From the NCBI GenBank assembly GCA_945878135.1, contig CAMDUL010000001.1, forward strand, positions 62,001-126,000: a DNA stretch of 64,000 nucleotides. The letters run 5' to 3'. Within the stretch, counting starts at the first letter, position 1; each line of letters opens with the position of its first letter. The DNA is from Chthoniobacter flavus. GTDB taxonomy: Bacteria; Verrucomicrobiota; Verrucomicrobiia; Chthoniobacterales; JACTMZ01. The notes below the pieces were generated by a model. It saw nothing but the letters and a program-made list of their open reading frames with translations. It did no database searches and had not been told where the DNA came from. Of this stretch, positions 1-64,000 are shown piece by piece. The position numbers were made by a program, and so were the translations under genes.

Positions 1-47
1 GCCGCGACTGGTGGCTCACTTCGTTCGGCGCCGGATTCAGCGCGCAT
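1..47 (-). CDS. possible 5' end of a gene leaving the window
   Basis: An ATG at 45-47 on the minus strand opens a frame that runs uninterrupted to the window edge (about 15 codons, starting M-R-A-E-S-G). It is preceded by the purine-rich stretch AGGCGGCAGGA, which could be a ribosome binding site. It would be the next gene downstream of the penicillin-binding protein. Only the fragment is visible, so no function can be given and the call is tentative. Confidence 0.2.
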   Translation of the reverse strand, partial: MRAESGAERSEPPVA

Positions 48-78
48 TCCTGCCGCCTGTCGGCCGGGTGAGAAACCC

Positions 79-2592
79 TCAGAATTGGATGGGCGGCGGC
101 GGCTGGAGATCCATGACCGGACGCTCTTGGGCCACCGCATCTTGCACACCGGCCGGTTCGGCCCGGCGCACTTCGGCCGGAGCCGCCGGACCGCGCGATC
201 CGGCTGCCGGTTCGGCATCGGCCGGCAAAGACGCCACCTGCACCGCCTCGGCCACCGGGACATCGGGACCGAACAAATCCGAACTCGCCGGGGAAATCGC
301 ATTGTAGGGGTCGCCCCCGACAACCGGAGCGGTGGACACGTCGACCGGACGAACCTTGCTCAGGTCAACCGTGGCAGCGGCCCGCGGCCATTCTTCCTCG
401 TGGTATTCTTTGACGTAGCTCTTGAGACCGCCGGCATGCACGCTGCATTCCACCGACGGCGCGCGTCCGATCCGCGCGTATTCGCTGTAGACGGTTGATT
501 GGACGTTTTCTCCCCCGCTGACCGTGCGGAAGCGCTCGACGCACTTCTCGGTGGCCCGTTCTCCGGACACGCGGCAAATGTCAACTTGCTCGACCGTGAC
601 GGGCGCCTTGAGAGGTGAAGAAGGAAACTCCTCGCGTGAAGCATTCATCACATCGACCCAGACCGGCATGGCCAGGTCCTTGCCGAAGGCCCCGCGGAAA
701 ATCTGCCGCGGACGGTCGAATCCCATCCAGACCCCGCAGGTGATGGCCTCGTCGTATCCGAGAAACCAGACGTCCGTGAAGTTGTAGGCGGTGCCCGTTT
801 TTCCCGCGGCGCCCGCCACGGCCAAACCGTAGTCCGCCATGGCCCGGCTACCGGTCCCGCGCACCAAGGCATCGGTCAGCAGGCTGTGCACCTGCCACGC
901 GGTGCTGTCCTCCACGATCTTGCGGCGTTTGTTCTCGCGGCGGTAGATGACCGCGCCGTCGGCCTCCTCGATGCGGTCGATGATGTGCGTGCGGTCCGGT
1001 TGCGTGCCGCCGCCCGGAAACATGGTGTAGGCCAGAGTCACCTCCTCGAGCGTCATCTCGCTCGTGCCGAGATAGCTGTTGGCATAGGGGCGAAGCGGGG
1101 ACTGGATCCCCGCGGACTTGGCCAGCTGGCCGACCGCATCGAGCCCCGTGCGGAAACCCACCCGCACGGATGCCGCGTTCTTGCCGCGCACCAGCGCTTC
1201 GCGCAACGTGATCTCACCCTCGTATTCGTTGTCCGGCCGCTCCACGCCCCACTCGCCGAGGATGCCCGCCCCGCCGCCGATGCCGACCAGACGGTTGTCG
1301 AGCGCCCAATCCTGGACCACATCACCGGGAAACAGCCCCTTTTCAAAGGCGGCAGCGAAGACGAGCGGCACGAATCCCGTGCCGACCGGTCGCCGACCCT
1401 GCACACTGCGGTTGTATTCGCTGTGGCGGAAATCACGTCCGCCCACCATGACGAGAACGCCGCCCGTGGCGTTGTCCACGGCCAGGACCGCGCCCTGCAG
1501 ATAATCGGGGGCGATGGTGTTCGAGGCGCCCGGTTTCGGCGGACGCTCGAGAAACTCCCGCGCAAAATCCCCGTAAGTCTGGTTGGCGTAGCCCCGCCGC
1601 TTCTCCACCTCGTCGAGGCGCCGTTGCAGGGCTTCTTCGGCCGCTTTCTGCAGCGGCGTGTCCAGCGTGGTGTGGATGCGGAAGCCGCCATTCATCGCCC
1701 GATCGTAGCCGAGGGATGAAATGGCCTGCTGCCGCACGTAGTCCATGGCGTAGGACTGTTTCGCGGGATCCGGGCGTCGCCGCACCGTGAGTTTCTCGGC
1801 CAGAGCCTTCGTGTATTCCTCCCGGTCGAGAAAACCGAGGTCGCGCATCTGCCGGAGCACATAGTCCCGGTTGACCCGCGCTCCCTCCAGGTTGCTCCAG
1901 GGCGAGAGACTGTTCGGGCTTTTCAACAGCCCCGCCAAAGTGGCGGCCTGGGCGGCGGTCAATTGCGCCGCCGGAATGCCGAAATAGCCGCGCGCGGCGG
2001 CTTCCGCACCATACAGCCCGCCGCCGAAATAGACGCGATTAAGGTAAAGCTCCATGATTTTTTCCTTGGGAAACTGCTCCTCGATGCGATGCGCGAGGGT
2101 GATTTCCAGAAGTTTGCGGCGGTAGGTGCGCTCCTTGAGATCGAAGGAATTGCGGGCCAGCTGCTGCGTGACCGTGCTGGCCCCCTGACGGATCCGGCCG
2201 GCCGACCAGTTGGCCAAAGCCGCACGCGCGATGCCGAAGTAGTCGACTCCGTCGTGTGACCAGAACCGCTGATCCTCGGCGGCCACCACCGCCTCGACCA
2301 GCACCTTGGGAAGTTTGTCATAAGGCACCGGATCCCGGTTCTGGATGAAAAATTTGCCCATCAACTCGCCCTTGCGGTCGTAGACGAGAGATGCGGACTC
2401 CATGCGCTCGAGGCGGTCCAAATCGAATTGCCGGGCCATTTCGGTGAACTCGGTGCGAACGAAAAGGAACAAAACGCCGCCGAGGAGGACGCCGGCCAAG
2501 CCCAGCAAAAGGGGCGCCAGCCAGAGCCAGCGCCACGGCGAGCGGCGATGACGCGGGGCATCTTCCTCCCAAGAGTAATTACGGCGCGGCAT
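79..2592 (-). CDS. class A penicillin-binding protein (GT51 glycosyltransferase with degenerate transpeptidase domain)
   Basis: This 837-residue protein has a basic N-terminus, one membrane anchor at about 22-46, a GT51 peptidoglycan glycosyltransferase domain at about 80-260, and a transpeptidase-like domain at about 360-660. The GT51 motifs are intact, including the catalytic E106 in AEDQRFWSHDG and the STVTQQLARN segment. In the transpeptidase half the SxxK box reads GTGFVP (T405 and V408 replace Ser and Lys) and the SxN box reads GKN (470-472). Only KTGT (598-601) remains. It should polymerise glycan strands at the inner membrane but probably does not cross-link peptides. It is transcribed divergently from the DCC/LMF gene. 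Family membership is clear; loss of transpeptidation is inference from the motifs. Confidence 0.93.
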   Translation of the reverse strand: MPRRNYSWEEDAPRHRRSPWRWLWLAPLLLGLAGVLLGGVLFLFVRTEFTEMARQFDLDRLERMESASLVYDRKGELMGKFFIQNRDPVPYDKLPKVLVEAVVAAEDQRFWSHDGVDYFGIARAALANWSAGRIRQGASTVTQQLARNSFDLKERTYRRKLLEITLAHRIEEQFPKEKIMELYLNRVYFGGGLYGAEAAARGYFGIPAAQLTAAQAATLAGLLKSPNSLSPWSNLEGARVNRDYVLRQMRDLGFLDREEYTKALAEKLTVRRRPDPAKQSYAMDYVRQQAISSLGYDRAMNGGFRIHTTLDTPLQKAAEEALQRRLDEVEKRRGYANQTYGDFAREFLERPPKPGASNTIAPDYLQGAVLAVDNATGGVLVMVGGRDFRHSEYNRSVQGRRPVGTGFVPLVFAAAFEKGLFPGDVVQDWALDNRLVGIGGGAGILGEWGVERPDNEYEGEITLREALVRGKNAASVRVGFRTGLDAVGQLAKSAGIQSPLRPYANSYLGTSEMTLEEVTLAYTMFPGGGTQPDRTHIIDRIEEADGAVIYRRENKRRKIVEDSTAWQVHSLLTDALVRGTGSRAMADYGLAVAGAAGKTGTAYNFTDVWFLGYDEAITCGVWMGFDRPRQIFRGAFGKDLAMPVWVDVMNASREEFPSSPLKAPVTVEQVDICRVSGERATEKCVERFRTVSGGENVQSTVYSEYARIGRAPSVECSVHAGGLKSYVKEYHEEEWPRAAATVDLSKVRPVDVSTAPVVGGDPYNAISPASSDLFGPDVPVAEAVQVASLPADAEPAAGSRGPAAPAEVRRAEPAGVQDAVAQERPVMDLQPPPPIQF

Positions 2593-2703
2593 GAAAAATC
2601 AGTGTGTTCCACAGAACGCCCCGGCTGGCAACGCCAATGCCTGGACGGGCGCCAGCGGGACGTCTCGACAGCGAATCTACACCATTGCAGGCTCGATGCC
2701 ACC

Positions 2704-4581
2704 ATGGAGAACACCGACCAGGGCCGCCCGCCGATCCTCTACTGGGACGGCGACTGCGGCTTCTGCCGCCGCTGGGTCGATCGCTGGCGCACCACCACCG
2801 GCGACGCGGTGGAGTATCGCACTTTGCAGGGTGCGCCCCCCGATGTCCTCGCCGCGGCCGGCGGTGAAAAGCTCGAGCGCATCGTCTTGGCCCGGCCCGA
2901 CGGAACGCTGGCCACTGGCGCGGCCGCCGCACTGATCTCGCTGGCCCCCCATGACACCGAAGCGCGATGGCTGCTCGCGGCTTATCGCCGCGTTCCTTTC
3001 TTCGGGCCGGTCGCCGAAGCCTGCTACCGCTGGGTCGCCGAACACCGCGGGCTGTGCGCCGCGCTCACCACGCTGTTCTGGGGCCGCACCACGGAGAAGC
3101 CGGCTTATGAAATCTCCGGCTGGCTTTTCCCGCGGTTCCTCGGAGCGGTCATTCTCAGCGCCTTCCTCTCGCTCTGGGTGCAGATCGACGGACTGGCCGG
3201 TTCGCGCGGCATCCTTCCTGTTGCCGCGCAAATGGACGCGATCACCGCGCACTTTGCCGCTGGCAGCCAGCCGCTGCAGCGCTTCGCCCAGTTCCCCTCC
3301 CTTCTCTGGATCGGAGCGGGCGACGGCATGCTGCACGTCTGGCTGGCAGTCGGCGCCCTGGCGGCGTTGTCGCTCATCCTCGGCTTTTGGCCGGCCGTGG
3401 CCGCGTTCGTCGCGTGGGCGTGCTACCTCTCCTTCGCGGCCACCGTTCCCGTCTTCCTCAACTTCCAATGGGACGCCCTGCTCCTCGAAGCGGGATTTTT
3501 GCTCATCTTTTTCGTTCCGTGGGCCCGCACAACAAGATCGGGAGTCGCCGCGCCCCCGCGACTGGCCCGCCTTCTTGTCTGGTGGCTTCTCTTCCGTCTC
3601 ATCTTCGAATCGGGTGTGGTCAAGCTGTATGGCTACGATGCCACCGGACGCAACACGTGGCTCGACGGGACGGCTCTGGATTTTCACTACTTCACCCAGC
3701 CGATTCCTGTCTGGCTGAGCTGGTGGTTCGCGCAGCTTCCGTCGTGGTTCCACCGCCTTTCGCTGTGGATCCTCTTCTTCATCGAGCTGGTGCTGCCTTT
3801 TTTCATTTTCGGTCCGCGCCGCCTGCGCATGACCGCCTTCTGGGGATTCAGTCTTCTCATGCTGCTCATCATGGCGTCCGGGCACTACGGCTTTTTCAAT
3901 CTACTCACCCTCGCCCTCTGCGTTGCCCTGATCGACGATGCCTCCTGGCCGCGGTCGGTCCGCCGCTGGATGGCCGCGGGACAAGCAGCGGCCCCCGCCG
4001 CACGGCCGGAGCGGGTCAAACGTGCGATCCTGCCGTGGATCGCCGCATTGCTTGTGCTTCTCACCACAGCCCAATTGCTCCTGGTGCTCCGGTGCGTCTC
4101 ACCGGCTGCGGTCAGACCGCTGCTCGAGCTCTTCGCATCATTCCGCAGCGCGAATTCTTACGGTCTATTCAGCGTCATGACCACCGAACGCCCGGAAATC
4201 ACCATCGAGGCGAGCACCGACGGCATCGCCTGGGAATCCTACCGATTCCGCTGGAAAATGGAGCAGGACGACACCTCCCTGCCCTTCTTCCTCCCCCATA
4301 TGCCGCGGCTCGATTGGCAGATGTGGTTCGCCGCGCTGGAATACCGGTCCTCGGGACAGCCTCCCGCGTGGATCATGCCGTTGCTCGGCCGATTGCAGGA
4401 GAATTCTCCCACAGTGCTGGGACTGCTCGAGAACGGGGGCGCCGCGGCGATCAGTCCGGCATTTTTCCGACTCCGGCTGGACAGCTACAATTTCGCCGTC
4501 CCCGGGGCGGAGGCACCCTATTGGCGGGTCACACCCCTCCCCCAATACACCATCGAGGGCAGCCTTCAGGCGGAACCGTGA
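2704..4581 (+). CDS. DCC-family thiol-disulfide oxidoreductase fused to a lipase maturation factor-like membrane domain
   Basis: The protein has 625 residues from the ATG at 2704; an in-frame extension upstream would run into the divergent penicillin-binding protein gene. Residues 10-120 form a DCC (DUF393) thioredoxin-like domain with the signature DGDCGFC (C18 and C21). The rest is a multi-pass membrane region of the lipase maturation factor type, recognised by FQWDALLLEAGFL and by a hydrophilic C-terminal region after about 490. LMF proteins assist folding and disulfide formation of secreted enzymes, and a fused DCC redox domain fits that role. No substrate is evident from the neighbours. 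Confidence 0.85.
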   Translation: MENTDQGRPPILYWDGDCGFCRRWVDRWRTTTGDAVEYRTLQGAPPDVLAAAGGEKLERIVLARPDGTLATGAAAALISLAPHDTEARWLLAAYRRVPFFGPVAEACYRWVAEHRGLCAALTTLFWGRTTEKPAYEISGWLFPRFLGAVILSAFLSLWVQIDGLAGSRGILPVAAQMDAITAHFAAGSQPLQRFAQFPSLLWIGAGDGMLHVWLAVGALAALSLILGFWPAVAAFVAWACYLSFAATVPVFLNFQWDALLLEAGFLLIFFVPWARTTRSGVAAPPRLARLLVWWLLFRLIFESGVVKLYGYDATGRNTWLDGTALDFHYFTQPIPVWLSWWFAQLPSWFHRLSLWILFFIELVLPFFIFGPRRLRMTAFWGFSLLMLLIMASGHYGFFNLLTLALCVALIDDASWPRSVRRWMAAGQAAAPAARPERVKRAILPWIAALLVLLTTAQLLLVLRCVSPAAVRPLLELFASFRSANSYGLFSVMTTERPEITIEASTDGIAWESYRFRWKMEQDDTSLPFFLPHMPRLDWQMWFAALEYRSSGQPPAWIMPLLGRLQENSPTVLGLLENGGAAAISPAFFRLRLDSYNFAVPGAEAPYWRVTPLPQYTIEGSLQAEP

Positions 4582-4594
4582 GCGGCAACCGCGC

Positions 4595-5863
4595 TCAGGA
4601 CGGGGCCAGCACCTCACCCGCCGCCCGCCGCCCGCTTTCAATCGCGCCGTGCACCGTCCCGCTGTGACCATCGAGGTCCGTGGCCTCACCGGCGAAAAAC
4701 AACTTTCCACCCAGAGCAGCGGCCAAAGCCTCGCGGTGACGCGGTTCGGTATGCGCGAGGGGAAAACTGTAAAGTCCGCGCACAAACGGCTCGGTCGTCC
4801 AATCCGCCACGTAGGCTTCCTCGAAATGCTCCGATGCGACGCGCCCCCCGAAGATCCGGTCCAGCTCGCCCAGGGCGAACTCGACCAGGTCCACTTCCAG
4901 TTGGCGGAGAAAGTCGGCCCGTGTGCCGCTGACAAAAGCGGTGAGAATATGCGCCTTGCCCTTGCGCCCCTTGCCGGGCGTCCAAAACTGCGGCCAGAAG
5001 GTGTCGGAATGGAGGAAATACATGTCCTCCGGCCAGAACCGGCGGTCGAACTTCAGGATGATCTTCATCCCGCCATCCATCCCGATGCTCGTGATCGCCT
5101 CCCGCTTCTCGGCCGGCAACGCGGGGGAAAACTCCGGCGGCGCATCCCGCAGCACAGCAACGGATCCGGTAAAGATGACCGCGTCCGCCCGCAAATCCTC
5201 GCCGCCGGCCAAACGCACCACGGCCAGCGGGCCGCCCCACTCGATCCGCGCCACCGTCGCGCCGTAACGAATCCGGTCGCGCACTTTGTCGAGCAGCGGA
5301 TCAAGCAGCCGCACGTAGGGCTCGCGCACGGTGTAATTCTCCTCGCGCAATTGCCAGTTGCGCTCGTAGCCGGCAAACCCGCGCATCCCGAGGCGGTCCA
5401 GCGTCGTTCCATGTTCCACCCCGAGCCGCGAATCGAGGTAATGCCATGCATGCCCCGGCAGGTGCCGCGCAACGATGCATTGCTCGACGGTCCAAGCCGG
5501 ACCTTCGAAACGGCTGACCGTGTCGACAAATTCGAACGCCTCGCGCAAATCCTCGCCTGCCCGCGCACTTTCCAGGGAAATGAGCTTCCCGTCATAGCGA
5601 ATGTAATCGTGCAGCGTCTCGTGCCGGATCAATTCCACGCCGGCACTCTCGACCAGAGGCACGAGGCAGTTTTCCAGACCGTGGACCTCCTCGGCCCCCA
5701 ACTCGATGGGAAAATCGGCGAAGCCCTCCAGATGACGGATCCGGCCGCCGGCGCGGTCGCTTGCCTCCAGCACCGTGACCGCGCACCCGGCCCCGGTCAG
5801 TCGCTCGGCCGCGGCCAAGCCGGCAGCTCCGGCTCCGATGACAATAACGGACTTTACGCTCAT
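4595..5863 (-). CDS. FAD-dependent amine oxidase family protein
   Basis: From the ATG at 5863 the product is 422 residues and begins directly before the dinucleotide-binding motif VIVIGAGAAGLAAAERL (about 5-21), followed by the flavin motif EASDRAGGRIRH. The C-terminus has the typical second FAD segment FFAGEATDLDGHSGTVHGA (about 390-410). This layout belongs to the monoamine/polyamine oxidase superfamily, which oxidises amines or desaturates carotenoid- and protoporphyrin-like substrates with FAD. The substrate cannot be read from the sequence. The gene is convergent with the DCC/LMF gene (13 bases apart). The open frame extends 64 codons upstream, but that part lacks family features. Confidence 0.85.
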   Translation of the reverse strand: MSVKSVIVIGAGAAGLAAAERLTGAGCAVTVLEASDRAGGRIRHLEGFADFPIELGAEEVHGLENCLVPLVESAGVELIRHETLHDYIRYDGKLISLESARAGEDLREAFEFVDTVSRFEGPAWTVEQCIVARHLPGHAWHYLDSRLGVEHGTTLDRLGMRGFAGYERNWQLREENYTVREPYVRLLDPLLDKVRDRIRYGATVARIEWGGPLAVVRLAGGEDLRADAVIFTGSVAVLRDAPPEFSPALPAEKREAITSIGMDGGMKIILKFDRRFWPEDMYFLHSDTFWPQFWTPGKGRKGKAHILTAFVSGTRADFLRQLEVDLVEFALGELDRIFGGRVASEHFEEAYVADWTTEPFVRGLYSFPLAHTEPRHREALAAALGGKLFFAGEATDLDGHSGTVHGAIESGRRAAGEVLAPS

Positions 5864-6053
5864 GCACGGGCCGTCGCACGGGCCCGAAAACGAGCAAATC
5901 GCGCGGCCCGCCGGGTCGCAACCACAATCGGAGGGTTTCTCCATTCCAAGACCTGCGCTCCTCTGTTCAGTGCGGCTGGATGATGCCCCCCTGCCCGCTC
6001 TGGCGGGAAGAATGACCCCTCCTCTCTTTCTCGTTTTCGACTGATGCGGGCAC

Positions 6054-6076
6054 AAAAAAAGCGCCCCGCAGGGCGC
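6054..6076 (-). terminator. rho-independent terminator for the minus-strand cluster
   Basis: Read on the minus strand, a perfect 6-bp GC stem (GCGCCC-TGCG-GGGCGC, 6061-6076) is followed by seven T residues. It lies 47 bases past the stop of the YhcH-family gene and probably ends the long sugar-cluster transcript. The opposite strand has no T-run, so it acts one way. Confidence 0.85.
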
Positions 6077-6123
6077 CTCCGTGTCGCTGCGCCAATCGAT
6101 GGCGCGGTTGGCCTGTGCCGTCC

Positions 6124-6597
6124 TCAGATAACCAGCAGCGACTTGTGGATCTTGGCGATCACCTTGTGCACATAGCGGCTCGACCCATCGGCCACGAGCG
6201 GCTTGTGTCCGTCGGCCGGAAACAGGAACGTGAACAACCCGTCCTGCATATTGAGCAACGCATCGGCTGTCGCCGGAGCATAGAACTGGAAGTCCGTCTT
6301 CTCATCGTACGCGACATCGGCCACCAGCTTGGCCGCCGGCGCCCACTCAATGACCTCGCCGCCGCCCACGATGTATTGCAGGTCGATGTATTCGCGGTGC
6401 GTCTCCCACTTGAAAGCCTCGCGCGAACCCGTGTCCTGACGCATCGTCTTGGCAAACAGCTTCTCCCCGGCAAAGTCGACTTTTTGTCCCGGCGGCACAT
6501 CGCGGCACGTCTTCAACCAATGGAAAAGCGGTTGAGGATCAACACCGCGAAAGATTCCGGCGTAGTTGTGGAGATTGTCGTGGGTGTCGAGGATCAT
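6124..6597 (-). CDS. YhcH/YjgK/YiaL (DUF386) family protein
   Basis: The 157-residue product matches the DUF386/EbgC family, small cupin-fold proteins linked to sugar metabolism in E. coli (YhcH is in the sialic acid operon). Recognisable blocks are WETHREYIDLQYIVGGGE in the middle and the FLFPADGHKP segment, which carries conserved metal-ligand-like His, Glu and Asp residues. It is the last gene of the minus-strand sugar cluster and is followed by a terminator. A role in handling a free sugar or sugar epimer is plausible, but the substrate is unknown. Confidence 0.88.
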   Translation of the reverse strand: MILDTHDNLHNYAGIFRGVDPQPLFHWLKTCRDVPPGQKVDFAGEKLFAKTMRQDTGSREAFKWETHREYIDLQYIVGGGEVIEWAPAAKLVADVAYDEKTDFQFYAPATADALLNMQDGLFTFLFPADGHKPLVADGSSRYVHKVIAKIHKSLLVI

Positions 6598-6603
6598 AGA
6601 GCT

Positions 6604-6630
6604 GTGAAAAGTGACTTGTGACGAGTGGGG
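6604..6630. repeat. GTGAC-type short intergenic repeat
   Basis: The spacer upstream of the YhcH gene contains GTGACTTGTGACGAGTG, a loose tandem of a GTGAC(T/G)(A/T)GT unit. A similar run occurs upstream of rfbB. It is non-coding in appearance. Confidence 0.45.
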
Positions 6631-6666
6631 AATTCCCCGCCTATTCGGACGGCAATCGCTAGCAGA

Positions 6667-7533
6667 CTACTCCGCGATGCGGCGGAGGTATTGACCGTAA
6701 TACGATTTGCCGAGGCTGTTGGCCCGCTCGGTCAGTTGGTCTTTGGTCAGCCAACCTTGATGGAAAGCAATCTCCTCGAGACAGGCGATCATTAGTCCCT
6801 GCCGTGATTGGATAGCGTGGACGAAAGATGCGGCATCGAGCAAAGACTCCGCCGTGCCGGTGTCGAGCCATGCCGTGCCGCGGCCGAACTTCTCCGCCCG
6901 CAACGAGCCCTCGTCGAGGTAGCACCGCGCCAATTCGAGGATCTCCGTCTCGCCGCGCTTGGAGGGCTGCAGTCCTGCCGCAAACTTCGGCGCCCGCTCG
7001 TCGAAGAAATAAATCCCGGGCACCGCGTAACCCGATCGCGGATGCGGGGGCTTCTCCTCGAGCGTGAGAACCCTCCCAGCGTCATCCAGCTCGATGACCC
7101 CGTAAGCCCGCACATCGGACACATGGTAAGCAAATAATGTCCCGCCCGGCGCCATCGCCGCCGACTTGATGCTCTCGCTCAGCCGAGCTCCGTAAAAAAG
7201 ATTGTCACCCAGCACCAAACAGGAAGGCGCGCCGGCCAGAAAATTCTCCGCGATGGTGAAAGCCTGCGGCAAGCCCTCGGGCTTGGCCTGCTCGGCATAG
7301 CTGAACTCCACCCCGAAAGCCGATCCGTCCCCCAGCAACTCCTTGAACCGCGGCAGATCGCGCGGGGTCGAAATAACGAGAATCTCACGCATCCCGCCGA
7401 GCATGAGAACGCTCAGCGGGTAGTAGATCATCGGCTTGTCGAAGACCGGAAGGAGCTGCTTCGAGATCGACGCCGTGCACGGATGCAACCGCGTGCCGCT
7501 GCCGCCGGCGAGAACGATTCCTTTGCGAGTCAT
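6667..7533 (-). CDS. rfbA: glucose-1-phosphate thymidylyltransferase
   Basis: This 288-residue enzyme joins dTTP and glucose-1-phosphate to give dTDP-glucose, the first step of dTDP-deoxysugar synthesis in the cytoplasm. The N-terminal nucleotidyltransferase signature GGSGTRLHPCTASISKQLLP and the following PVFDKPMIYYPLS are textbook RmlA, and the length is standard. It belongs with rfbB at 8824-9888, though a toxin-antitoxin pair and an FmdB-like gene have come between them. No rfbC or rfbD homologue is in the window, so the final dTDP-sugar may not be rhamnose. Confidence 0.97.
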   Translation of the reverse strand: MTRKGIVLAGGSGTRLHPCTASISKQLLPVFDKPMIYYPLSVLMLGGMREILVISTPRDLPRFKELLGDGSAFGVEFSYAEQAKPEGLPQAFTIAENFLAGAPSCLVLGDNLFYGARLSESIKSAAMAPGGTLFAYHVSDVRAYGVIELDDAGRVLTLEEKPPHPRSGYAVPGIYFFDERAPKFAAGLQPSKRGETEILELARCYLDEGSLRAEKFGRGTAWLDTGTAESLLDAASFVHAIQSRQGLMIACLEEIAFHQGWLTKDQLTERANSLGKSYYGQYLRRIAE

Positions 7534-7582
7534 TGATGTGAAAAGTTAGCAGTGTTCAGTTTTCAGCAGCGCAGCCATCCCT

Positions 7583-7984
7583 TCATGCCAGCACATAAGC
7601 CGCCACGGTCAGCCCCGGCACGGCGGCAAAATGGTCGGGATTCCGCGTCAAGACCGGAGAATCCATCGCCACAGCACTCGCCGCAATCCACAAGTCGGGA
7701 TAATCAGGAGCTTTGCCCTTTTTTGCGGTTGCCGCCCAAAGCTCGCAGTAGCAATCCATGGTTTTTTGATTGAAGGGCAGCCGGAGAAAACCACCGTAGA
7801 AAGCTTCGAGCGCGTCCTTGCCCACTCCTTTGTAAAGCGCCCCGCGCGAAAACTCCGCTTCCGTGATCCACGGAACAACCAGCGAAGCGCCTTTGCTTTT
7901 CTTGACCAAATCTGCCAGTCGCGCCGGTGACCGGCGGAACCGCCAGATGTCGATCAACACGGTTGTGTCCGCGATCAGCTCCAT
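7583..7984 (-). CDS. PIN-domain ribonuclease toxin (VapC-like)
   Basis: The 133-residue product is a PIN domain: an N-terminal aspartate in LIADTTVLIDIW, a central glutamate in TEAEFSRGA, and aspartates in YPDLWIAASA and TRNPDHF form the usual acidic metal site. VapC proteins are Mg2+-dependent RNases that cleave specific RNAs when freed from their antitoxin. Its start overlaps the end of the upstream antitoxin gene by 10 bases, the usual order and coupling of such modules. The target RNA is unknown. Confidence 0.9.
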   Translation of the reverse strand: MELIADTTVLIDIWRFRRSPARLADLVKKSKGASLVVPWITEAEFSRGALYKGVGKDALEAFYGGFLRLPFNQKTMDCYCELWAATAKKGKAPDYPDLWIAASAVAMDSPVLTRNPDHFAAVPGLTVAAYVLA

Positions 7985-8199
7985 GCCGTCGGCAACGGCT
8001 GCCGCACCGTATTGACGGCATTCTCCAATTCGTCGAAGTCCTTGGCCGACAACTCCGGCAAATTCCCCACCGCCTCGAAAGCCGCCTCAATGGTGCCTTT
8101 GGGAGGGATCATCCGTTCGATAACCTGCGAAAAAGTCCGCCCCTCCTTCCAGGACGCCAGCCGCTGATAGGCTGACTCAGTGAGCGAAATCGTCTTCAT
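7975..8199 (-). CDS. VapB-type antitoxin
   Basis: This 74-residue protein starts MKTISLTESAYQRLASWK, typical of the small family of VapB-like antitoxins with an N-terminal DNA-binding part followed by an acidic, helical toxin-binding tail. It precedes and overlaps the PIN toxin gene, so the antitoxin is made first. Such antitoxins normally repress their own promoter, which should lie in the 40 bases before 8199. The pair interrupts the rfbA-rfbB gene group. Confidence 0.85.
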   Translation of the reverse strand: MKTISLTESAYQRLASWKEGRTFSQVIERMIPPKGTIEAAFEAVGNLPELSAKDFDELENAVNTVRQPLPTAWS

Positions 8200-8239
8200 T
8201 TATGCAACACAAAACACAGGACACAGACCGTGTCAACAG

Positions 8240-8782
8240 TCAAAGATAGTCGGACAACTCGTAAAGCTGAGGATCCCGCCGGGGCGGAAGTCGGCGACGC
8301 AAGGCCCCCGCGGCGCCTTTCTCTCCCTCACCCTTTCCCATCCCGAACTCGCCCATTGAGTCGTCATCGAGCACATCCCCGTATTCCGCCTCCAACTTCT
8401 CCGGATCTTCCCCTCTCTCCATCCGGGCCAGCATCTCCAACATCGGCTCCGGCATTTTCTCCCCCGTAATGTCCATCATCCGCCGCATGAGACGTCCGAG
8501 TTGGCGCGGGTCGGGATTCCCCTCGTCCATCCCCGACATCTCCCCGGCCAGCTTCATCATCTCCGCTTCCTGCCGCGGATCCAGATCCGGCATCCCCTCG
8601 CCGCCGGGCTCTTCGGTCTTTTCCTTGGCGCGGCCGGTGATGGCAAACGGCGAGAGCACGCGCTCCATCTTTTTGCCCCCGCTATCCGGACAACGCGGCA
8701 GAACGTCCGGCCCGACCAACTTGCGGGCGTAGAAGCTGTAAATCTTGTGCGTATCAGCAGAGTAGTATTCGTAGATAGGCAT
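8240..8782 (-). CDS. FmdB-like putative regulatory protein with a damaged zinc ribbon
   Basis: With the ATG at 8782 the product is 180 residues and begins MPIYEYYSADTHKIYSF, the recognisable opening of FmdB-family zinc ribbons. The first Cys-x-x-Cys pair is absent (YSADTH stands in its place) and only CPDSGG remains of the second, so zinc binding is doubtful. The rest is an acidic, methionine-rich region (about 60-150) and a basic arginine-rich stretch near the end. An intact FmdB protein is encoded at 45138-45494. No function is established for either. Confidence 0.7.
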   Translation of the reverse strand: MPIYEYYSADTHKIYSFYARKLVGPDVLPRCPDSGGKKMERVLSPFAITGRAKEKTEEPGGEGMPDLDPRQEAEMMKLAGEMSGMDEGNPDPRQLGRLMRRMMDITGEKMPEPMLEMLARMERGEDPEKLEAEYGDVLDDDSMGEFGMGKGEGEKGAAGALRRRLPPRRDPQLYELSDYL

Positions 8783-8823
8783 GGACCGAAGGTAACGGGT
8801 TAAAAGTGGCGGGTAAAAGGTAA

Positions 8824-9888
8824 CTACTTCGACAATCCAAGACGTTCGCGGCCATAGCTGCGCTTCTCGACAGCTTCGCACCAAGCGCTGTTGTATAAAT
8901 ACCATTCAACCGTGCGGCGGATGCCGGATTCGAAGGATTCCGAAGGCTTCCACCCCAGTTCGCGGGTCAGCTTGGAGAAATCCATCGCGTAGCGCAAATC
9001 GTGCCCCGGGCGATCCGTGACAAACGTCTTCAGCCGCGCATGTGGTCCCGCCGGATCGGGACGCAACTCATCGAGCAGCGCGCAAATCGTATCAACCACA
9101 TCGATGTTCATTTTCTCCGCTGCGCCGCCGATGTTGTAGGTCTCGCCGAGATGACCGCCTTGCAACACGGTCCAGATAGCGCGGCAGTGATCTTCGACAA
9201 AGAGCCAGTCGCGGATGTTCTCCCCCTTGCCGTAAATGGGCAGCGGCTTGCCCTCGATCGCGTTGCGAATGATCAGCGGGATCAACTTCTCCGGAAACTG
9301 GTAAGGCCCGTAGTTGTTCGAGCAGTTCGTCGTCACCACCGGCATCTTGTGCGTGTGGAACGCGGCCCGGACCAGAAAATCACTCGCCGCTTTGCTCGCC
9401 GCATAAGGGCTATTGGGCGCATAAGGCGTCAGTTCGGTGAAGGCCGCATCCCCCGCTTGCAGGGTGCCGTAAACCTCGTCGGTCGAAACATGGAGAAAGC
9501 GGAACCTCGTCTTCTGCTCCCCTTCCAGCTCTTTCCAGTAACCACGCATTGCATCGAGCAACCGCTGCGTGCCCAGCACATTGGTCGTGATGAAGGGCTC
9601 CGGGGAATCGATCGAACGATCCACGTGCGACTCGGCGGCAAAGTTGAGGACGGCATCAATTTGATGTTCGCGCAATAGCCTGGCCACGAGCGCGGTATCC
9701 CCAATATCCCCTTCGACAAAAACATAACGAGAATCGCCGTCCAGATCCGCGAGGGACCCGCGGTAGCCCGCGTAAGTGAGCAAGTCGAGGTTCACCAGCT
9801 TGCCGACCTTCCAGTCGGGTGATTGCAAGGCAAGGCGGACAAAGTTGCCGCCGATAAATCCGGCGCCGCCGGTGACGAGAAGGTTCAT
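8824..9888 (-). CDS. rfbB: dTDP-glucose 4,6-dehydratase
   Basis: This 354-residue extended SDR enzyme converts dTDP-glucose to dTDP-4-keto-6-deoxyglucose with bound NAD. It has the Rossmann motif GGAGFIGGNFV (7-17), the STDEVYG active-site segment, and the catalytic YAASKAASD motif, with the usual NCSNNYGPYQFPEKLIP segment after it. Length and motifs are standard for RmlB. It uses the product of rfbA, 1.3 kb further along the same strand. Confidence 0.97.
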   Translation of the reverse strand: MNLLVTGGAGFIGGNFVRLALQSPDWKVGKLVNLDLLTYAGYRGSLADLDGDSRYVFVEGDIGDTALVARLLREHQIDAVLNFAAESHVDRSIDSPEPFITTNVLGTQRLLDAMRGYWKELEGEQKTRFRFLHVSTDEVYGTLQAGDAAFTELTPYAPNSPYAASKAASDFLVRAAFHTHKMPVVTTNCSNNYGPYQFPEKLIPLIIRNAIEGKPLPIYGKGENIRDWLFVEDHCRAIWTVLQGGHLGETYNIGGAAEKMNIDVVDTICALLDELRPDPAGPHARLKTFVTDRPGHDLRYAMDFSKLTRELGWKPSESFESGIRRTVEWYLYNSAWCEAVEKRSYGRERLGLSK

Positions 9889-9890
9889 GA

Positions 9891-9925
9891 GTTAAGTGAC
9901 GTGTGGCGTGTGACTAGTGACGGGA
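9891..9925. repeat. GTGAC-type short intergenic repeat
   Basis: The 115-base spacer between rfbB and the large membrane protein gene holds AAGTGACGTGTGGCGTGTGA followed by CTAGTGACGGG, a loose tandem of the GTGAC unit also seen near 6604-6630. No reading frame or promoter is obvious in the spacer. Confidence 0.45.
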
Positions 9926-10003
9926 TACGAACCGGAAGTTCACTTTTGCGCGGGCATCGCGGCCGAACAACCGACCGGCGGCCAGGGGACGCCACCCTGC
10001 ACA

Positions 10004-13000
10004 TCAGCTGACCGCCGCCAACCGCAGCACGCGCCAAGCGGCTTCGAGTGAGATGGCCGTTGACATCTTCGAGTCGCCCTCGCGGCGTTCGGTGAAGACG
10101 ATGGGAACCTCTCTGATCGTGTACCCCTGCTTCCACGCGGTGTGGTGTAGTTCGATCTGAAAGGCGTAGCCTTCGGCTTGGACTTTGTCCCAATCGAGAT
10201 CGCGGAGGACATCGGCGCGGATGGCTTTGAATCCGCTCGTCGGGTCGCTCATGGGAAGCGCCGTCAGGGTCCGAACGTAGAATCCGCCGAAAGTGCTGAT
10301 GAAGAGCCGGCTCTGCGGCCAATTGAGCACCGAGATGCCGCCAAGATAGCGCGAACCGACAGCGATGTGCGCACCCTGTTCCAGGGCTTCGAGCAGCTTC
10401 GGGATGTCGGCCGGATCGTGCGAGAGATCCGCATCCATCTCGACGGCGGCCTCATAGCCCTTCTGCACCGCCCATTGGAATCCGCGCCGATAGGCCGTGC
10501 CCAGCCCGGCCTTGCCTTTGCCCTCAAGCAGAAAAACACGCTCGTTGAATTCGGGACGCGCGCGCACCACCCCCGCGGTTCCGTCCGGCGATCCGTCGTC
10601 AACGACCAGGACGTCCACCTTGCGCGGAAGCCCGAGAACAAAATCAATCGCCTTGTTGATCGACTCGCGCTCGTTGTAGGTCGGAATGACCACGACCGTT
10701 TTGCTGATCGCCGTTGCCGGAGCCGTGATCACCGGCGACGTTTTGTTCGCCCCGCTCCACCAATCCTTCCACCGCTTGGGAATGAACGGAAGAGGCATGA
10801 CCAGCAACATGCCAAGCACACCGGCCCAAGAGAGGCCCGAGATCCACACGGCGAGGTCATACCAGCGGGGTGGACTGAAAACGAACTCGATCGGGCCGTT
10901 GGTCCTGCCGAGCGGCACCGCCATGAGCCCGCCGAACGCTTTATAGACCGGAATCTGGGAGCCATCCGAGTAAGCGCGCCAATCCGGATGCCAGGCTTCG
11001 GTCACCACGAGCCATCCTTTGCGCTCGCCGAAGGGATCAAACATCATCTTCGAGGGATTCGCCCGCGGTTCGCTGAACGGCACACGCTCAAACGGAGCGC
11101 CTGGACCCTGGGAGTATTTCTGCGCCAGCTGAATACCGCTTGCCGCCGATCCCGTCCCGGCGAGGAACGGGAAGTTGCGTTCGTTCGGCCCGAGCTCCAG
11201 CGGCACCGCGTTGATCTTCCCGGCCACATCGAGAAACGCCGGTGCCAGAGCTTCCGTCCCCGGATCCATCGCGAGGTATTCCCTGGCAATAAAAGCCGGC
11301 GCCAGCGAATCCTTGTTCTCCAGCACCCGGATGTATTCCGAGTCGAATCCTGCCGGATAAGCCTGCGAGAACGCGTTCTGGATCTCCGGCGGCGTGAACG
11401 GATCCTTCTTGTCCAGCAGCACATGCGAAATTCCGGCCACGCGCATGTAGGTCTGCATGGCAGCAGGCGACGAGTTGGCTCCATTGACCAGCGCCCTCAC
11501 CCCGCGCATCTGGAAATGGCTCCATGCCGCCTCGCTGTTGATTCCCCGCCCCGACTGCATGGGCGTGCGTAGGTAGAAATAGCGGCCGGACATCGGATAA
11601 ACCCGCCCCTCGATGAGCGAGGTCTTCAGATAGTCCTGCGAGCGATCGAAATCGGAAAACGTCTGCGCCGGAAGGCCGGGCGCGAAGAACTTCGAGAAGT
11701 AGGCTGACGCATCGAGCAAGAGAATAACCCCAAGCAACCCCGCGACGACCAAGCGATCACGTTTCTCGATCAACGCATCGAAAAGTTGATGCAACGCAAG
11801 AGCGCCTGCAACCGCCCCGGCAAAGAACCCGACCTCCCAGAAACCCCACGGCGCGCGGATGTCGCGATACATGGGAAGCTTCTCCAGCAAGACGAACCCG
11901 GGGACGAAAAGATAGATCAGGATGAGCGCCGTCGCCCAGAGACCGCGCCGCGGCCCCGCAGGCAGAATCGCATAGATAAGGAACGGCGGAATGCAGGTCA
12001 TCAGCCACATGAGCGCCGTAATCCAATCCGGCGCCTTCTGAGAACCCTTGAGAAATTCCTGCAGCCCGGTGAAGACAGAGAAAGGCCCCTGCGAAAGCCA
12101 CAAGGCCAGCAGCGTCATCCCGACGAACAATCGCAAAAGCACGCCACTGCGCGTCGCCAACCACTCCGCATGTTTGCGCGACCACCAAAAGACCGCCGCC
12201 ACAGCGAACAGCGTGACGAGCCCAAGATAAAACTGCCCGCGGTCCGCCACAAAATCCGGACGCATCTGCGCCAGCAACCCATTCGCCCGGTCGAGCACCG
12301 AGATGAAATTCTTCATCGAAAATGCCTGCTGCCACCCGGCGAAGTTGTCGAACGTGAAAGCGGCCACCCACTGGTATTCGCGGGTCAGCGGCAGAAGCAG
12401 CACCACCGCCATCAAGCAGACCAGCGCCAAGGCCACCAACGTGCCCCGCACCAGCGCGACCCGTCGTTCCGGTCGATCAAGCAGCAACCAGACAAAGAAA
12501 ATGGCCGCCATCGGCGCGAACATGAAAGTCAGCTTGGCGTAGGACAGCATCATGGCGGACCAACCCAGTGCCAGCCAAGCCGATGCCCGCCACGAACCTT
12601 CATCGGCAATTTTGAGGAACGCCCAGAGGATGAGCGGCGGGAAAATATACGAGTAGCTCCCCATCCAGTGCTCGAAATTCGCAATGCGCAGGAGGATCTG
12701 CGCACTGAGCACGTAGAGAACGGCCGCCACGACCGCGGTCCAGTCGTGGCCGGTCAGACGCCGGACAAAAACGAACATCGCCGCGGCGGCCGCGGGAATG
12801 ACCGCCAAGGCCGCGATTTTGATCCCCGCCGGATCACCGAAGAGATGGAAGAAGAGAGTGCCGAAGAACAACGGGAAAGCGCTGAGAAAGTAAGGTGTGT
12901 TGCTCTGTCCCTGCAGGAAGTCGGGTCCCCACCATGAGATGCCTCCGTGGCTGAACATGCGACCGAACTCCGCAATGAACCGGCCGACATCGCCGTAAAG

Positions 13001-13156
13001 TTCCTCCTGTGATGGCGTCTGACGCAGCCAGCCGAAGCCCAACGCAAAAGTGTAGACCGCGACGAAAGCGGCCAAAGCTAAAACCGGTGTGTTCGAGGGG
13101 CCCGGTTTCCCGGGTTTCGGCTGGTCAGCGGCTTGCATGGAGGTCGGCGAAGTCAT
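10004..13156 (-). CDS. large polytopic membrane protein (YfhO/GT-C-like) fused to polyprenol-phosphate mannose synthase
   Basis: The product is about 1050 residues. Residues 1-790 are a polytopic membrane protein with about a dozen hydrophobic segments and a soluble part near 480-740, resembling the YfhO/GT-C group of lipid-linked-sugar transferases. The last 242 residues are a complete GT2 domain of the dolichol/polyprenol-phosphate mannose synthase (DPM1) type, with VVIPTYNERESI, VDDGSPDGT, the DxD motif VEMDADLSHDP, and TERREGDSKMS. The fusion suggests that one chain makes a polyprenyl-phospho-sugar and transfers it across the membrane. The ATG at 13156 overlaps the upstream stop by one base; a GTG at 13159 is an alternative start. 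The first domain's assignment is the weaker one. Confidence 0.85.
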   Translation of the reverse strand: MTSPTSMQAADQPKPGKPGPSNTPVLALAAFVAVYTFALGFGWLRQTPSQEELYGDVGRFIAEFGRMFSHGGISWWGPDFLQGQSNTPYFLSAFPLFFGTLFFHLFGDPAGIKIAALAVIPAAAAAMFVFVRRLTGHDWTAVVAAVLYVLSAQILLRIANFEHWMGSYSYIFPPLILWAFLKIADEGSWRASAWLALGWSAMMLSYAKLTFMFAPMAAIFFVWLLLDRPERRVALVRGTLVALALVCLMAVVLLLPLTREYQWVAAFTFDNFAGWQQAFSMKNFISVLDRANGLLAQMRPDFVADRGQFYLGLVTLFAVAAVFWWSRKHAEWLATRSGVLLRLFVGMTLLALWLSQGPFSVFTGLQEFLKGSQKAPDWITALMWLMTCIPPFLIYAILPAGPRRGLWATALILIYLFVPGFVLLEKLPMYRDIRAPWGFWEVGFFAGAVAGALALHQLFDALIEKRDRLVVAGLLGVILLLDASAYFSKFFAPGLPAQTFSDFDRSQDYLKTSLIEGRVYPMSGRYFYLRTPMQSGRGINSEAAWSHFQMRGVRALVNGANSSPAAMQTYMRVAGISHVLLDKKDPFTPPEIQNAFSQAYPAGFDSEYIRVLENKDSLAPAFIAREYLAMDPGTEALAPAFLDVAGKINAVPLELGPNERNFPFLAGTGSAASGIQLAQKYSQGPGAPFERVPFSEPRANPSKMMFDPFGERKGWLVVTEAWHPDWRAYSDGSQIPVYKAFGGLMAVPLGRTNGPIEFVFSPPRWYDLAVWISGLSWAGVLGMLLVMPLPFIPKRWKDWWSGANKTSPVITAPATAISKTVVVIPTYNERESINKAIDFVLGLPRKVDVLVVDDGSPDGTAGVVRARPEFNERVFLLEGKGKAGLGTAYRRGFQWAVQKGYEAAVEMDADLSHDPADIPKLLEALEQGAHIAVGSRYLGGISVLNWPQSRLFISTFGGFYVRTLTALPMSDPTSGFKAIRADVLRDLDWDKVQAEGYAFQIELHHTAWKQGYTIREVPIVFTERREGDSKMSTAISLEAAWRVLRLAAVS

Positions 13157-13974
13157 CACGAAAGAGCGCTTTGGACAAGCCTTTGCGCATGGTCATCCCC
13201 TGAGGGCCAGTGGCGGGAACGACTCGGAGCGGTAACTTCCAACCGCCCGGAAAGCGGAAAAGGACGAAAAACATCTTTCCCGGCCGCGGGATCATCGACC
13301 GCCTCTCCGCCAGCCTGGGCGGCAAGCGCCTCAGCCAGATTCAGATAGCTGTGGTCCCGCCGGGCGGACATCTGATAAATCCCCGGCGCGAAGTCCCGCG
13401 CGAGTTCCACAAGCCCCTCAACGACTTCCTCCAACATGACCGGCGCAACTCGCAAATGACCGGCTGCCGCCACCCGGCCTCCGGCGCGCAGGCTCGCCGC
13501 CCATTGCGAGAGTCGTGGCATCAAAGTTTCACCGATCTTGGCCACCCGGACAATCGCGTCATGACGGACATCAAGACCCGACTCCACCGCAGCTTTTTGC
13601 TCCCCGTAGCCGCAACAAGGCGAAAGCGGGGCCTCCGCGGAAGTATCGGCCCCGGAAAACACCAAGCTGGTGGAAAGAAAAACCACGTTTGTTCCTGATC
13701 TTTTCAATCGCCCAACAAGCTCGAGGTTGCCGCCAACATTGGTGCGTCGAGTGCCCTGCGGGTTATGCGACGCTTCCGCCACTCCGCCATGCCACGCGCA
13801 GAGGAAGGCCGTTTGCAGTCCCGCCGGCAACTTGGCGGATGAGACATCGTCGAGATCCAGCGCAGAACTGGCGAAACCCTCCCGCGATGGAGCCCAAACA
13901 TCGAAACCGTCCGACGTCAGCCGCCGCACCAGTGCGCTTCCGATGAGACCACCCGCTCCAGTGACCAGAATCAC
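13156..13974 (-). CDS. NAD-dependent epimerase/dehydratase (SDR)
   Basis: Starting at the GTG at 13974, which overlaps the upstream methyltransferase stop as GTGA, the product is 272 residues and opens at once with the Rossmann motif VILVTGAGGLIGSALVRRL. It keeps the Ser-rich strand STSLVFSG and the catalytic YGEQK (YxxxK). This is short for an extended SDR but complete. Such enzymes epimerise or reduce nucleotide sugars. It is translationally coupled on both sides and so belongs to the sugar operon; its substrate is unknown. Confidence 0.85.
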   Translation of the reverse strand: MILVTGAGGLIGSALVRRLTSDGFDVWAPSREGFASSALDLDDVSSAKLPAGLQTAFLCAWHGGVAEASHNPQGTRRTNVGGNLELVGRLKRSGTNVVFLSTSLVFSGADTSAEAPLSPCCGYGEQKAAVESGLDVRHDAIVRVAKIGETLMPRLSQWAASLRAGGRVAAAGHLRVAPVMLEEVVEGLVELARDFAPGIYQMSARRDHSYLNLAEALAAQAGGEAVDDPAAGKDVFRPFPLSGRLEVTAPSRSRHWPSGDDHAQRLVQSALS

Positions 13975-14690
13975 GCTGTCGCGGACTTTGGTCCGCAGGC
14001 CAATCCGAAGACGTATTGCGCCATGGGGAAAAATCCCGTGTGCACCACTTCGTCGTTCATGGAGAAGACAAAGACGTTGTGAAAATGCCGCCCGAGCAAC
14101 CGGCGCATATCTTCCCCATCCTTGCAATTCACATGCCCCTCGCGACTCGGCTTGGAAGCATGTGCTTGCGAGGCTTGGGAAGGGCAGCCCAGCAGCAAGA
14201 TGCCGTGCGGAGTCAATGAGTGGACAATGTTGGCCACGAAGACGTCCTCTTTGTCCGGCGTGATGTGCTCGATGACATCCAGCGCGTAAGCCGCATCAAA
14301 CGCGGATCCGCCGAAAGGTTTCTCGGTCATGTCATGAACGGCGAACTCAACGGGCCAGCGCAGATCCAGTGTTTGCTGTGCGTTCTCGATAAAGACCGGA
14401 TCGAAATCCACCGCTGTCACTTCCAGTCCGGCCTGACGCACGATCCGGGTGCCGAAAGCATCGGCGCATCCGATCTCCAGAACCCGGCGGCACCCCGCGA
14501 GCATTTTCGCGGCGAACTTGTAACGCGAAAGAAGGAAGACAAGGCGCTTCGGATCGTCCTGCCAAGTCTGGCTGCTCATCAGGCCGAACCGGGCGACGTC
14601 GCCCTGCTCACCGCGTTCGACCAAAAACTGGTATTGAGGTTCTTTGGAATGTTGCTCCATCGGTTGCGGACCAGTTTGCAGAATCAGCAT
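13971..14690 (-). CDS. class I SAM-dependent methyltransferase
   Basis: The 239-residue product carries the SAM-binding glycine motif LEIGCADAFGTRIV, the acidic end of strand 2 in TAVDFDP, and the post-I motif YALDVIEHI. It probably methylates a sugar or sugar-linked intermediate, given its position among nucleotide-sugar genes. It overlaps the upstream methyltransferase by 7 bases and the downstream epimerase by 4. The acceptor cannot be predicted. Confidence 0.85.
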   Translation of the reverse strand: MLILQTGPQPMEQHSKEPQYQFLVERGEQGDVARFGLMSSQTWQDDPKRLVFLLSRYKFAAKMLAGCRRVLEIGCADAFGTRIVRQAGLEVTAVDFDPVFIENAQQTLDLRWPVEFAVHDMTEKPFGGSAFDAAYALDVIEHITPDKEDVFVANIVHSLTPHGILLLGCPSQASQAHASKPSREGHVNCKDGEDMRRLLGRHFHNVFVFSMNDEVVHTGFFPMAQYVFGLACGPKSATA

Positions 14691-15856
14691 GCGGCCGCAA
14701 CACCCGAAGCGGCAATTTCACCCGCCACATGATAGCGACCGGGGCCCGAGCTCAAACGCTCCATCAAAGCGGGAGCAATGGCAGGACTGACCCCGACGAA
14801 CACTTCGGCATCTGCCGCCACTTGGTCGGGAGTGAGAATGGGCAAGCCCAAGTGGGTCCGACCTGCTCGCGCGGGATCTTCGTCGACGAAGAAACGGACG
14901 CGATCGGGCATTCCCTGATAAAGCCAAGTGGCAGCGATGGCGGATCCGAAGAGGCCGAAGTTGGCACTACGTGCGGCGATGTCCTGCGCCAGAACCATCG
15001 CATCGGCCAACCAGCACACGGCAGACTGCAAGGCTGCATTTTCGCTCCGGTAGTCCACCCGGTCGGGTGACGGCCCACCGTCACCACCATTCGCGGCCAC
15101 GAGAGACAATTCCTTCGGCACCCAGTCCTCGCACGCCGCATGCGCCTTCCATCCCGAGGCGCTGACCACCATCTGCAGCGTGGCCGCGGTGAAATGCGAA
15201 GCGTGGTCCCCGATCATCAAGGCAAAAGGATTGCTCCGCCACGCGGGGACCTCGACGAAGAGCATAGCATTCTCATTCGCCTTGCCGCGCAGCGCTGCGA
15301 GCGCTTTGGCCGGATTCTCGAGATGCTCGAGCACATGAACCAATGAAATCGCATCATACCCGCACGGCAACGCCGTGATTTCTACGCCGTGCAACCGCTC
15401 GAAGCGAGGGATGCTTTGCAGTGCGGCCAAGTGGCGGCGGTCGGTCTCTGCGCCCTCGAGGTGCCAGCCGGGAAATTGCTCCGCGAAGGCGCGCAGGAAG
15501 CCCCCGTTGCCGCAGCCGAAGTCAAGCAATCGGCCTGAGGGCCCCAGCGCATGACGCTGTGCCAGGTGATCGACAATGACTTTCGAGCGGCTTTGCAAGC
15601 CGGCAGCGGACGCCACTTTTTGCTCCGCACCACCGGACGCCTCGTAAATGGCGTAATCACGGTAAGCTTGATGCGCCGCACGGCGCCAATCGTCAGTTAC
15701 AACGGTCTGCGTCAGGCAACAAGACGGACAAACCACCAGCGCTCCGGTCCGCGCTGCCGGCCGGCAGTCCGACGTGACTCTCGGCAATGAACGACGGCTG
15801 TCGGCCTCGAGGGGAAACTCGTGGCGGCAGAAGTGGCAAGTCGCGGATGGGGACAT
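14684..15856 (-). CDS. sugar C-methyltransferase-like protein (zinc-binding, SAM, and C-terminal domains)
   Basis: This 390-residue protein has the three-part layout of the NovU/TylC3 sugar C-methyltransferases: an N-terminal cysteine cluster (CHFCRHEF and VCPSCCL), a SAM-binding domain around 105-210 (LLDFGCGNGGFLRAF, SLVHVLEHLENP), and a C-terminal Rossmann-like domain near 285-375 (FGLFGSAIAATWLY, FFVDEDPARAG). Family members add a methyl branch to a dTDP-4-keto sugar, so with RfbA/RfbB it could make a branched deoxysugar. It is shorter than antibiotic-pathway relatives. The specific reaction is inference. Confidence 0.78.
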   Translation of the reverse strand: MSPSATCHFCRHEFPLEADSRRSLPRVTSDCRPAARTGALVVCPSCCLTQTVVTDDWRRAAHQAYRDYAIYEASGGAEQKVASAAGLQSRSKVIVDHLAQRHALGPSGRLLDFGCGNGGFLRAFAEQFPGWHLEGAETDRRHLAALQSIPRFERLHGVEITALPCGYDAISLVHVLEHLENPAKALAALRGKANENAMLFVEVPAWRSNPFALMIGDHASHFTAATLQMVVSASGWKAHAACEDWVPKELSLVAANGGDGGPSPDRVDYRSENAALQSAVCWLADAMVLAQDIAARSANFGLFGSAIAATWLYQGMPDRVRFFVDEDPARAGRTHLGLPILTPDQVAADAEVFVGVSPAIAPALMERLSSGPGRYHVAGEIAASGVAAAC

Positions 15857-15948
15857 GGTAATGATTGGGCTGCTAAGATTAAGAGCGAGCTCAGCGACCG
15901 CGGAACATGATATAAATTTCCGTCGTCAGCGCGGGCATTTCCGGCACT

Positions 15949-16911
15949 TCAAGCCAGAAGCTTCGATTCCCAATAAACTACTGCCTTGGCCAATTTAGAA
16001 GATTTGGCCTCGGCGGGTGCCGACGCACGATCGAAAACATTGAGAATAATAGCGGTCCACTTGCATTTCTGGATCGGCAAAAGCTGGCGCACACGCGAGC
16101 GTAAAAGCGGGCCGAAAATCGCGCCGTCGAGCAACGCGTCCGTGAAATGCTCAGCTGCCACGGCGTTGAGAGGTGCCTCGGGTTGCAGAATAAAGTCTGT
16201 CGCCAGCTTCGCCGGGTCGTCCCAACCCGCGTGTTCGAAATCGAGAAAGCAGAAGGAACCGTTCTGGCGCCGAATAACGTTGTGGAATCCGAAGTCCGAT
16301 GGCGACAGACACGGCGCTACTGGCGGGTCTTCGCCCGGCTTGCGGTCCGCCAGCGCCGGCCGCAACTCGGAGCGCACAAAGTCCTTCATCGCCGCCGTGG
16401 CCTCATCCGTCACAGGCAGACCGAGTAACGCGTCCAAGCGTGACAATGCACACTGCCAGTGCTCTGCGGCCGAAAGTCCGGCGTCTGAAGCGCGGGGAAG
16501 GCGCGCTTGCCGTGCGCGCGCGAGGACTTCCGGCCGGTTTGTGTGGCGTAAAAACTCGGCCATGCGGACCACGTCGTTCAAACGGCTTTCCTCGCCCTCC
16601 ACCGGCTCGCCTGACACATGCTCGAAGAGCAGGGTGCGGCAGCCGGAATCCTCCCCAAGGAGCCGCGGAACCGACGCGCCGCCCTGCTGTGCGTAGAATG
16701 AGTGCAAAAGCACCTCGTGGGCGAAGGCATCCCGGCGGCCGTTGACGACGGGTTCGTGGATTTTGAGGACAGCCCTGCGACTTGCCTCTTCCAACAGAAA
16801 GACCCCGTGCCGATTTCCCGCGCCCATCTGCCGCACAAGTTGCCTAGTTTGCCAGCCGTGCCCGGCAAGAAAACGTTCAAGCTGCGTGTTGCCTGCCAAG
16901 CCGGCATTCAT
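15949..16911 (-). CDS. aminoglycoside phosphotransferase/choline kinase-like protein
   Basis: From the ATG at 16911 (ATGA overlap with the HAD gene) the product is 320 residues with a protein-kinase-like fold: a lysine-bearing strand RRAVLKIHEP near 45, a catalytic loop SPSDFGFHNVI, and the metal-binding LDFEHAGWDDP. The usual first His of the catalytic loop is Ser, but Asp and Asn are in place. Relatives phosphorylate small alcohols or sugars. It pairs with the HAD phosphatase-like gene just upstream. An in-frame extension to 17073 overlaps the HAD gene and is unlikely to be used. Confidence 0.78.
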   Translation of the reverse strand: MNAGLAGNTQLERFLAGHGWQTRQLVRQMGAGNRHGVFLLEEASRRAVLKIHEPVVNGRRDAFAHEVLLHSFYAQQGGASVPRLLGEDSGCRTLLFEHVSGEPVEGEESRLNDVVRMAEFLRHTNRPEVLARARQARLPRASDAGLSAAEHWQCALSRLDALLGLPVTDEATAAMKDFVRSELRPALADRKPGEDPPVAPCLSPSDFGFHNVIRRQNGSFCFLDFEHAGWDDPAKLATDFILQPEAPLNAVAAEHFTDALLDGAIFGPLLRSRVRQLLPIQKCKWTAIILNVFDRASAPAEAKSSKLAKAVVYWESKLLA

Positions 16912-17489
16912 GACAAGGTGGCTAGGGCCGCAACCTCCGCCCAAGATCTCGCAGACGGCAAGTCCGGACGTGCTGAATGAGAAAGCCCCGGATCGAAAAG
17001 GATTTTTCGCGCGCCCCCCGGGAATCGGGGATGCAACAAAATTTCCGGAAGGTCGTCGATGAAAACGTCGCAACGCAATGATGTGATGCGTGCCAACTTG
17101 GCCTCTTTCGTTTCTTCAAAAAAAAGATACGCTACGTCCAGTGGTTGTTCACCGATCCACTGTCGGGCGAAGGCATGCAGATCATGCTTCTCCCCGACGA
17201 ACGGGTGCTTTGTGCGATGGCTGACCACACAGACCTCGCAGCCCGCAGTTTTCCAGTGTCGGATCGTCTCCGCGGCACCGGCAAACAGTTCAGCTTCGCG
17301 CATCAAAGGCCCGTAAAGCTCCCCCTGAAGCCGCGTCCATTCGTGCTCCTCGCCTCGCGCCCGAAGTTCGTCACGCAAGGCCAGCTTTGGATCCGCCTGC
17401 ACGGCAACCACACCGTGGAGGTGGCAGAGGCGTTCCAGCGGACGACGATAGTCGGCCAGCGTGTTGTCGAGGTCGATGCCGATCCTCAT
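16908..17489 (-). CDS. HAD-superfamily hydrolase
   Basis: The 193-residue protein begins MRIGIDLDNTLADY, the DxDxT nucleophile motif of HAD phosphatases, followed by the Thr/Ser motif in VCVVSHRTKHP and an acidic motif DVFIDDLPE. The cap is small and helical, close to the 5'-nucleotidase/NLI-type group. It likely removes phosphate from a sugar or nucleotide intermediate. It overlaps the kinase-like gene by 4 bases and follows the GT2 gene by 6. Confidence 0.83.
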   Translation of the reverse strand: MRIGIDLDNTLADYRRPLERLCHLHGVVAVQADPKLALRDELRARGEEHEWTRLQGELYGPLMREAELFAGAAETIRHWKTAGCEVCVVSHRTKHPFVGEKHDLHAFARQWIGEQPLDVAYLFFEETKEAKLARITSLRCDVFIDDLPEILLHPRFPGGARKILFDPGLSHSARPDLPSARSWAEVAALATLS

Positions 17490-17495
17490 GCCCGG

Positions 17496-18278
17496 TCAGC
17501 ACTGTCCGTAAAGCAGCTTCGAAACGCGGCGGATGACAATGTTTTGCAACGAATGCGCCACCGATGCGAAGTTGCGGAACGTGAGAGCCTTCGAGTTACC
17601 CGATTGGCGCTCTTGCCCGTAAACGGCAACCTCTCTGTAACTCAGGCCGCGCGACAAGAGGCGCGTCAGCAAATCTGCCTGAAAGCCAAACCCGTGAGAA
17701 TTCGAGTGCCAACGCATGACATATTCCCGCCGCGTCACGACAAGGCCATTGTAATACTGCAAATGAAATCCGCTGAGGAAATTGACCAAGGCAGTATAGG
17801 CCTTGGAAATGACCCGGCGCGATTGGGCGCGGCCGCGGATCTCGATGTTGTAAGGAATGAGCATCTCCGCGGTGCCGAGTTCCTTGAAGATGGTGACCAG
17901 CGTTTCTTTGGGCTCGACGTTGTCTCCACAGATCAGCCGATACCATTCCGAGCGCAGCAAAAAGGCCGCTTCTGCGTAGTTGTTGGCCAATCCTTCGTTG
18001 CGTGAGTTGACATAGAGAGTCAGCGGCACATCCGGGTGCTCCCGGCCGAACTCTTTGACTTTCTCGACCGACCGGTCCCGCGAGCAGTCATCGATGACCA
18101 CGATTTGAAAGGACACTCCGACCTCACGGCAAGCCGCTACCACCGTCTCGAGCGTGGCTATGATGTTTGCCTCCTCGTTGTAGCAGGCGACAAAAAGTCC
18201 CAGCTGGAATGGTTGGGCGCTCTTCTCCGCGGGCGGCTGCGGCCCGAAAGCGACGACCTCGCTAAAATGGTCGATCAT
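17496..18278 (-). CDS. family 2 glycosyltransferase
   Basis: This 260-residue GT-A enzyme has GLFVACYNEEANI at about 28, VVIDDCSRDRS for nucleotide binding, and a variant metal-site region RLICGDNVEPKE in place of a clear DxD. A short hydrophobic stretch near 165-185 may touch the membrane. It would move a sugar from a nucleotide donor onto a lipid carrier or glycan. The start overlaps the upstream membrane/winged-helix gene (ATGA), which ties the two functionally. Confidence 0.88.
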   Translation of the reverse strand: MIDHFSEVVAFGPQPPAEKSAQPFQLGLFVACYNEEANIIATLETVVAACREVGVSFQIVVIDDCSRDRSVEKVKEFGREHPDVPLTLYVNSRNEGLANNYAEAAFLLRSEWYRLICGDNVEPKETLVTIFKELGTAEMLIPYNIEIRGRAQSRRVISKAYTALVNFLSGFHLQYYNGLVVTRREYVMRWHSNSHGFGFQADLLTRLLSRGLSYREVAVYGQERQSGNSKALTFRNFASVAHSLQNIVIRRVSKLLYGQC

Positions 18279-18817
18279 GAGGTGAATTCACTTTGACGGC
18301 CCAAAACCGCCTTTTTGAGCGCAAAGATGACGCTGCTGATAGCCAGTAGACGAGCTTTCTTGAGACGGTAGGTCTCACCGTCGAAGGCAAGATCCTCCGC
18401 GTCGAGCATCCGCCGCAACCGCGTGGAGAGCATACCGGATTCGTCGTATTTGGCACGCAGTTCGGAGACCTGGATGCCCTCCGGCGAATCAAGCAACTCG
18501 CGGTAAATGCGGATCCGCACCGAGGCATGTCCGAGGTTGACGAAATTGGCATAGCCGTAAGCCAGACAGGCGTAGATCGGCCCGTCGACGAGCATCATGG
18601 CAACCAAAGTGTCACCCCAAATTTGTCCGGCCAGCACGGCGAAGACCTGCATGGCCACCAGCCCCGCGAGTCCGAAAAAGCCAGCCACGACGAGCAGGTT
18701 GAGAATCGCAGCGTCGGGACGGACCCTGCATAGAGCCGCGTGGCTTAACGCCATGGTGACCAAAGCCACAAGAGGCGCCAGCAGGTGGAGCACTTGTATG
18801 GCAGTGCCCGTGTTCAT
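18275..18817 (-). CDS. small membrane protein with C-terminal winged-helix-like domain (paralogue A)
   Basis: I do not recognise a named family. The 180-residue product has three or four hydrophobic segments (about 5-30, 38-63, 70-92) and a soluble C-terminus with winged-helix character: YRELLDSPEGIQVSELRAKY, then MLSTRLRRMLDAEDLAFDGE and a short wing. The upstream neighbour at 18814-19329 has the same plan, so they look like diverged paralogues. They overlap each other and the GT2 gene by 4 bases each. A membrane-bound sensor or a scaffold for the transferase are both possible. Confidence 0.7.
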   Translation of the reverse strand: MNTGTAIQVLHLLAPLVALVTMALSHAALCRVRPDAAILNLLVVAGFFGLAGLVAMQVFAVLAGQIWGDTLVAMMLVDGPIYACLAYGYANFVNLGHASVRIRIYRELLDSPEGIQVSELRAKYDESGMLSTRLRRMLDAEDLAFDGETYRLKKARLLAISSVIFALKKAVLGRQSEFTS

Positions 18818-19329
18818 CCCCCGTGGCGAGTCAGCCCGAGCACCCGCTCACGGTGCAGTAAAACCAACTTGAAAAGAGTGTAGGGATGCTCGGCCAAGTG
18901 GATGCGCCCCTCCCGCTCATGAACCATGCCCTCCTCAGCCAAGGCGGAAAGCCTTGCTCCTACGAAGGGCCGTGAGGCCATGAAGTCGCGAAGCTCCTCC
19001 TCGCGAACGCCTCCCGAACCGGAAGACGCGATATGCCGCACGAGGCTGAGCGTGGGGCTGTCCGCTTCCAGCGCGGAATAAGTCACGACATAAGCGAGCG
19101 CAAAGGCGACCACCGCCAAGCCGACATTCAACCATTGAATGAACGAAAGAGGCTGGAGCCCCAACCAACCAAACAAAAGGTCCACTACCGGCGCGAGCAC
19201 GAGACCGCCAACCAAGAAAAGGCCCAGCAAAACCGCGCGCTGCCGACGCGGCAGGGCAATCCGCCACCAGACGAGGTGAACGGCAAACAGCACCCCAAGC
19301 AAAACGGCAATGGCTATAAAAACGGACAT
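18814..19329 (-). CDS. small membrane protein with C-terminal winged-helix-like domain (paralogue B)
   Basis: I do not recognise a named family. The 171-residue product has three hydrophobic segments (about 3-22, 32-55, 62-86) followed by a cytoplasmic winged-helix-like region: RHIASSGSGGVREEELRDFM, then FVGARLSALAEEGMVHEREG. The order and spacing match paralogue A. It opens a four-gene overlapping block (B, A, GT2, then HAD after 6 bases), which suggests a shared membrane-proximal job in glycan assembly. Confidence 0.7.
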   Translation of the reverse strand: MSVFIAIAVLLGVLFAVHLVWWRIALPRRQRAVLLGLFLVGGLVLAPVVDLLFGWLGLQPLSFIQWLNVGLAVVAFALAYVVTYSALEADSPTLSLVRHIASSGSGGVREEELRDFMASRPFVGARLSALAEEGMVHEREGRIHLAEHPYTLFKLVLLHRERVLGLTRHGG

Positions 19330-19378
19330 GCCCTCACATACCTCCCGCGTGATTTGGCCTGCGGCTTTGGTGCCTCCA

Positions 19379-19783
19379 TCAACTCAGCTCGGCCAGAAAT
19401 CGCTGCCGCAGATAATCTTTGGGAATGACCAAGAAGTGCGGATCGCGATGGACCAGCGTGAGGTCCGCGTGTGCCGCGGTGGCGGCGATGAGAACATCGA
19501 CCATCGGAAGGCGCTGATCGCAGGCCTGCCGGATGTCCATGGCGCGATTCACCACATCGGCATTGACCGGAAGCGGCGTTAGTATGGCGTCGAATTCCGC
19601 CCACTCTTGCGGATAACGGTCGGCCGAGCCCAGATGTTTCAGACGGGACCAAAATTCGATGGTGGTAATGCAGCAGACGGCATTTTGCTCGCGGCCAGCG
19701 GCCAAAAGAGCCGACACATCCTCCGCACCGGCCTCGTCGAAATAGAAAGCCAGCAACGCGGAGGTGTCGAAGAGGTGCGTCAA
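19379..19783 (-). CDS. PIN-domain ribonuclease toxin (second module)
   Basis: This 134-residue PIN protein begins THLFDTSALLAFYFDE, with further acidic residues in TTIEFWSRL, MVDVLIAATA and VHRDPHFL. The start codon is TTG at 19783, overlapping the antitoxin stop as TTGA, so translation is coupled. It differs from the first PIN toxin at 7583 and pairs with an AbrB-type rather than a VapB-type antitoxin, so the two modules were acquired separately. Confidence 0.88.
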   Translation of the reverse strand: MTHLFDTSALLAFYFDEAGAEDVSALLAAGREQNAVCCITTIEFWSRLKHLGSADRYPQEWAEFDAILTPLPVNADVVNRAMDIRQACDQRLPMVDVLIAATAAHADLTLVHRDPHFLVIPKDYLRQRFLAELS

Positions 19784-20040
19784 ACGGACTCCTCCGTCTG
19801 CATATCATTCCGTCGCTCATCGATGAGTTCCTGGACGGCGCTCTGGCCCGGCTTGAGCAGTGCCTTCCCCCTGCCCCTCATCAGGGCGACAACTTTGTTT
19901 AACGGAGGCAACGGCCTCACCCGAATTTCCTCCGGTGACACGTAGGTCCATTCCAGACGTGCCCCAGGCTCAAGCTCTGCTTGCCCCACCAAAGCTGCAG
20001 GCAAGGTGGTTTGGTTTTTCCTTGTAAGAGTCGTGATCAT
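19780..20040 (-). CDS. AbrB/MazE-type antitoxin
   Basis: From the ATG at 20040 the product is 86 residues beginning MITTLTRKNQTTLPAALV, the swapped-hairpin AbrB DNA-binding motif. The tail (RGKALLKPGQSAVQELIDER) resembles the toxin-wrapping end of PIN-partner antitoxins. It should neutralise the adjoining PIN RNase and repress its own promoter, expected in the 170-base gap before the alcohol dehydrogenase. Confidence 0.85.
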   Translation of the reverse strand: MITTLTRKNQTTLPAALVGQAELEPGARLEWTYVSPEEIRVRPLPPLNKVVALMRGRGKALLKPGQSAVQELIDERRNDMQTEESV

Positions 20041-20172
20041 TGTTCTTAAAAATGAGCAAGGATACTGAACAAGGCAAGGAGTTTTCGTGGACGCTGTTGT
20101 TCGAGGAATCGGTTCATCTTGCCCAAGCACGGGCCGTGGCGAAGGCGCAGCCGATCAGAATTCCTACCCGTA

Positions 20173-20194
20173 TTCTTTGTGTCTCGGTGAGAGG
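20173..20194. repeat. CTTTGTGTCTCNGTGAGA repeat, copy 1
   Basis: The sequence TCTTTGTGTCTCGGTGAGAGG lies in the gap just past the 3' end of the alcohol dehydrogenase gene. Four related copies, in both orientations, flank or enter the GxxExxY gene about 1.2-1.7 kb away. The unit is about 20-28 bases and degenerate. Confidence 0.7.
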
Positions 20195-20209
20195 CAATCC
20201 TCCCAGCCT

Positions 20210-21256
20210 TTAGGAGTCCGGTGTGTCCAGTCGGGCGATCGCATGAATGACCTCGCCGGAACGCATCTGGCCGATGATTTGATCCAAATCAGTCAGCTTG
20301 CCACGATGCGAGATGAATCCGCGCCAGTCGATATTCTCTTTATCCAAGACGCGGAGGATTTCAGGGATATCGATCCCGGGTCGACTTTGGCCGCCTTCGG
20401 AACCGGTTAACACGCGGCCGAAGTGGAGCGGCAACGTATGGATGCTGACGCGCTGGTCGCTGGGCATGACACCAAACAACACGCAGCGCCCGCCGCGCAG
20501 CTTCGCCAAATCGTAAGCGGATTCGATGACTTTGGGATTTCCGGTGCCGTCGATGGTGACATCGGCCAAGCCGCCGAGAATCTCCTTCACACGCTCGGCG
20601 GCATTTTCGCGCGAGGCGTTGATCTGATGCGTCAGGCCATATTCGGCCGCTTTAGCCAGTTTGTGGTCATGAAGATCGATGCCGATGATCGGATCGGCGC
20701 CGGCCAATTTCGCGCCCAACACCACACCGAGCCCAATGCCGCCGACCCCAAAAACGACCACCGACTCGCCCGCTTTGACTTTGGCGTCGTTGTTGATGAT
20801 GCCGAACCCGGTGGCAAGCGTGTCGGCGAGGAGACAGCACAGTTCGAAGTCGGTGTCCGGAGGGACTTTGGTCAGACGATTTTCCGAAATGACGGCATAT
20901 TTTTGGAACGTGGTGATCGGACCGGCATTCACGTCGCGTCCATTCCAGTTGTAAACCGAGCCCCTCGCATCGATCCCCGCCCCCGGACGCCAGTGGCAAA
21001 CCACGCGGTCACCAGGTGCGACATGCGTCACGTCCGCACCAACCTCAAGCACGATGGCTCCGGCTTCATGCCCGAGCAAATGCGGCAGGAATTTGTCCGG
21101 ACCCTTGACCCCGTCGATCTCACCGATCTGCGAGCCGCAAACGCGCGTGGCATGGATCTCGACGAGGACCTGTCCGCGTTTGAGGGCCGGAACTTCGACT
21201 TCATCGATGACCAGCGGCTTGCGCTGCTCAACCAAAATGGCGGCAGGTGTTTTCAA
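20210..21256 (-). CDS. zinc-dependent alcohol dehydrogenase (MDR family)
   Basis: I place the start at the TTG at 21256, giving a 348-residue protein that opens KTPAAILVEQRKPLVIDEV, the normal MDR beginning. The open frame upstream is made of repeat sequence. Catalytic zinc ligands C40 and H63-E64 (GHEAG) are present, and the Rossmann motif is GVGGIGLGVV. The structural-zinc loop has one cysteine (VCHWRPGAGIDARG) in place of four. It probably oxidises or reduces a sugar alcohol or keto sugar with NAD(P), in keeping with the transketolase and nucleotidyltransferase genes beside it. Confidence 0.86.
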   Translation of the reverse strand: MKTPAAILVEQRKPLVIDEVEVPALKRGQVLVEIHATRVCGSQIGEIDGVKGPDKFLPHLLGHEAGAIVLEVGADVTHVAPGDRVVCHWRPGAGIDARGSVYNWNGRDVNAGPITTFQKYAVISENRLTKVPPDTDFELCCLLADTLATGFGIINNDAKVKAGESVVVFGVGGIGLGVVLGAKLAGADPIIGIDLHDHKLAKAAEYGLTHQINASRENAAERVKEILGGLADVTIDGTGNPKVIESAYDLAKLRGGRCVLFGVMPSDQRVSIHTLPLHFGRVLTGSEGGQSRPGIDIPEILRVLDKENIDWRGFISHRGKLTDLDQIIGQMRSGEVIHAIARLDTPDS

Positions 21257-21281
21257 AGTCTCAAGCCTCTCGATCCGTTTT

Positions 21282-21309
21282 CTCTCACGGAGACACGGAG
21301 GCACCAAGG
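21282..21309. repeat. CTCACGGAGACACGGAGGCAC repeat, copy 2
   Basis: The block CTCTCACGGAGACACGGAGG followed by CACCAAGG lies immediately upstream of the alcohol dehydrogenase start. It is the inverse orientation of copies 1, 3 and 5. Confidence 0.75.
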
Positions 21310-21340
21310 ATTAGTCGGATCGGAAAAATTGCCGACGGTT

Positions 21341-21817
21341 TCAAAGTGTCAAATCCTCCGAGCCTTTGTGTCTCTGTGAGAAAACCTCCCTTAAGTCATT
21401 TCCCCTCACGGAGTCACGGGGGCTCAGAGGAATAGGTTCCAGAGTGCCATTGATGGTTCGGCTGATGCCGTCTCGCATGAGCGCTTCTCCGAAATTAAGC
21501 AAGTAGCCCAGTTTCAAGCCGGTCAGCCGCAGATAAGTGAGCAACTGCTTTTTGTGCGCGGGTGTGACGCGCTCGACCGACTTCAATTCCAAGAGAACCT
21601 TGCTTTCGACAGTAAGGTCCGCGCGGAAACCCTCGGCAAAGGTTTCACCCTCGTATTCGATAGGCACCGCGACCTGTCGTTGGACGCTAAGTCCGCGCCG
21701 CTCGAGTGCCCGAGCCAAAGTCACCTCGTACACTGTCTCGAGCAATCCCGGACCAAGATCTCGGTGCAGTGCCACTGCGCAGTCCACCACCGCAGACCCG
21801 ATCTCGTTTTCGTGCAT
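21341..21817 (-). CDS. GxxExxY family protein
   Basis: The 158-residue protein shows the family signature in LGPGLLETVYEVTLARAL (G-L-L-E-T-V-Y) and a PD-(D/E)xK-like core, FRADLTVESKVLLELKSVE. It then has the conserved QLLTYLRLTGLKLGYLLNFG. GxxExxY proteins are common in environmental bacteria and thought to be nuclease-fold proteins, but no activity is established. The last 40 or so residues, ending FSQRHKGSEDLTL, are encoded by two copies of the CACGGAG repeat, so the gene seems to have gained its 3' end from it. Confidence 0.85.
   Translation of the reverse strand: MHENEIGSAVVDCAVALHRDLGPGLLETVYEVTLARALERRGLSVQRQVAVPIEYEGETFAEGFRADLTVESKVLLELKSVERVTPAHKKQLLTYLRLTGLKLGYLLNFGEALMRDGISRTINGTLEPIPLSPRDSVRGNDLREVFSQRHKGSEDLTL
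21364..21382. repeat. CTTTGTGTCTCTGTGAGAA repeat, copy 3
   Basis: The copy CTTTGTGTCTCTGTGAGAA lies inside the 3' end of the GxxExxY reading frame and is in the same orientation as copies 1 and 5. Confidence 0.7.
21404..21430. repeat. CCTCACGGAGTCACGGGGGCTC repeat, copy 4
   Basis: The copy CCTCACGGAGTCACGGGGGC lies inside the GxxExxY frame, in the orientation of copy 2. Copies 3 and 4 face each other and could fold into a hairpin. Confidence 0.7.
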
Positions 21818-21820
21818 CTC

Positions 21821-21846
21821 CGTGCCTCAGTGTCTCCGTGAGAGCT
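21821..21846. repeat. CGTGCCTCAGTGTCTCCGTGAGAG repeat, copy 5
   Basis: The copy CGTGCCTCAGTGTCTCCGTG, then AGAG, sits just upstream of the GxxExxY start, so copies 3-4 and 5 bracket that gene. Confidence 0.75.
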
Positions 21847-21848
21847 CT

Positions 21849-22517
21849 TTACTCGAAATAAATAAAACTATGGTCGCCGGTGTAGCCCGTTTGCTTGAAC
21901 CACCACTCCCACTCGTCCGGGGCAAGGAAGGCGCGGCAGGTGAGCTGCCAGTAAAGCAAGTTGGCTTTCTCTGACTCGTTGCGCCAACTTTCAACGCACA
22001 GGTAACGGTGCTTTTTGCCTACGCGCATCATTTCGCGAAGGGCGCAGTCGAGGTCGTAGCACGGAAGGTTGTGGAGGGTGTTGATCGAGAAAACGAAGTC
22101 GAACTCGGCATCCTTGAACGGCAACTCGGAGGCTTTTCCTTCGACCAAGCGGTCTTTGATCTCCGGTTTGGCGTGCTCGATCGCGTAGCGACTGATCTCT
22201 AACCCCGTTACCTCCAATCCCGGGACGGCTTGGGTAAGATCGTAGAGCAGGAATCCCTTGCCGCAGCCGACATCGAGGACTTTGTCCCCAGCTTTTAGCC
22301 CGTAATGGCTGGCCATCAGGTCGGCCACCTTGCGCCAGCGGCCATCGTAATTCATGCCACCGTAGCCGGTCCGACGGTCGCCGTCCCAATATTCAACATC
22401 CCACTTGAGCGCCAAGTCCGCCGCTTTGGCCTTGGGGAATTCCTGATCGTTGGCCCGCGCCAGATAGTCGCGCGTGGTCGCCTTGTGGATCGGCGCAATG
22501 AAATCGACGTAGGACAT
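21849..22517 (-). CDS. class I SAM-dependent methyltransferase
   Basis: From the ATG at 22517 the product is 222 residues. It has the SAM motif VLDVGCGKGFLLYDL, the acidic strand end VTGLEISRYAI, and the catalytic-side DFVFSINTLHNLP. The N-terminal block WDVEYWDGDRRTGYGGMNYD is characteristic of a group found in surface-polysaccharide loci. It lies downstream of the transketolase subunits and probably modifies the same sugar. An in-frame extension to 22709 overlaps the transketolase gene and lacks family sequence. Confidence 0.83.
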   Translation of the reverse strand: MSYVDFIAPIHKATTRDYLARANDQEFPKAKAADLALKWDVEYWDGDRRTGYGGMNYDGRWRKVADLMASHYGLKAGDKVLDVGCGKGFLLYDLTQAVPGLEVTGLEISRYAIEHAKPEIKDRLVEGKASELPFKDAEFDFVFSINTLHNLPCYDLDCALREMMRVGKKHRYLCVESWRNESEKANLLYWQLTCRAFLAPDEWEWWFKQTGYTGDHSFIYFE

Positions 22518-22554
22518 GGGAAAGTGCAGAGGTCGGAACGAAGCGTGCAGAATG

Positions 22555-23478
22555 TTACTGGCTGAGCGCGAAAATACGCTCGGCAACTTTTTCGGCAGTG
22601 AGACCCGCCCACTCACGAGCAGAGGGCTGGTGGGTGGTGGCGTGAAGGAACTCATCGGGCGTTCCGAAAGTGACGAGCTTGGCCTTGGCAGAAGCCGGGT
22701 TGACGGCAACCCACTCGGAGACCGCGGTGCCGAGACCGCCGAGCACGGAGTGCTCTTCGAAGGTGACTACGACTTTGGCCGACGCGAAAACATCCGCCAG
22801 CAGCTTCGTATCCAGAGGCTTGAGCGATCCCATGCTGGCAACGCCGCAACTGACACCCCGGCTGCCCAGTTGCTTTGCTGCCTCCATTGCCATTGGTAAC
22901 ATATTGCCCAGCGCGAGAATCCAAGCATCCTTGCCTTCGCGAAGGCGCAAGGCTTTGCCAATTTCAAACTTTGGCTCCGCCTCGTGGACAACCGGCTCGC
23001 CCTTCTTGCCGATGCGGATGTAGACGGGGCCGGGATACTTCAGGGCTGCATTCAGCGCCGGGCGCAGCTCTTTCTCGTCCCCTGGCGCGAGGACAGCCAG
23101 ACCCGGGATCAAGCGCAGCATGCCCATGTCTTCGACCGAGTGATGCGTGGATCCGAGCGAGGCGTAGGAAAGTCCGGAACCGGTGCCGACAAGAATAACA
23201 CCTTGATGATGGTAGCCGAGATCGAGGCGGATCTGCTCGATGACGCGATACGTGAGGAACGAGGCGATCGTGTAACAAACTGGACGCAATCCGCACGCCG
23301 CCATGCCGGCGGCAACGCCCACCATGTTGGCTTCGGCCACGCCGCAATTGAAGAAGCGGCCCGGTGCGACCTCTTTGAATTTGTCGAACAAGCGGTTCCC
23401 GATGTCGCCCGAAAGCAAAACGATGTCCTCGCGCTGCTGCGCAATCTTGGTGATTTCGTCCGCAAAGGCGTTACGCAT
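22555..23478 (-). CDS. transketolase, C-terminal subunit
   Basis: This 307-residue subunit carries the pyrimidine-binding and C-terminal transketolase domains. The activating glutamate lies in FFNCGVAEANMVGVAAGMA, followed by the conserved TIASFLTYRVIEQIRLDL and SLGSTHHSVEDMGMLR. With the N-terminal subunit at 23894-24718 it forms a ThDP-dependent enzyme that moves two-carbon ketol units between sugars. Split transketolases are frequent in specialised sugar clusters. Here the two halves are parted by a broken gene. Confidence 0.92.
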   Translation of the reverse strand: MRNAFADEITKIAQQREDIVLLSGDIGNRLFDKFKEVAPGRFFNCGVAEANMVGVAAGMAACGLRPVCYTIASFLTYRVIEQIRLDLGYHHQGVILVGTGSGLSYASLGSTHHSVEDMGMLRLIPGLAVLAPGDEKELRPALNAALKYPGPVYIRIGKKGEPVVHEAEPKFEIGKALRLREGKDAWILALGNMLPMAMEAAKQLGSRGVSCGVASMGSLKPLDTKLLADVFASAKVVVTFEEHSVLGGLGTAVSEWVAVNPASAKAKLVTFGTPDEFLHATTHQPSAREWAGLTAEKVAERIFALSQ

Positions 23479-23489
23479 GGGAAAAGTTA

Positions 23490-23519
23490 GAATTCAAAAT
23501 GCAGAATGATGAATGCACA
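23490..23519. repeat. TGCATTTTG/CAAAATGCAGAATGATGAATG repeat
   Basis: The block AATTCAAAATGCAGAATGAT followed by GAATGCACA sits between the transketolase C-terminal subunit and the broken four-helix-bundle gene, and encodes that gene's last residues. A matching inverse copy (TGCACTTTTCCTTCTGCATT, 23871-23890) lies at its 5' end. Further copies occur at 24736-24832 and 27427-27506. Confidence 0.65.
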
Positions 23520-23897
23520 GTAAGCTTCTTCGAGCGGTTCTGATGCTCGTGACAAATATCGCGATCAACTCGCGGGGCTCTTCGAGTAGGGGCGCAAGCT
23601 TGGCGGGCGGGACGACATTTTCTTGGGAAAGTAGATCCAGCCAGTATTCGGATTCGCCGAGTTCCTTCAGGCAACGCCCATTTTGGCGATAAACTCAGCT
23701 TTGCTTCGAGCCCTGGATGCTTCCCGGTAGTTTGCTCCTACCGACGTTCCACTGCGAAGGACCTGTTTGCCCAAGACTTGCGCGACAACCGATTTTGGCA
23801 GGCAAGGAACAAGCCGGATGATGCGTCGGGCATAGAGCTTTGTTCTATCGGCAGGATCTGCTTTTCCATTATGCACTTTTCCTTCTGCATTCATCAT
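23494..23897 (-). pseudogene. frameshifted four-helix-bundle protein (23S rRNA intervening-sequence type)
   Basis: Residues such as LYARRIIRLVPCLPKSVVAQ, then VLGKQVLRSGTSVGANYREA, then SRARSKAEFIAKMGVA are diagnostic of the four-helix-bundle/IVS protein family. The frame stops right after GVA at about 23667, but shifting by one base restores the expected continuation LKELGESEYWLDLL and runs to a stop at 23494. One G appears lost around 23670-23671. The intact gene would encode about 134 residues, a normal length. Its function in non-rRNA settings is unknown. It sits between the two transketolase halves. Confidence 0.82.
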
Positions 23898-24718
23898 TCC
23901 AGCGCAAGCTCCTTGCGCGCCGCGGCCAACTCTTCCGCGTTGGGAATCCGATAATGCCAGTTGTTGTCGTCTTCCATGAACGACACGCCGCGTCCCTTGA
24001 TTGTGTGGGCGACGATAGCCAAAGGCTTGGTGCGGTCGGGAAGTTCGGCACAGGCCAAGGCGGCGCGGACTTCGGCGAAGTCGTGTCCGTCGACTTCGTA
24101 ACTCTCCCAACCGAAGGCCTCCCACTTGTCGCGCAGCGGCGCGAGCGCCATGACTTCCTCGCTGCGCCCGGTGGCCTGCCATTTGTTGTAATCGACAAGC
24201 ACGGTGAGCGAACCGAGCTTTTGGGCCGCGGCAAACATGGCGGCTTCCCACACACTGCCCTCGTTGCACTCGCCGTCGCTGAGCAGGGCTACCGTGCGAT
24301 AGTCACGCTTTTGGATCCTTTCCGCCAAGGCCATGCCGACTCCCACGGACAAACCGTGGCCGAGAGAACCGGTGGCCCATTCAACTCCCGGTGCACAGTC
24401 CGGAGCTGGTTGCTCGGCGAGAGCAGCGCCGTCTTTGGCGTAATCCGCCAAAAGTTGCGGCGAGAAGAAGCCGCGGCGGCACAGGGTGACATAAAGCGCC
24501 GGGGCGGCGTGACCTTTGCTCAAGATAAAGCGGTCGCGACCGGGGGAAGCAGGCCTTCTGGGGTCGATGCGCAGGAATTCCCAATAAAGGACGGCCAGCA
24601 GATCCAAGCAGGAAAGCGAAGAACCCAGGTGCGGGGTCTTGGCGCGGTGGGACAGACCGATGACTTCGGCACGGAGCTCCGCCGCGATACGCTCGAGATG
24701 TTCGCTGGAGTGGATCAC
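23894..24718 (-). CDS. transketolase, N-terminal subunit
   Basis: The 274-residue product starts at a GTG (24718) and contains the ThDP diphosphate-binding motif LLSDGECNEGSVWEAAMF, ending in VDYNKWQ. It also has LSKGHAAPALYVTLCRRGFF and GSLGHGLSVGVGMAL, all standard for the transketolase N-terminal half. It partners the C-terminal subunit at 22555-23478. Both probably act on a sugar phosphate that feeds the kinase-nucleotidyltransferase encoded next to them. Confidence 0.92.
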   Translation of the reverse strand: MIHSSEHLERIAAELRAEVIGLSHRAKTPHLGSSLSCLDLLAVLYWEFLRIDPRRPASPGRDRFILSKGHAAPALYVTLCRRGFFSPQLLADYAKDGAALAEQPAPDCAPGVEWATGSLGHGLSVGVGMALAERIQKRDYRTVALLSDGECNEGSVWEAAMFAAAQKLGSLTVLVDYNKWQATGRSEEVMALAPLRDKWEAFGWESYEVDGHDFAEVRAALACAELPDRTKPLAIVAHTIKGRGVSFMEDDNNWHYRIPNAEELAAARKELALE

Positions 24719-24735
24719 GTGGAGGCGGAGAACAG

Positions 24736-24832
24736 GAAGAATGCAGAATGCAAAATGATGAATGAGATCTGCGGAAAACGCAGCAGTTCACAGCCTGTAT
24801 TCTGCACTCTGCATTTTGCGTTTTGCACTTCT
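24736..24832. repeat. inverted pair of GCAGAATGCAAAATG repeats
   Basis: The 113-base spacer begins with AAGAATGCAGAATGCAAAAT and ends with TTCTGCACTCTGCATTTTGC. The two arms are inverted copies of one AT-rich unit and could fold into a hairpin. The same unit appears at 23490-23519 and 27427-27506. No gene is seen in the spacer. Confidence 0.65.
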
Positions 24833-26382
24833 CAAACCGCGGGATCGCGGTTGAGGAGCGCCATACCGCTCTTGAGGAGGACAGGTTTCGAGATCGGCTC
24901 GCGGTTACCGACGATTTTCACGGCCTGCGCGCCGGCGAGTTGTCCGAGGAAAGTCGTGAGATCGACCGGCAGGCCATTCCTTGCGGCCAAGGCCATGACC
25001 GAGAAGAACGCGTCCCCTGCCCCGATCGTATCGGTGATGTCGTCGCCCAGCGGCGGACAGGCGGCTTTGCTGCCGCCGGCATCGATGCCGATCGTTTTCA
25101 CGGCGCCGCGGGTGAGCCATCCGGCGCGGGCGTTGAGGTGTCCGCGGAGTTTGTCCAACTCGGCGCCGAAATCGACGTGGCGGTGACCGCAGGAAAGCAG
25201 GATTTCCTGTTCATCCAACGAGAAGACGTCCGCGCGGCGGTATTGACGCGAGATGATGTTGAACCCGTGGTTGTTGGAATTGGTCTGGCAGTTGAGCGCG
25301 AGGAAAACCCCGCTGTCTTGCAGGAAGTCGCGGACGGCCTGCTGCATAAGGCCGTGGCCAAAGTCGGCCAGCACGACGAGATCGGCATTCTTGATCTCTG
25401 CTTCGAGTTTACCCAACACGCGATCGATCACCGCCTGCTTCGGCGCATCGGCATTGATGAAATTCACGCTGAAAAGCTTGCTCAGGTCCTTGCCCTCACT
25501 GACCGGTTCGACATAGCGCTGCTTGATAATGGAGACGAAGTCCGGATCGCGGACCGCTGCGTCGTCCTCTGTCGGCATGAACATGCGCAGAGTCGGCTCG
25601 AGCCAACCTTCCGTCCCAAGTAGCGAGACCAAACGGACATTCGGCGTGAACTGCTTGATGTGACGGTAGACAGCGAGCGCGCCGCCGGCTTGGGCTTCCT
25701 CCTCGAGATAGCGACCGGAAATGATGCGATTCTTCGAGGTGAGACCCTGAACTTTGACGAAAGAGTATTTGTCGAAAATGGTGTCGCCGACAACGAGCAC
25801 GCGAAGGCCGGCAAATCCGGCCACCGCGTCGGCAAGATCCTGTGGGGAGATGCGTGAAGCCAGTTGTCCACAGAACTCGGCGACCTCATGGTTGGCCGTC
25901 TCAAAGTGACGGTTCAGTAGCCGCGTGGAGCTGAAGACCACGTCGCCGAGATAGCGGACTTCGCCGCCATACTTTTGAACCGTGGCGACGTCATCGTGGA
26001 TGTTGCCGGTAACGTCATTGGCCGCATCGGCGTATTCGGTGCCCTTGCAATAGATGCTCGGCTTGACCGTTTCGATCGCCTCGACGGCGGCGGTATGCGG
26101 AACAAGCACCACATAGTCGACGCAGGAGAGCGCGGCCAGTGTGCGGCCGCGGAGCGCGTCGTTGAAATATGGCCGTCCCGGGCCTTTGTTGACGTGTTTC
26201 TCGTCGGTGACGGTGACAACAAGGACATCGCCGAGCTTCTTGGCCTCTTCGAGGTGAACGATATGGCCGGGATGGACGAGATCAAAGGTGCCGTGGCACT
26301 GCACCAGGCGCTTGCCTTCGCCGCGCAGTTTGTCGAAGAGCGCAGGCGCTTCGGCGAAGGGGATGATTTTCTCGGAAGCCAT
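24832..26382 (-). CDS. nucleotidyltransferase-PfkB sugar kinase fusion (HldE domains in reverse order)
   Basis: Residues 1-150 form a cytidylyltransferase-like domain (CHGTFDLVHPGHIVHLEEAK with the HxGH motif). Residues 190-510 form a PfkB carbohydrate kinase (LVVGDTIFDKY and the anion hole DTIGAGDAFFSV). HldE, which makes ADP-heptose, has the same two domains with the kinase first; here the transferase comes first. It likely phosphorylates a sugar phosphate and activates it as a nucleotide sugar. Together with a transketolase, which can form seven-carbon or longer ketoses, a heptose-like product is plausible. It overlaps the upstream SDR gene by one base. Confidence 0.87.
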   Translation of the reverse strand: MASEKIIPFAEAPALFDKLRGEGKRLVQCHGTFDLVHPGHIVHLEEAKKLGDVLVVTVTDEKHVNKGPGRPYFNDALRGRTLAALSCVDYVVLVPHTAAVEAIETVKPSIYCKGTEYADAANDVTGNIHDDVATVQKYGGEVRYLGDVVFSSTRLLNRHFETANHEVAEFCGQLASRISPQDLADAVAGFAGLRVLVVGDTIFDKYSFVKVQGLTSKNRIISGRYLEEEAQAGGALAVYRHIKQFTPNVRLVSLLGTEGWLEPTLRMFMPTEDDAAVRDPDFVSIIKQRYVEPVSEGKDLSKLFSVNFINADAPKQAVIDRVLGKLEAEIKNADLVVLADFGHGLMQQAVRDFLQDSGVFLALNCQTNSNNHGFNIISRQYRRADVFSLDEQEILLSCGHRHVDFGAELDKLRGHLNARAGWLTRGAVKTIGIDAGGSKAACPPLGDDITDTIGAGDAFFSVMALAARNGLPVDLTTFLGQLAGAQAVKIVGNREPISKPVLLKSGMALLNRDPAV

Positions 26383-27416
26383 CAGCGGGCGAGATAATCG
26401 AGGCAGCCGGCGTCGCGGCCGACTTGCATGAACTTCATGTTGTAGTGCTCGGCGGCGTCGATGTCGGAGAACTGACCGGACTCAAGCACGCTGCGGAGAT
26501 GAGCCACCTCCTGCTTGATGCTGCTGACCGGTTTGTAGCCGAGATCGCGCAGAATGCGGTCCGATGAAATGTGGTAGTCGCGGTGGTCGGTGGTATCGGA
26601 CACTTCTATCTTGACGTTAAGATCGGACAACTCGGACTGGATGATTTTGGCGATGTCGATGACCTTGTGGTTTTCGAAACCGAAGTTGAAAGTGCGCCCG
26701 TTGATCTTTTCGGCCGGAGCTTCAACCAGCAGCCCGTAGAGATTGATCATGTCGGTCATACCGACGTTCGGGCGGCGTTGCTGCCCGCCGTGCACCGTGA
26801 TCACTTTTTTGCGCAGCGCATCGGCTGTGAGCTTGTTGACCGTCAGGTCAAAACGCTGGCGCGGCGAATAGCCGCAGATGGTGGCGGGACGAACATTGAC
26901 CGCACAAAAGTCGGGACCCGCCGCGGAGAGGACAAGCCACTCGGACAGGGCCTTGTATTTCGAGTAATAAGTAAGCGGTTCGGGCTCGAGGCGCTCGTTG
27001 ATTTCGGATTCCGTGCGTGCCCCAAACACACTGGAGGACGACGCATTGATGAAACGCTTCACGCCGGCCTCTTTGGCCAGCGCGAGGAGCATGCCGACCG
27101 CATCGAAGTTCACTTGGCGGGTGAGGACTTCGTCGATATCGCCGGTCGGATCATTGGAGATAGCGGCGAGGTGGATGACGGTATCGCGTCCGGCGAGGGC
27201 TTCGCGCACTTTGGCCGCATCGCGAAGATCACCGCGGACCAGACTGAAGCGTTTTTCCCATTCCGGCCATTTCGGGTCGGCCTTGAGGGCGTCGAGGCCT
27301 GCTTCGGTATAAAGCATGAGATCAAGGACACGAACATCATGTCCGAGGGACAAAAGATGCGGAACGAGTCGGCTGCCGACGTAGCCGAAGCCACCTGTTA
27401 CTAATATTTTTGCCAT
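26382..27416 (-). CDS. NAD-dependent epimerase/dehydratase (extended SDR)
   Basis: This 344-residue enzyme has the Rossmann motif ILVTGGFGYVGSRLV, INASSSSVFG, and the catalytic TYYSKYKAL (YxxxK). Its sequence resembles the nucleotide-sugar SDRs that accompany HldE-type enzymes and transketolases in glycan loci. It probably epimerises or dehydrates the nucleotide sugar made by the fused kinase-nucleotidyltransferase, which starts at its stop codon. Exact chemistry is unknown. Confidence 0.9.
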   Translation of the reverse strand: MAKILVTGGFGYVGSRLVPHLLSLGHDVRVLDLMLYTEAGLDALKADPKWPEWEKRFSLVRGDLRDAAKVREALAGRDTVIHLAAISNDPTGDIDEVLTRQVNFDAVGMLLALAKEAGVKRFINASSSSVFGARTESEINERLEPEPLTYYSKYKALSEWLVLSAAGPDFCAVNVRPATICGYSPRQRFDLTVNKLTADALRKKVITVHGGQQRRPNVGMTDMINLYGLLVEAPAEKINGRTFNFGFENHKVIDIAKIIQSELSDLNVKIEVSDTTDHRDYHISSDRILRDLGYKPVSSIKQEVAHLRSVLESGQFSDIDAAEHYNMKFMQVGRDAGCLDYLAR

Positions 27417-27426
27417 AAGAAGAAAA

Positions 27427-27506
27427 ATTCAGAGTGAAGAGTGCAGAATGATGAGTTTAGGGAACAGTTCTGAAGTTCTGCACTGTGCATTTTGCATTCA
27501 TCACTT
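27427..27506. repeat. inverted pair of GCAGAATGATGAG/TGCATTTTGCATTCATC repeats
   Basis: The 93-base spacer consists of AGAGTGCAGAATGATGAG on one side and TTCTGCACTGTGCATTTTGC, then ATTCATCAC, on the other, an imperfect inverted pair of the unit also found at 23490-23519 and 24736-24832. Nothing else is visible in the spacer. Confidence 0.65.
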
Positions 27507-27509
27507 CCC

Positions 27510-28517
27510 TCACGCCTTGTGGATGTAGTTCTTTGGTTGTTCGCGGAGGGTGTCCAGGTTGGCGTCGATCCAACGCTTGGTGTCGGCGATCCCCTCCTCC
27601 AGCGAGACGCGATCCTGCCATCCGAGCTTGGTGCGGGCGAGACTGGCGTCTAGGAGGTAGGCGGAGTCCTTGCCGGGGCGGTCGGCCACGATTTCGGCGA
27701 AGTCTTCGAACTTCACGCCGGCTTGGTCGCACATCAGGGCAACGAGGTCACGGATGGAAATGGTGCGCTTGGTCGACAAATGAAAAACATCCCCCGGATC
27801 CCCGCTCAGCGCGGCGCGGAGGGTGCCGTCCGAGACATCGTCGATATGGATGAATGAACGCAGCGAGTGTCCGCCGCCGTGGAGTTGGAGCTTTTGACCG
27901 AGCGCCAGGAAAAGAAGTGTGCGCGGAACAATGCGGTAGAGTTGCTGTCCGGGACCAAAGACATTGGCAGCGCGGGTGAAGACGGCGGGGAAGTTGTATT
28001 GGCGGATGAAGGTTTGCAGGTGAAGGTCGCACGCGGCGCGGGACGCGGCGTAGGGCGTGCTCGGATTGAAGGGCGCGTCTTCCCGCACGTCGCCGGAGCA
28101 GCTGCCGTAGACTTCGGGCGTCGAAACGTGGACGTATTTCTTTAGCCCGGACATTTTGCGCAGCCCGTCGTGGAGACGCACATTGGCGACGACATTGGTC
28201 TGATACCAGTGGTCCGGATTCTCCCAACTTTCGGCCACCATGCTCTGCGCGGCGAAGTTGACCACATAGGGCGCGTGGAAATCCGCTGTCGCGTCGAGGA
28301 TCTCTTTCGTATGGTGGTTGAGATCGAACTGAGAGAAGCGGAAGCGGGACAATTCCTCCGGCGTGCGCTGCCAGCGATACGGGAGAAAAACCGGGTGCGC
28401 CTCGACCGAACGGCTGGTCCCGAGAACTTCCCACCCCTCGCGCAGGCAGTGCGAAACGAAGCTCGCCCCGGAAAACGAGTTGCTGCCGATGACAACAATG
28501 CGCTTCGGATCACTCAT
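27510..28517 (-). CDS. extended SDR, nucleotide-sugar 4,6-dehydratase-like
   Basis: The 335-residue protein resembles dTDP-glucose and GDP-mannose 4,6-dehydratases: VNFAAQSMVAESWENP, HVSTPEVYGSC (Thr-Pro-Glu of the dehydratase site), and the late FIHIDDVSDG. Two motifs are unusual. The glycine-rich loop reads IGSNSFSGASFV, and the catalytic YxxxK is YAASR, with Arg for Lys (codon CGC). The dehydratase TxE triad remains. It may be a variant subfamily or have altered activity. Its start overlaps the upstream hypothetical gene by 8 bases. Confidence 0.86.
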   Translation of the reverse strand: MSDPKRIVVIGSNSFSGASFVSHCLREGWEVLGTSRSVEAHPVFLPYRWQRTPEELSRFRFSQFDLNHHTKEILDATADFHAPYVVNFAAQSMVAESWENPDHWYQTNVVANVRLHDGLRKMSGLKKYVHVSTPEVYGSCSGDVREDAPFNPSTPYAASRAACDLHLQTFIRQYNFPAVFTRAANVFGPGQQLYRIVPRTLLFLALGQKLQLHGGGHSLRSFIHIDDVSDGTLRAALSGDPGDVFHLSTKRTISIRDLVALMCDQAGVKFEDFAEIVADRPGKDSAYLLDASLARTKLGWQDRVSLEEGIADTKRWIDANLDTLREQPKNYIHKA

Positions 28518-29292
28518 TGGGTGCGGTCGAGGCCGGAAGTTCGGGCATCATGGATGCCGGGGCGGAACCCTGGCGGAACCGGCCTTGCTCGAGGCGCAAA
28601 AGCCGATACCACAGCTCCTCCACACGATTGCGGTAGTTGCCGGAGTTGCGTTGCCAGCTGATGCCGATGGCCGCCTCGAAGTGCCGGCGTTCGTTTTCGG
28701 ACAAATCTTTCCCGGCTTGGGGATCGGGTGACACCCCTTGCACCGGAGAGCCCAATTTGACGAGCCTCTCCATGTGCCGGTCGCGGTCTTCGAGCGCCTC
28801 CTGCAAAATCTGCGCGATGGTCGCCGCGGTCGCGTAGATCTCCTCGTCGTCGAGATTGACCTTCTCGCGCTCGGTGCGGAAGGCGGCCTGCAACCCGGCG
28901 AGGCTTTCCGGACTGTATCCGGCAGCGCCTGTCTCCAGCGGGGCGAGGATCGGGTCGATGAAAGGCAGCAAGCGCCCGCTGGGTGCCCCGCCGGCAAGTT
29001 GGTAGGGACTGCTGCGCTCCTGCTGGAGAAACCAGGCAAAGCCGAGGACCGCCAGGACCAGCAGTGCGAGAACCCATAGCCACGCGGCCGTGTTGCGGTC
29101 GGAGGGCGCAGCCCGGACTGCCGCGGGAAAACGGATATCTCCTCCGGGCCCGGTCCGGTTGCCGCCGCGATGCTGACGGCGGGGACTTTCCTCCTCTTCG
29201 GGCAAGGAGGAACGGCGGCGGCGACGACGGCGGCGGGGCGTTTCCGGAGGGAACGGCTCACGCGAGGGTTGGTCGATATCGTCGAAGATCAT
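28510..29292 (-). CDS. hypothetical single-pass membrane protein, first gene after the ops-like element
   Basis: I do not recognise the family. The 260-residue protein has a very basic N-terminus (an eight-arginine run near 20-27), one transmembrane helix at about 70-89 (WLWVLALLVLAVLGFAWFL), then an extracytoplasmic or periplasmic, mostly helical region with acidic stretches. It lacks enzyme motifs. Its place between the NusG-type regulator and the first sugar enzyme suggests an accessory role in the envelope glycan pathway, but this is a guess from position. Confidence 0.75.
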   Translation of the reverse strand: MIFDDIDQPSREPFPPETPRRRRRRRRSSLPEEEESPRRQHRGGNRTGPGGDIRFPAAVRAAPSDRNTAAWLWVLALLVLAVLGFAWFLQQERSSPYQLAGGAPSGRLLPFIDPILAPLETGAAGYSPESLAGLQAAFRTEREKVNLDDEEIYATAATIAQILQEALEDRDRHMERLVKLGSPVQGVSPDPQAGKDLSENERRHFEAAIGISWQRNSGNYRNRVEELWYRLLRLEQGRFRQGSAPASMMPELPASTAPNE

Positions 29293-29305
29293 GCGCGCGA
29301 TTCAG

Positions 29306-29318
29306 GCAAGCTGCCGCC
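29306..29318 (-). promoter_or_regulatory. ops-like element
   Basis: On the minus strand the sequence is GGCGGCAGCTTGC, 13 bases before the next start codon and 65 bases after the NusG-type gene. The E. coli ops element bound by RfaH is GGCGGTAGCGTG; this matches 10 of 12 bases. It also contains a small stem (GGCA-GCT-TGCC), and ops forms a hairpin too. In GC-rich DNA chance is a fair rival explanation. Confidence 0.4.
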
Positions 29319-29383
29319 CTTGGTCGCGGAGAGAACTCCCCGACCCTGCGGCCACACGTTGGGATAACGGCGCGATAAGTTTT

Positions 29384-29953
29384 TCAATCGGTGCGGGCCA
29401 CCGAGCGGCCCGCGAGCGGATGCACTTTGCCCGGGACAACACGGTCGAGCATGACCTCGACCTCCCGCTGGGTGCCGAGCAGATCGAGCAGGACGGCCAC
29501 ACGCTCCTTGGCCGGCATGACCCGCGTGACCACCGCCCGAAGGCCTTTGAACGGTCCGTCCAGGACAGTGACCTCGTCTCCCGGCACGACATCGGGGACG
29601 ATCTCGATGACTTCGTTGTCGCGGACAAAATGACGCAACTCGCCGATGACCTCTTCGGCCACGACCGAGGGTTGTCCGCCAAAACCGATGATCCTCGACA
29701 CGCCCATGGACGAGGCCACCAAGCGGTAATGGGTGCGGTAGGGAAACCGTCCGAAGATGTAACCCGGAAAGAGCGCTTCCTCGAACCACTTCTTGCCGGT
29801 AGCCGTGACGCGCTGGAAACGCAGCACCGGGCTGAACACCTCGAGACCGGCTTGGGAGCGGAGGAATTGGGCGGCCAGTTTCTCGTGCTTGGGCTGGGTC
29901 TGAAGACAGAACCAAAGCGGATCGGTCGACTCCATGAGCGGGTGGTTTTCCAT
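29384..29953 (-). CDS. specialised NusG paralogue (RfaH/UpxY/LoaP-like transcription antiterminator)
   Basis: The 189-residue product has the NusG N-terminal domain (WFCLQTQPKHEKLAAQFL and LFPGYIFGRF) and a KOW motif (GDEVTVLDGPFKGLRAVV). General nusG genes sit beside secE/rplK; this one heads a surface-sugar cluster, as specialised NusG paralogues do. These bind RNA polymerase and stop it ending transcription early in long operons. It follows a GbsR/MarR-type gene and precedes about 23 kb of co-directional sugar genes, its likely target. A second ATG at 29935 is a possible start. Confidence 0.88.
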   Translation of the reverse strand: MENHPLMESTDPLWFCLQTQPKHEKLAAQFLRSQAGLEVFSPVLRFQRVTATGKKWFEEALFPGYIFGRFPYRTHYRLVASSMGVSRIIGFGGQPSVVAEEVIGELRHFVRDNEVIEIVPDVVPGDEVTVLDGPFKGLRAVVTRVMPAKERVAVLLDLLGTQREVEVMLDRVVPGKVHPLAGRSVARTD

Positions 29954-29958
29954 GGCGT

Positions 29959-30465
29959 CTATATTTTGAGAAAAGTGGACACGAGAGGCACGAGGCGACG
30001 GGCTTTGTTATGCCACGCTTGCAGCCGCTCGACACGCCCGGAGAGACCCTCGGGCGCCCCGTTGCAGGGATCATCCACCGCCGCACGCAGGCGGTCGAGC
30101 CGCTCGTCGGCCCGCTCCATCTTGGCCGACAATTGGTCGCGCAGAAAACCCCGGACCAAAGCCGGCAATTCCGCCTCGGCCTCGAAATAGTCTTTGCGGT
30201 CCCCGGGAAGATGGCTGACCCGCACCGCCCCCACCCCGCGCAGAAGACGCAGCCCCTGGCTCGCCGACCCCTTGCTGATCCCGAGTGTGGCCACCAAGTC
30301 ATCGAGCGTCATGAGCTCCCCTCGGGCGAAGAGCAGGCCGTAGATCTCCCCGACCGAGCGGGGTAGCGAGAGGTATTTGCCGAGGTGCACGAAAAACTCC
30401 AACAACTCCCTCTCGGCCGGACCCAAACGGGACGGAGAGACTTGGGGTATTGTCGCGGCCGGCAT
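29959..30465 (-). CDS. GbsR/MarR-type transcriptional regulator
   Basis: This 168-residue protein has a winged helix-turn-helix (LDDLVATLGISKGSASQGLR and a wing VRVSHLPGDRKDYFEAE) and a long helical C-terminus, the GbsR layout. I use the ATG at 30465 because a sigma70-like promoter lies at 30478-30505; a GTG at 30486 would fall inside it. The gene lies 5 bases before the NusG paralogue, and the pair probably governs the sugar cluster. The ligand is unknown. Confidence 0.85.
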   Translation of the reverse strand: MPAATIPQVSPSRLGPAERELLEFFVHLGKYLSLPRSVGEIYGLLFARGELMTLDDLVATLGISKGSASQGLRLLRGVGAVRVSHLPGDRKDYFEAEAELPALVRGFLRDQLSAKMERADERLDRLRAAVDDPCNGAPEGLSGRVERLQAWHNKARRLVPLVSTFLKI

Positions 30466-30477
30466 GGAATAGGACCA

Positions 30478-30505
30478 ATTATGCACTGAAAAGCGCAGGA
30501 TTCAA
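30478..30505 (-). promoter_or_regulatory. candidate sigma70-type promoter of the sugar cluster
   Basis: On the minus strand TTGAAT (30500-30505) and CATAAT (30478-30483) are separated by 16 bases. Transcription would begin only about 5-8 bases before the ATG at 30465, so the message would be nearly leaderless. Confidence 0.4.
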
Positions 30506-30539
30506 TCTTCGGTGAACAAATTGAACGTTAAAAAGGGGC

Positions 30540-31307
30540 TCAAGGGGCAAGCTGAGACTTTTCCAGTTCGTGCCGTGCTCCGCATCGCGGACAGGAAACA
30601 CGGATGTGGCTATCCCCGCCGAAAATCGCATCCAGATCGCCGCGCAGGGCCGGAGCGATTGCCTCGGCGATTTTTCCGGCCGTGCAACCGCACCCGAAGC
30701 GGTAAACTCTCGTTTCGAGCGGCGGCTTGCCATCAAGGCAGAGCTGATCGATCTCCTCCGTGCCGACCGACTGCAACCAATCGAGGTCGGCGTCCGGCTG
30801 GGCCACGAGCAAAGCGAACGCGTCGCCCCCCAACCGGAAATACCGCGCTCCACGCTGTTCGCTCGACCCGTAAAAAGCCGCCGCCGCGGCCAACAGGTCA
30901 CCACCGGCAAACTCCACCGAGCTGCGACGACGCAGACCATCGGGGCCGGCCGTCTCCGCATGGAGGACGTTGCCGCCGACCGCGCGCACTTGCCGCTCGA
31001 ACGCCTGCCCGGTGACCAATCCCGATGGATTTTCGGCCACAGCGAACAAATTGACCCCTGCATCCTCGAGATGAACGGTCCAGGCGCAGGTCAACGTCCG
31101 TGGTTGCGCCGCCGCGTGCAAAGCCAGCGCCGCGAGCAAGGTCTTGAGCTTCTCGTCCATGCCCTGCGCCAGCACCACGCCGGTTTGGCCGAGGTGGAGG
31201 TAGAAATCCATGAAGACCGGACCGAAATCCGCAGCGCAGAGCAAGGCATTGCGGCCCCGCACGAAGCGGCAGGCCACATTCGCCGCGGAGTCATCCACCG
31301 GGCTCAT
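30540..31307 (-). CDS. hslO: Hsp33-family redox-regulated chaperonin
   Basis: With the ATG at 31307 (ATGA overlap with the DUF2062 gene) the product is 255 residues. The C-terminal zinc site is typical: FGCGCTAGKI, then CPRCGARHEL, giving four cysteines in a CxC-x(n)-CxxC pattern. Hsp33 is a cytoplasmic holdase switched on by oxidation of these cysteines. The N-terminal part is somewhat short (E. coli Hsp33 has about 292 residues) and diverged. Longer readings of this frame run across the DUF2062 gene and are not credible. Confidence 0.85.
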   Translation of the reverse strand: MSPVDDSAANVACRFVRGRNALLCAADFGPVFMDFYLHLGQTGVVLAQGMDEKLKTLLAALALHAAAQPRTLTCAWTVHLEDAGVNLFAVAENPSGLVTGQAFERQVRAVGGNVLHAETAGPDGLRRRSSVEFAGGDLLAAAAAFYGSSEQRGARYFRLGGDAFALLVAQPDADLDWLQSVGTEEIDQLCLDGKPPLETRVYRFGCGCTAGKIAEAIAPALRGDLDAIFGGDSHIRVSCPRCGARHELEKSQLAP

Positions 31308-31861
31308 GGCGGTGGCGCCGTGGGACGCGGGACCCCGGCGGGAAGCTGGTGGCTGCGCCACCAACGTTCGGCCACCGCGCCCCAGAACGCATTGATCAGC
31401 GAATAGGCCAGCGCCGCACAAACCAACCCCGTCACCGCGCAACCCAGCAGGAGCGGGCCCGGCACCCCGGCGGCAAGATCGAGCAATGAATCGGCAGGGA
31501 CCCCGGCGGGAGCATCTTGCCGCAGCAACCAGGCGCCCAAGCGGTATTGCCAGTAGAGGATGATCGGCCATGTCACGGGATTTGTGATCCAGACCACGGT
31601 GATGGCCGCGGGCATGTTGAAGCGCAGCAGGTAAGCGGTGATCCCGGACGGCAGCATCTGGAAGGGAATCGGCATCATCGCCCAGAAAAGTCCGGTCGCC
31701 GCACCCAAGGCGACGCCATGACGCCGCGGACGCCACAACTCCGGGGAGAACAAGCGGTCTCCCAACAAACGGTGCAGCCAGGTGCCGCGCACGTGCCGCT
31801 GGCGGGGGACCTTCTTGAGCCACGGACGGAACCGCGACCGCCGCAATCGCATGAGGCTCAT
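31304..31861 (-). CDS. DUF2062 membrane protein
   Basis: The 185-residue protein matches DUF2062: a basic N-terminus, then LGAATGLFWAMMPIPFQMLP, and the strongly conserved ITNPVTWPIILYWQYRLG, with three hydrophobic segments. DUF2062 proteins are small inner-membrane proteins of unknown function, often near glycosyltransferases. It is divergent from glnB and overlaps hslO. Confidence 0.88.
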   Translation of the reverse strand: MSLMRLRRSRFRPWLKKVPRQRHVRGTWLHRLLGDRLFSPELWRPRRHGVALGAATGLFWAMMPIPFQMLPSGITAYLLRFNMPAAITVVWITNPVTWPIILYWQYRLGAWLLRQDAPAGVPADSLLDLAAGVPGPLLLGCAVTGLVCAALAYSLINAFWGAVAERWWRSHQLPAGVPRPTAPPP

Positions 31862-31863
31862 GA

Positions 31864-32274
<411 letters not shown>

Positions 32275-32311
32275 CCGCCGGGATTCCGACCGCAACTGCG
32301 GACCATCCGCC

Positions 32312-33151
32312 GTGGATAATTTCCAAGCTCTCGTCCTCGGTCTTGTTGAGGGCCTGACCGAGTATCTGCCGGTCAGTTCCACCGGTCACCTTTTGCTCGC
32401 GCAGAGGTTGATGGGCATCGAGTCGAGCACCGCCTCCGACGCCTTCGCCATCTGCATCCAAGCCGGCGCCATTCTCGCCGTCCTCGGTCTTTACCGCGGA
32501 CGCGTCGGGCAAATGACCCTGGGTCTGCTCGGCCGCGACGAGACCGGACGCCGTCTGCTTTTCAATCTCGTCGCCGCGTTCGTCCCCGCGGCCGTGCTCG
32601 GCCTCTTGCTGGAGAAGACGATCAAAAAATACCTTTTCGGCGGCGACGAATGGGGACTCTGGCCGGTGGTGGCCGCGTGGCTGGTCGGCGGTCTGGCCAT
32701 CCTTGCAGTTTCCTTCGCCCGGAAGCGCCGCGGCGCCTCCCCGACCACCGGCTTCGCCCTCGACAACCTCACCATGCGCATGGCCCTGATTGTCGGCGTC
32801 GCGCAATGCCTCGCCATGTGGCCCGGCGTCAGCCGCAGTCTCATCACCATCGTGGGCGGCGTGCTGGTCGGGCTTTCGCTGCCCGCCGCTGTCGAGCTGA
32901 GCTTTCTCCTCGGCGTGATCACGCTCACGGCCGCCACGGCCTATGACGCGCTCAAGCACGGTCCGGAAATGCTCGCCACCTACGGCGCCGTTCCCCTGCT
33001 CATAGGTTTCGGCGCGGCCTGGTTGTCCGCCGTGCTCGCCGTCCAGTGGATGGTCGGCTACCTCAAGTCGCACGGGATGGAGATCTTCGGATGGTATCGG
33101 GTTCTTCTGGCCATGGCCGTGACCGCTTGGCTGCTCTGGCCCGCCACTTGA
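32312..33151 (+). CDS. uppP: undecaprenyl-diphosphatase
   Basis: This 279-residue polytopic enzyme recycles undecaprenyl diphosphate to the monophosphate carrier for peptidoglycan and O-antigen. Both catalytic motifs are present: GLVEGLTEYLPVSSTGHLLL near the start and PGVSRSLITIVGG at about 172. It begins with a GTG at 32312. BacA-type overproduction gives bacitracin resistance in E. coli. Confidence 0.96.
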   Translation: MDNFQALVLGLVEGLTEYLPVSSTGHLLLAQRLMGIESSTASDAFAICIQAGAILAVLGLYRGRVGQMTLGLLGRDETGRRLLFNLVAAFVPAAVLGLLLEKTIKKYLFGGDEWGLWPVVAAWLVGGLAILAVSFARKRRGASPTTGFALDNLTMRMALIVGVAQCLAMWPGVSRSLITIVGGVLVGLSLPAAVELSFLLGVITLTAATAYDALKHGPEMLATYGAVPLLIGFGAAWLSAVLAVQWMVGYLKSHGMEIFGWYRVLLAMAVTAWLLWPAT

Positions 33152-33153
33152 CC

Positions 33154-33597
33154 ATGACCGCGATCCTTCCCGACCTGCAATCGGTCATCCTTTGCGAAGA
33201 CGTGCGCACGGAAGTGAGCGGAGCCCAAACTTTGGTCGGGGCGATCGGCGCCATCGCCACCCCGCAGCTTCCCATCGGTTTTTTCAAACTCTGCCTCTGG
33301 ACCCGCTGGTGCGGCGGCATCGGAAAGTTCCACCAGGACTCGCGCCTGCTTGATCCCGATGACCAAACCGTGGCCGAAGCCTCCATCGATTTCCAATTGA
33401 AGGAGATCGAAGGCAGCGCGACCAACGTCCATTTCTTCGGAGGCGTGCAGGTCAGAAAATTCGGCGTTCACCACGTGGAAATCCGCCTCGACGGCGACAT
33501 GCGCATGAGGTTTCCCGTGCCCGTGGTGCGGGTCAACCAACCGCCGGCCGCGGGGACCAACCCCGGCGTGTTCCAGCCGCCTTCTTCCGGGGACTGA
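33154..33597 (+). CDS. DUF6941-like hypothetical protein
   Basis: The 147-residue protein has an all-beta look: LQSVILCEDVRTEVSGAQTL, GFFKLCLWTRWCGGIGKF, then FHQDSRLLDPD. It resembles DUF6941, small proteins of unknown function. It starts 2 bases after uppP. No signal peptide or catalytic motif is apparent. Confidence 0.7.
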   Translation: MTAILPDLQSVILCEDVRTEVSGAQTLVGAIGAIATPQLPIGFFKLCLWTRWCGGIGKFHQDSRLLDPDDQTVAEASIDFQLKEIEGSATNVHFFGGVQVRKFGVHHVEIRLDGDMRMRFPVPVVRVNQPPAAGTNPGVFQPPSSGD

Positions 33598-33609
33598 CCG
33601 AACAGCCGT

Positions 33610-33650
33610 CCCTCCGCTGCGCGGAGGGCGCGCTTGCCCGCGGAAGCGGG
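33610..33650. other. two stem-loops before the M23-type gene
   Basis: A perfect 8-bp stem with a 3-base loop (CCCTCCGC-TGC-GCGGAGGG, 33610-33628) is followed by a 5-bp stem (CCCGC-GGAA-GCGGG, 33637-33650). No T-run follows on either strand. They may attenuate or stabilise the transcript. Confidence 0.4.
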
Positions 33651-33675
33651 GATCCTTATCGTGACGGACGACGTC

Positions 33676-34413
33676 ATGCCGCCCATCCGTCCGCTTTTTC
33701 TCCTCCTTGCCCTCGCGGCCGGTCCGGCGCCACTGGCCGCGCAGGAACCGGGATTGCAATATGCGGCGACCCGCAGCGTGGACGGTTTCGACATGCCGGT
33801 CGGGAAGCCCGACGCGGAGGGTTACTACCGCTCGCGCGGACTCATCGTCGGCCGCCACATGGGGGACGATTGGAACGGCAACGGCGGGGGCAACACGGAC
33901 TTGGGGGCTCCGGTTTACGCGACCGCACACGGCCTGGTTATTTATTCCCGCGACGCGCGCATGGGCTGGGGCAAAACCGTCATCTTGCGGCACGCTTACT
34001 GGGAAGGCGGCAAGTGGAATTACGCGGACTCCTTTTACACGCACCTGCACCAGATGTTCGTCCGCGAGGGCCAGCAGGTCCGGCGCGGACAGCTCGTCGG
34101 CAGTATCGGGACGAACCGCGGCATGTATACCGCGCATCTGCATTTCGAAATCCGCAAGAACCTGCGCATCGGCATCAACCAGGGATCCTACCGCAAGGAC
34201 CTGAGCAACTACTTCAAGCCCTACGAGTTCATTCTCGGGCGGCGCCAGTTGAACGGCGGCAACCGCCGCGTGCGCGTGCCGATCAACACGTTCCAACTTC
34301 AGGCCCGCGTGGTGGACCAGATGGGGCCGGGGGCCCGCCGCGTGGAACCGCCGTCCAAACCCCGGGCCAAGCCCGACTTCAAAGTCGACCGCTTCGGCGA
34401 ACCGTTGCCCTGA
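33676..34413 (+). CDS. secreted M23-type (LytM) peptidase-like protein
   Basis: From the ATG at 33676 the product has 245 residues with a signal peptide (MPPIRPLFLLLALAAGPAPL, cleavage likely after ALA/AQ). The LytM zinc residues are present: H61-D65 in GRHMGDDWNG, H123 in YTHLHQM, and the HxH pair H154/H156 in TAHLHFE. M23 proteins cleave peptide cross-links in peptidoglycan. The segment NGGGNTDLGAPVYATAHGLV is the usual surrounding fold. Confidence 0.88.
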   Translation: MPPIRPLFLLLALAAGPAPLAAQEPGLQYAATRSVDGFDMPVGKPDAEGYYRSRGLIVGRHMGDDWNGNGGGNTDLGAPVYATAHGLVIYSRDARMGWGKTVILRHAYWEGGKWNYADSFYTHLHQMFVREGQQVRRGQLVGSIGTNRGMYTAHLHFEIRKNLRIGINQGSYRKDLSNYFKPYEFILGRRQLNGGNRRVRVPINTFQLQARVVDQMGPGARRVEPPSKPRAKPDFKVDRFGEPLP

Positions 34414-34419
34414 CCGCGG

Positions 34420-36003
34420 TCAGGCCACGCGGCCGGATCGCAGGACCGCGTATTCGAAGCTGTCGACCAAGGCCTGCCAGCTCGCCTCGATGATATTGTC
34501 CGAGACCCCGACTGTCCCCCACTCCGCCGCGCCGTCCGTGGAGGAAATGAAAACCCGCGTGCGTGCCGCGGTCCCGCGGCGCCCGTTGATGATGCGCACT
34601 TTGTAGTCGTCCAAACGGATGTCGCCGATGACCGGATAATGCGGCACGAGCGCCGACCGCAGCGCAGCGTCGAGGGCATTGACCGGACCGTCCCCGCTGC
34701 CCTGCTTGCCGACTTTCTCGCCGTTGACCAGGATCTGCACCATGGCCGTGCACTTGTTCCAGTCCGCCCCCGGCTTCCCGCTGCGGAGAAAGTCGCACCT
34801 GTATTCGTCCAACTCGAAAAGCGACCGGTGCTTCCCGAGCACGCGCCGGATGAGCAACTCGAAGGAAGCCTCGGCCGCCTCGAACTCGTAGCCCTCGTGC
34901 TCGAGGCGTTTGACCTCCTGCAAAACTTTCGCCACTTCGGGCGCACCTTTGGCGAACTTGAAACCCATGGACTCGGCCTTGACCAGAACATTGGTCTGTC
35001 CCGAAAGGTCGGAAATCGTCACCACGCGCTCGTTGCCCACCAGCACCGGGTCGATGTGCTCGTAGGAACGGGCCAGTTTCTGCACGGCATGGACGTGCAA
35101 CCCGCCCTTGTGGGTGAAGGCGGCCCCGCCGACGAAAGGTGCACGGATGTCGTGCGGCACATTGGCCACCTCGTCGATGAAGCGGGACAACTCGGTCAAG
35201 CGCCCGAGATCGCGGACCAACGGAAGGGCGCATTTCAGCTGGAGAAGCGGGATGATCGTGGTCAGGTTGCAGTTGCCCACGCGTTCCCCGTAGCCGTTCA
35301 TCGTGCCCTGGACCTGGACCGCGCCGGCTTCGACCGCGGCCAGGGCGTTGGCCACGCCGAGCCCGCAGTCGTTGTGGGTGTGCGTGCCGACCGGACTCCC
35401 GACGGCCGCCGCCGCAGCCTTGGTGGCCTCGGCCACGAAAAGCGGAAGACTTCCGCCATTCGTGTCGCACAGCACAACCAGATCGGCCCCCGCCGCCGCG
35501 GCGGCCTGCACCGTGGCCAGGGAGTAGACCGGATCCTCCCGGTAGCTGTCAAAAAAGTGCTCCGCATCGTAGAAGACCTCGCGCCCCTGCGCCTTGAGGA
35601 AGGCTACGGTGTCGCGGATCATGGCCAGATTTTCCTCGAGCGTGACGCCGAAGACTTCCGTGACGTGCAACGGCCACGTCTTGCCCACGATGGTGATGAC
35701 CGGGGTGGCGGCGGCAAGCAACTGGCGAACCTGCGCGTCGTCCTCCACGTTCACCCCGCCGCGGCGCGTCATGCCGAACGCCGCGATCTTGGCATGGCGC
35801 CAGGTCCGCCGGGCCGCCTCGGCGAAAAACTCCGCGTCCTTCGGGTTCGAACCCGGCCAGCCGCCCTCGATGTAATCGACACCGAACTCGTCGAGACGCT
35901 CGGCCACCCGCAGCTTGTCCTGCACGCTGAACGAGATGCCCGTTCCCTGCGTGCCGTCGCGCAAAGTCGTGTCGTAAACCGTGACCGGAACGCTCGATGT
36001 CAT
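34420..36003 (-). CDS. cimA: citramalate synthase
   Basis: The 527-residue enzyme condenses acetyl-CoA and pyruvate to citramalate in a threonine-independent route to isoleucine. It has the HMGL-like catalytic signatures VYDTTLRDGTQGTGISFSVQ and GTHTHNDCGLGVANALAAVE, the GGWPGSNPKD segment typical of the CimA (rather than LeuA) branch, and a C-terminal allosteric domain from about 390. The ATG at 36003 directly precedes conserved sequence. It follows the LOG gene by 20 bases. Confidence 0.92.
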   Translation of the reverse strand: MTSSVPVTVYDTTLRDGTQGTGISFSVQDKLRVAERLDEFGVDYIEGGWPGSNPKDAEFFAEAARRTWRHAKIAAFGMTRRGGVNVEDDAQVRQLLAAATPVITIVGKTWPLHVTEVFGVTLEENLAMIRDTVAFLKAQGREVFYDAEHFFDSYREDPVYSLATVQAAAAAGADLVVLCDTNGGSLPLFVAEATKAAAAAVGSPVGTHTHNDCGLGVANALAAVEAGAVQVQGTMNGYGERVGNCNLTTIIPLLQLKCALPLVRDLGRLTELSRFIDEVANVPHDIRAPFVGGAAFTHKGGLHVHAVQKLARSYEHIDPVLVGNERVVTISDLSGQTNVLVKAESMGFKFAKGAPEVAKVLQEVKRLEHEGYEFEAAEASFELLIRRVLGKHRSLFELDEYRCDFLRSGKPGADWNKCTAMVQILVNGEKVGKQGSGDGPVNALDAALRSALVPHYPVIGDIRLDDYKVRIINGRRGTAARTRVFISSTDGAAEWGTVGVSDNIIEASWQALVDSFEYAVLRSGRVA

Positions 36004-36023
36004 GCGGGGTCGGTCGCGGCCGC

Positions 36024-37076
36024 TCAATCCTCCGTCGGCGATTCGTTGATCGTGTCGATGAGCAGGCGGAGCATGCCGAAGTCGGTCTTCTTGGGGGTGA
36101 GAACCAGACGCGCCATTTCTTCCTCCTGGACCCCGCGGAAAATGGATCCCACCACCCACTGCTGGTCCGTGTCCTCCTCCGGCAGCATGCCTGTCTGCTC
36201 GATTTCACCCGAGACGAGGATGGGGCGGAACTTTTCGTTCAGATCGCGCAGGGCCTGCGCGGTGAGCCGGCGTTTGATGCGGATGACCATTTTTTCGCGC
36301 AGCCACCGGTAGGAATCGAACACGCGGTAGAATTGCTGGATGTGCGCGATCGTCTCTTCGCAAGAGTGGGAAATCTTGAAAAGATGGAAGTCGCTCGGCG
36401 AAATGAGCTTCATGCGCAGCAGGTCGTTCTTGATGAAGAACTCCCATGTCTCCCAGTAACGCCCGTCCGGCGTGTCGAGCAGGATCAGCGGCGTGATCTT
36501 CGCCTTTCCGGTCTGCATCAGGGTGAGACACTCGAACCCCTCGTCCTGGGTTCCGAAACCGCCCGCAAAGAGCACGAAGGCGTCCGTCTCCTTCACGAAG
36601 TTCACCTTGCGCGTGAAGAAGTAGTTGAAATTGATCAGCTTCTTGTCGCCGTGGATCGTCTCGTTGGCCCGCTGCTCGAAGGGCAGCCGGATGTTGAGAC
36701 CGAAGCCGTTGTCGCGTCCCGCACCCTTCTGGGCCGCGCCCATGATGCCATCGCCTCCTCCCGTGATGACCATGAACCCGTGCTCGACCACCTTGCGCCC
36801 CAGTTCCTCCGCCATCTTGAACTCGGCGGTCTCAGGCGCGAGCCGGGCCGAACCGAAGACAGCCACCTTGCGGCGGTCGGAGTAGGGTTGGAAGACCTTG
36901 GAAGCGTAGCGCAACTCTTTGAGGGCGCGGACAAACAGCTTGAGGTCGGCCACCGGAGCCTTGTCCCGGCCGAGCCGGAGCGCTGTCTCGATCAACTCTT
37001 CCACCAATTCCGGGGAATGGGCACACCCGCTTTCGGCCACCAGCGCTTTGATTGCGGCCTCTTCTTTTTCTTTCAT
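36024..37076 (-). CDS. LOG family (TIGR00730-like) protein
   Basis: The 350-residue product contains a LOG-type Rossmann core: VAVFGSARLAPET, VITGGGDGIMGAAQKGA, and AGGFGTQDEGFE (PGGxGTxxE variant). LOG proteins release free cytokinin-like bases from nucleoside monophosphates, or act as nucleotide 5'-phosphoribohydrolases. This one is longer than the usual 180-220 residues, with extra N- and C-terminal helices. A GGAAGG sequence lies just before the ATG. Confidence 0.82.
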   Translation of the reverse strand: MKEKEEAAIKALVAESGCAHSPELVEELIETALRLGRDKAPVADLKLFVRALKELRYASKVFQPYSDRRKVAVFGSARLAPETAEFKMAEELGRKVVEHGFMVITGGGDGIMGAAQKGAGRDNGFGLNIRLPFEQRANETIHGDKKLINFNYFFTRKVNFVKETDAFVLFAGGFGTQDEGFECLTLMQTGKAKITPLILLDTPDGRYWETWEFFIKNDLLRMKLISPSDFHLFKISHSCEETIAHIQQFYRVFDSYRWLREKMVIRIKRRLTAQALRDLNEKFRPILVSGEIEQTGMLPEEDTDQQWVVGSIFRGVQEEEMARLVLTPKKTDFGMLRLLIDTINESPTED

Positions 37077-37174
37077 AGGAACCTTCCAGTATGATCCCCC
37101 GTTGGCGGAAAGCACGCAATTTCATCCCTGCCCCGTTGCCCCGCGCCGGACGCGCTGTTACGTTCCGCCAGCCC

Positions 37175-38191
37175 ATGATCATCGTCATCCGCCCCCATTC
37201 GCCGCCCGATAAAGTCGAGGAAGTCATCCGCGAGATCACCCAGCTCGGCTACAACGCCAGCCCGATCCGCGGGGAATACCAGACGGTCGTGGCGGCCATC
37301 GGCGACGAAACGACGCGCGCCAGCCTCGAGTCGCTGACCGCCCTGCCCCAGGTCGAGCGCGTTCTCCGCGTGCAGAAGCGCTACAAACTGGCCAGCCGCG
37401 AGTCGCAACCCGATGGCACGGTAATCGACGCCGGCGGGGTGAAAATCGGCGGGGACAACTTCGTTCTCATGGCCGGACCATGTTCGGTCGAAAGCGAGGA
37501 GCAACTTCTGGCCACGGCCCGCGCGGTCAAGGCCGCCGGAGCCACCATCCTGCGCGGCGGCGCCTACAAGCCGCGCACCTCACCCTACGAATTCCAGGGA
37601 CTCGGACCGGAGGGGTTGCGGTTGCTCGAAACGGCCCGTGCCGAGACAGGACTGCGCATCATCACCGAGGTGCTCGGGGAAAATGACGTCGATCTTGTCG
37701 CCGCCACGGCCGACATCCTGCAGATCGGCGCCCGCAACGCGCAAAACTTCCAGCTGCTCATCGCCTGCGCCCGCAGCGGGAAACCCGTCCTCCTCAAACG
37801 CGGCATGAGCATGCGCATCGAAGAATGGCTGCTCGCCGCCGAATACCTCCTCGCCCACGGCAACCCGAACGTCATACTCTGCGAGCGCGGCATCCGCACG
37901 TTCGAGAACTACACGCGCAACACCCTCGACCTGTCCGCGGTTGCCGTGGCCAAGCAGGAGACCCATCTGCCCGTCATTGTCGATCCAAGCCAAGGCTGCG
38001 GCCGTGCCGACCTTGTGAAAATCCTCTGCCGCGGAGCGGCTGCGGTCGGCGCCGACGGTCTCATCGTCGAGGTGCACCCTCATCCCGCCGAAGCCCTCAG
38101 CGACGGGCAGCAGCAACTCGATCCGGACGCTTTCCGCGAGCTCGTCGCCGGTCTGCGGCCCTTCGTCTCCGCCGCGGGCAGGGTTCTCTGA
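37175..38191 (+). CDS. type I-beta DAHP synthase (3-deoxy-7-phosphoheptulonate synthase)
   Basis: The 338-residue enzyme has an N-terminal ferredoxin-like regulatory domain (1-70) and a barrel with LMAGPCSVES, RGGAYKPRTSPYEFQG, and EVHPHPAEALSDGQQ. It joins PEP and erythrose-4-phosphate at the start of the shikimate pathway. In place of the usual DPSHxxGR, which supplies a metal-binding His, it reads DPSQGCGR (codon CAA). A second DAHP synthase with intact ligands is at 52862-53983. The ATG at 37175 fits the domain start; upstream frame lacks similarity. Confidence 0.88.
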   Translation: MIIVIRPHSPPDKVEEVIREITQLGYNASPIRGEYQTVVAAIGDETTRASLESLTALPQVERVLRVQKRYKLASRESQPDGTVIDAGGVKIGGDNFVLMAGPCSVESEEQLLATARAVKAAGATILRGGAYKPRTSPYEFQGLGPEGLRLLETARAETGLRIITEVLGENDVDLVAATADILQIGARNAQNFQLLIACARSGKPVLLKRGMSMRIEEWLLAAEYLLAHGNPNVILCERGIRTFENYTRNTLDLSAVAVAKQETHLPVIVDPSQGCGRADLVKILCRGAAAVGADGLIVEVHPHPAEALSDGQQQLDPDAFRELVAGLRPFVSAAGRVL

Positions 38192-38194
38192 CCC

Positions 38195-39304
38195 TCAACG
38201 GTGGTCCAACCTGAGCAGCAGCCAGGTCCCGATGCCGATGAACAGGATGTTGGGCACCCAGAGGAGCAAGTAAGGGAAAGCCCCAGCGTCATTGCGCACC
38301 ATCTCGGCCAGCACGACGAAGAAAAAGTAGCCGAAAGCCAGGGCCAGACTGATGGCGAAGCCGACCGACGTCTCCTTGCGCTGCGCGGTGATCCCCAGTG
38401 GCATGGCGATGAGAGCGAATGCCACGCAGGCCATCGACATGGAAAACCGTTTGCTCATTTCGGTCCTCACCGCGGTCTCGCGCGCGGTGCCGCTCACACC
38501 GCCCAGACGTTCGGCCAACTCGGAAAGTGTGTAGGAACGCAAGGGGCGCTCACCCGCGGCCGCCGCGAGGTCGTCGAGGGGAATGTTCACCGTGGCTTCG
38601 GCCACGGAAATGCCGTGGCGGATGGCGGCAAGATCATGCAAACGCTCCGGATCCCGCTGCTCGAAACGCGCGTCCTCCAAGGTCAGCACGATTTGTCCGC
38701 CACCCTCCTCCGGTTCGATGCTCCCCCGCTGCGCGTGGATGATCTGCCGGATCCAGCCCTTGTCATCCGTCTCGACCACCGTGACCTCCGACAAATTGTT
38801 CCCGTCCTTCCCGCCGAGGAAAATCTTGCGGCCCTCGAACTGGTCGACGACCTCGTCCGGCACGAAAAGCGCGGCGGGATTGCTCCGGGCCATCGCCGTG
38901 ATGGCCTCGCGCATGGCCGCTTCGGCCCGCGGGGCCACCCGCGCATTGATCCAGAAGGTGAAAAGACTGAGCAGCACGCCGACCGCCAGCACCGGCATGC
39001 AGACACGGAACAAGCTGACCCCGCAGGCCCGCAGGGCGATCATTTCGTTGTCGGCGGACATGCGACCGAAAATAAGCAGGACCGCGGTGAGGAATCCCCA
39101 CGGCACGGTGAAAGCGAGCGAGAAGGGCAACACGTAGAGCATGAAAAGCAGAACGTATTTGAACGGCACATCGCGGTTGATCAGCAGATCCAGCAACTCC
39201 TTGAAAATGTTGCCGAGCACAAGGACGAGGCTCAGGACCGCCACCCCGTAGAGAGCCGTGACCAGCACGGCGCGGCCCACATAACGGTCGATCAGGTTAA
39301 TCAT
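38195..39304 (-). CDS. LptF/LptG-family permease
   Basis: This 369-residue protein has the YjgP/YjgQ layout: three N-terminal helices (to about 110), a periplasmic beta-jellyroll domain at about 125-270, and three C-terminal helices. VPWGFLTAVLLIFGRMSADN and SMACVAFALIAMPLGI are diagnostic. It forms part of the LptB2FG complex that extracts LPS from the inner membrane. No lptB is adjacent, and F versus G cannot be told. It is convergent with the DAHP synthase, 3 bases apart. Confidence 0.92.
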   Translation of the reverse strand: MINLIDRYVGRAVLVTALYGVAVLSLVLVLGNIFKELLDLLINRDVPFKYVLLFMLYVLPFSLAFTVPWGFLTAVLLIFGRMSADNEMIALRACGVSLFRVCMPVLAVGVLLSLFTFWINARVAPRAEAAMREAITAMARSNPAALFVPDEVVDQFEGRKIFLGGKDGNNLSEVTVVETDDKGWIRQIIHAQRGSIEPEEGGGQIVLTLEDARFEQRDPERLHDLAAIRHGISVAEATVNIPLDDLAAAAGERPLRSYTLSELAERLGGVSGTARETAVRTEMSKRFSMSMACVAFALIAMPLGITAQRKETSVGFAISLALAFGYFFFVVLAEMVRNDAGAFPYLLLWVPNILFIGIGTWLLLRLDHR

Positions 39305-39431
39305 CGCAGGATAGAAGGCGCCGACGGGCGCGGAAAAGGGGGAGATTACGCGCTTGCGCCCGCCGATGCAAAGCGTCCTGCGCGGTTTTCTCATTGAGCC
39401 AGCGACCGCGCGCCCGCACTATCCTGCGACC

Positions 39432-40961
39432 ATGCCGAGCAACGCCGCCCCGTCCCCGGACCATCGCCGCCCCGGTCCCGCCTGCATCTTCGTCATCTTC
39501 GGCGCGTCGGGCGACCTGACCAAACGCAAGCTCATCCCCGCGCTCTTCAACCTCCGGTGCCTCGGGCTCCTGCCCGAGCACTTCGCGGTCATCGGCGTGG
39601 CCATCACCCCGGGCGACGATGCGAGTTTCCGCGAGCAGATGACGGCGGACATCCGCCAGTTCGCCACCCACCCCGTCGACCCGGCCGAGTGGCAGGCTTT
39701 CCTTGCCGGGTGCTACTACATCTCGGGAGATTTCAACGACGAGGCCGTCTTCGGCGCGCTCAAAGAGAAAATCGCCGCCGTGCAGCAAGAGCGACGGATC
39801 GAGGGGCAAAACGTGGTTTTCAATCTTGCCGTGACCCCCACGCTCTTCGGCACGGTGGCCGGACAACTCGGCGCCGCCGGGCTCCTGCAAGAGACGCCCG
39901 ACGGCTTCCGCCGCGTCATCATCGAAAAACCCTTCGGCCGCGACCTCGACACAGCCCGCGAACTGAACAACCAGCTCCACGGAGTCCTGCGCGAGTCGCA
40001 GATCTACCGCATCGACCATTACCTCGGCAAAGAGACCGTGCAGAACATCATGGTCTTCCGCTTCGCCAACATGATTTTCGAGCCGAACTGGAACCGGCGT
40101 TACGTCGACAGCGTGCAGATCACGGTGGCCGAGCGGCTTGGTGTGGAGAACCGCGGGGGTTACCTCGACCACTACGGCGTCCTCCGCGACATGGTGCAGA
40201 ACCACATGCTCAGCGTCCTCTCGCTCATCGCCATGGAACCGCCGGGCTCGATAAGCGGCGATGCCGTGCGCAACGAGAAGGTCAAGGTCCTCGACGCCAT
40301 ACGCACCCTGCAACCCGAGGACGTCATCGAGAATTGCGTGCGCGGACAATACGGGGCCGGCGTGATCGACGGGCAGCAGGTGCCCGCCTATCGCGACGAG
40401 CCCAGCGTCGATCCGCGCTCCCCCACCGAGACCTACGCCGCCCTGCGACTCTTCGTGGAAAACTGGCGCTGGGCCGATGTTCCTTTCTACCTCCGCACCG
40501 GCAAACGGCTGGCCAAGCACCTCACGCAGGTCGTCATCCGCTTCAAACGCACGCCGCTCATGCTTTTCGGCGAAAAAGTCCACAGCGAGGCCGGACCGAA
40601 CGCCCTCATCCTCAATATCCAGCCCGAGGAGAGCATCACCATCATGATCCGCGCCAAGAAGCCCGGGCCCTCCATCGTCGTCGACAGTATCCCGCTCGAC
40701 TTCGACTACCGGCAATTCGGCAAGCAGTCGCCCGCCACCGGCTACGAAACGCTGCTCCATGATTGCATGATCGGCGATATGACACTCTTCCACCGCGAGG
40801 ACAGCGTCGACGCCTCTTGGCGCATCGTGAACCCCATTCTCGACGTCTGGGGCGCCCTGCCGCCGCGCGATTTTCCCGACTACGAAGCCGGGTCATGGGG
40901 CCCCGCCGCCGCCGACAAGCTCCTTCTGCGCGACGGGCGGCAGTGGGAAAATCCGGCCTGA
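39432..40961 (+). CDS. zwf: glucose-6-phosphate 1-dehydrogenase
   Basis: The 509-residue enzyme oxidises glucose-6-phosphate to 6-phosphogluconolactone with NADP. It has the coenzyme motif FGASGDLTKRKLIPALF, the active-site block RIDHYLGKETVQNIM, and FFLRTGK-type sequence (PFYLRTGKRL). Length is standard. The following glucokinase gene supplies its substrate, so the two form a small glucose-entry operon. Confidence 0.97.
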   Translation: MPSNAAPSPDHRRPGPACIFVIFGASGDLTKRKLIPALFNLRCLGLLPEHFAVIGVAITPGDDASFREQMTADIRQFATHPVDPAEWQAFLAGCYYISGDFNDEAVFGALKEKIAAVQQERRIEGQNVVFNLAVTPTLFGTVAGQLGAAGLLQETPDGFRRVIIEKPFGRDLDTARELNNQLHGVLRESQIYRIDHYLGKETVQNIMVFRFANMIFEPNWNRRYVDSVQITVAERLGVENRGGYLDHYGVLRDMVQNHMLSVLSLIAMEPPGSISGDAVRNEKVKVLDAIRTLQPEDVIENCVRGQYGAGVIDGQQVPAYRDEPSVDPRSPTETYAALRLFVENWRWADVPFYLRTGKRLAKHLTQVVIRFKRTPLMLFGEKVHSEAGPNALILNIQPEESITIMIRAKKPGPSIVVDSIPLDFDYRQFGKQSPATGYETLLHDCMIGDMTLFHREDSVDASWRIVNPILDVWGALPPRDFPDYEAGSWGPAAADKLLLRDGRQWENPA

Positions 40962-41023
40962 CCGACCGCGCCGTGACCACTGCCCGCCGCAACCCGGACG
41001 CGAAGGCGGATGAACCGCACGCC

Positions 41024-42067
41024 ATGCGGCCCGTGCCCTCGGGCCAAGGACCTCTTGTCCTCGGCGGCGACGTCGGGGGCACCAAGACATGGCTCGGACT
41101 CTTCCGCGCCGGCGGCGGGGATGCCGCCGCCCCGCTCACCCTGCAACGCGCCGCCAAATATGCCAGCGGCACCGCCGGCGGACTCGAAGACCTCGTGGCC
41201 GGATTCCTCGCGGACGAACCGGATCCGGTCGACTTCGCGTGCTTCGGGCTCCCCGGCCCGGTGCAAGGACAGCAGGCCAAGTTGGTCAATCTTCCGTGGG
41301 AAATCGACGCGCGCACGCTGACCGCACGCTTCGGCTTCCGTGCCACCTTCCTCATCAACGACTTGGTGGCCAATGCCTACGGTATCGGCGAACTGGCGGC
41401 GGACGACTTCGCCGTCCTGCATCCCGGCGAAACCGGGGCCGGGGGCAACATGGCCGTCATCTCGCCGGGGACCGGACTCGGCGAGGCGGGGATTTTTTGG
41501 GACGGACGCAAACACCTGCCGTTCGCCTGCGAGGGCGGGCATGCCGACTTCGCGCCGCGCACCGCCCTCGAGATCGAACTCCTCCTCCACCTGCTCGACT
41601 CGTATGATCACGTCAGCGTCGAGCGTGTGCTCAGCGGGAGCATGGGGATTCCCAACATTTACCGCTTTCTCCGCGACACCGGCCGTGCGCCGGAGAGGCC
41701 GGAAGTCGCCGCATTGCTCGCCACGCAGGACCATGGCGCCGTTATCACGCATGCCGCCATGGAGGGGACCTGTCCGCTCTGCGGGCAAACGATGGAACTC
41801 TTCGCCGCGATCCTCGGCGCGGAGGCCGGCAACCTCGCCCTGAAAACCATGGCCACCGGAGGTGTCTTTATCGGCGGCGGCATTGCCGCGAGGGCCCTTC
41901 CCTTTCTCCGGCATCCATCGCTCCTCGAGGCCTTCTTCGCCAAAGGCCGCTTCGGCGAATTCATGCGCAAGATCCCGTTGCGCGTCATCCTCAACGACCG
42001 CGCCGCGCTGCTCGGCGCCGCCCGCCACGCCTTGCACGGCGCGGAGCGGATGGCATCCTCGGCCTGA
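41024..42067 (+). CDS. glk: glucokinase
   Basis: The 347-residue product has the ATP-binding signature LGGDVGGTKTWLGLF near its start, the FLINDLVANAYGI segment with the catalytic Asp, and SPGTGLGEAG, all typical of the E. coli Glk family. It phosphorylates glucose with ATP. It lies 62 bases after zwf. I chose the ATG at 41024 close to the conserved start; a GTG about 50 bases earlier is possible. Confidence 0.95.
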   Translation: MRPVPSGQGPLVLGGDVGGTKTWLGLFRAGGGDAAAPLTLQRAAKYASGTAGGLEDLVAGFLADEPDPVDFACFGLPGPVQGQQAKLVNLPWEIDARTLTARFGFRATFLINDLVANAYGIGELAADDFAVLHPGETGAGGNMAVISPGTGLGEAGIFWDGRKHLPFACEGGHADFAPRTALEIELLLHLLDSYDHVSVERVLSGSMGIPNIYRFLRDTGRAPERPEVAALLATQDHGAVITHAAMEGTCPLCGQTMELFAAILGAEAGNLALKTMATGGVFIGGGIAARALPFLRHPSLLEAFFAKGRFGEFMRKIPLRVILNDRAALLGAARHALHGAERMASSA

Positions 42068-42070
42068 ACC

Positions 42071-43129
42071 GTGACCAAGGAAGAATTCCGCGCGGCCGCC
42101 CGCGACGCGGGCTTTGAACTCTGCGGCTTCGCCCGCGCCGACCGGGCACCGCACGCCGACGCCCTCGGTTCCTGGCTGGACGACGGCTGCCAGGCCGGCA
42201 TGGCCTGGATGCAACGGACGCGCGATGAACGCTCCGATCCGCGTCTCTTGCTGCCCGGAGCCCGCACGGTCATCGTCCTCGCTAAAAATTATCTCACCGC
42301 AACCCCGCCCCCGCCTCCGGAGCCGGCGGCCCGCGGCCGGATCGCGCGTTACGCTTGGGGCGCGGACTACCATGACATCCTCCAACCGAGGCTGGCAGGC
42401 CTCGCTGCCAAGCTCGAGGCAGCCGGCGGAGGTCAGCGCTGTTTCGTCGACGGCGGACCCGTGCTGGAACGCGACTGGGCCGCCGCTTGCGGAGTGTCGT
42501 GGCACGGCAAAAGCACGATGGGTCTTCATCCGCAGCTGGGCACGTGGTTCTTCCTTTCCGTCATCCTGACCACGCTCGAATTCGATCCCGAGACCCCGCT
42601 GCCCGACCGCTGCGGGCGCTGCACACGATGTATCGACGCCTGCCCCACGGCCGCCATCACCGCACCTTACCGACTCGACGCACGCCGGTGCCTTTCCTAT
42701 CTGACCATCGAAAACAAGGGGCCCATCCCCGCGGAGTTCCGGCGCGCGCTGGGCGACCGCATTTTCGGCTGCGACGACTGCCTCGTCGCCTGCCCGTGGA
42801 ACCGGTTTGCCACGGCTTCACGCGACGCGCAAATGCAGCCGGAGTCCGGCATTCTCGATCGTCCGCTGCGCGAGTTTCTCTCCCTCGACGATCGCGGTTT
42901 CCGGAACATGTTCCGCGGTTCGCCCATCCTGCGGGCCAAACGTCGCGGTTTCCTCCGCAATGTCTGCGTGGCCCTCGGCAATACCGGCACCGACGACGAC
43001 CTGCCGTCACTGCGCCGCGCCTTGGATGATCCCGAGGAACTCGTGCGCGAGCACGCGACTTGGGCGGTGGCGGAGATCGAAGCGCGCCGTCCGGCTCACC
43101 ATCCGCGCTGCTCGACGGAATCGAGATAG
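42071..43129 (+). CDS. queG: epoxyqueuosine reductase
   Basis: This 352-residue iron-sulfur, cobalamin-dependent enzyme performs the last step of queuosine synthesis in tRNA. Two 4Fe-4S clusters are encoded by CGRCTRCIDACP and CDDCLVACPWN, and the C-terminus has a HEAT-like repeat (RALDDPEELVREHATWAVAE). The start is GTG at 42071, 3 bases after glk. Its last 34 bases overlap the convergent gene at 43096. Confidence 0.95.
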   Translation: MTKEEFRAAARDAGFELCGFARADRAPHADALGSWLDDGCQAGMAWMQRTRDERSDPRLLLPGARTVIVLAKNYLTATPPPPPEPAARGRIARYAWGADYHDILQPRLAGLAAKLEAAGGGQRCFVDGGPVLERDWAAACGVSWHGKSTMGLHPQLGTWFFLSVILTTLEFDPETPLPDRCGRCTRCIDACPTAAITAPYRLDARRCLSYLTIENKGPIPAEFRRALGDRIFGCDDCLVACPWNRFATASRDAQMQPESGILDRPLREFLSLDDRGFRNMFRGSPILRAKRRGFLRNVCVALGNTGTDDDLPSLRRALDDPEELVREHATWAVAEIEARRPAHHPRCSTESR

Positions 43130-44388
43130 CGCGAGATGGCATCGTTCCGCCGCGGCACCGGCTCCGGGGGCGGGACCCGCACCAAAGTTGCCGGTTGTTC
43201 GGCCGGCGCGTTGGCCTGATACCAATTCAAATGGTCGGTGATTTCCGAACTCCGCTCGTCGAGGGCCCAACGAAGATCCCCGGCTTCCTGGAATTTCGGG
43301 ACAAACCCCTTCCGCCGCTTGCGCGACAGATCGTCGAACATCACGCGGTATTCCTCGACCAACGCGGCGTAAAGCGGATGCGCGCGAAAACCGAGCCGCC
43401 GCAATTCCGCCGCGGCCTGCTCCAGTTTGAAACGTCCTTCCGGCGTGCGCGCAAGCTCGACCAATGCCGCCGCAGGATCCATCCCCGCATCCGGTGTCTC
43501 CAGCGACTTCAAGACGGCCGCCAACCTTGCCGCGCACTGCGCGGCCGAAACGAAATCCGTGCGCTGCGGCGCCGCCAAACGCGCCACCGAAAGCGCCCAC
43601 ATCCGCGCCGCCCGTTCGGGCTCGTCGAGCAACTCGGGCCAGGTCTGACCGAAACGCTCCACCGGATCGCGGGACGGTTCCTCCAGCGTGAGGTTCTGCA
43701 GGACGCGGGCCTTGCCGCCCGGCAACTCGGCCAATGCCGTGTAAAGCGCGTAGCTCTGCGCGCCGTAGATCTCGCGCGCCCGGCCGCGCATGGCACCGGC
43801 ATTTTCGCGCAAGAACCGCGTCAGTTTGGGCATCCCCTTTCCTTCCAGGAGTGCGTCGTAGATCGGCGCGCCGGCAGCTGCCTCCCCGCGGGCCAAAGCA
43901 ACCCCCGCCGCGGCGACCAGCCACCAGGGCGGCTCGGTGAAACGGGTTCCGCCGGACTTCTGCTTCCGCAGTGACGCATCGAGGAGCAACGCGCGCACAA
44001 TGCCTTGATCGACCGCGGCCGGGTCCTGCCCGGCGCCCGGGGAGATGTTGACCTCGATCTTGCGCCCCGCGTCCCCCGCGTCGAAAACCTGCACGAAGAC
44101 ACGCGGCTGGCGCAAACGCACTGCATCGCCCGGTGTGAGAATGAGCAAAACCGGATCACCCGTTTCGCGACCGATCCCCAACTCGCGGCGCAAACCTTCG
44201 AGCAAACGATCCGCCCGGCGCGCCAGATCGGAGCGCTCCTGGCGCGTGCCTCCGAACACGGTGAACCGTTTCGACGAACTGACCGTGCGGTTCTCCGGCT
44301 TGAGCAATTCGGGCGCCACGGTCTGCGCCCCCGCCGTCATGACAGCGGCACAGCCGAGACCACAAATCACCAGCCCGATCCGCTTCAC
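43096..44388 (-). CDS. secreted hypothetical protein
   Basis: I do not recognise the family. Starting at GTG 44388 (GTGA overlap with the upstream gene), the 430-residue protein has a signal peptide (KRIGLVICGLGCAAVMTAGA). The mature part is helical and rich in Ala, Arg and Leu, with PPWWLVAAAGVALARGEAA resembling the substrate-side helix of some peptidase-like proteins but no HExxH. It ends three genes downstream of the pseudouridine synthase and overlaps queG tail to tail by 34 bases. Confidence 0.78.
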   Translation of the reverse strand: MKRIGLVICGLGCAAVMTAGAQTVAPELLKPENRTVSSSKRFTVFGGTRQERSDLARRADRLLEGLRRELGIGRETGDPVLLILTPGDAVRLRQPRVFVQVFDAGDAGRKIEVNISPGAGQDPAAVDQGIVRALLLDASLRKQKSGGTRFTEPPWWLVAAAGVALARGEAAAGAPIYDALLEGKGMPKLTRFLRENAGAMRGRAREIYGAQSYALYTALAELPGGKARVLQNLTLEEPSRDPVERFGQTWPELLDEPERAARMWALSVARLAAPQRTDFVSAAQCAARLAAVLKSLETPDAGMDPAAALVELARTPEGRFKLEQAAAELRRLGFRAHPLYAALVEEYRVMFDDLSRKRRKGFVPKFQEAGDLRWALDERSSEITDHLNWYQANAPAEQPATLVRVPPPEPVPRRNDAISRYLDSVEQRGW

Positions 44389-45131
44389 GGCGCCGGGTCC
44401 GACCACCGGAGCGCGACCGACTCGGGATCGATACCGATGTGAGAAGCACGGGCGAATTGGCCCAGAGGTGTGGCGAGCGCTTCGGCCAGACTGTCCATCT
44501 GCTTCTGGACCGGCCAGCCAAGCAGAACCGGCAGGGGGAGGCGCCCGATCGAATAGCGCCGCGGTTGCAGGGTATAGCCTCCGGGTTTCCGCACCGGAGC
44601 GTAATCACCCTCGACAAAGAGATGACCGGCGCCCGGCAACACCAACTCCAGACCGACCCGCAGGTCGCCGCGACCCGGCACGGCGTAGAGTCGTTGTGCC
44701 CGCAACTTGAACGGTGCATCAACACCCGGCAAAGCCACGCCCGAAACAAGCCAGCGGTTGATGTCGGCGGCAGGCAAGGCGAAGGCGCGCGGTTCGGCCG
44801 CGGAAGACGCGTCCTCGAGGAGACCCGTCAGTCGGGCCGAGAGACCTTCATCAGCCGCGACCGGCGGAGGAATGTCATAAGGCGGGAGAAAAGCCAGGAC
44901 GACAGCCGTGGCGAGTCCGCCAAGAACGGCCAGCTTGGCCAGTGCCCCGAAATACTTTCCCCAAGCCAGCGGTGCCCGGGGGTTCTTCATTTTCAGCACA
45001 TCCGTGGGATGCGTGAAGCCGGTCGGCGGCGGGGGGGCGGACGCGACACGCTCCAGCTTTGTCCCGCAACTGTGGCAGTAAACCCGCGTCGGGTCGTTCT
45101 CGTAACCGCAACTTGCACAGTGCAGCCCCAT
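44385..45131 (-). CDS. zinc-ribbon single-pass membrane protein
   Basis: The 248-residue protein begins with a double CxxC ribbon (CASCGYENDPTRVYCHSCGT, residues 5-24), has one transmembrane helix near 61-82, and a 160-residue outer part (ADINRWLVSGVALPG, GAGHLFVEGDYAP). I do not recognise the last part. The layout suggests a cytoplasmic zinc-binding head with a periplasmic domain. It is coupled to the secreted protein gene after it and lies 6 bases after the FmdB gene. Confidence 0.8.
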   Translation of the reverse strand: MGLHCASCGYENDPTRVYCHSCGTKLERVASAPPPPTGFTHPTDVLKMKNPRAPLAWGKYFGALAKLAVLGGLATAVVLAFLPPYDIPPPVAADEGLSARLTGLLEDASSAAEPRAFALPAADINRWLVSGVALPGVDAPFKLRAQRLYAVPGRGDLRVGLELVLPGAGHLFVEGDYAPVRKPGGYTLQPRRYSIGRLPLPVLLGWPVQKQMDSLAEALATPLGQFARASHIGIDPESVALRWSDPAP

Positions 45132-45137
45132 GATCGG

Positions 45138-45494
45138 TCAGGTCTTGGCCGCACCCGAACTGCCGCTCGATGGCGCGCTGCCGCCGGAGGAACCCGGGGA
45201 TGGAGATGGCGCCGGGACGGTCGGCGGCTTGGGCGCCTCCTTCTTTTCGCCCCCCGCGCTCTCGCTCTTCGCGGCTTTCTTGTAGCCTTCGCTCCGGTAG
45301 TCGGTGGTGTAAAAACCGCTTCCTTTGAAAATCAAGCCCGCCCCGGTTCCGAGAAGTCGCTTCACCTCGCCATGACCCCACGGGCTCATCTGGCACTGGG
45401 CTTCGGGACAGGTTTTGAAGGCGTCCGCCTTCATCGACTGGAACACTTCAAAATCCTTCCCGCACTTTTTGCAGTGATAGTCGTAAGTCGGCAT
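45138..45494 (-). CDS. FmdB-family zinc ribbon protein
   Basis: The 118-residue protein starts MPTYDYHCKKCGKDFEVFQS with both cysteines of the first pair, and the second cysteine region is TCPEAQCQ. It then has GTGAGLIFKGSGFYTTDY, the conserved end of the FmdB domain, and a low-complexity Pro/Ser/Gly tail. FmdB proteins are of unknown function; the name comes from a putative regulator of formamidase genes. Confidence 0.9.
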   Translation of the reverse strand: MPTYDYHCKKCGKDFEVFQSMKADAFKTCPEAQCQMSPWGHGEVKRLLGTGAGLIFKGSGFYTTDYRSEGYKKAAKSESAGGEKKEAPKPPTVPAPSPSPGSSGGSAPSSGSSGAAKT

Positions 45495-45518
45495 ACGTCA
45501 GGCAATGCGTCTTATCCC

Positions 45519-46328
45519 TCAATCCGCCCCGCCGGGCAAGCCCGCGGCGACAAACGAAGCCATGTCGCCCGCGAGACCGGCAACCACCCGTTCCTCTCCG
45601 CGCTCGCCGGGGAACGCCAACCCGCAGGCATGCAAGGCGTGGCGCGGCAGCAGCAACTCGGACTGCAGCAACGGAGTCCAGCCCGACTCGATGAAGTCCA
45701 GGTAGGCCTGCTCGCGCCCTCCGTAAATTTTGTCCCCCACCAAGGGGAAGCCGGCCTCGGCCAGATGCACGCGGATCTGGTGGGTGCGACCGGTGAGCGG
45801 GCGCGCCCGCACCAGACTGAACCTTCCCTCGGCGCGCTGGAAGCGTTGCTCCACGGTCACCTCGGTCACCGCCGCGGCCCCACACGGGTCGACACAACGT
45901 TTGAGCCAGATCGGTGAGTCCCGCACCTCGCCTTGCCGCACCAATGGGGCATCGACCACGGTCCGGTTCCAGTCCGGCCAGCCGCGCACCACGGCGAGGT
46001 ACTCCTTGGCGATCTCCCCTCTTTGCATGGCCAAGCCCAACCGCCGCGCCCCATTCCGGGTCAGAGCCAGCAACACCAACCCGCTCGTCTCGCGGTCGAG
46101 ACGGGTGATGATCGACACCTGACCGCGATTGGCCAGCTCGTAAGCCAGCAAGGCCCGCAACCCGTCCCACAAGGTCGGCACGCCGTCCGGCCGCGTCGGA
46201 TGGGTCAGCAATCCCGCCGGTTTGTCCACCACCATCCAGTCGGTTCCCTCGGCCACCACCCGGAAGTTGTCTTGCGCCTGGCGCGCCGCGCGGGAAATCT
46301 CGTCATTCTCATGATCAGCCTGCGACAT
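45519..46328 (-). CDS. RluA-family RNA pseudouridine synthase
   Basis: The 269-residue enzyme has the catalytic motif ITRLDRETSGLVLLAL (active Asp in RLD) and the family ends RPLTGRTHQIRVHLAEAGFP, plus VVDKPAGLLTHPT. It converts uridine to pseudouridine in rRNA or tRNA; the site is not predictable and there is no S4 domain. The ATG at 46328 lies 18 bases inside the divergent ABC gene, so the two genes overlap head to head. Confidence 0.92.
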   Translation of the reverse strand: MSQADHENDEISRAARQAQDNFRVVAEGTDWMVVDKPAGLLTHPTRPDGVPTLWDGLRALLAYELANRGQVSIITRLDRETSGLVLLALTRNGARRLGLAMQRGEIAKEYLAVVRGWPDWNRTVVDAPLVRQGEVRDSPIWLKRCVDPCGAAAVTEVTVEQRFQRAEGRFSLVRARPLTGRTHQIRVHLAEAGFPLVGDKIYGGREQAYLDFIESGWTPLLQSELLLPRHALHACGLAFPGERGEERVVAGLAGDMASFVAAGLPGGAD

Positions 46329-46976
46329 GTCTCCCGCGTTTATCCCTCGCCCGCCGGCGAAGTGCACGCTTTGCGCGACCTGAGTCTGGACATCGCGCCG
46401 GCCGATTTTGTCGCCGTCACCGGGCCGAGCGGTTGCGGCAAAAGCACACTGCTCAACCTGCTCGGCGGCCTCGACCAACCGACATCCGGCGAGATCAGCG
46501 TTGACGGACTCGCCCTGCACCGCGCGGGGGAAGCGAGCCTCACCGCGTATCGGCGCGGACGTCTGGGCATCGTTTTCCAATTCTTCAATCTTCTCCCCGC
46601 CATGACCGCGGTTGAGAATGTCGAGTTGCCTCTCCTCCTCCGCGGCGACCGGGCCCGCGAGGCCCGAGCCCGTGCGGCCGCGATGCTCGACTTGGTCGGA
46701 CTCACACCGCGCGCCGGGGCCTTCCCCCACCAGATGAGCGGCGGCGAAATGCAACGCACCGCCATCGCCCGGGCCCTCGTGCATGGACCCGCCCTCCTGC
46801 TGGCGGACGAACCCACCGGCAATCTCGATTCGGACAACGCGGCCCTCGTGCTCGAACTCTTCCAAAAGATTGCCTCCCAGCGCCTCGTCACTCTAATAAT
46901 TGTCACCCACAGCCCCGCCGCCGCCGCCGTCGCCCACCGGCAGATCGCATTGGTCGACGGACGGCTCGCCGCCTGA
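46311..46976 (+). CDS. ABC transporter ATP-binding protein (LolD/MacB type)
   Basis: The 221-residue ATPase has Walker A GPSGCGKSTLLNLLGG, Q-loop FQFFNLLP, signature MSGGEMQRTAIARAL, Walker B LLLADEPTGNLD and the switch His in VTHS. It belongs to the group that serves LolCE lipoprotein release or MacB-type complexes. No permease lies beside it, so its partner is elsewhere. It is followed by lpxC-fabZ after 16 bases, which hints at an envelope role. Confidence 0.9.
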   Translation: MISLRHVSRVYPSPAGEVHALRDLSLDIAPADFVAVTGPSGCGKSTLLNLLGGLDQPTSGEISVDGLALHRAGEASLTAYRRGRLGIVFQFFNLLPAMTAVENVELPLLLRGDRAREARARAAAMLDLVGLTPRAGAFPHQMSGGEMQRTAIARALVHGPALLLADEPTGNLDSDNAALVLELFQKIASQRLVTLIIVTHSPAAAAVAHRQIALVDGRLAA

Positions 46977-46992
46977 TCCGCCCGTCTTTTTC

Positions 46993-48300
46993 ATGCAAAA
47001 GCAACACACCCTCGCCTCGTCCGCCTCGCTCGCGGGCGTCTCGCTCCACAACGGCGAAAAGGTCACCCTCACGCTGCACCCTGCCCCGGTCGACCACGGC
47101 TTCAAGTTCCGCCGGTCCGACCTCAAGGACCAGCCGACCGTCGACGCCCTTGCGGCCAATGTCCGCACCGTCGAGCGCGCCACCACGCTGGTCGAAGGCA
47201 ATGTCAAGGTTCACACCGTCGAGCACGTTCTCTCCGCCCTGACCGGTCTCGGGGTGGACAACGCCATCATCGAAATGGACGCCATGGAACCGCCCATCGG
47301 GGACGGCAGCGCCGCACCCTATGTCGCGCTGGTCCAAAAAGCCGGCATCGTCGCGCAGGACGCGCCCCGCCGCTATTGCGAGATCCGCGAACCCGTCGCC
47401 ATCCAGACCAACAACGGCTCGATCCTCGTCATCCTGCCCGACACAAAGTTCCGCGTTTCCTGCACCCAAGCGGGACCCAACGGCACCTTCACCCAATACC
47501 TCAGCCTCGAGATTACGCCGGAAACCTACGAGAAGGATATCGCACCCGCCCGCACTTTCGTCCACTACGAGGACGTCGAGCCGCTCATGGAGAAAGGTCT
47601 CATCCGCGGAGGGAGCCTCGAGAATGCCATCGTCATCCGCGACAATTCGGTCCTGAGCAAAGAACCCCTGCGCTTCGAGGACGAATTCGTCCGCCACAAA
47701 ATCCTCGATATCATCGGCGACCTCACCCTCGTCGGGCGTCCGCTCCTCGGTCATGTCGTCGCCGTGCGCCCCGGCCACGGACCGAACACCGAACTGGCCG
47801 CCGCCATCGCCAAACAGCATGCCACCATGATGGCCATGATTCCGCCGGCCATCCTGCCCGTCGGCGAACGGGTTCTCCCCACCACGGAGATCATGAAGAT
47901 TCTTCCTCACCGGTATCCCTTCCTCATGGTCGACCGCATCGTCGCCTTCGAAGGCGACACCAAGTGCACCGGCGTGAAGTCCGTGACGATCAACGAACCA
48001 TTCTTCCAAGGCCACTTCCCCAACCACCCCGTCATGCCCGGCGTGCTGCAGGTCGAGGCCATGGCGCAGGTGGCCAGCATCCTCATGATGCTCAACACGC
48101 AGAACTCCGGCAAAATCGGCTACTTCATGAGCGCCGACGAGGTGAAATTCCGCAAGCCCGTCTTCCCCGGCGACACCCTCTTCATCCATTGCGAGCTGAC
48201 CCGCTCGCGCAAGACCATGGCCCGCGCCGCCTGCTCCTGCACGGTCAACGGCGAGATCGTCAGCGAAGGCAACCTCCTCTTCGGCCTCGTCTCCGAATGA
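46993..48300 (+). CDS. bifunctional LpxC deacetylase / FabZ dehydratase
   Basis: The 435-residue protein joins LpxC (about 1-280) to FabZ (about 290-435). The LpxC half has the zinc motif VHTVEHVLSAL and the GDLTLVGRPLLGHV segment. The FabZ half has EIMKILPHRYPFLMVDRI and the catalytic NHPVMPG after GHFP. LpxC commits UDP-acyl-GlcNAc to lipid A; FabZ dehydrates beta-hydroxyacyl-ACP. The fusion is known in Bacteroidota and some PVC bacteria. lpxA follows with an ATGA overlap. Confidence 0.95.
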   Translation: MQKQHTLASSASLAGVSLHNGEKVTLTLHPAPVDHGFKFRRSDLKDQPTVDALAANVRTVERATTLVEGNVKVHTVEHVLSALTGLGVDNAIIEMDAMEPPIGDGSAAPYVALVQKAGIVAQDAPRRYCEIREPVAIQTNNGSILVILPDTKFRVSCTQAGPNGTFTQYLSLEITPETYEKDIAPARTFVHYEDVEPLMEKGLIRGGSLENAIVIRDNSVLSKEPLRFEDEFVRHKILDIIGDLTLVGRPLLGHVVAVRPGHGPNTELAAAIAKQHATMMAMIPPAILPVGERVLPTTEIMKILPHRYPFLMVDRIVAFEGDTKCTGVKSVTINEPFFQGHFPNHPVMPGVLQVEAMAQVASILMMLNTQNSGKIGYFMSADEVKFRKPVFPGDTLFIHCELTRSRKTMARAACSCTVNGEIVSEGNLLFGLVSE

Positions 48301-49064
48301 TCCACCCCACCGCCATCGTCGATCCCGCCGCCGAGATCGCGTCCGGCGCCCGCATCGGTCCCTACTGCGTCATCGGACCGGGGGTCGTCATCGCCGACGA
48401 CACCGAACTCCAGCACCATGTCACCGTGATGGGTCCGACAAAAATCGGCAGGAGCAATTTTTTCTTCGCTTGCACGTCGATCGGGCAAAGAACCCAGGAT
48501 CTCAAATACGCCGGCGAGCCCACGTATCTGGAAATCGGCGACGGCAACACCTTCCGCGAATTCTGCACCGTCAACCGCGGCACTCTCCCGCGGACCAGGA
48601 CCGTCATCGGGAACGGCGGGAATTTCCTCGCCTACTCCCACATCGCCCACGACTGCATCGTGGGGAACAATGTCATATTTTCCAACAACGGCACCCTGGC
48701 CGGACATGTCGAAGTCGGCGACCACGCCGTCATCGGCGGCCTCACCGCCATCCACCAATTCTGCCGTGTCGGTCGCCACGCCATCACCGGCGGCTGTTCC
48801 AAGATCGTGCAGGACGTCCCCCCGTTTTTCATCGCCGACGGCAATCCGGCCGAGATCCGGGGCATCAACCAAGTCGGCCTGGAACGGGCCGGCTTTCCTG
48901 CCGAAACCATCCGTGCCCTCAAGGAAGCCTACCGCATCCTTTACCGCGGCAACCTCAACGTGAAGCAATCGGTCGAAACCATCCGCGAGGAACTTCCCGA
49001 CCTCCCCGAACTGGCCGAACTCGGCCGTTTCATCGAATCCAGCCAGCGCGGCATCATCCGCTGA
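48297..49064 (+). CDS. lpxA: UDP-N-acetylglucosamine acyltransferase
   Basis: The 255-residue product is a left-handed beta-helix acyltransferase: hexapeptide repeats throughout, MIHPTAIVDPAAEIASGARI at the start, the catalytic His in the AYSHIAHDC segment, and GLTAIHQFCRVGRHA. It adds a 3-hydroxyacyl chain to UDP-GlcNAc, the step before LpxC. It overlaps lpxC-fabZ by 4 bases, forming a lipid A operon. Confidence 0.96.
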   Translation: MIHPTAIVDPAAEIASGARIGPYCVIGPGVVIADDTELQHHVTVMGPTKIGRSNFFFACTSIGQRTQDLKYAGEPTYLEIGDGNTFREFCTVNRGTLPRTRTVIGNGGNFLAYSHIAHDCIVGNNVIFSNNGTLAGHVEVGDHAVIGGLTAIHQFCRVGRHAITGGCSKIVQDVPPFFIADGNPAEIRGINQVGLERAGFPAETIRALKEAYRILYRGNLNVKQSVETIREELPDLPELAELGRFIESSQRGIIR

Positions 49065-49080
49065 GTTCCCCCACGGGCGC

Positions 49081-49110
49081 AAAAAAGGAGGCGGCCCTGG
49101 GGCCGCCTCC
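49081..49110 (-). terminator. rho-independent terminator
   Basis: A perfect 11-bp stem with a 2-base loop (49087-49097 and 49100-49110; GGAGGCGGCCC with its complement) is followed on the minus strand by six T residues. It should end the transcript of the small gene at 49137-49283. Confidence 0.85.
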
Positions 49111-49136
49111 GTGAAGTGTCTGCTCGGAGCAGGTGT

Positions 49137-49283
49137 TTAGCTCTGTGTGCCTTGTTCCGTTTTGTCTTTGGCTTTTTCGCCGCTGGCGGGACAGGACCCG
49201 CAGCCGCTGCCTCCGGCAAAAGTGGTGGTGGCAAAAGCGGCCGTTGTCACGGCCGCCACAGCGATGGTCAGGAACAGTTTCAT
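49137..49283 (-). CDS. tiny secreted cysteine-containing protein
   Basis: This 48-residue peptide has a signal sequence (MKLFLTIAVAAVTTAAFATT) and a mature end with GGSGCGSCPASGEKA. The CGSC pair could bind a metal or form a disulfide. No lipobox is clear. It has its own terminator and lies just past the pyrophosphatase gene. I do not know the family. Confidence 0.65.
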   Translation of the reverse strand: MKLFLTIAVAAVTTAAFATTTFAGGSGCGSCPASGEKAKDKTEQGTQS

Positions 49284-49354
49284 ATCAAGGGGTAAGACTC
49301 GCGGAATCCCCCGGATGTTCAATCTTTTTCCGCCATGCCCTGGGGCTGGGCTGT

Positions 49355-51361
49355 CTACTTGAGGAGCGGAGCAATGACGAGAGCCACGATGGACATCACG
49401 TTGATGAGGATGTTCATTGCCGGACCCGACGTGTCCTTGAGGGGGTCCCCCACGGTGTCGCCGACCACGCAGGCTTTGTGGGCGTCGGAGTTTTTGCCGC
49501 CGTAGTGGCCGTGTTCGACATATTTCTTGGCATTGTCCCAAGCCCCGCCGGAATTCGCGCTGAAAAGCGCGAGCAACACGCCGCTGAGGAGAGCCCCCAC
49601 CAGCATGCCGCCCAAAGTCGTGGCTCCGAGACTGAAGCCGACCACGGCCGGAGACCCGATGGCCACGCTGGCCGGGAGGATCATGCGCTTGATCGCCGCG
49701 TCGGTGGCGATGCGCACGCAGGAGGCCGGATCGGGCTTGCCGGTGCCTTCGAGCAGTCCGGGGATTTCGCGGAACTGGCGGCGGATTTCTTCGATCATTT
49801 CCTGCGCGGCCTCGCCGACCGCGGTCATGGAAAGCGCGCTGACCAGAAACGGGATAAAGCCGCCGATGAAAATGCCCGTGAGGACACGCGGGTCGGAAAG
49901 AAGCAACTGGAAGCCGGGGTTGTTGATCTTCACCACGTTGATGAAGGCGGCGATGATGGCCAAAGCGGCGAAGGATGCCGCACCGATGGCGAAACCTTTG
50001 CCGATCGCCGCGGTGGTGTTGCCCACCTCGTCGAGCGTGTCGGTGATGGCCCGCGTCTGCTTGCCCATGCCCGCCATTTCGGCGATGCCGCCCGCGTTGT
50101 CGGCGATCGGACCATAGGCGTCGATGCTCATCGTGATACCGATGGTGGCGAGCATACCGACGGCGGCGATTCCCACCCCGTAGAGGCCGGCGAAGTGGCT
50201 GGCACCGAGAATGACGAATGCCACCACGGCCAGGGGAATAACGACCGAGAACATGCCGACGGCCATCCCGCGGATCATGACCGTGGCCACCCCGGTCAGG
50301 GCGGCTTTGGCGATCGACTTCATCGGCGCTCCGCCGGTGTAGTATTCGGTGGATAGTCCGATGGCGATGCCGCCGATCGAACCCATGAGGACGCAAAGCC
50401 AGACTTTGAGGTCGACGCCGAGCTGGGTGATGACACCGGCGGCAAGCAGGACGAAGAGGATGGCCGCCCCGATCGTGCCGGTGCGCAAGGCGCGGGCCGG
50501 CTGGCTGTTGGCGGAGAGTTTGACCAGGCCGATACCGACCAGGGAGCAGATCAAGCCCGTCGCAGCGAGGGCCAGGGGCAGGAACATCAGGTTGCCGCGC
50601 GCGGCGGCAAGGGTCTCCCACTGGGCAATGGTCAGCGTGGCGGCAATGGCCATCGAGGCGATCATCGCGTTGCAGTAAGACTCGAAGAGGTCCGAGCCCA
50701 TACCGGCCACGTCGCCGACGTTGTCGCCCACGTTGTCGGCGATGACGCCGGGATTGCGCGGGTCATCCTCGGGGATGCCGGACTCGACTTTGCCGACAAG
50801 ATCGGCTCCGACGTCGGCCGCCTTGGTGAAGATGCCGCCGCCGATGCGGTAGAAGATGGCGACGAGGGAAGCACCCATGGCGAAACCGTGGATGACGTGC
50901 ACGTCTTTCTCCGATTCGCCGAAGAAGAGGAACAACCCGCCCACGCCGAGCAGGCCCATGGACGCCACGGTCAATCCCATGATGGACCCGCCGAAGAACG
51001 CGGTGGTCAGCGCCGCGCCGGATCCCTTGCCGTTCGCGGCCAGCGCGGTGCGCACGTTGACGTGCGTCGCGGAATACATACCGATGAAACCGGCCAGCGA
51101 GGAGGCCGCCGCCCCAAGGAAGAAGGCCATGGATTCCCACGGATCCTTGAGGATGAGGAGTCCCCCGACAACGATGGCGAAACCGCCGATGAGGAGCAGT
51201 TCCCGGCGCATGAAGACCATGGCGCCGTCGTGGATCTGGCCGGCGATCTCGGCGACGCGGCCCTCGCCGCCGGGTTCGAGAACGATGCGGCGGTAAGTGA
51301 TGAAAGCCACGGCCAGGCCGGCCAGGCCGAGCAGCGGGACGATGAAGTGGAGATTATCCAT
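49355..51361 (-). CDS. hppA: membrane-bound ion-translocating pyrophosphatase
   Basis: The 668-residue polytopic enzyme couples pyrophosphate hydrolysis to proton or sodium pumping. The substrate motif [40 protein letters not shown], and the late [15 protein letters not shown] are intact. In the K+ determinant region it reads [10 protein letters not shown], with Ala where K+-independent pumps have Lys, so it is of the K+-dependent type. Whether it moves H+ or Na+ cannot be settled by eye. Confidence 0.95.
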
Positions 51362-51382
51362 AAGATAGGAAGGAGATCCGGT

Positions 51383-52159
51383 TCAGTAGCCCTTGGCCGC
51401 CTGCGCGGAATGCCACCACAGCGTGTGCCCGGCCTCGAGGGCCTCCTCGGAGGGCATCGGGAAGAAGCGGAATCCCTCGTGGTCACCGACAAAGACGCCG
51501 CTGCGCACCATCGAGAAGAGAATGTCCGGACGCATTCCGCGGTAGACGATTTTGGTCATCCGCTCCGGATTGTCGCGCAGGGAACGCAGGCATTCGCGCA
51601 GGTGCTCGACATTTTGGTACGGCAGGCTGCCGTCGGGTTGGATATCCGTGTCGGAGGCAAGGCTGCCCAGGCGGAGGTCGATAAAAGCAAGGCGGGGCAG
51701 AGTGACCATCTTGTCGGGTGCCGTGACTTGTTGGCAGAACGCGTGCGGTCCCAGGCGGCTGGCCACCCGCGGGTAGACAGGGCCGAGTTCCTGGTAGAGG
51801 AAAAAATTCTCGTGTCCGTCCCCGCCCCAGGGAGCGGGGTCGAGACCGAGGGTCAACCCGGACGGCGTGGTCAGGTAGACCTTGCGCAGGGCCTCGAGCG
51901 GCACGCGCGGAAGAACATTGAAGACCGCCATGTAGACCGACCGGCGGGGCGAGCCGTCACGATGGGGTTTGCAGCGGGCGCGGGCTTCTTCCATGCGGAA
52001 CCCGGAAAGGTCCGCCGACTGGTCGACCTCGAAAAAAACGGCCGGACCCTCGATCTGGCGCTTCGAGCCGGTGGCCAGGTAGGCGCCGAATTTTTCCGGC
52101 GGCAATTGCGAAAGGATCAGTGCCTCGGGAATGAGGGAAAGGTAAAGACGGGTTTCCAT
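51383..52159 (-). CDS. hypothetical protein
   Basis: I do not recognise the family. The 258-residue protein has no signal peptide or membrane segment. Notable stretches are YLSLIPEALILSQLPPEKFG, GSKRQIEGPAVFFEVDQS and ENFFLYQELGPVYPRVASRL. It lies 21 bases after hppA's start on the same strand, so is probably upstream in the same transcript. An enzyme role is not evident. Confidence 0.7.
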   Translation of the reverse strand: METRLYLSLIPEALILSQLPPEKFGAYLATGSKRQIEGPAVFFEVDQSADLSGFRMEEARARCKPHRDGSPRRSVYMAVFNVLPRVPLEALRKVYLTTPSGLTLGLDPAPWGGDGHENFFLYQELGPVYPRVASRLGPHAFCQQVTAPDKMVTLPRLAFIDLRLGSLASDTDIQPDGSLPYQNVEHLRECLRSLRDNPERMTKIVYRGMRPDILFSMVRSGVFVGDHEGFRFFPMPSEEALEAGHTLWWHSAQAAKGY

Positions 52160-52217
52160 GGGGGATTTGCCGACGAGGTTAACGGCAGGGCGACCCGCGT
52201 GGCAAAGCACAAAAAAA

Positions 52218-52865
52218 TCACGTCCCCCACCCCGCGGAATGTGCCGTGCGCTGCAACCCGCGGCGTCGGTGGTAGGCGGAGGTATCGGGCGAGAGCATTT
52301 GCCCGACGCTGGCGTCAGACCAGTCACCGCGCTCGATCATCCGGCGCAAGGCAACCAGGCACGCCACCGCATCGAAGAGCGCATCATGCCAATCGAGCGA
52401 GGGACACAGCGCACGCACTTCCGCTTCCGCATCGAGTGCGGAGATCACCTCGCCCAGCGAGTGACCCGGCAAGTCCGGCAGGGCGGCACGGGCCATGGTG
52501 AGAGTATCGACCCAAGGGCCGAAGCCGTGCAGAGGAAAGCCGCGGAGAAAGCGCTTCTCCGTGCCCGCACCGTGCGCGACCACGACGGCGCCGCCGAGAC
52601 GGCGTTTGAACTCCGGCCAAAGGGCGGAGAGTGCCGGGGCGCCGCGCACCTCGTCGTCGCCGATGCCATGAACGGCGCGCGCGGCCCGGGTGATCCGCAC
52701 CGGCGCGTGCACGTAACTGCGGAACAAGTCCGTGATCCGACCCGCACGCCAGACCGCCATCCCGACCTGCACCGGTTCGTCGGTGCGCCCGGGGGCCGCG
52801 CCGGCACTTTCAAAATCCAAGGCCGCCCACGCCGCTTTCCGCACCGGCGTGTCGAGCAGACTCAT
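52218..52865 (-). CDS. DEDD-type 3'-5' exonuclease
   Basis: From the ATG at 52865 (ATGA overlap with the DAHP synthase) the product is 215 residues with the exonuclease motifs ALDFESAG (Asp, Glu), VVVAHGAGTEKRFL, and HDALFDAVACL (His, Asp). It resembles the epsilon/RNase T fold. In motif II the usual Asn/Asp are Gly-Ala-Gly-Thr-Glu, so its metal binding may differ. The link with DAHP synthase looks like operon convenience. Confidence 0.82.
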   Translation of the reverse strand: MSLLDTPVRKAAWAALDFESAGAAPGRTDEPVQVGMAVWRAGRITDLFRSYVHAPVRITRAARAVHGIGDDEVRGAPALSALWPEFKRRLGGAVVVAHGAGTEKRFLRGFPLHGFGPWVDTLTMARAALPDLPGHSLGEVISALDAEAEVRALCPSLDWHDALFDAVACLVALRRMIERGDWSDASVGQMLSPDTSAYHRRRGLQRTAHSAGWGT

Positions 52866-53983
52866 CGCACCGCCACCCGAACGGCGCCGCGCATCTTCCG
52901 CTCGCTGGCCGCCGCCGCACGGAGCAGCTTCTCGGTTGTCGGCCAATCGAGGCAGCCATCGGTCACCGAGACGCCGTAGCGCAGCATTTTGCGGTCATTG
53001 CCGACCGGCTGGTTGCCTTCCTCCAGGTAGCTTTCAAGCATGGCCCCGATGACCGAGGTGCGCCCGCGGCGGCGCTGGTCGAGCACGTTGCGCCAGACCA
53101 CAGCCTGACGGCGCGGATTCTTGGCCGAATTCGCGTGGCTGCAGTCGATCATGAAACCGGGTTGGAGTCCGGCCTCGCGCAGACGGCGCTCGGTGTCGGC
53201 CGTGTGGCGCGATTTGTAGTTTCCACCCTCGCGCCCCCCGCGAAGGACAATGTGGCTGTCGGGATTGCCCGCGGTGGCGACGACCGATGTGCAGCCGTCC
53301 TGGTCGATGCCGAGGAAACTGTGGGGTGAACGGGCGGAGAGCAGGGCATCGAGCGCGGTTTGGATGCTGCCGTCCGTGCTGTTCTTGAACCCGACCGGCA
53401 TGGAAAGACCGCTGGCCATCTCGCGGTGGGTTTGCGACTCGGTGGTGCGTGCGCCGATGGCGGCCCAACTCACCGCATCGGCCAGGTATTGCGGCACGAT
53501 CGGGTCGAGAAACTCGGTGCCGGTGGGCAAGCCAAGCGACGTGATTTCGAGGAGGATCCGGCGCGCGAGGCGCAGTCCGGCCTCGAGATCGCACGTGTCG
53601 TCCATGCGCGGGTCGTTGACCAGTCCCTTCCAACCGACGGTCGTCCGCGGCTTCTCGAAGTAGACGCGCATGAAAATGCAAACTGAATCGGCCAGTTCCT
53701 TCCGCAGCGCGGCGAGACGACGCGCGTAGTCAAGAGCCCCTTCGGGGTCGTGGATCGAGCACGGTCCAACGATGGCCAGCAGGCGCGTGTCGCGGCCGTG
53801 CAGGATGGCCTGCGCTTCGGCCCGGCCCCCGGCGATGGTGGCCAGCGAGGCGGCGCGGACCGGGGACTCTTTCTTGATCGCCTTGGGCGCAACGAGGCGC
53901 GCGAGGCGGCGGACCCGCGTGTTTTCGAGCGGACGACTGGGCTTTCGGGACGGCATGGCGGGATTGGCTGATGGACCAGACAT
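52862..53983 (-). CDS. type I-alpha (AroG-like) DAHP synthase
   Basis: The 373-residue product has LLAIVGPCSIHDPEGALDYA, RVYFEKPRTTVGWKGLVNDP, and IDCSHANSAKNPRRQ, the AroF/G/H signatures, with all metal ligands (Cys, His, Glu, Asp) in view. These enzymes are usually feedback-inhibited by an aromatic amino acid. Start choice: ATG at 53983 has GGGG just upstream; ATG at 53956 is the alternative. The genome thus has two DAHP synthases of different subtypes. Confidence 0.92.
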   Translation of the reverse strand: MSGPSANPAMPSRKPSRPLENTRVRRLARLVAPKAIKKESPVRAASLATIAGGRAEAQAILHGRDTRLLAIVGPCSIHDPEGALDYARRLAALRKELADSVCIFMRVYFEKPRTTVGWKGLVNDPRMDDTCDLEAGLRLARRILLEITSLGLPTGTEFLDPIVPQYLADAVSWAAIGARTTESQTHREMASGLSMPVGFKNSTDGSIQTALDALLSARSPHSFLGIDQDGCTSVVATAGNPDSHIVLRGGREGGNYKSRHTADTERRLREAGLQPGFMIDCSHANSAKNPRRQAVVWRNVLDQRRRGRTSVIGAMLESYLEEGNQPVGNDRKMLRYGVSVTDGCLDWPTTEKLLRAAAASERKMRGAVRVAVR

Positions 53984-54065
53984 TAAGCCCCAGAAGCCGG
54001 CGCGGCGCAATTCGCGACTTGTGCAAAGGCTTTGCGCCTGATCGGCGGGAGGGTAATTTCAGCGC

Positions 54066-57000
54066 ATGCCCGTTCTCGACACGTCACCTCCCGCCGGATT
54101 GAGCCGCCGGCTCGAAGGGACGTTGCGCAATTTTTACCGCGCGCGGCGGGCCGGCGAATCGCTCCTGCGGCGTGCCCTGCGACGCCCCCGCACCGTGGCC
54201 GAAGGCCCCAATTTGCTGCCCCTCCTGATCAAGGTGCTCGCCGGTTTCGCCAAGGTGGACGGTGACCTCCTCGAGGAGGAAATCGACTCCAGCCTCGGGT
54301 TCCTGCGCTACGACTACCCGGAAGCGGTCTACTCGGAACTGCGCCAGTTGTTCCGTCAGGCCCTGCAGGAAAAGACCGACCTCGCCGCCATGGCGCGGGA
54401 GCTGAGGGGAAAATTGAGCGAGGACCGGAAAATCCTGCTCGGCGTGCAACTTTACGACCTTGTGCACCGGGCGGGCATGAACACGGACAACATGGCCGCC
54501 TACTACGAGTTCATGGAGCAGCTCGGCACGGCCGCGCAGGCCATCGATATCGTCTACCAGCTGAACAGCGACGCGCCCTTGCCCCGCGGCGAATTTTTCG
54601 AGTCCGACTCGTCCCCGCTCGAAGTCATCACGTTCGGATCCTCCGCCGAGGCCGATGTGCGGCTGCGCGAGCTGACCGGCGACAACCGGCTCGCCGCCTA
54701 CCGCCACGGAGACCTGCTCCTGGTCAAGAATCTCTGCGACCATCCGGTCTCCGTGCAGGGCCGCGCCCTGCGGCCGCGGGAGTTCTCGCGGGTCTATCCC
54801 GGACAACGACTCGTGGTGGACGAAAAAGTCCTGACCCACCAGGACCTCGTCTTCTATTTCAACGCGAAGAAAAACGTCTCTCTCGCCCACATCTTCGTCA
54901 CGGTGACGAAGGACAACGAGATCCAGCTGGAGAAAAGCCGCACGCGCGACAGCTCGCTCGAGGTGCGTTTCGGGCTGCGGATCCTCGTCATCGCCCTCCA
55001 TGACGTGCCCGCGTCGCTCAACGGCGTGCGCCTCGCGGCGGGGGCCCGCGTCGAGGCCAACCTCGAGGAAAAGATCGTTTTCGACAATGACACGGAACTC
55101 TCCCTCAGCGACCTGCGGCGCCACGCGCGGTCCTACGGCGGACGGTTCCATCTCAAGCAGTCCAAGACAACCTACCTCGTCTCGAACAATCCGTCGTTGC
55201 TCGACGAGGACGACATCCTGCTCGCGCCGGGCGGCGGGGGGGACGTCCTTCTCCGTATCTTCTGCGACTTCGACCAACTGGTCGGCCGTCTCGAGGTGCT
55301 GAAGAGCGACCATCCTGTGCTGGTCGGCGAAACTCCCGTGCGCAACGAATGCGATTTGCGCGACGGGGACATGATCCAGATCGACGGCAACCAGGCGCTG
55401 CGCTGCAATTTTTCCGAGCGCCTGCTCGAGGAGGAACGCAATGTCATCCACCACCTCGACGCGCGCGACCTCGTCTGCCGCTTCAAGAACGGCACGGTCG
55501 GTGTGGACGGCGTCAGCTTCTCCGCCACGCGCGGCGAGATGATCTGCGTGATGGGCGCCAGCGGCAGCGGGAAGAGCAGTCTGCTGCGCGCGCTGGCCGG
55601 ACAGTTCCCCCCCGTGCGCGGCGAGGTGCTGCTCAACGGCGTCTCGCTCTACGAGAACTTCGAGAGCCTCAAGCAATACGTGACCTATATCCCGCAGTTC
55701 GACGCCTTCGACGAGCATCTGACCATCGGGGAGAACCTCGACTTCGCCGCGGCCATCCGCTCGCCCTACCTCTCCCGGCGCGAGCGGCGCCGGCGCATCG
55801 ACGGCAAACTGGCCGAACTCGGACTCAACGAGCGGCGCGACAGCGTGGTCGGGGCCACGCACAAGAAAACCCTGAGCGGCGGCGAGCGAAAGAGGCTCAA
55901 CATCGGCCTCGATATGATCGGGTCGGCCGACATCTATCTCTTCGACGAGCCGACCTCGGGACTGTCCTCCAAGGACTCCGAACACGTCATGGAGATCATC
56001 CGGGCCATGGCGCACAACAAGATCGTCATCGTCACCATCCACCAGCCGAGTTCGAAAATTTTCCAGATGTTCAACAAGGCCATGTTGCTCGACCGCGGCG
56101 GGCGCATGGTTTTCTTCGGTCCGCCGCGGGAAATGCTGTCCTACTTCGCCGAAGCGGAGCACCACCAGCATTTCGGCACCCCGCTGGGCGGTTGTCCGGC
56201 CTGCGGCACAACGCGTCCGGAATTCGTCTTCGACGTGCTCGAGACCCCGCTGCGGGACTTGGGCGGCGACGTGATCTACGAGGAGAACGACCGCGGGCAG
56301 CTCGTGCCCGTCCGGCGTTACTCGCCCGACTTCTGGCGGGACAAATACGAGGCTTGGCGCCTGATGCGCGATGTGCGACAGCCCGGGGCCGAGCCGCCTC
56401 CGCCCGAACCGCAGGACGCGCCCACGGAGCCGCGGCGCCGTTGGGGCGCATCGGTCCGCGAGGAATTCCTCCAATTCCGCACCCTCCTGGCCCGCGCTTT
56501 CATCAGCAAGCTGCGCCACAAGGGGAACCTCGCCACCACCATGATCGCCGCCCCTGCGCTGGCCGCCCTCATCGGTGCGGTCCTGCGCTACTCGGAGGAA
56601 GGCACTTACGACTTCGCGTCATCGTTCCACATCCCGACCTACCTCTTCCTCTCGCTCGTCGTGGCCATGTTCCTCGGCTTGACCAACAGCGTGGACGACA
56701 TCATCCGCGACCGGCCCGTGCTGCAGCGCGAGCGCAACCTCAACGTCCGCCTCGGCTGGTATATCCTCGCCAAGGTCCTCACGCTTTCGCTCTTCGCCGT
56801 CGTCCAGTGCATCCTCTTCATTCTCATCGGCAACTGGATCCTCGAGGTCCGCGGCATGTTCTGGATTTTCCTGCTAGCCATGGTCCTGACCGCGGTGAGC
56901 GGCATCGCCATCGGCCTGCTCATCTCGAGTCTGGTCAGCGAGAGCAAGACGGCGGTCAACATCATCCCCGTCGTGCTCATCCCGCAGATCATCCTCGGCG

Positions 57001-57665
57001 GGGCGCTGATCAAATACGAGGAGATGAACAAGAACCTCGATTTCGTCTACTCGGTCAGCCGCTGGTTTTCCGAGCACCCCGACGCCGGCCGCCCCCGCAG
57101 CGACCTGCAGGTGCCGCTCATTTGCGAATTCATGCCCATGCGCTGGTCCTACGAGGCGCTGGTCTTCGCCCAGGCCAAATACAACCCCTTGACCGGACGT
57201 CAGGACCGGATCCAGCAGGAGATCAACGCGCTGGCGCACGGCGGCACGCTGGACGAAGCCGGCGGGGCACGCCTCGAGGACCTCAAGGAGTCCCTGGCCA
57301 TTCTTTCGGGCCTGCAAGCCAAGGACCTGCCCACCCTGGAAAAGCGGCTCCGCCGGGTCGACAAGGTGATCGAAGGCGGGCCTCTGACCGAAAACATGCT
57401 CGAGATGTCCCCGGGGCCGGTCTCGGCCGAGCGGCTTTATGTCAATCAGAAGACCACGGATCTGGTCAACAAAGCGGAAATGGAGCAGAGCGACTACCGC
57501 GAGAGCCGTTTCCTCAATGTGTTTTTCGGTCCGGAGAAGCGCTATTTCGGCCTGCAGTCCAGCGTGCTGACTTTCAACGCATGGGTTCTTGCCGGCTCGT
57601 CGCTGCTCATGTTCCTGGCCCTTTACTTTGTCCTGCGCCAGCAACTGAAAGCGGCCACGGTTTGA
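54066..57665 (+). CDS. ABCG-like transporter with N-terminal TerB-like domain
   Basis: The 1199-residue protein has an N-terminal TerB-like helical domain (about 48-140; LLPLLIKVLAGFAKVDGDLL), then a beta-rich region (about 170-460) of unclear type that may hold FHA-like folds. Next is an ABCG-type ATPase (about 470-720: GASGSGKSSLLRAL, TLSGGERKRLNIGL, IYLFDEPTSGLSS) and an ABC2 permease (about 820-1195, about six helices). A CPAC motif near 715 could bind metal. ATPase and permease in one chain resembles Rv1747-like transporters. The substrate is unknown. Confidence 0.85.
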   Translation: MPVLDTSPPAGLSRRLEGTLRNFYRARRAGESLLRRALRRPRTVAEGPNLLPLLIKVLAGFAKVDGDLLEEEIDSSLGFLRYDYPEAVYSELRQLFRQALQEKTDLAAMARELRGKLSEDRKILLGVQLYDLVHRAGMNTDNMAAYYEFMEQLGTAAQAIDIVYQLNSDAPLPRGEFFESDSSPLEVITFGSSAEADVRLRELTGDNRLAAYRHGDLLLVKNLCDHPVSVQGRALRPREFSRVYPGQRLVVDEKVLTHQDLVFYFNAKKNVSLAHIFVTVTKDNEIQLEKSRTRDSSLEVRFGLRILVIALHDVPASLNGVRLAAGARVEANLEEKIVFDNDTELSLSDLRRHARSYGGRFHLKQSKTTYLVSNNPSLLDEDDILLAPGGGGDVLLRIFCDFDQLVGRLEVLKSDHPVLVGETPVRNECDLRDGDMIQIDGNQALRCNFSERLLEEERNVIHHLDARDLVCRFKNGTVGVDGVSFSATRGEMICVMGASGSGKSSLLRALAGQFPPVRGEVLLNGVSLYENFESLKQYVTYIPQFDAFDEHLTIGENLDFAAAIRSPYLSRRERRRRIDGKLAELGLNERRDSVVGATHKKTLSGGERKRLNIGLDMIGSADIYLFDEPTSGLSSKDSEHVMEIIRAMAHNKIVIVTIHQPSSKIFQMFNKAMLLDRGGRMVFFGPPREMLSYFAEAEHHQHFGTPLGGCPACGTTRPEFVFDVLETPLRDLGGDVIYEENDRGQLVPVRRYSPDFWRDKYEAWRLMRDVRQPGAEPPPPEPQDAPTEPRRRWGASVREEFLQFRTLLARAFISKLRHKGNLATTMIAAPALAALIGAVLRYSEEGTYDFASSFHIPTYLFLSLVVAMFLGLTNSVDDIIRDRPVLQRERNLNVRLGWYILAKVLTLSLFAVVQCILFILIGNWILEVRGMFWIFLLAMVLTAVSGIAIGLLISSLVSESKTAVNIIPVVLIPQIILGGALIKYEEMNKNLDFVYSVSRWFSEHPDAGRPRSDLQVPLICEFMPMRWSYEALVFAQAKYNPLTGRQDRIQQEINALAHGGTLDEAGGARLEDLKESLAILSGLQAKDLPTLEKRLRRVDKVIEGGPLTENMLEMSPGPVSAERLYVNQKTTDLVNKAEMEQSDYRESRFLNVFFGPEKRYFGLQSSVLTFNAWVLAGSSLLMFLALYFVLRQQLKAATV

Positions 57666-58474
57666 TGATCCCTCTCGAAGACAACTTTGCGGATATCTTC
57701 GGCAAGGCGCTGCGCGGCCATAATCTCGACCAGGCCCGTGCGGCCCGTGCGGCGAACCTCGAACCGGCCGCCGTGGCCCGCTTGCTGGACGGGTATTTCG
57801 AGGAAGATGCGGCCCGCGCGCTGGCCTCCGCCCTGCAACTCTCCCCCGAGGCCCTTGTGCGGTTGGCCCGCGGGGAACATCGTCCGGTGGTCCCCTGCCC
57901 CGAGTCCATGTTCGTCGCGACCACGCCATTCGATGGCATGACGGTCAATGCGTATATCCTGTGGGACCGCACGAACCGCGATGCGGCCATCTTCGACACC
58001 GGAGCCGACTCCGCGCCGCTGCTCGACGCGGTGACCCGGTTCGACCTGAATGTTGTCGCGATTTTTCTCACCCACAGCCATGCCGACCACATCCGGGCTT
58101 TGGCTGCGTTGCAGGCGGAACTCGGCGTGGACGCGTGGTCATCGGAAGCCGAACCCGTGCGCGGCACCCGCACCTTCCGGCCGGGCGACCTCTTCAATGC
58201 GGGCCACCACTTCATCCGCACGCGCCTGACCCCGGGCCACAGTCCGGGAGGCACCGCTTTCATCATCGAGGGACACGTCATCCAGGCAGCCATCGTCGGC
58301 GACGCGCTTTTTGCCGGCTCGGTCGGGGGCGTGCGTGGCGACTACAATGGGGCGCTCGCGACCATCCGGCGCGAAATCCTCAGCCTGCCCGACGCCACGA
58401 TTCTTTGTCCGGGCCACGGTCCGCTCACGACCGTGGAGTCCGAGAAAACGGGCAACCCGTTTTTCGCGGCGTAG
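57665..58474 (+). CDS. metallo-beta-lactamase-fold hydrolase with N-terminal HTH-like domain
   Basis: The 269-residue protein starts at the ATG at 57665, sharing one base with the transporter's stop. Residues 1-75 look like an XRE-type helical domain (FADIFGKALRGHNLDQARAA, ARALASALQLSPEALVRLAR). Residues 80-269 are an MBL hydrolase with THSHADH, TPGHSPGG, GDALFAGSVGG and CPGHGP, close to glyoxalase II-type thioesterases. The pairing with the TerB-ABCG transporter suggests detoxification or signalling. Confidence 0.85.
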   Translation: MIPLEDNFADIFGKALRGHNLDQARAARAANLEPAAVARLLDGYFEEDAARALASALQLSPEALVRLARGEHRPVVPCPESMFVATTPFDGMTVNAYILWDRTNRDAAIFDTGADSAPLLDAVTRFDLNVVAIFLTHSHADHIRALAALQAELGVDAWSSEAEPVRGTRTFRPGDLFNAGHHFIRTRLTPGHSPGGTAFIIEGHVIQAAIVGDALFAGSVGGVRGDYNGALATIRREILSLPDATILCPGHGPLTTVESEKTGNPFFAA

Positions 58475-58477
58475 ATT

Positions 58478-61312
58478 TTACTGTCCGATCAACTGCCGGA
58501 ACTCGGGCGTGCCGCGCACCATGGCATACATCGGGTCGTTGGCCAGCGCGGCGCGGGCTTGCACCCCGCCGAGGCTGACCGCCTGGCGCGCGGTCTCAAG
58601 GAAGCCGTTCAAATCGCGGTTGGCGAATTGGAAGCGGGCCAAGGCAAGGAGCACACCGGGGTCGTTGGTTGCCACGGCGGCAAGCTTGCGCGCCGGTTCG
58701 AGACCCGCCTGCCACTGGCCGTTGCTGTTGCAGAAATCAACGGCGAATTTCAGGAAGTCCGGATTGTCGCCGAAGGCCGCGGCTGACTGCTCGAGTTGTG
58801 TCCGGGCCAAATCCGGTTGTCCCGTCTCCATGTAGAGCCGCAGGAGGTTGGACACCACCTCGGGGTTCTGGGGGTTGGCCGCCAACTCGCCCTGCAGGGC
58901 CGCGATTTCGCGGTCGGCCTCGCGCAAACGCGCGACGCGCTGCCGCGCCTTGCCCACCGCGCGGTTGTTCGGGTCGCCCTCCATGGCGCGGTCCCAGACC
59001 TCCGCCATCTCGTCCCAGCGCTTCTGGGTGCGCAGGATATCGCTGAGGGCGACGAGCGATTCCATGTTGTTCGGGTGCAACTGCAGCGCCTGGCGGTAGG
59101 CACGCTCGGCCTCGGCCCACATGCGCCGCGCGCGGTAAATGTTGCCCGTCGAATTGCGCAGCTTGGAAAACGAGCGCTTGGCGTCGAAGTCCTCGTGGAA
59201 ATTTTTGTCGGCGAGCAACCGCTCGACGTAGTCGTTCCAATAGCGGAAGTCCTCCGCGACCGTTTCGGGGGGCAGCGTCTCCAGCGGCTCCTTGTTGAGA
59301 CGGTAACTCAAACCGTTGGGCACGGCGTAGGGGTATGTCCACTCCATGGGGAAGCTTTCTTCGATGAAGAATTCCCGCTTGTCCTTGTTCTTCTCGAAGA
59401 TCCACTGCGCGATGGCCGCGTGGTATAGGATGCCGACATTCGGGTCCTGCGGATTGGCCCCCGGAGGCAGGTTCATCGAGACATTGCGGACGATTTCCAT
59501 CAACTCCTGCTCGCTCGGCATGATGGTGCTGTCCGGCGGATACTGCCGGTCGCGTCCGAGCCATTTTTCGAACCATCCCTCGGCCTTCGGCCGCCCCGGC
59601 GCGTAGTGATCGTGGATGTATTTCTGGTAGAACGCGTCGGCCAGCGCGTTCTGGGTGACAATGACGAGATCGCGGCGGTCGAAGTCCGGGTCGCGCCGGT
59701 CCTTCGGGTCGACGAAGCTCTCGCCGAGGATCATGTAGGTCGGGACGAAGCGCCCCGGGTCGGTTCCGCCGAAAACAAAAGCGTCCCTCGGCAAGTCCTT
59801 GAGCATGTCGTGCCCGTAGTGCCACCCGAACCAGTGGTCGCGCTGGCTGCAAAGCGGCGCATTCTGGATTCCGGTCCACAGCGGCAGCAAGGGCAGGATC
59901 CACGCGGCGTGCCGGAAGGCAGCGCGCTTGGCCATCAAGCGCGAGAGGACGTAGCCCGTGCCGGCGGCGCAAAGCAGAGCGAAAAGCAGATAAGCATAGC
60001 CGTGGTAGGGAAACTGCAGGGACCACGAATCGATGGTGGTCTCCGTGCGCTCCATGACCGGTTGGAGGAAGGCGGCCAGGACAAAGCCGATGAAAAGCAG
60101 GTAGAGGAAGGTGCGCTGCCGCAGGGGCAGACGCAGGATGCCCAGTGCGGCGGCAATGACCGCAAAGAAGGCCCAAGGTGTGAAATTTTCCCCCAGCTTG
60201 CGCCAGTAGAAGGAAGTGAACTGGCGTCCGAGTTCGAGCGTGGACACCCTCTCGGGATCCTCGGGCTCCGGCGGCTTCTCGGGCGCGGTTCCCATGCCTT
60301 TGCCCAGCGTGCGGACGATGAGGTCCGACAGGCTCCCCGCATACTGTGTCCGGTTGATCGAATAGAAAAATCCCTCCGGCGTGCTGGTGTAACCCCAGTT
60401 CATCGGCGGGTTGGTCGAGGACGCGAACGGCATGTAGGCGTAGGGCACAAGGCCGAGGATGACAGCCAGCGGGACGAGCAACACGATACGCAGGTCGGTG
60501 CGGCGCCACTTCAGAACAAGCAGGACGATCAACCCGAGCATGGCAAAGTAGAAGAACCGCATGGCGGTCGACCAGGTCGTCGCGTCATTCGACAGCCAGG
60601 CGAATCCGAGATAGACGAGCGCCGCGCTGACCAGCGAAGCGACCAGCACTTCCCAGAACACCGTGCGGCGGATGAGCAGAGGCACGAGGAGCGGCAACGG
60701 GGCCAGCGCCAGCGTGAGGTGATGGTTGCTCATGCAGAGCGAGAAGGTGAAGAACGAAGCGAGGATCGGGAGATCGCGCGACGGACGCCGCACCCACCAA
60801 TAGAGCGAGATGATGAAGAGCGCCACGAGGAGGCCGTGCAAGGTGTAGACCTCGGCGATGACCGCCTGCGTCCAGAACGAGAAACTGAACGCGAAGAGCA
60901 GCCCGAACGTCGCGGCGATGAGCGCGCGGACCAGCGGCGTGCCGGTTTTCCCCTCGCCCCACCACGGCATCATCCAGCGCAGCATGCTCGAGGCCAGCAA
61001 GGTCGTTGCTGCCACCGCCAAGGCCCCGCAGAAACCGCTGAAAAGGTTGATTTCCCACGCCGCGTTGCCGAGCGGCAGGAGCTGGAACAACCACGCGAGG
61101 ATGGTCCAGAGCGGGTAGCCCGTCGGATGCGGCACGCCGAAGTGCTGGGCCGCCACGATGAACTCACCGGAATCCAGCAGTCCGACATTCGGCTGAGCGG
61201 TGTAAAAATAAACCGCGCCGCTGATCAGGGCGGTGACGAGGGCGGCCCACCAGTCTGCGCGGACGAATACCGGGGTCCTTTCCTCCGCTGCTTCTTCGGA
61301 TATGAGCGCCAT
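58478..61312 (-). CDS. DUF2723 membrane protein with C-terminal TPR repeats
   Basis: The 944-residue protein has a large polytopic N-terminal half (about 20-470) with the DUF2723 signature VGLLDSGEFIVAAQHFGVPH and PTGYPLWTILAWLF, related to GT-C O-mannosyltransferases. The soluble C-terminus has TPR-like repeats (AYRQALQLHPNNMESLVALS near 730). It may transfer sugars from a lipid donor to proteins. The ATG at 61312 precedes the first helix closely. It is convergent with the MBL gene, 3 bases apart. Confidence 0.88.
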   Translation of the reverse strand: MALISEEAAEERTPVFVRADWWAALVTALISGAVYFYTAQPNVGLLDSGEFIVAAQHFGVPHPTGYPLWTILAWLFQLLPLGNAAWEINLFSGFCGALAVAATTLLASSMLRWMMPWWGEGKTGTPLVRALIAATFGLLFAFSFSFWTQAVIAEVYTLHGLLVALFIISLYWWVRRPSRDLPILASFFTFSLCMSNHHLTLALAPLPLLVPLLIRRTVFWEVLVASLVSAALVYLGFAWLSNDATTWSTAMRFFYFAMLGLIVLLVLKWRRTDLRIVLLVPLAVILGLVPYAYMPFASSTNPPMNWGYTSTPEGFFYSINRTQYAGSLSDLIVRTLGKGMGTAPEKPPEPEDPERVSTLELGRQFTSFYWRKLGENFTPWAFFAVIAAALGILRLPLRQRTFLYLLFIGFVLAAFLQPVMERTETTIDSWSLQFPYHGYAYLLFALLCAAGTGYVLSRLMAKRAAFRHAAWILPLLPLWTGIQNAPLCSQRDHWFGWHYGHDMLKDLPRDAFVFGGTDPGRFVPTYMILGESFVDPKDRRDPDFDRRDLVIVTQNALADAFYQKYIHDHYAPGRPKAEGWFEKWLGRDRQYPPDSTIMPSEQELMEIVRNVSMNLPPGANPQDPNVGILYHAAIAQWIFEKNKDKREFFIEESFPMEWTYPYAVPNGLSYRLNKEPLETLPPETVAEDFRYWNDYVERLLADKNFHEDFDAKRSFSKLRNSTGNIYRARRMWAEAERAYRQALQLHPNNMESLVALSDILRTQKRWDEMAEVWDRAMEGDPNNRAVGKARQRVARLREADREIAALQGELAANPQNPEVVSNLLRLYMETGQPDLARTQLEQSAAAFGDNPDFLKFAVDFCNSNGQWQAGLEPARKLAAVATNDPGVLLALARFQFANRDLNGFLETARQAVSLGGVQARAALANDPMYAMVRGTPEFRQLIGQ

Positions 61313-61368
61313 GGCGGGATTTGACCAGAGAGGAAACACGTTTGCCGCCCCCGGGGCAAGCGCCGCGT

Positions 61369-64000
61369 CTAGGGCACGAGCAGGCCGTCAAGGGCCACCC
61401 GCAACTGCTCCTCGCGTCCGACCTTGAACTGCTCGGCGGCTCGCACCCGGCGCGTGCGGCCGTCGCGGGCCACGAATTCCAGCACCAACGGACGCCGCCC
61501 CGGGAAATCGAGCACGGTCGAACGCAAATCCTCCAGCTCGCGACGTCCGGCCCGGCCGGCCGGGAGGCGAAGAACAATGGGCGGCTCGCTCCCTGCCGCG
61601 GGTGGCACGGACTTGAACTCCGCCGCGGTCACCGCGGGCTTGTCGTCGCGTTTGTCGAGCCGGCCGGTGATTTGCACCACTTTCCCGGGGACGAGCTGCG
61701 AGGTGTATTTCTCGAACACCTCGCTCCAGACCCGGACCTCCACCTTTCCGGTGAAGTCCTCCAGCGTGAGGAAAGCGCAGGGCTTGCCGGTGGCTTTGGT
61801 GAACTTTTTCTCCACGGTGTCGACCAACCCCACCACTGTCACCGTGGCGCGGTCGTCCATTTCCTCGAGAGCGGAAACCTTGGTGAACTTCGGGTTGTCG
61901 AGCGAACCGCGGTAGGGATCGAGCGGATGCGCCGTGACATAAAACCCGAGAAGCTCTTTCTCGAACGACAACAACTCGGCTTCGGTGAAGGGCCGCGTCC
62001 GGCGGCGCCCGCCGCCCCGTGCCGTGACCGCGAGACCCTCCTCGCCGAAAAGGCTTTGCTGTCCGGCCGAGCGGTCGCGGTGCGCCGAGGCGCTGGCGGC
62101 CAGAACCGGGTCGAGGTCCTCGACCATCTGGGCCCGCTCTTCGCCGGTGAAGTCGAACGCCCCGCATTTGACGAGGCATTCCATCGATTTGCGGTTGACC
62201 GCGCGCGGATCCATCCGCGTGGCGAAATCCTCGAGCGAGGCGAACGGTCCACGGGCGGCACGCTCGGCCACCGCGTCAGCCATGGAGGCCTCGCCGACGT
62301 TTTTGATGCCGCTCAGGCCGAAGCGGACAGCCACCGAGTTTTCATGCTCCTCGGGCGCGAATTTGAGCATGCTCTTGTTGAGGTCCGGCGGCAACAGGCT
62401 CAGGCCCATGCGCTTGGCCTCGTCGACGTAAAAGGAAATTTTGTCGGTGTCGTCGACTTCGTTGCTCAGAACGGCGCACATGAACTCGACCGGATGATGT
62501 GCCTTGAGCCAGCACATGCGGTAGCTGATCAGCGAATACGCCGTGCTGTGGCTCTTGTTGAACCCGTAGTCGGCGAATTTCTCCAGCAGGTCGAAAATGG
62601 CCTCGGCTTTTTTCTCCGGGATGTCGTTGTGCTTTTTGCAACCGGCGATGAAATTGACCCGCTCCTTGGCCATCTTCTCCTTGTCCTTCTTGCCCATGGC
62701 GCGGCGAAGCAGGTCCGCCTGCCCGAGGCTGTAACCGGCCAGCAGGTTCGCCGCCTGCTGCACCTGCTCCTGGTAAATGAGGATGCCGTAGGTTTCCTTG
62801 GCAACCTGCTCGAGCAGCGGATGATCGTAGTTGATCTTGGTCTGACCCTTCTTGCGCTTGATGTAATCGGGGATGAGCGCCATCGGACCCGGACGGTAAA
62901 GCGCGCAGAGCGCGTTCATGTCATCTAGGCTGGTGAACCCGAAATTCCGGCAGTAGCGCGACATGCCGCCTTCAAACTGGAAGATGCCGACCGTCTCGCC
63001 GCGGTTGAGCACATCGAAAGCGGCCTGGTCGTCGACCGGGACTTTCTCGATGTCGAAGCCGGGCACGTGACGGCGGATCAGTTCCTCGGCGTCACGGATC
63101 ACGGTCAGGGTTTTCAGTCCGAGAAAATCCATTTTGAGCATCCCGAGATCGGTCAGCGGTTCCATCGAATACTGGGTGACCACCTCGTTCTCCTTGCCGC
63201 GCGAGAGCGGGAGGATTTCCGACAAGTCACGGTCGCCGATGACCACTCCCGCCGCATGGATGCCGGCATTGCGCGAGAGCCCTTCCAAGACGGTCGAATA
63301 CCCCCAGAGTTGCTGCGTGCCGGGCTCGGATTCGATGGCTTGCTTGAGGTCGGGATTCTTCTCCCGCGCCGACTCGAGGGTGATGTTCAGCTCGTTCGGG
63401 ATCATTTTGGCGATGCGGTCGCCGTCGCCGTAACTCAGTCCGAGCACGCGCGCCACGTCGCGCACCACGCTCTTCGCACCGAGCTGGTTGAAAGTGACGA
63501 TCTGCGACACGCAGCGCTCGCCGTATTTTTGCCGCACGTATTCGATGACCTCGCCGCGGCGGGCCTGGCAGAAGTCGACGTCAATGTCGGGCGGGCTGAC
63601 CCGCTCGGGGTTGAGGAAGCGCTCGAAGATGAGGCCGTAGCGCACCGGGTCGAGGTCGGTGATGCCGAGCACGTAGGCCACCATGCTCCCGGCGGCCGAA
63701 CCGCGCCCCGGACCGACGGGAATGCCGCGCTGCTTGGCGAAGTGGATGAAGTCCCAGACGATGAGAAAGTAGCTGGTGAAACCGAGCTTTTCGAGGACGC
63801 CGAGCTCGTAGTTCAAACGCTCGCGCAAAGCCGGCGTCCCGTCGCCGTAGCGGCGGGCGAAACCTTCCTCGCAAAGCTCGCGCAGGTAACCCTCGCGCGT
63901 CCGGCCCTCCGGGGGATGAAAGACCGGAAAGCGCGACTTGCCGAATTCCATGCTGACCTCGCAGCGCTCGGCGATGCGCGCCGTGTTGGCCAGCGCCTCC
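61369..64000 (-). CDS. dnaE: DNA polymerase III alpha subunit (5' end beyond the window)
   Basis: At least 877 codons are visible; the frame continues past the right edge, where EALANTARIAERCEV is coding. Catalytic-core motifs are present: GPGRGSAAGSMVAYVLGITD, the metal Asp residues in SPPDIDVDFCQARRGEVIEY, and the RAMGKKDKEKMAKER segment. The OB-fold near the C-terminus is KVEVRVWSEVFEKYTSQLVP. This is the replicative polymerase. The PHP domain is outside the window. Confidence 0.97.
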   Translation of the reverse strand, partial: EALANTARIAERCEVSMEFGKSRFPVFHPPEGRTREGYLRELCEEGFARRYGDGTPALRERLNYELGVLEKLGFTSYFLIVWDFIHFAKQRGIPVGPGRGSAAGSMVAYVLGITDLDPVRYGLIFERFLNPERVSPPDIDVDFCQARRGEVIEYVRQKYGERCVSQIVTFNQLGAKSVVRDVARVLGLSYGDGDRIAKMIPNELNITLESAREKNPDLKQAIESEPGTQQLWGYSTVLEGLSRNAGIHAAGVVIGDRDLSEILPLSRGKENEVVTQYSMEPLTDLGMLKMDFLGLKTLTVIRDAEELIRRHVPGFDIEKVPVDDQAAFDVLNRGETVGIFQFEGGMSRYCRNFGFTSLDDMNALCALYRPGPMALIPDYIKRKKGQTKINYDHPLLEQVAKETYGILIYQEQVQQAANLLAGYSLGQADLLRRAMGKKDKEKMAKERVNFIAGCKKHNDIPEKKAEAIFDLLEKFADYGFNKSHSTAYSLISYRMCWLKAHHPVEFMCAVLSNEVDDTDKISFYVDEAKRMGLSLLPPDLNKSMLKFAPEEHENSVAVRFGLSGIKNVGEASMADAVAERAARGPFASLEDFATRMDPRAVNRKSMECLVKCGAFDFTGEERAQMVEDLDPVLAASASAHRDRSAGQQSLFGEEGLAVTARGGGRRRTRPFTEAELLSFEKELLGFYVTAHPLDPYRGSLDNPKFTKVSALEEMDDRATVTVVGLVDTVEKKFTKATGKPCAFLTLEDFTGKVEVRVWSEVFEKYTSQLVPGKVVQITGRLDKRDDKPAVTAAEFKSVPPAAGSEPPIVLRLPAGRAGRRELEDLRSTVLDFPGRRPLVLEFVARDGRTRRVRAAEQFKVGREEQLRVALDGLLVP

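Follow-up and report, generated by a model that had tools for sequence, protein, structure and literature searches.

We propose that a branched nucleotide sugar, destined for a surface glycan, is the product of the core of a minus-strand gene cluster in Chthoniobacter flavus. Judging from sequence comparisons across a 64,000-nucleotide stretch of DNA (the window) and related loci, we give this proposal a probability of roughly one half. As to how the sugar would be made, we favor C-branching of a nucleotide-bound keto-heptose over the building of a ketose chain.

In the proposed pathway, a GmhA-type isomerase, encoded outside of the cluster in this genome, would convert sedoheptulose 7-phosphate to an aldoheptose phosphate. 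The kinase domain of a bifunctional protein, ntk, would phosphorylate C1. Once a phosphatase had taken off the other phosphate, the nucleotidyltransferase domain of ntk would form an NDP-heptose. Two short-chain dehydrogenases (sdr1 and sdr2) would then oxidize, dehydrate, or epimerize the NDP-heptose to a keto-heptose. A split transketolase would put a two-carbon acyl unit on the ketone, with either pyruvate (for acetyl) or a ketol (for hydroxyacetyl) as the donor; the resulting sugar would have a tertiary alcohol and at least nine carbons. Finally, a zinc dehydrogenase would reduce the new branch ketone, methyltransferases would decorate the sugar, and GT2 glycosyltransferases would hand it on.

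If this is correct, then a transketolase that grafts on a two-carbon side branch would be an unusual way of building a surface sugar. It would also give a ketone-accepting transketolase its first role at the cell surface, and the product would be a new kind of higher-carbon sugar on bacterial surfaces. More tentatively, the related clusters may define a widespread class of surface sugars that was not described before: NDP-(deoxy)-keto-heptoses that are branched by a split transketolase to at least nine carbons, with transketolase and E1 enzymes interchanged in one operon slot.

Gene content of the minus-strand run

All of the genes that the sequence-only reading had named are present and point in the same direction, as it had claimed. 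The run also contains a HAD phosphatase, an APH-type kinase, and a GbsR/MarR-like gene. It is a single minus-strand run with inserts, not one intact operon: it is broken by a four-helix element, a GxxExxY gene, and a MazE-like gene. All features below are on the minus strand.

At the high-coordinate end, a putative GbsR/MarR-like regulator (29959..30486) matches PF12802 (20.2 bits) and the CudC model (45 bits), both below the cut-off. Next to it is a NusG paralog (29384..29953) with a NusG-like domain and a KOW domain, which probably aids transcription through the long run. It scores below every curated cut-off: 91.5 bits for RfaH (cut-off 144.5), 77.3 for UpxY (100), and 64.6 for LoaP (125). 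All 10 of the other genomes from this genus that we compared contain a NusG of 85-88 bits as well as one or two weaker copies. Within the window's own group of loci (L002-L007), the paralog adjoins the core in 5 of 6 loci, and L003 ends before that point. We found no NusG match in L008-L039 at the threshold used, and many of those contigs end early. The "specialized NusG" that had been proposed is right in kind: it is an RfaH/UpxY-like paralog beside the core.

The next protein (28510..29292) has no family match and one apparent membrane segment (judged by eye); it has homologs in L002 and L004-L007. It is followed by sdr1 (27510..28517), an extended SDR that is similar to 4,6-dehydratases (TIGR01181 at 183 bits, below the cut-off). 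Its motifs are TPEVYG, with the Glu kept and the Asp changed to Pro, and YxxxR; TPE is present in all 25 of the full-length sdr1 sequences that we chose. sdr2 (26382..27416) is an extended SDR of the epimerase or reductase type and is present in most loci. Beyond ntk and the split transketolase (discussed below) are the SAM methyltransferase mt1 (21849..22517, with the start inferred from L002:13295-13960), the GxxExxY/PDDEXK_3 gene (21341..21817; PF13366 at 134 bits), the zinc-dependent dehydrogenase adh (20210..21307), and a MazE-type antitoxin (19780..20130; PF04014 at 27.4 bits). The GxxExxY and MazE-type genes are probably inserts.

Two membrane-type ORFs without family matches (18814-19329 and 18275-18817) both have homologs in L006 and L020. 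Then come a GT2 glycosyltransferase (17496..18278), the HAD phosphatase (16908..17489), whose motifs are intact even though PF00702 (22.1 bits) is below its cut-off, and the APH, a small-molecule kinase of the choline-kinase/APH fold (15949..16917, start inferred). The cmt protein (14684..15856) has a Methyltransf_23 core and is presumably similar to C-methyltransferases. It is followed by another SAM methyltransferase, mt3 (13971..14690), by the RmlD-like sdr3 (13156..14127, whose real start is probably downstream of the ORF start), and by a membrane protein fused to a GT2 glycosyltransferase (10004..13159). RfbB, a dTDP-glucose 4,6-dehydratase (8824..9888; TIGR01181 at 479 bits), and RfbA (6667..7533; TIGR01207 at 427 bits) both score above their cut-offs, and the low end of the cluster is a YhcH/YjgK/YiaL gene (6124-6597).

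The genome has a complete RmlA-RmlD set, with RmlC (187 bits) and RmlD (272 bits) above their cut-offs and outside of the window. RfbA and RfbB are probably an ordinary supply of dTDP-rhamnose. This raises the question of whether the cluster makes nothing but standard ADP-heptose and dTDP-rhamnose, with the remaining genes as bystanders. We consider this very improbable, despite the complete rhamnose set. An rfaE2-type adenylyltransferase (178.6 bits) and a better-scoring relative of GmhA, both below their cut-offs, are encoded elsewhere in the genome, so the standard ADP-heptose route seems not to need ntk. Also, many loci share the combination of ntk, mt1, and adh with the split thiamine-diphosphate enzyme.

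Recurrence of the core and the probable heptose start

To describe this recurrence, we used 38 loci that contain a relative of ntk, of which 33 are labelled as Verrucomicrobiota (L005 and L007 are the same isolate). The neighbors of ntk recur across these loci, often in the same order, and more than expected by chance. The sequence-only reading would have been in doubt if the genes did not co-occur; instead, the neighborhood comparison found the core in 38 loci. L006 is collinear with the window from the GbsR gene through the GT2 membrane protein, apart from the cmt methyltransferase (14684-15856), for which L006 has no scoring match. The inserts vary: the GxxExxY gene between mt1 and adh is present in L002 and absent from L006. 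In a sample of the phylum, TktN adjoins ntk in only 2 of the 5 genomes with ntk.

In ntk (24832..26382), a nucleotidyltransferase domain (with HPGH) precedes a PfkB-type kinase domain (with GAGD), which is the reverse of the order in HldE. The protein matches the HldE, rfaE_dom_II (98.4 bits, cut-off 181.5), and rfaE_dom_I (75.3 bits, cut-off 345) models, all below the cut-offs. Both motifs are intact in all 32 of the ntk sequences that were long enough to align. The best matches of known structure for the nucleotidyltransferase half are cytidylyltransferases.

In 18 of the 38 loci, a GmhA-type (phosphoheptose-isomerase) SIS gene of a single family is found no more than 4 kb upstream of ntk, and from these gene neighborhoods we consider a nucleotide-heptose start to be well supported by inference. 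PF13580 was found in all four members of this SIS family that we scanned (one exactly at the cut-off), and the member from L020 scores 121 bits, below the cut-off, with the GmhA model. The window's cluster contains no GmhA-type isomerase, but its genome has two candidate SIS_2 isomerase genes on other contigs. The relatives of the cluster lend support to the seven-carbon sugar that had been proposed.

The split transketolase and its likely acceptor

TktN (23894..24718), the thiamine-diphosphate-binding half, matches PF00456, and TktC (22555..23478), the pyrimidine-binding and C-terminal half, matches PF02779 and PF02780. The best scores are to transketolase models, which rules out an enzyme of the alphaKADH2 (E1 alpha/E1 beta) type; because it is a two-gene transketolase, we also ruled out a YerE-like single chain of the decarboxylase superfamily. 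In the window, L004, L005, and L007, the halves are separated by a four-helix-bundle element of the 23S rRNA IVP type (23479..23893 in the window; PF05635 at 33.6 bits, cut-off 33.8), whose reading frame is interrupted in the window. The gap between the aligned halves is just 3 bases in L002 and L003 and 7 bases in L006.

The equivalents of the thiamine-diphosphate residues H26, H66, D155, H261, D381, and E411 are kept in all sequences from the window and the loci (30 for TktN and 27 for TktC). In contrast, the usual acceptor residues are lost: all 27 TktC sequences have G in place of H461 and L in place of D469. The window's TktC also has S385 changed to R and R520 changed to K. H100 is Q in 26 of the 30 TktN sequences, including the window's, and H in four, as well as in L069, a mix that favors neither donor. 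Three further members of the clade have S, Q, or A in place of D469. The loss of H461 and D469 extends beyond sugar-nucleotide clusters, to three sugar-catabolic split transketolases with S/L, which presumably act at a tertiary carbon.

In a tree of 39 sequences, the window's enzyme falls within a clade of 30 (support 100/99) that includes proteins from Methylovirgula (in a cluster rfbF-rfbG-SDR-rfbH-tktN-tktC) and Paenibacillus (rfbF-rfbG-MT-SDR::TktN-TktC). By gene content, we identify these two as CDP-4-keto-sugar clusters, like that of yersiniose. The split transketolase shares clusters with NDP-keto-sugar enzymes both in the window (sdr1, sdr2, and ntk) and in two other members of its clade (rfbF-rfbG).

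The slot near ntk is occupied by a split transketolase in 28 of the 38 loci and by a pyruvate-dehydrogenase-E1-like alpha subunit in 6. The beta subunit follows in five of these six; the contig of L022 ends inside the alpha subunit. Neither type is near ntk in the other four loci, three of which are on contigs that stop within 2.1 kb downstream. In L067, which comes from a genome that was sampled separately, the order is SIS-sdr1-ntk-sdr2-E1alpha-E1beta, and a plasmid of Azospirillum oryzae likewise groups ntk and SIS with E1 subunits; L068 and L070 have neither type within 20 kb. As described in the available text of a recent review, ketones are known as acceptors only for the decarboxylase, transketolase, and alphaKADH2 superfamilies (PMC12247030). 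The two occupants of the slot are of two of these three types. Together, the E1-type swap, the tree, and the active-site columns support a branched or longer sugar, as had been suggested.

The suggestion that the transketolase builds the ketose chain fared less well, because the genome encodes a separate full-length transketolase with standard motifs and residues, which makes the split enzyme an extra one, and because the split enzyme lacks the usual acceptor residues. Chain-building would run from a heptulose or octulose phosphate, made by the split transketolase, through activation by SIS, the ntk kinase, HAD, and the ntk nucleotidyltransferase to a linear higher-carbon product; the lincosamide octose route is the model for this order of steps. 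The enzyme set fits this step by step, HAD goes with the transketolase type, and R358, R385, and K520 are basic residues that could bind phosphate. We nevertheless consider it unlikely: the E1-type subunits in 6 of the 38 loci are not expected to do that job, L028, L068, L070, and phage P-SSM2 have SIS and ntk-type genes but no transketolase match, and the enzyme clusters with those of CDP-4-keto-hexose loci, where a ketose phosphate is not needed.

Several observations count against C-branching: the isomerase is missing from the window's cluster, the loss of H461 and D469 reaches beyond sugar-nucleotide clusters, D469 is replaced by residues other than L in three clade members, some loci and genomes with ntk have no TktN or E1 subunit beside it, and no step needs both HAD and APH. 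Both genes are found in 18 of the 23 transketolase-type loci that extend 5 kb or more downstream and in none of 5 E1-type loci (Fisher p = 0.0026, with loci that are not independent); L069 is of the transketolase type and lacks both. HAD and APH are fused in five loci. This fusion would also fit two products from one locus, with an NDP-heptose from ntk and the SDRs and an unrelated compound from a TktN-TktC-HAD-APH-mt1 block, and on a Solidesulfovibrio plasmid, HAD-APH-TktN-TktC-mt1 and ntk-SIS are on opposite strands, about 13 kb apart. Two products seem improbable to us, since the blocks are mostly interleaved and co-directional in the loci from Verrucomicrobiota, and mt1 and adh are kept in three of the six E1 loci (L016, L031, and L037).

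Comparison with known systems

Were C-branching confirmed, the transketolase and E1 types would be a natural pair for learning how the donor and the ketone acceptor are chosen. The clade supplies many testable enzymes, some of them on plasmids of cultured strains, and there is demand for catalysts that produce chiral tertiary alcohols.

The proposed start resembles the HldE/GmhA/GmhB route to ADP-heptose in its logic of isomerase, kinase, and nucleotidyltransferase, but in the window, the domains are reversed, the scores are below the curated cut-offs, and the isomerase is outside of the cluster. Similarly, RfaH, UpxY, and LoaP are NusG paralogs ahead of surface-sugar operons, but the window's paralog scores below all of their cut-offs.

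For both halves of the split transketolase, the best sequence match of known structure is the split transketolase from Carboxydothermus (6yak/6yaj). In the part of its description available to us, that enzyme is the sole transketolase of its genome, and it keeps the His at position 100 where the window's TktN has Q (PMC7661550).

Available descriptions of branching enzymes provide closer functional parallels. In the yersiniose pathway, too, an NDP-keto-sugar meant for LPS receives a C2 branch, but YerE is a single flavoprotein of the decarboxylase superfamily that acts on CDP-3,6-dideoxy-4-keto-glucose, while the window's pathway would start from a heptose and use a split transketolase (PMC12247030, PMC4753412). 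The alphaKADH2 enzymes of the AviB1/AviB2 and KbDH types are two-subunit thiamine-diphosphate enzymes that form a C2 branch (PMC12247030, PMC4753412). They are of the E1 type, like the subunits in the same slot of 6 of the 38 relatives and unlike the window's transketolase-type enzyme. As far as the 2025 review describes them, 13 split transketolases are predicted to branch sugars, all from Streptomycetes and none shown to do so in vitro (PMC12247030). The split-gene transketolases of miharamycin and amipurimycin share the proposed addition of a C2 ketol to a keto-sugar; by the review's description, they are set apart as belonging to Streptomyces antibiotics (PMC12247030), whereas the window has a surface-glycan-type cluster with NDP-heptose genes.

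Organization and conservation of the cluster

The window is from a 2.64-Mb draft genome (90.7% complete). The sequence-only reading had described a 24-kb minus-strand cluster (6124-30505) for an unusual activated sugar, and this description holds: all of the listed genes are on the minus strand, and the neighborhood recurs in other loci. From 30486 to 6124, the first genes encode a GbsR/MarR-like protein, an RfaH/UpxY-like NusG paralog with a KOW motif, and an unknown membrane-anchored protein. They are followed by the extended SDRs sdr1 (27510-28517) and sdr2 (26382-27416); ntk (24832-26382), a reversed HldE-like protein with the nucleotidyltransferase ahead of the PfkB kinase; a split transketolase encoded as two halves, TktN (23894-24718) and TktC (22555-23478); the methyltransferase mt1 (21849-22517); and a zinc dehydrogenase. 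Next are two membrane-type ORFs, a GT2, a HAD phosphatase (16908-17489), an APH-fold kinase (15949-16917), and two methyltransferases. The last genes encode an RmlD-like SDR, a membrane-GT2 fusion, RfbB, RfbA, and YhcH. Probable inserts and small ORFs are interspersed. RfbA and RfbB score as ordinary members of their families, and RmlC and RmlD are encoded elsewhere in the genome. The unknown protein (28510-29292), between the NusG paralog and sdr1, has one apparent membrane segment and no family matches; it is kept in five relatives (60-72% identity).

In a scan of genome contigs, we found 38 loci with ntk, of which 33 are titled Verrucomicrobiota (two, L005 and L007, come from the same isolate). 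When the window's proteins were mapped onto these loci, a recurrent neighborhood emerged. The closest named matches to ntk (95%) are from MAGs labeled Verrucomicrobia and Chthoniobacter flavus. Among 115 sampled genomes of the phylum (with a limit of E up to 1e-60 for both proteins), ntk was present in 5 and TktN in 19. Four of the five genomes with ntk contained both, and the two genes were adjacent only in the window and in genome G082.

The window's copy of the cluster is interrupted by inserts. Within the window's own group of loci (L002-L007), L006 is collinear with the window between the regulator and the membrane-GT2 gene, except for the methyltransferase at 14684-15856. An element of about 415 bases, encoding a four-helix bundle of the 23S rRNA IVP type, splits TktN from TktC in the window (23479-23893), L004 (6863-7279), L005 (11047-11461), and L007 (13156-13570). 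The elements between the halves (four loci) are 87-90% identical to the window's copy. No such element lies between the halves in L002, L003, or L006, where the aligned ends of TktN and TktC are 3 bases apart (L002 and L003) or 7 bases apart (L006). A relative of the element (71%) is upstream of sdr2 in L003 (159-476). On visual inspection, the element's ends resemble imperfect inverted repeats, which would fit mobility between intergenic sites. Further probable inserts are a MazE-like gene and a GxxExxY gene that L002 also has.

All ten of the other genomes from the genus encode a NusG that scores 85-88 bits, and, in addition, one or two copies with weaker scores. Only the weaker kind is present in the window's assembly, so the housekeeping NusG is probably absent from the draft. 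Within the window's group of six loci, a weaker copy heads the cluster in five; the sixth, L003, ends before that point.

Split transketolase and E1 subunits in the same slot

Because the window's genome already has a full-length transketolase carrying the standard motifs, the split pair is an extra enzyme. The split transketolase is present in 28 of the 38 ntk loci. In six others, the same slot holds an alpha-type subunit similar to pyruvate dehydrogenase E1, and four have neither (three of these contigs end within 2.1 kb downstream). E1 beta follows E1 alpha in five of the six E1 loci, and L022 ends within E1 alpha. E1-type content is likewise found alongside ntk in a separately sampled genome (L067) and on a plasmid of Azospirillum oryzae. 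G112, which is the fifth genome with ntk from the phylum sample, is of the E1 type; in G125 and G091, neither type is present at the ntk locus.

According to a 2025 review (PMC12247030), the ThDP superfamilies known to act on ketones are decarboxylases (YerE-like), transketolases, and alphaKADH2 (E1-type); it describes the role of transketolases as proposed rather than demonstrated in vitro. Two of these three superfamilies, transketolase and E1-type, swap in the slot. In the sequence-only reading, a transketolase able to build or swap ketose chains pointed to a sugar of seven or more carbons, perhaps with a branch. Such a sugar is still reasonable, but instead of building the chain as a ketose phosphate, the split transketolase is likely the branching enzyme. 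Our best explanation, to which we give about an even chance, is C-branching of a nucleotide-bound keto-heptose.

We built a tree from 39 concatenated TktN and TktC sequences. Both halves were required, each match needed 120 bits before it was counted, and E1 sequences were left out. (The tree and the active-site comparison omit weak, partial, or broken TktC matches from L008, L012 at 4178, L034, and L007.) Thirty sequences form one clade (support 100/99): the window, all 25 locus sequences that were placed, Solidesulfovibrio copy 2, Azospirillum argentinense, Paenibacillus cellulosilyticus, and Methylovirgula. The last three and L027 have long branches, and their exact placement is unsure.

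Residues are numbered as in E. coli, mapped via the genome's own transketolase (via human transketolase for H100). The residues for thiamine diphosphate binding and catalysis are retained. Across the window and locus sequences, H461 is replaced by G and D469 by L in 27 of 27, R520 by K in 27 of 27, and S385 by R in 25 of 27; H100 is replaced by Q in 26 of 30 N-halves. As reported in PMC7696235 and PMC7661550, the first two positions were engineered for wider acceptors (EcTK H461S and TKgst D470L), and engineering H100/H102 widened the donor range; also, DXS has F at position 100, and H100F or H100L increased the use of pyruvate. H100Q alone was rejected as evidence for a pyruvate donor, as glutamine is still polar and 4 of the 30 N-halves retain the histidine.

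At H461/D469, the other clade members are G/S (A. argentinense), G/Q (Paenibacillus), G/A (Methylovirgula), and G/L (Solidesulfovibrio copy 2). This variation at D469 within the clade slightly reduced our confidence in C-branching, from 0.52 to 0.50. Among the controls, Enterococcus, Solidesulfovibrio copy 1, and the housekeeping enzyme have H/D, and Paraburkholderia and two Streptomyces NRPS-cluster enzymes have H/Y. (A separate group of split transketolases on Streptomyces plasmids, L057 and L062, is in NRPS-type clusters with LysW genes; H461 is kept and D469 is Y.) Split transketolases from Agrobacterium, Listeria, and Croceibacterium have S/L, so the loss of H461 and D469 is not confined to nucleotide-sugar clusters, and we rejected it as their special mark. 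The S/L enzymes are encoded near FGGY-family or glycerol kinases, a sugar isomerase, and pectin genes. Presumably, they are apulose-4-phosphate transketolases, which act at a tertiary carbon. From their neighbors, they look like apiose/apulose catabolic enzymes; a literature search for this role found nothing. If correct, this role would fit a ketone acceptor for the H461/D469 change.

Candidate steps before and after the proposed branching

All 32 aligned ntk sequences keep the HPGH and GAGD motifs. The protein matches the HldE, rfaE_dom_I, and rfaE_dom_II models, all under the cut-offs, and the best PDB matches to its nucleotidyltransferase half are cytidylyltransferases. Apart from ntk, the genome encodes a standard-type adenylyltransferase (178.6 bits, slightly under the cut-off).

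A heptose start is suggested by SIS genes, all from one family, that lie within 4 kb upstream of ntk in 18 of the 38 loci. All four members scanned match PF13580 (one exactly at the cut-off), and the copy in L020 scores 121 bits against the sedoheptulose 7-phosphate isomerase model, which is under the cut-off. The window's genome has two SIS_2 genes: one on contig C15, which is GmhA-like, and a more distant one on C16. The C16 gene (G000:C16, L064 6968-9461) adjoins a NodU-like gene, and its product is 44% identical to the isomerase of the A. oryzae ntk cluster. This site is a possible second sugar locus and may supply the isomerase. In Prochlorococcus phage P-SSM2 (L050, 236397-239655), carbamoyltransferase, nucleotidyltransferase, kinase, and phosphoheptose isomerase genes are adjacent. 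We rejected a phage link: this single cyanophage region has the nucleotidyltransferase-kinase-SIS string and no transketolase match.

For sdr1, we compared 25 chosen sequences, excluding a weaker match in L035 and a fragment in L007. All 25 have T-P-E instead of the dehydratase T-D-E, and 24 have YxxxR instead of YxxxK (L069 has K). A dehydratase-like role for sdr1 is plausible. In a second architecture (L008-L012, L028, L030, and others), ntk is instead followed by an epimerase-type SDR.

The HAD phosphatase and APH-fold kinase track the transketolase type, a pattern that C-branching does not readily account for. Both are present (at 60 bits) in 19 of the 28 transketolase loci and in 0 of the 6 E1 loci. 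If only loci whose contigs extend 5 kb or more downstream are counted, the figures are 18 of 23 and 0 of 5. L069 is a transketolase locus that lacks both. The two are fused in a single frame in five loci (L015:8104-9732, L021:9966-11627, L023:15355-17004, L026:6989-8599, and L033:4939-6594), which suggests linked substrates. In Solidesulfovibrio, a HAD-APH-TktN-TktC-mt1 block recurs. Both proteins retain their catalytic motifs (one APH comparison omitted the L017 sequence, which contained X). Searching the PDB by sequence gave nothing useful for either. Their predicted structures (mean pLDDT of 95.8 for HAD and 89.3 for APH) have generic fold matches only, including deoxyribonucleotidase-like proteins and CbbY for HAD and LicA, choline kinase, and APH enzymes for APH. 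One possibility is that the pair prepares the ketol donor; another is that it processes the donor's additional hydroxyl.

Comparison with known branching systems

A description of this gene set was not found in the literature searched, whose coverage leaves out most subscription journals. On a Paenibacillus cellulosilyticus plasmid, an SDR is fused to the TktN half (L055:4097-6004) in a CDP-glucose cluster. The split transketolases from Paenibacillus and Methylovirgula adjoin genes for CDP-glucose cytidylyltransferase and CDP-glucose 4,6-dehydratase, and in Methylovirgula also rfbH. YerE works in the same kind of setting.
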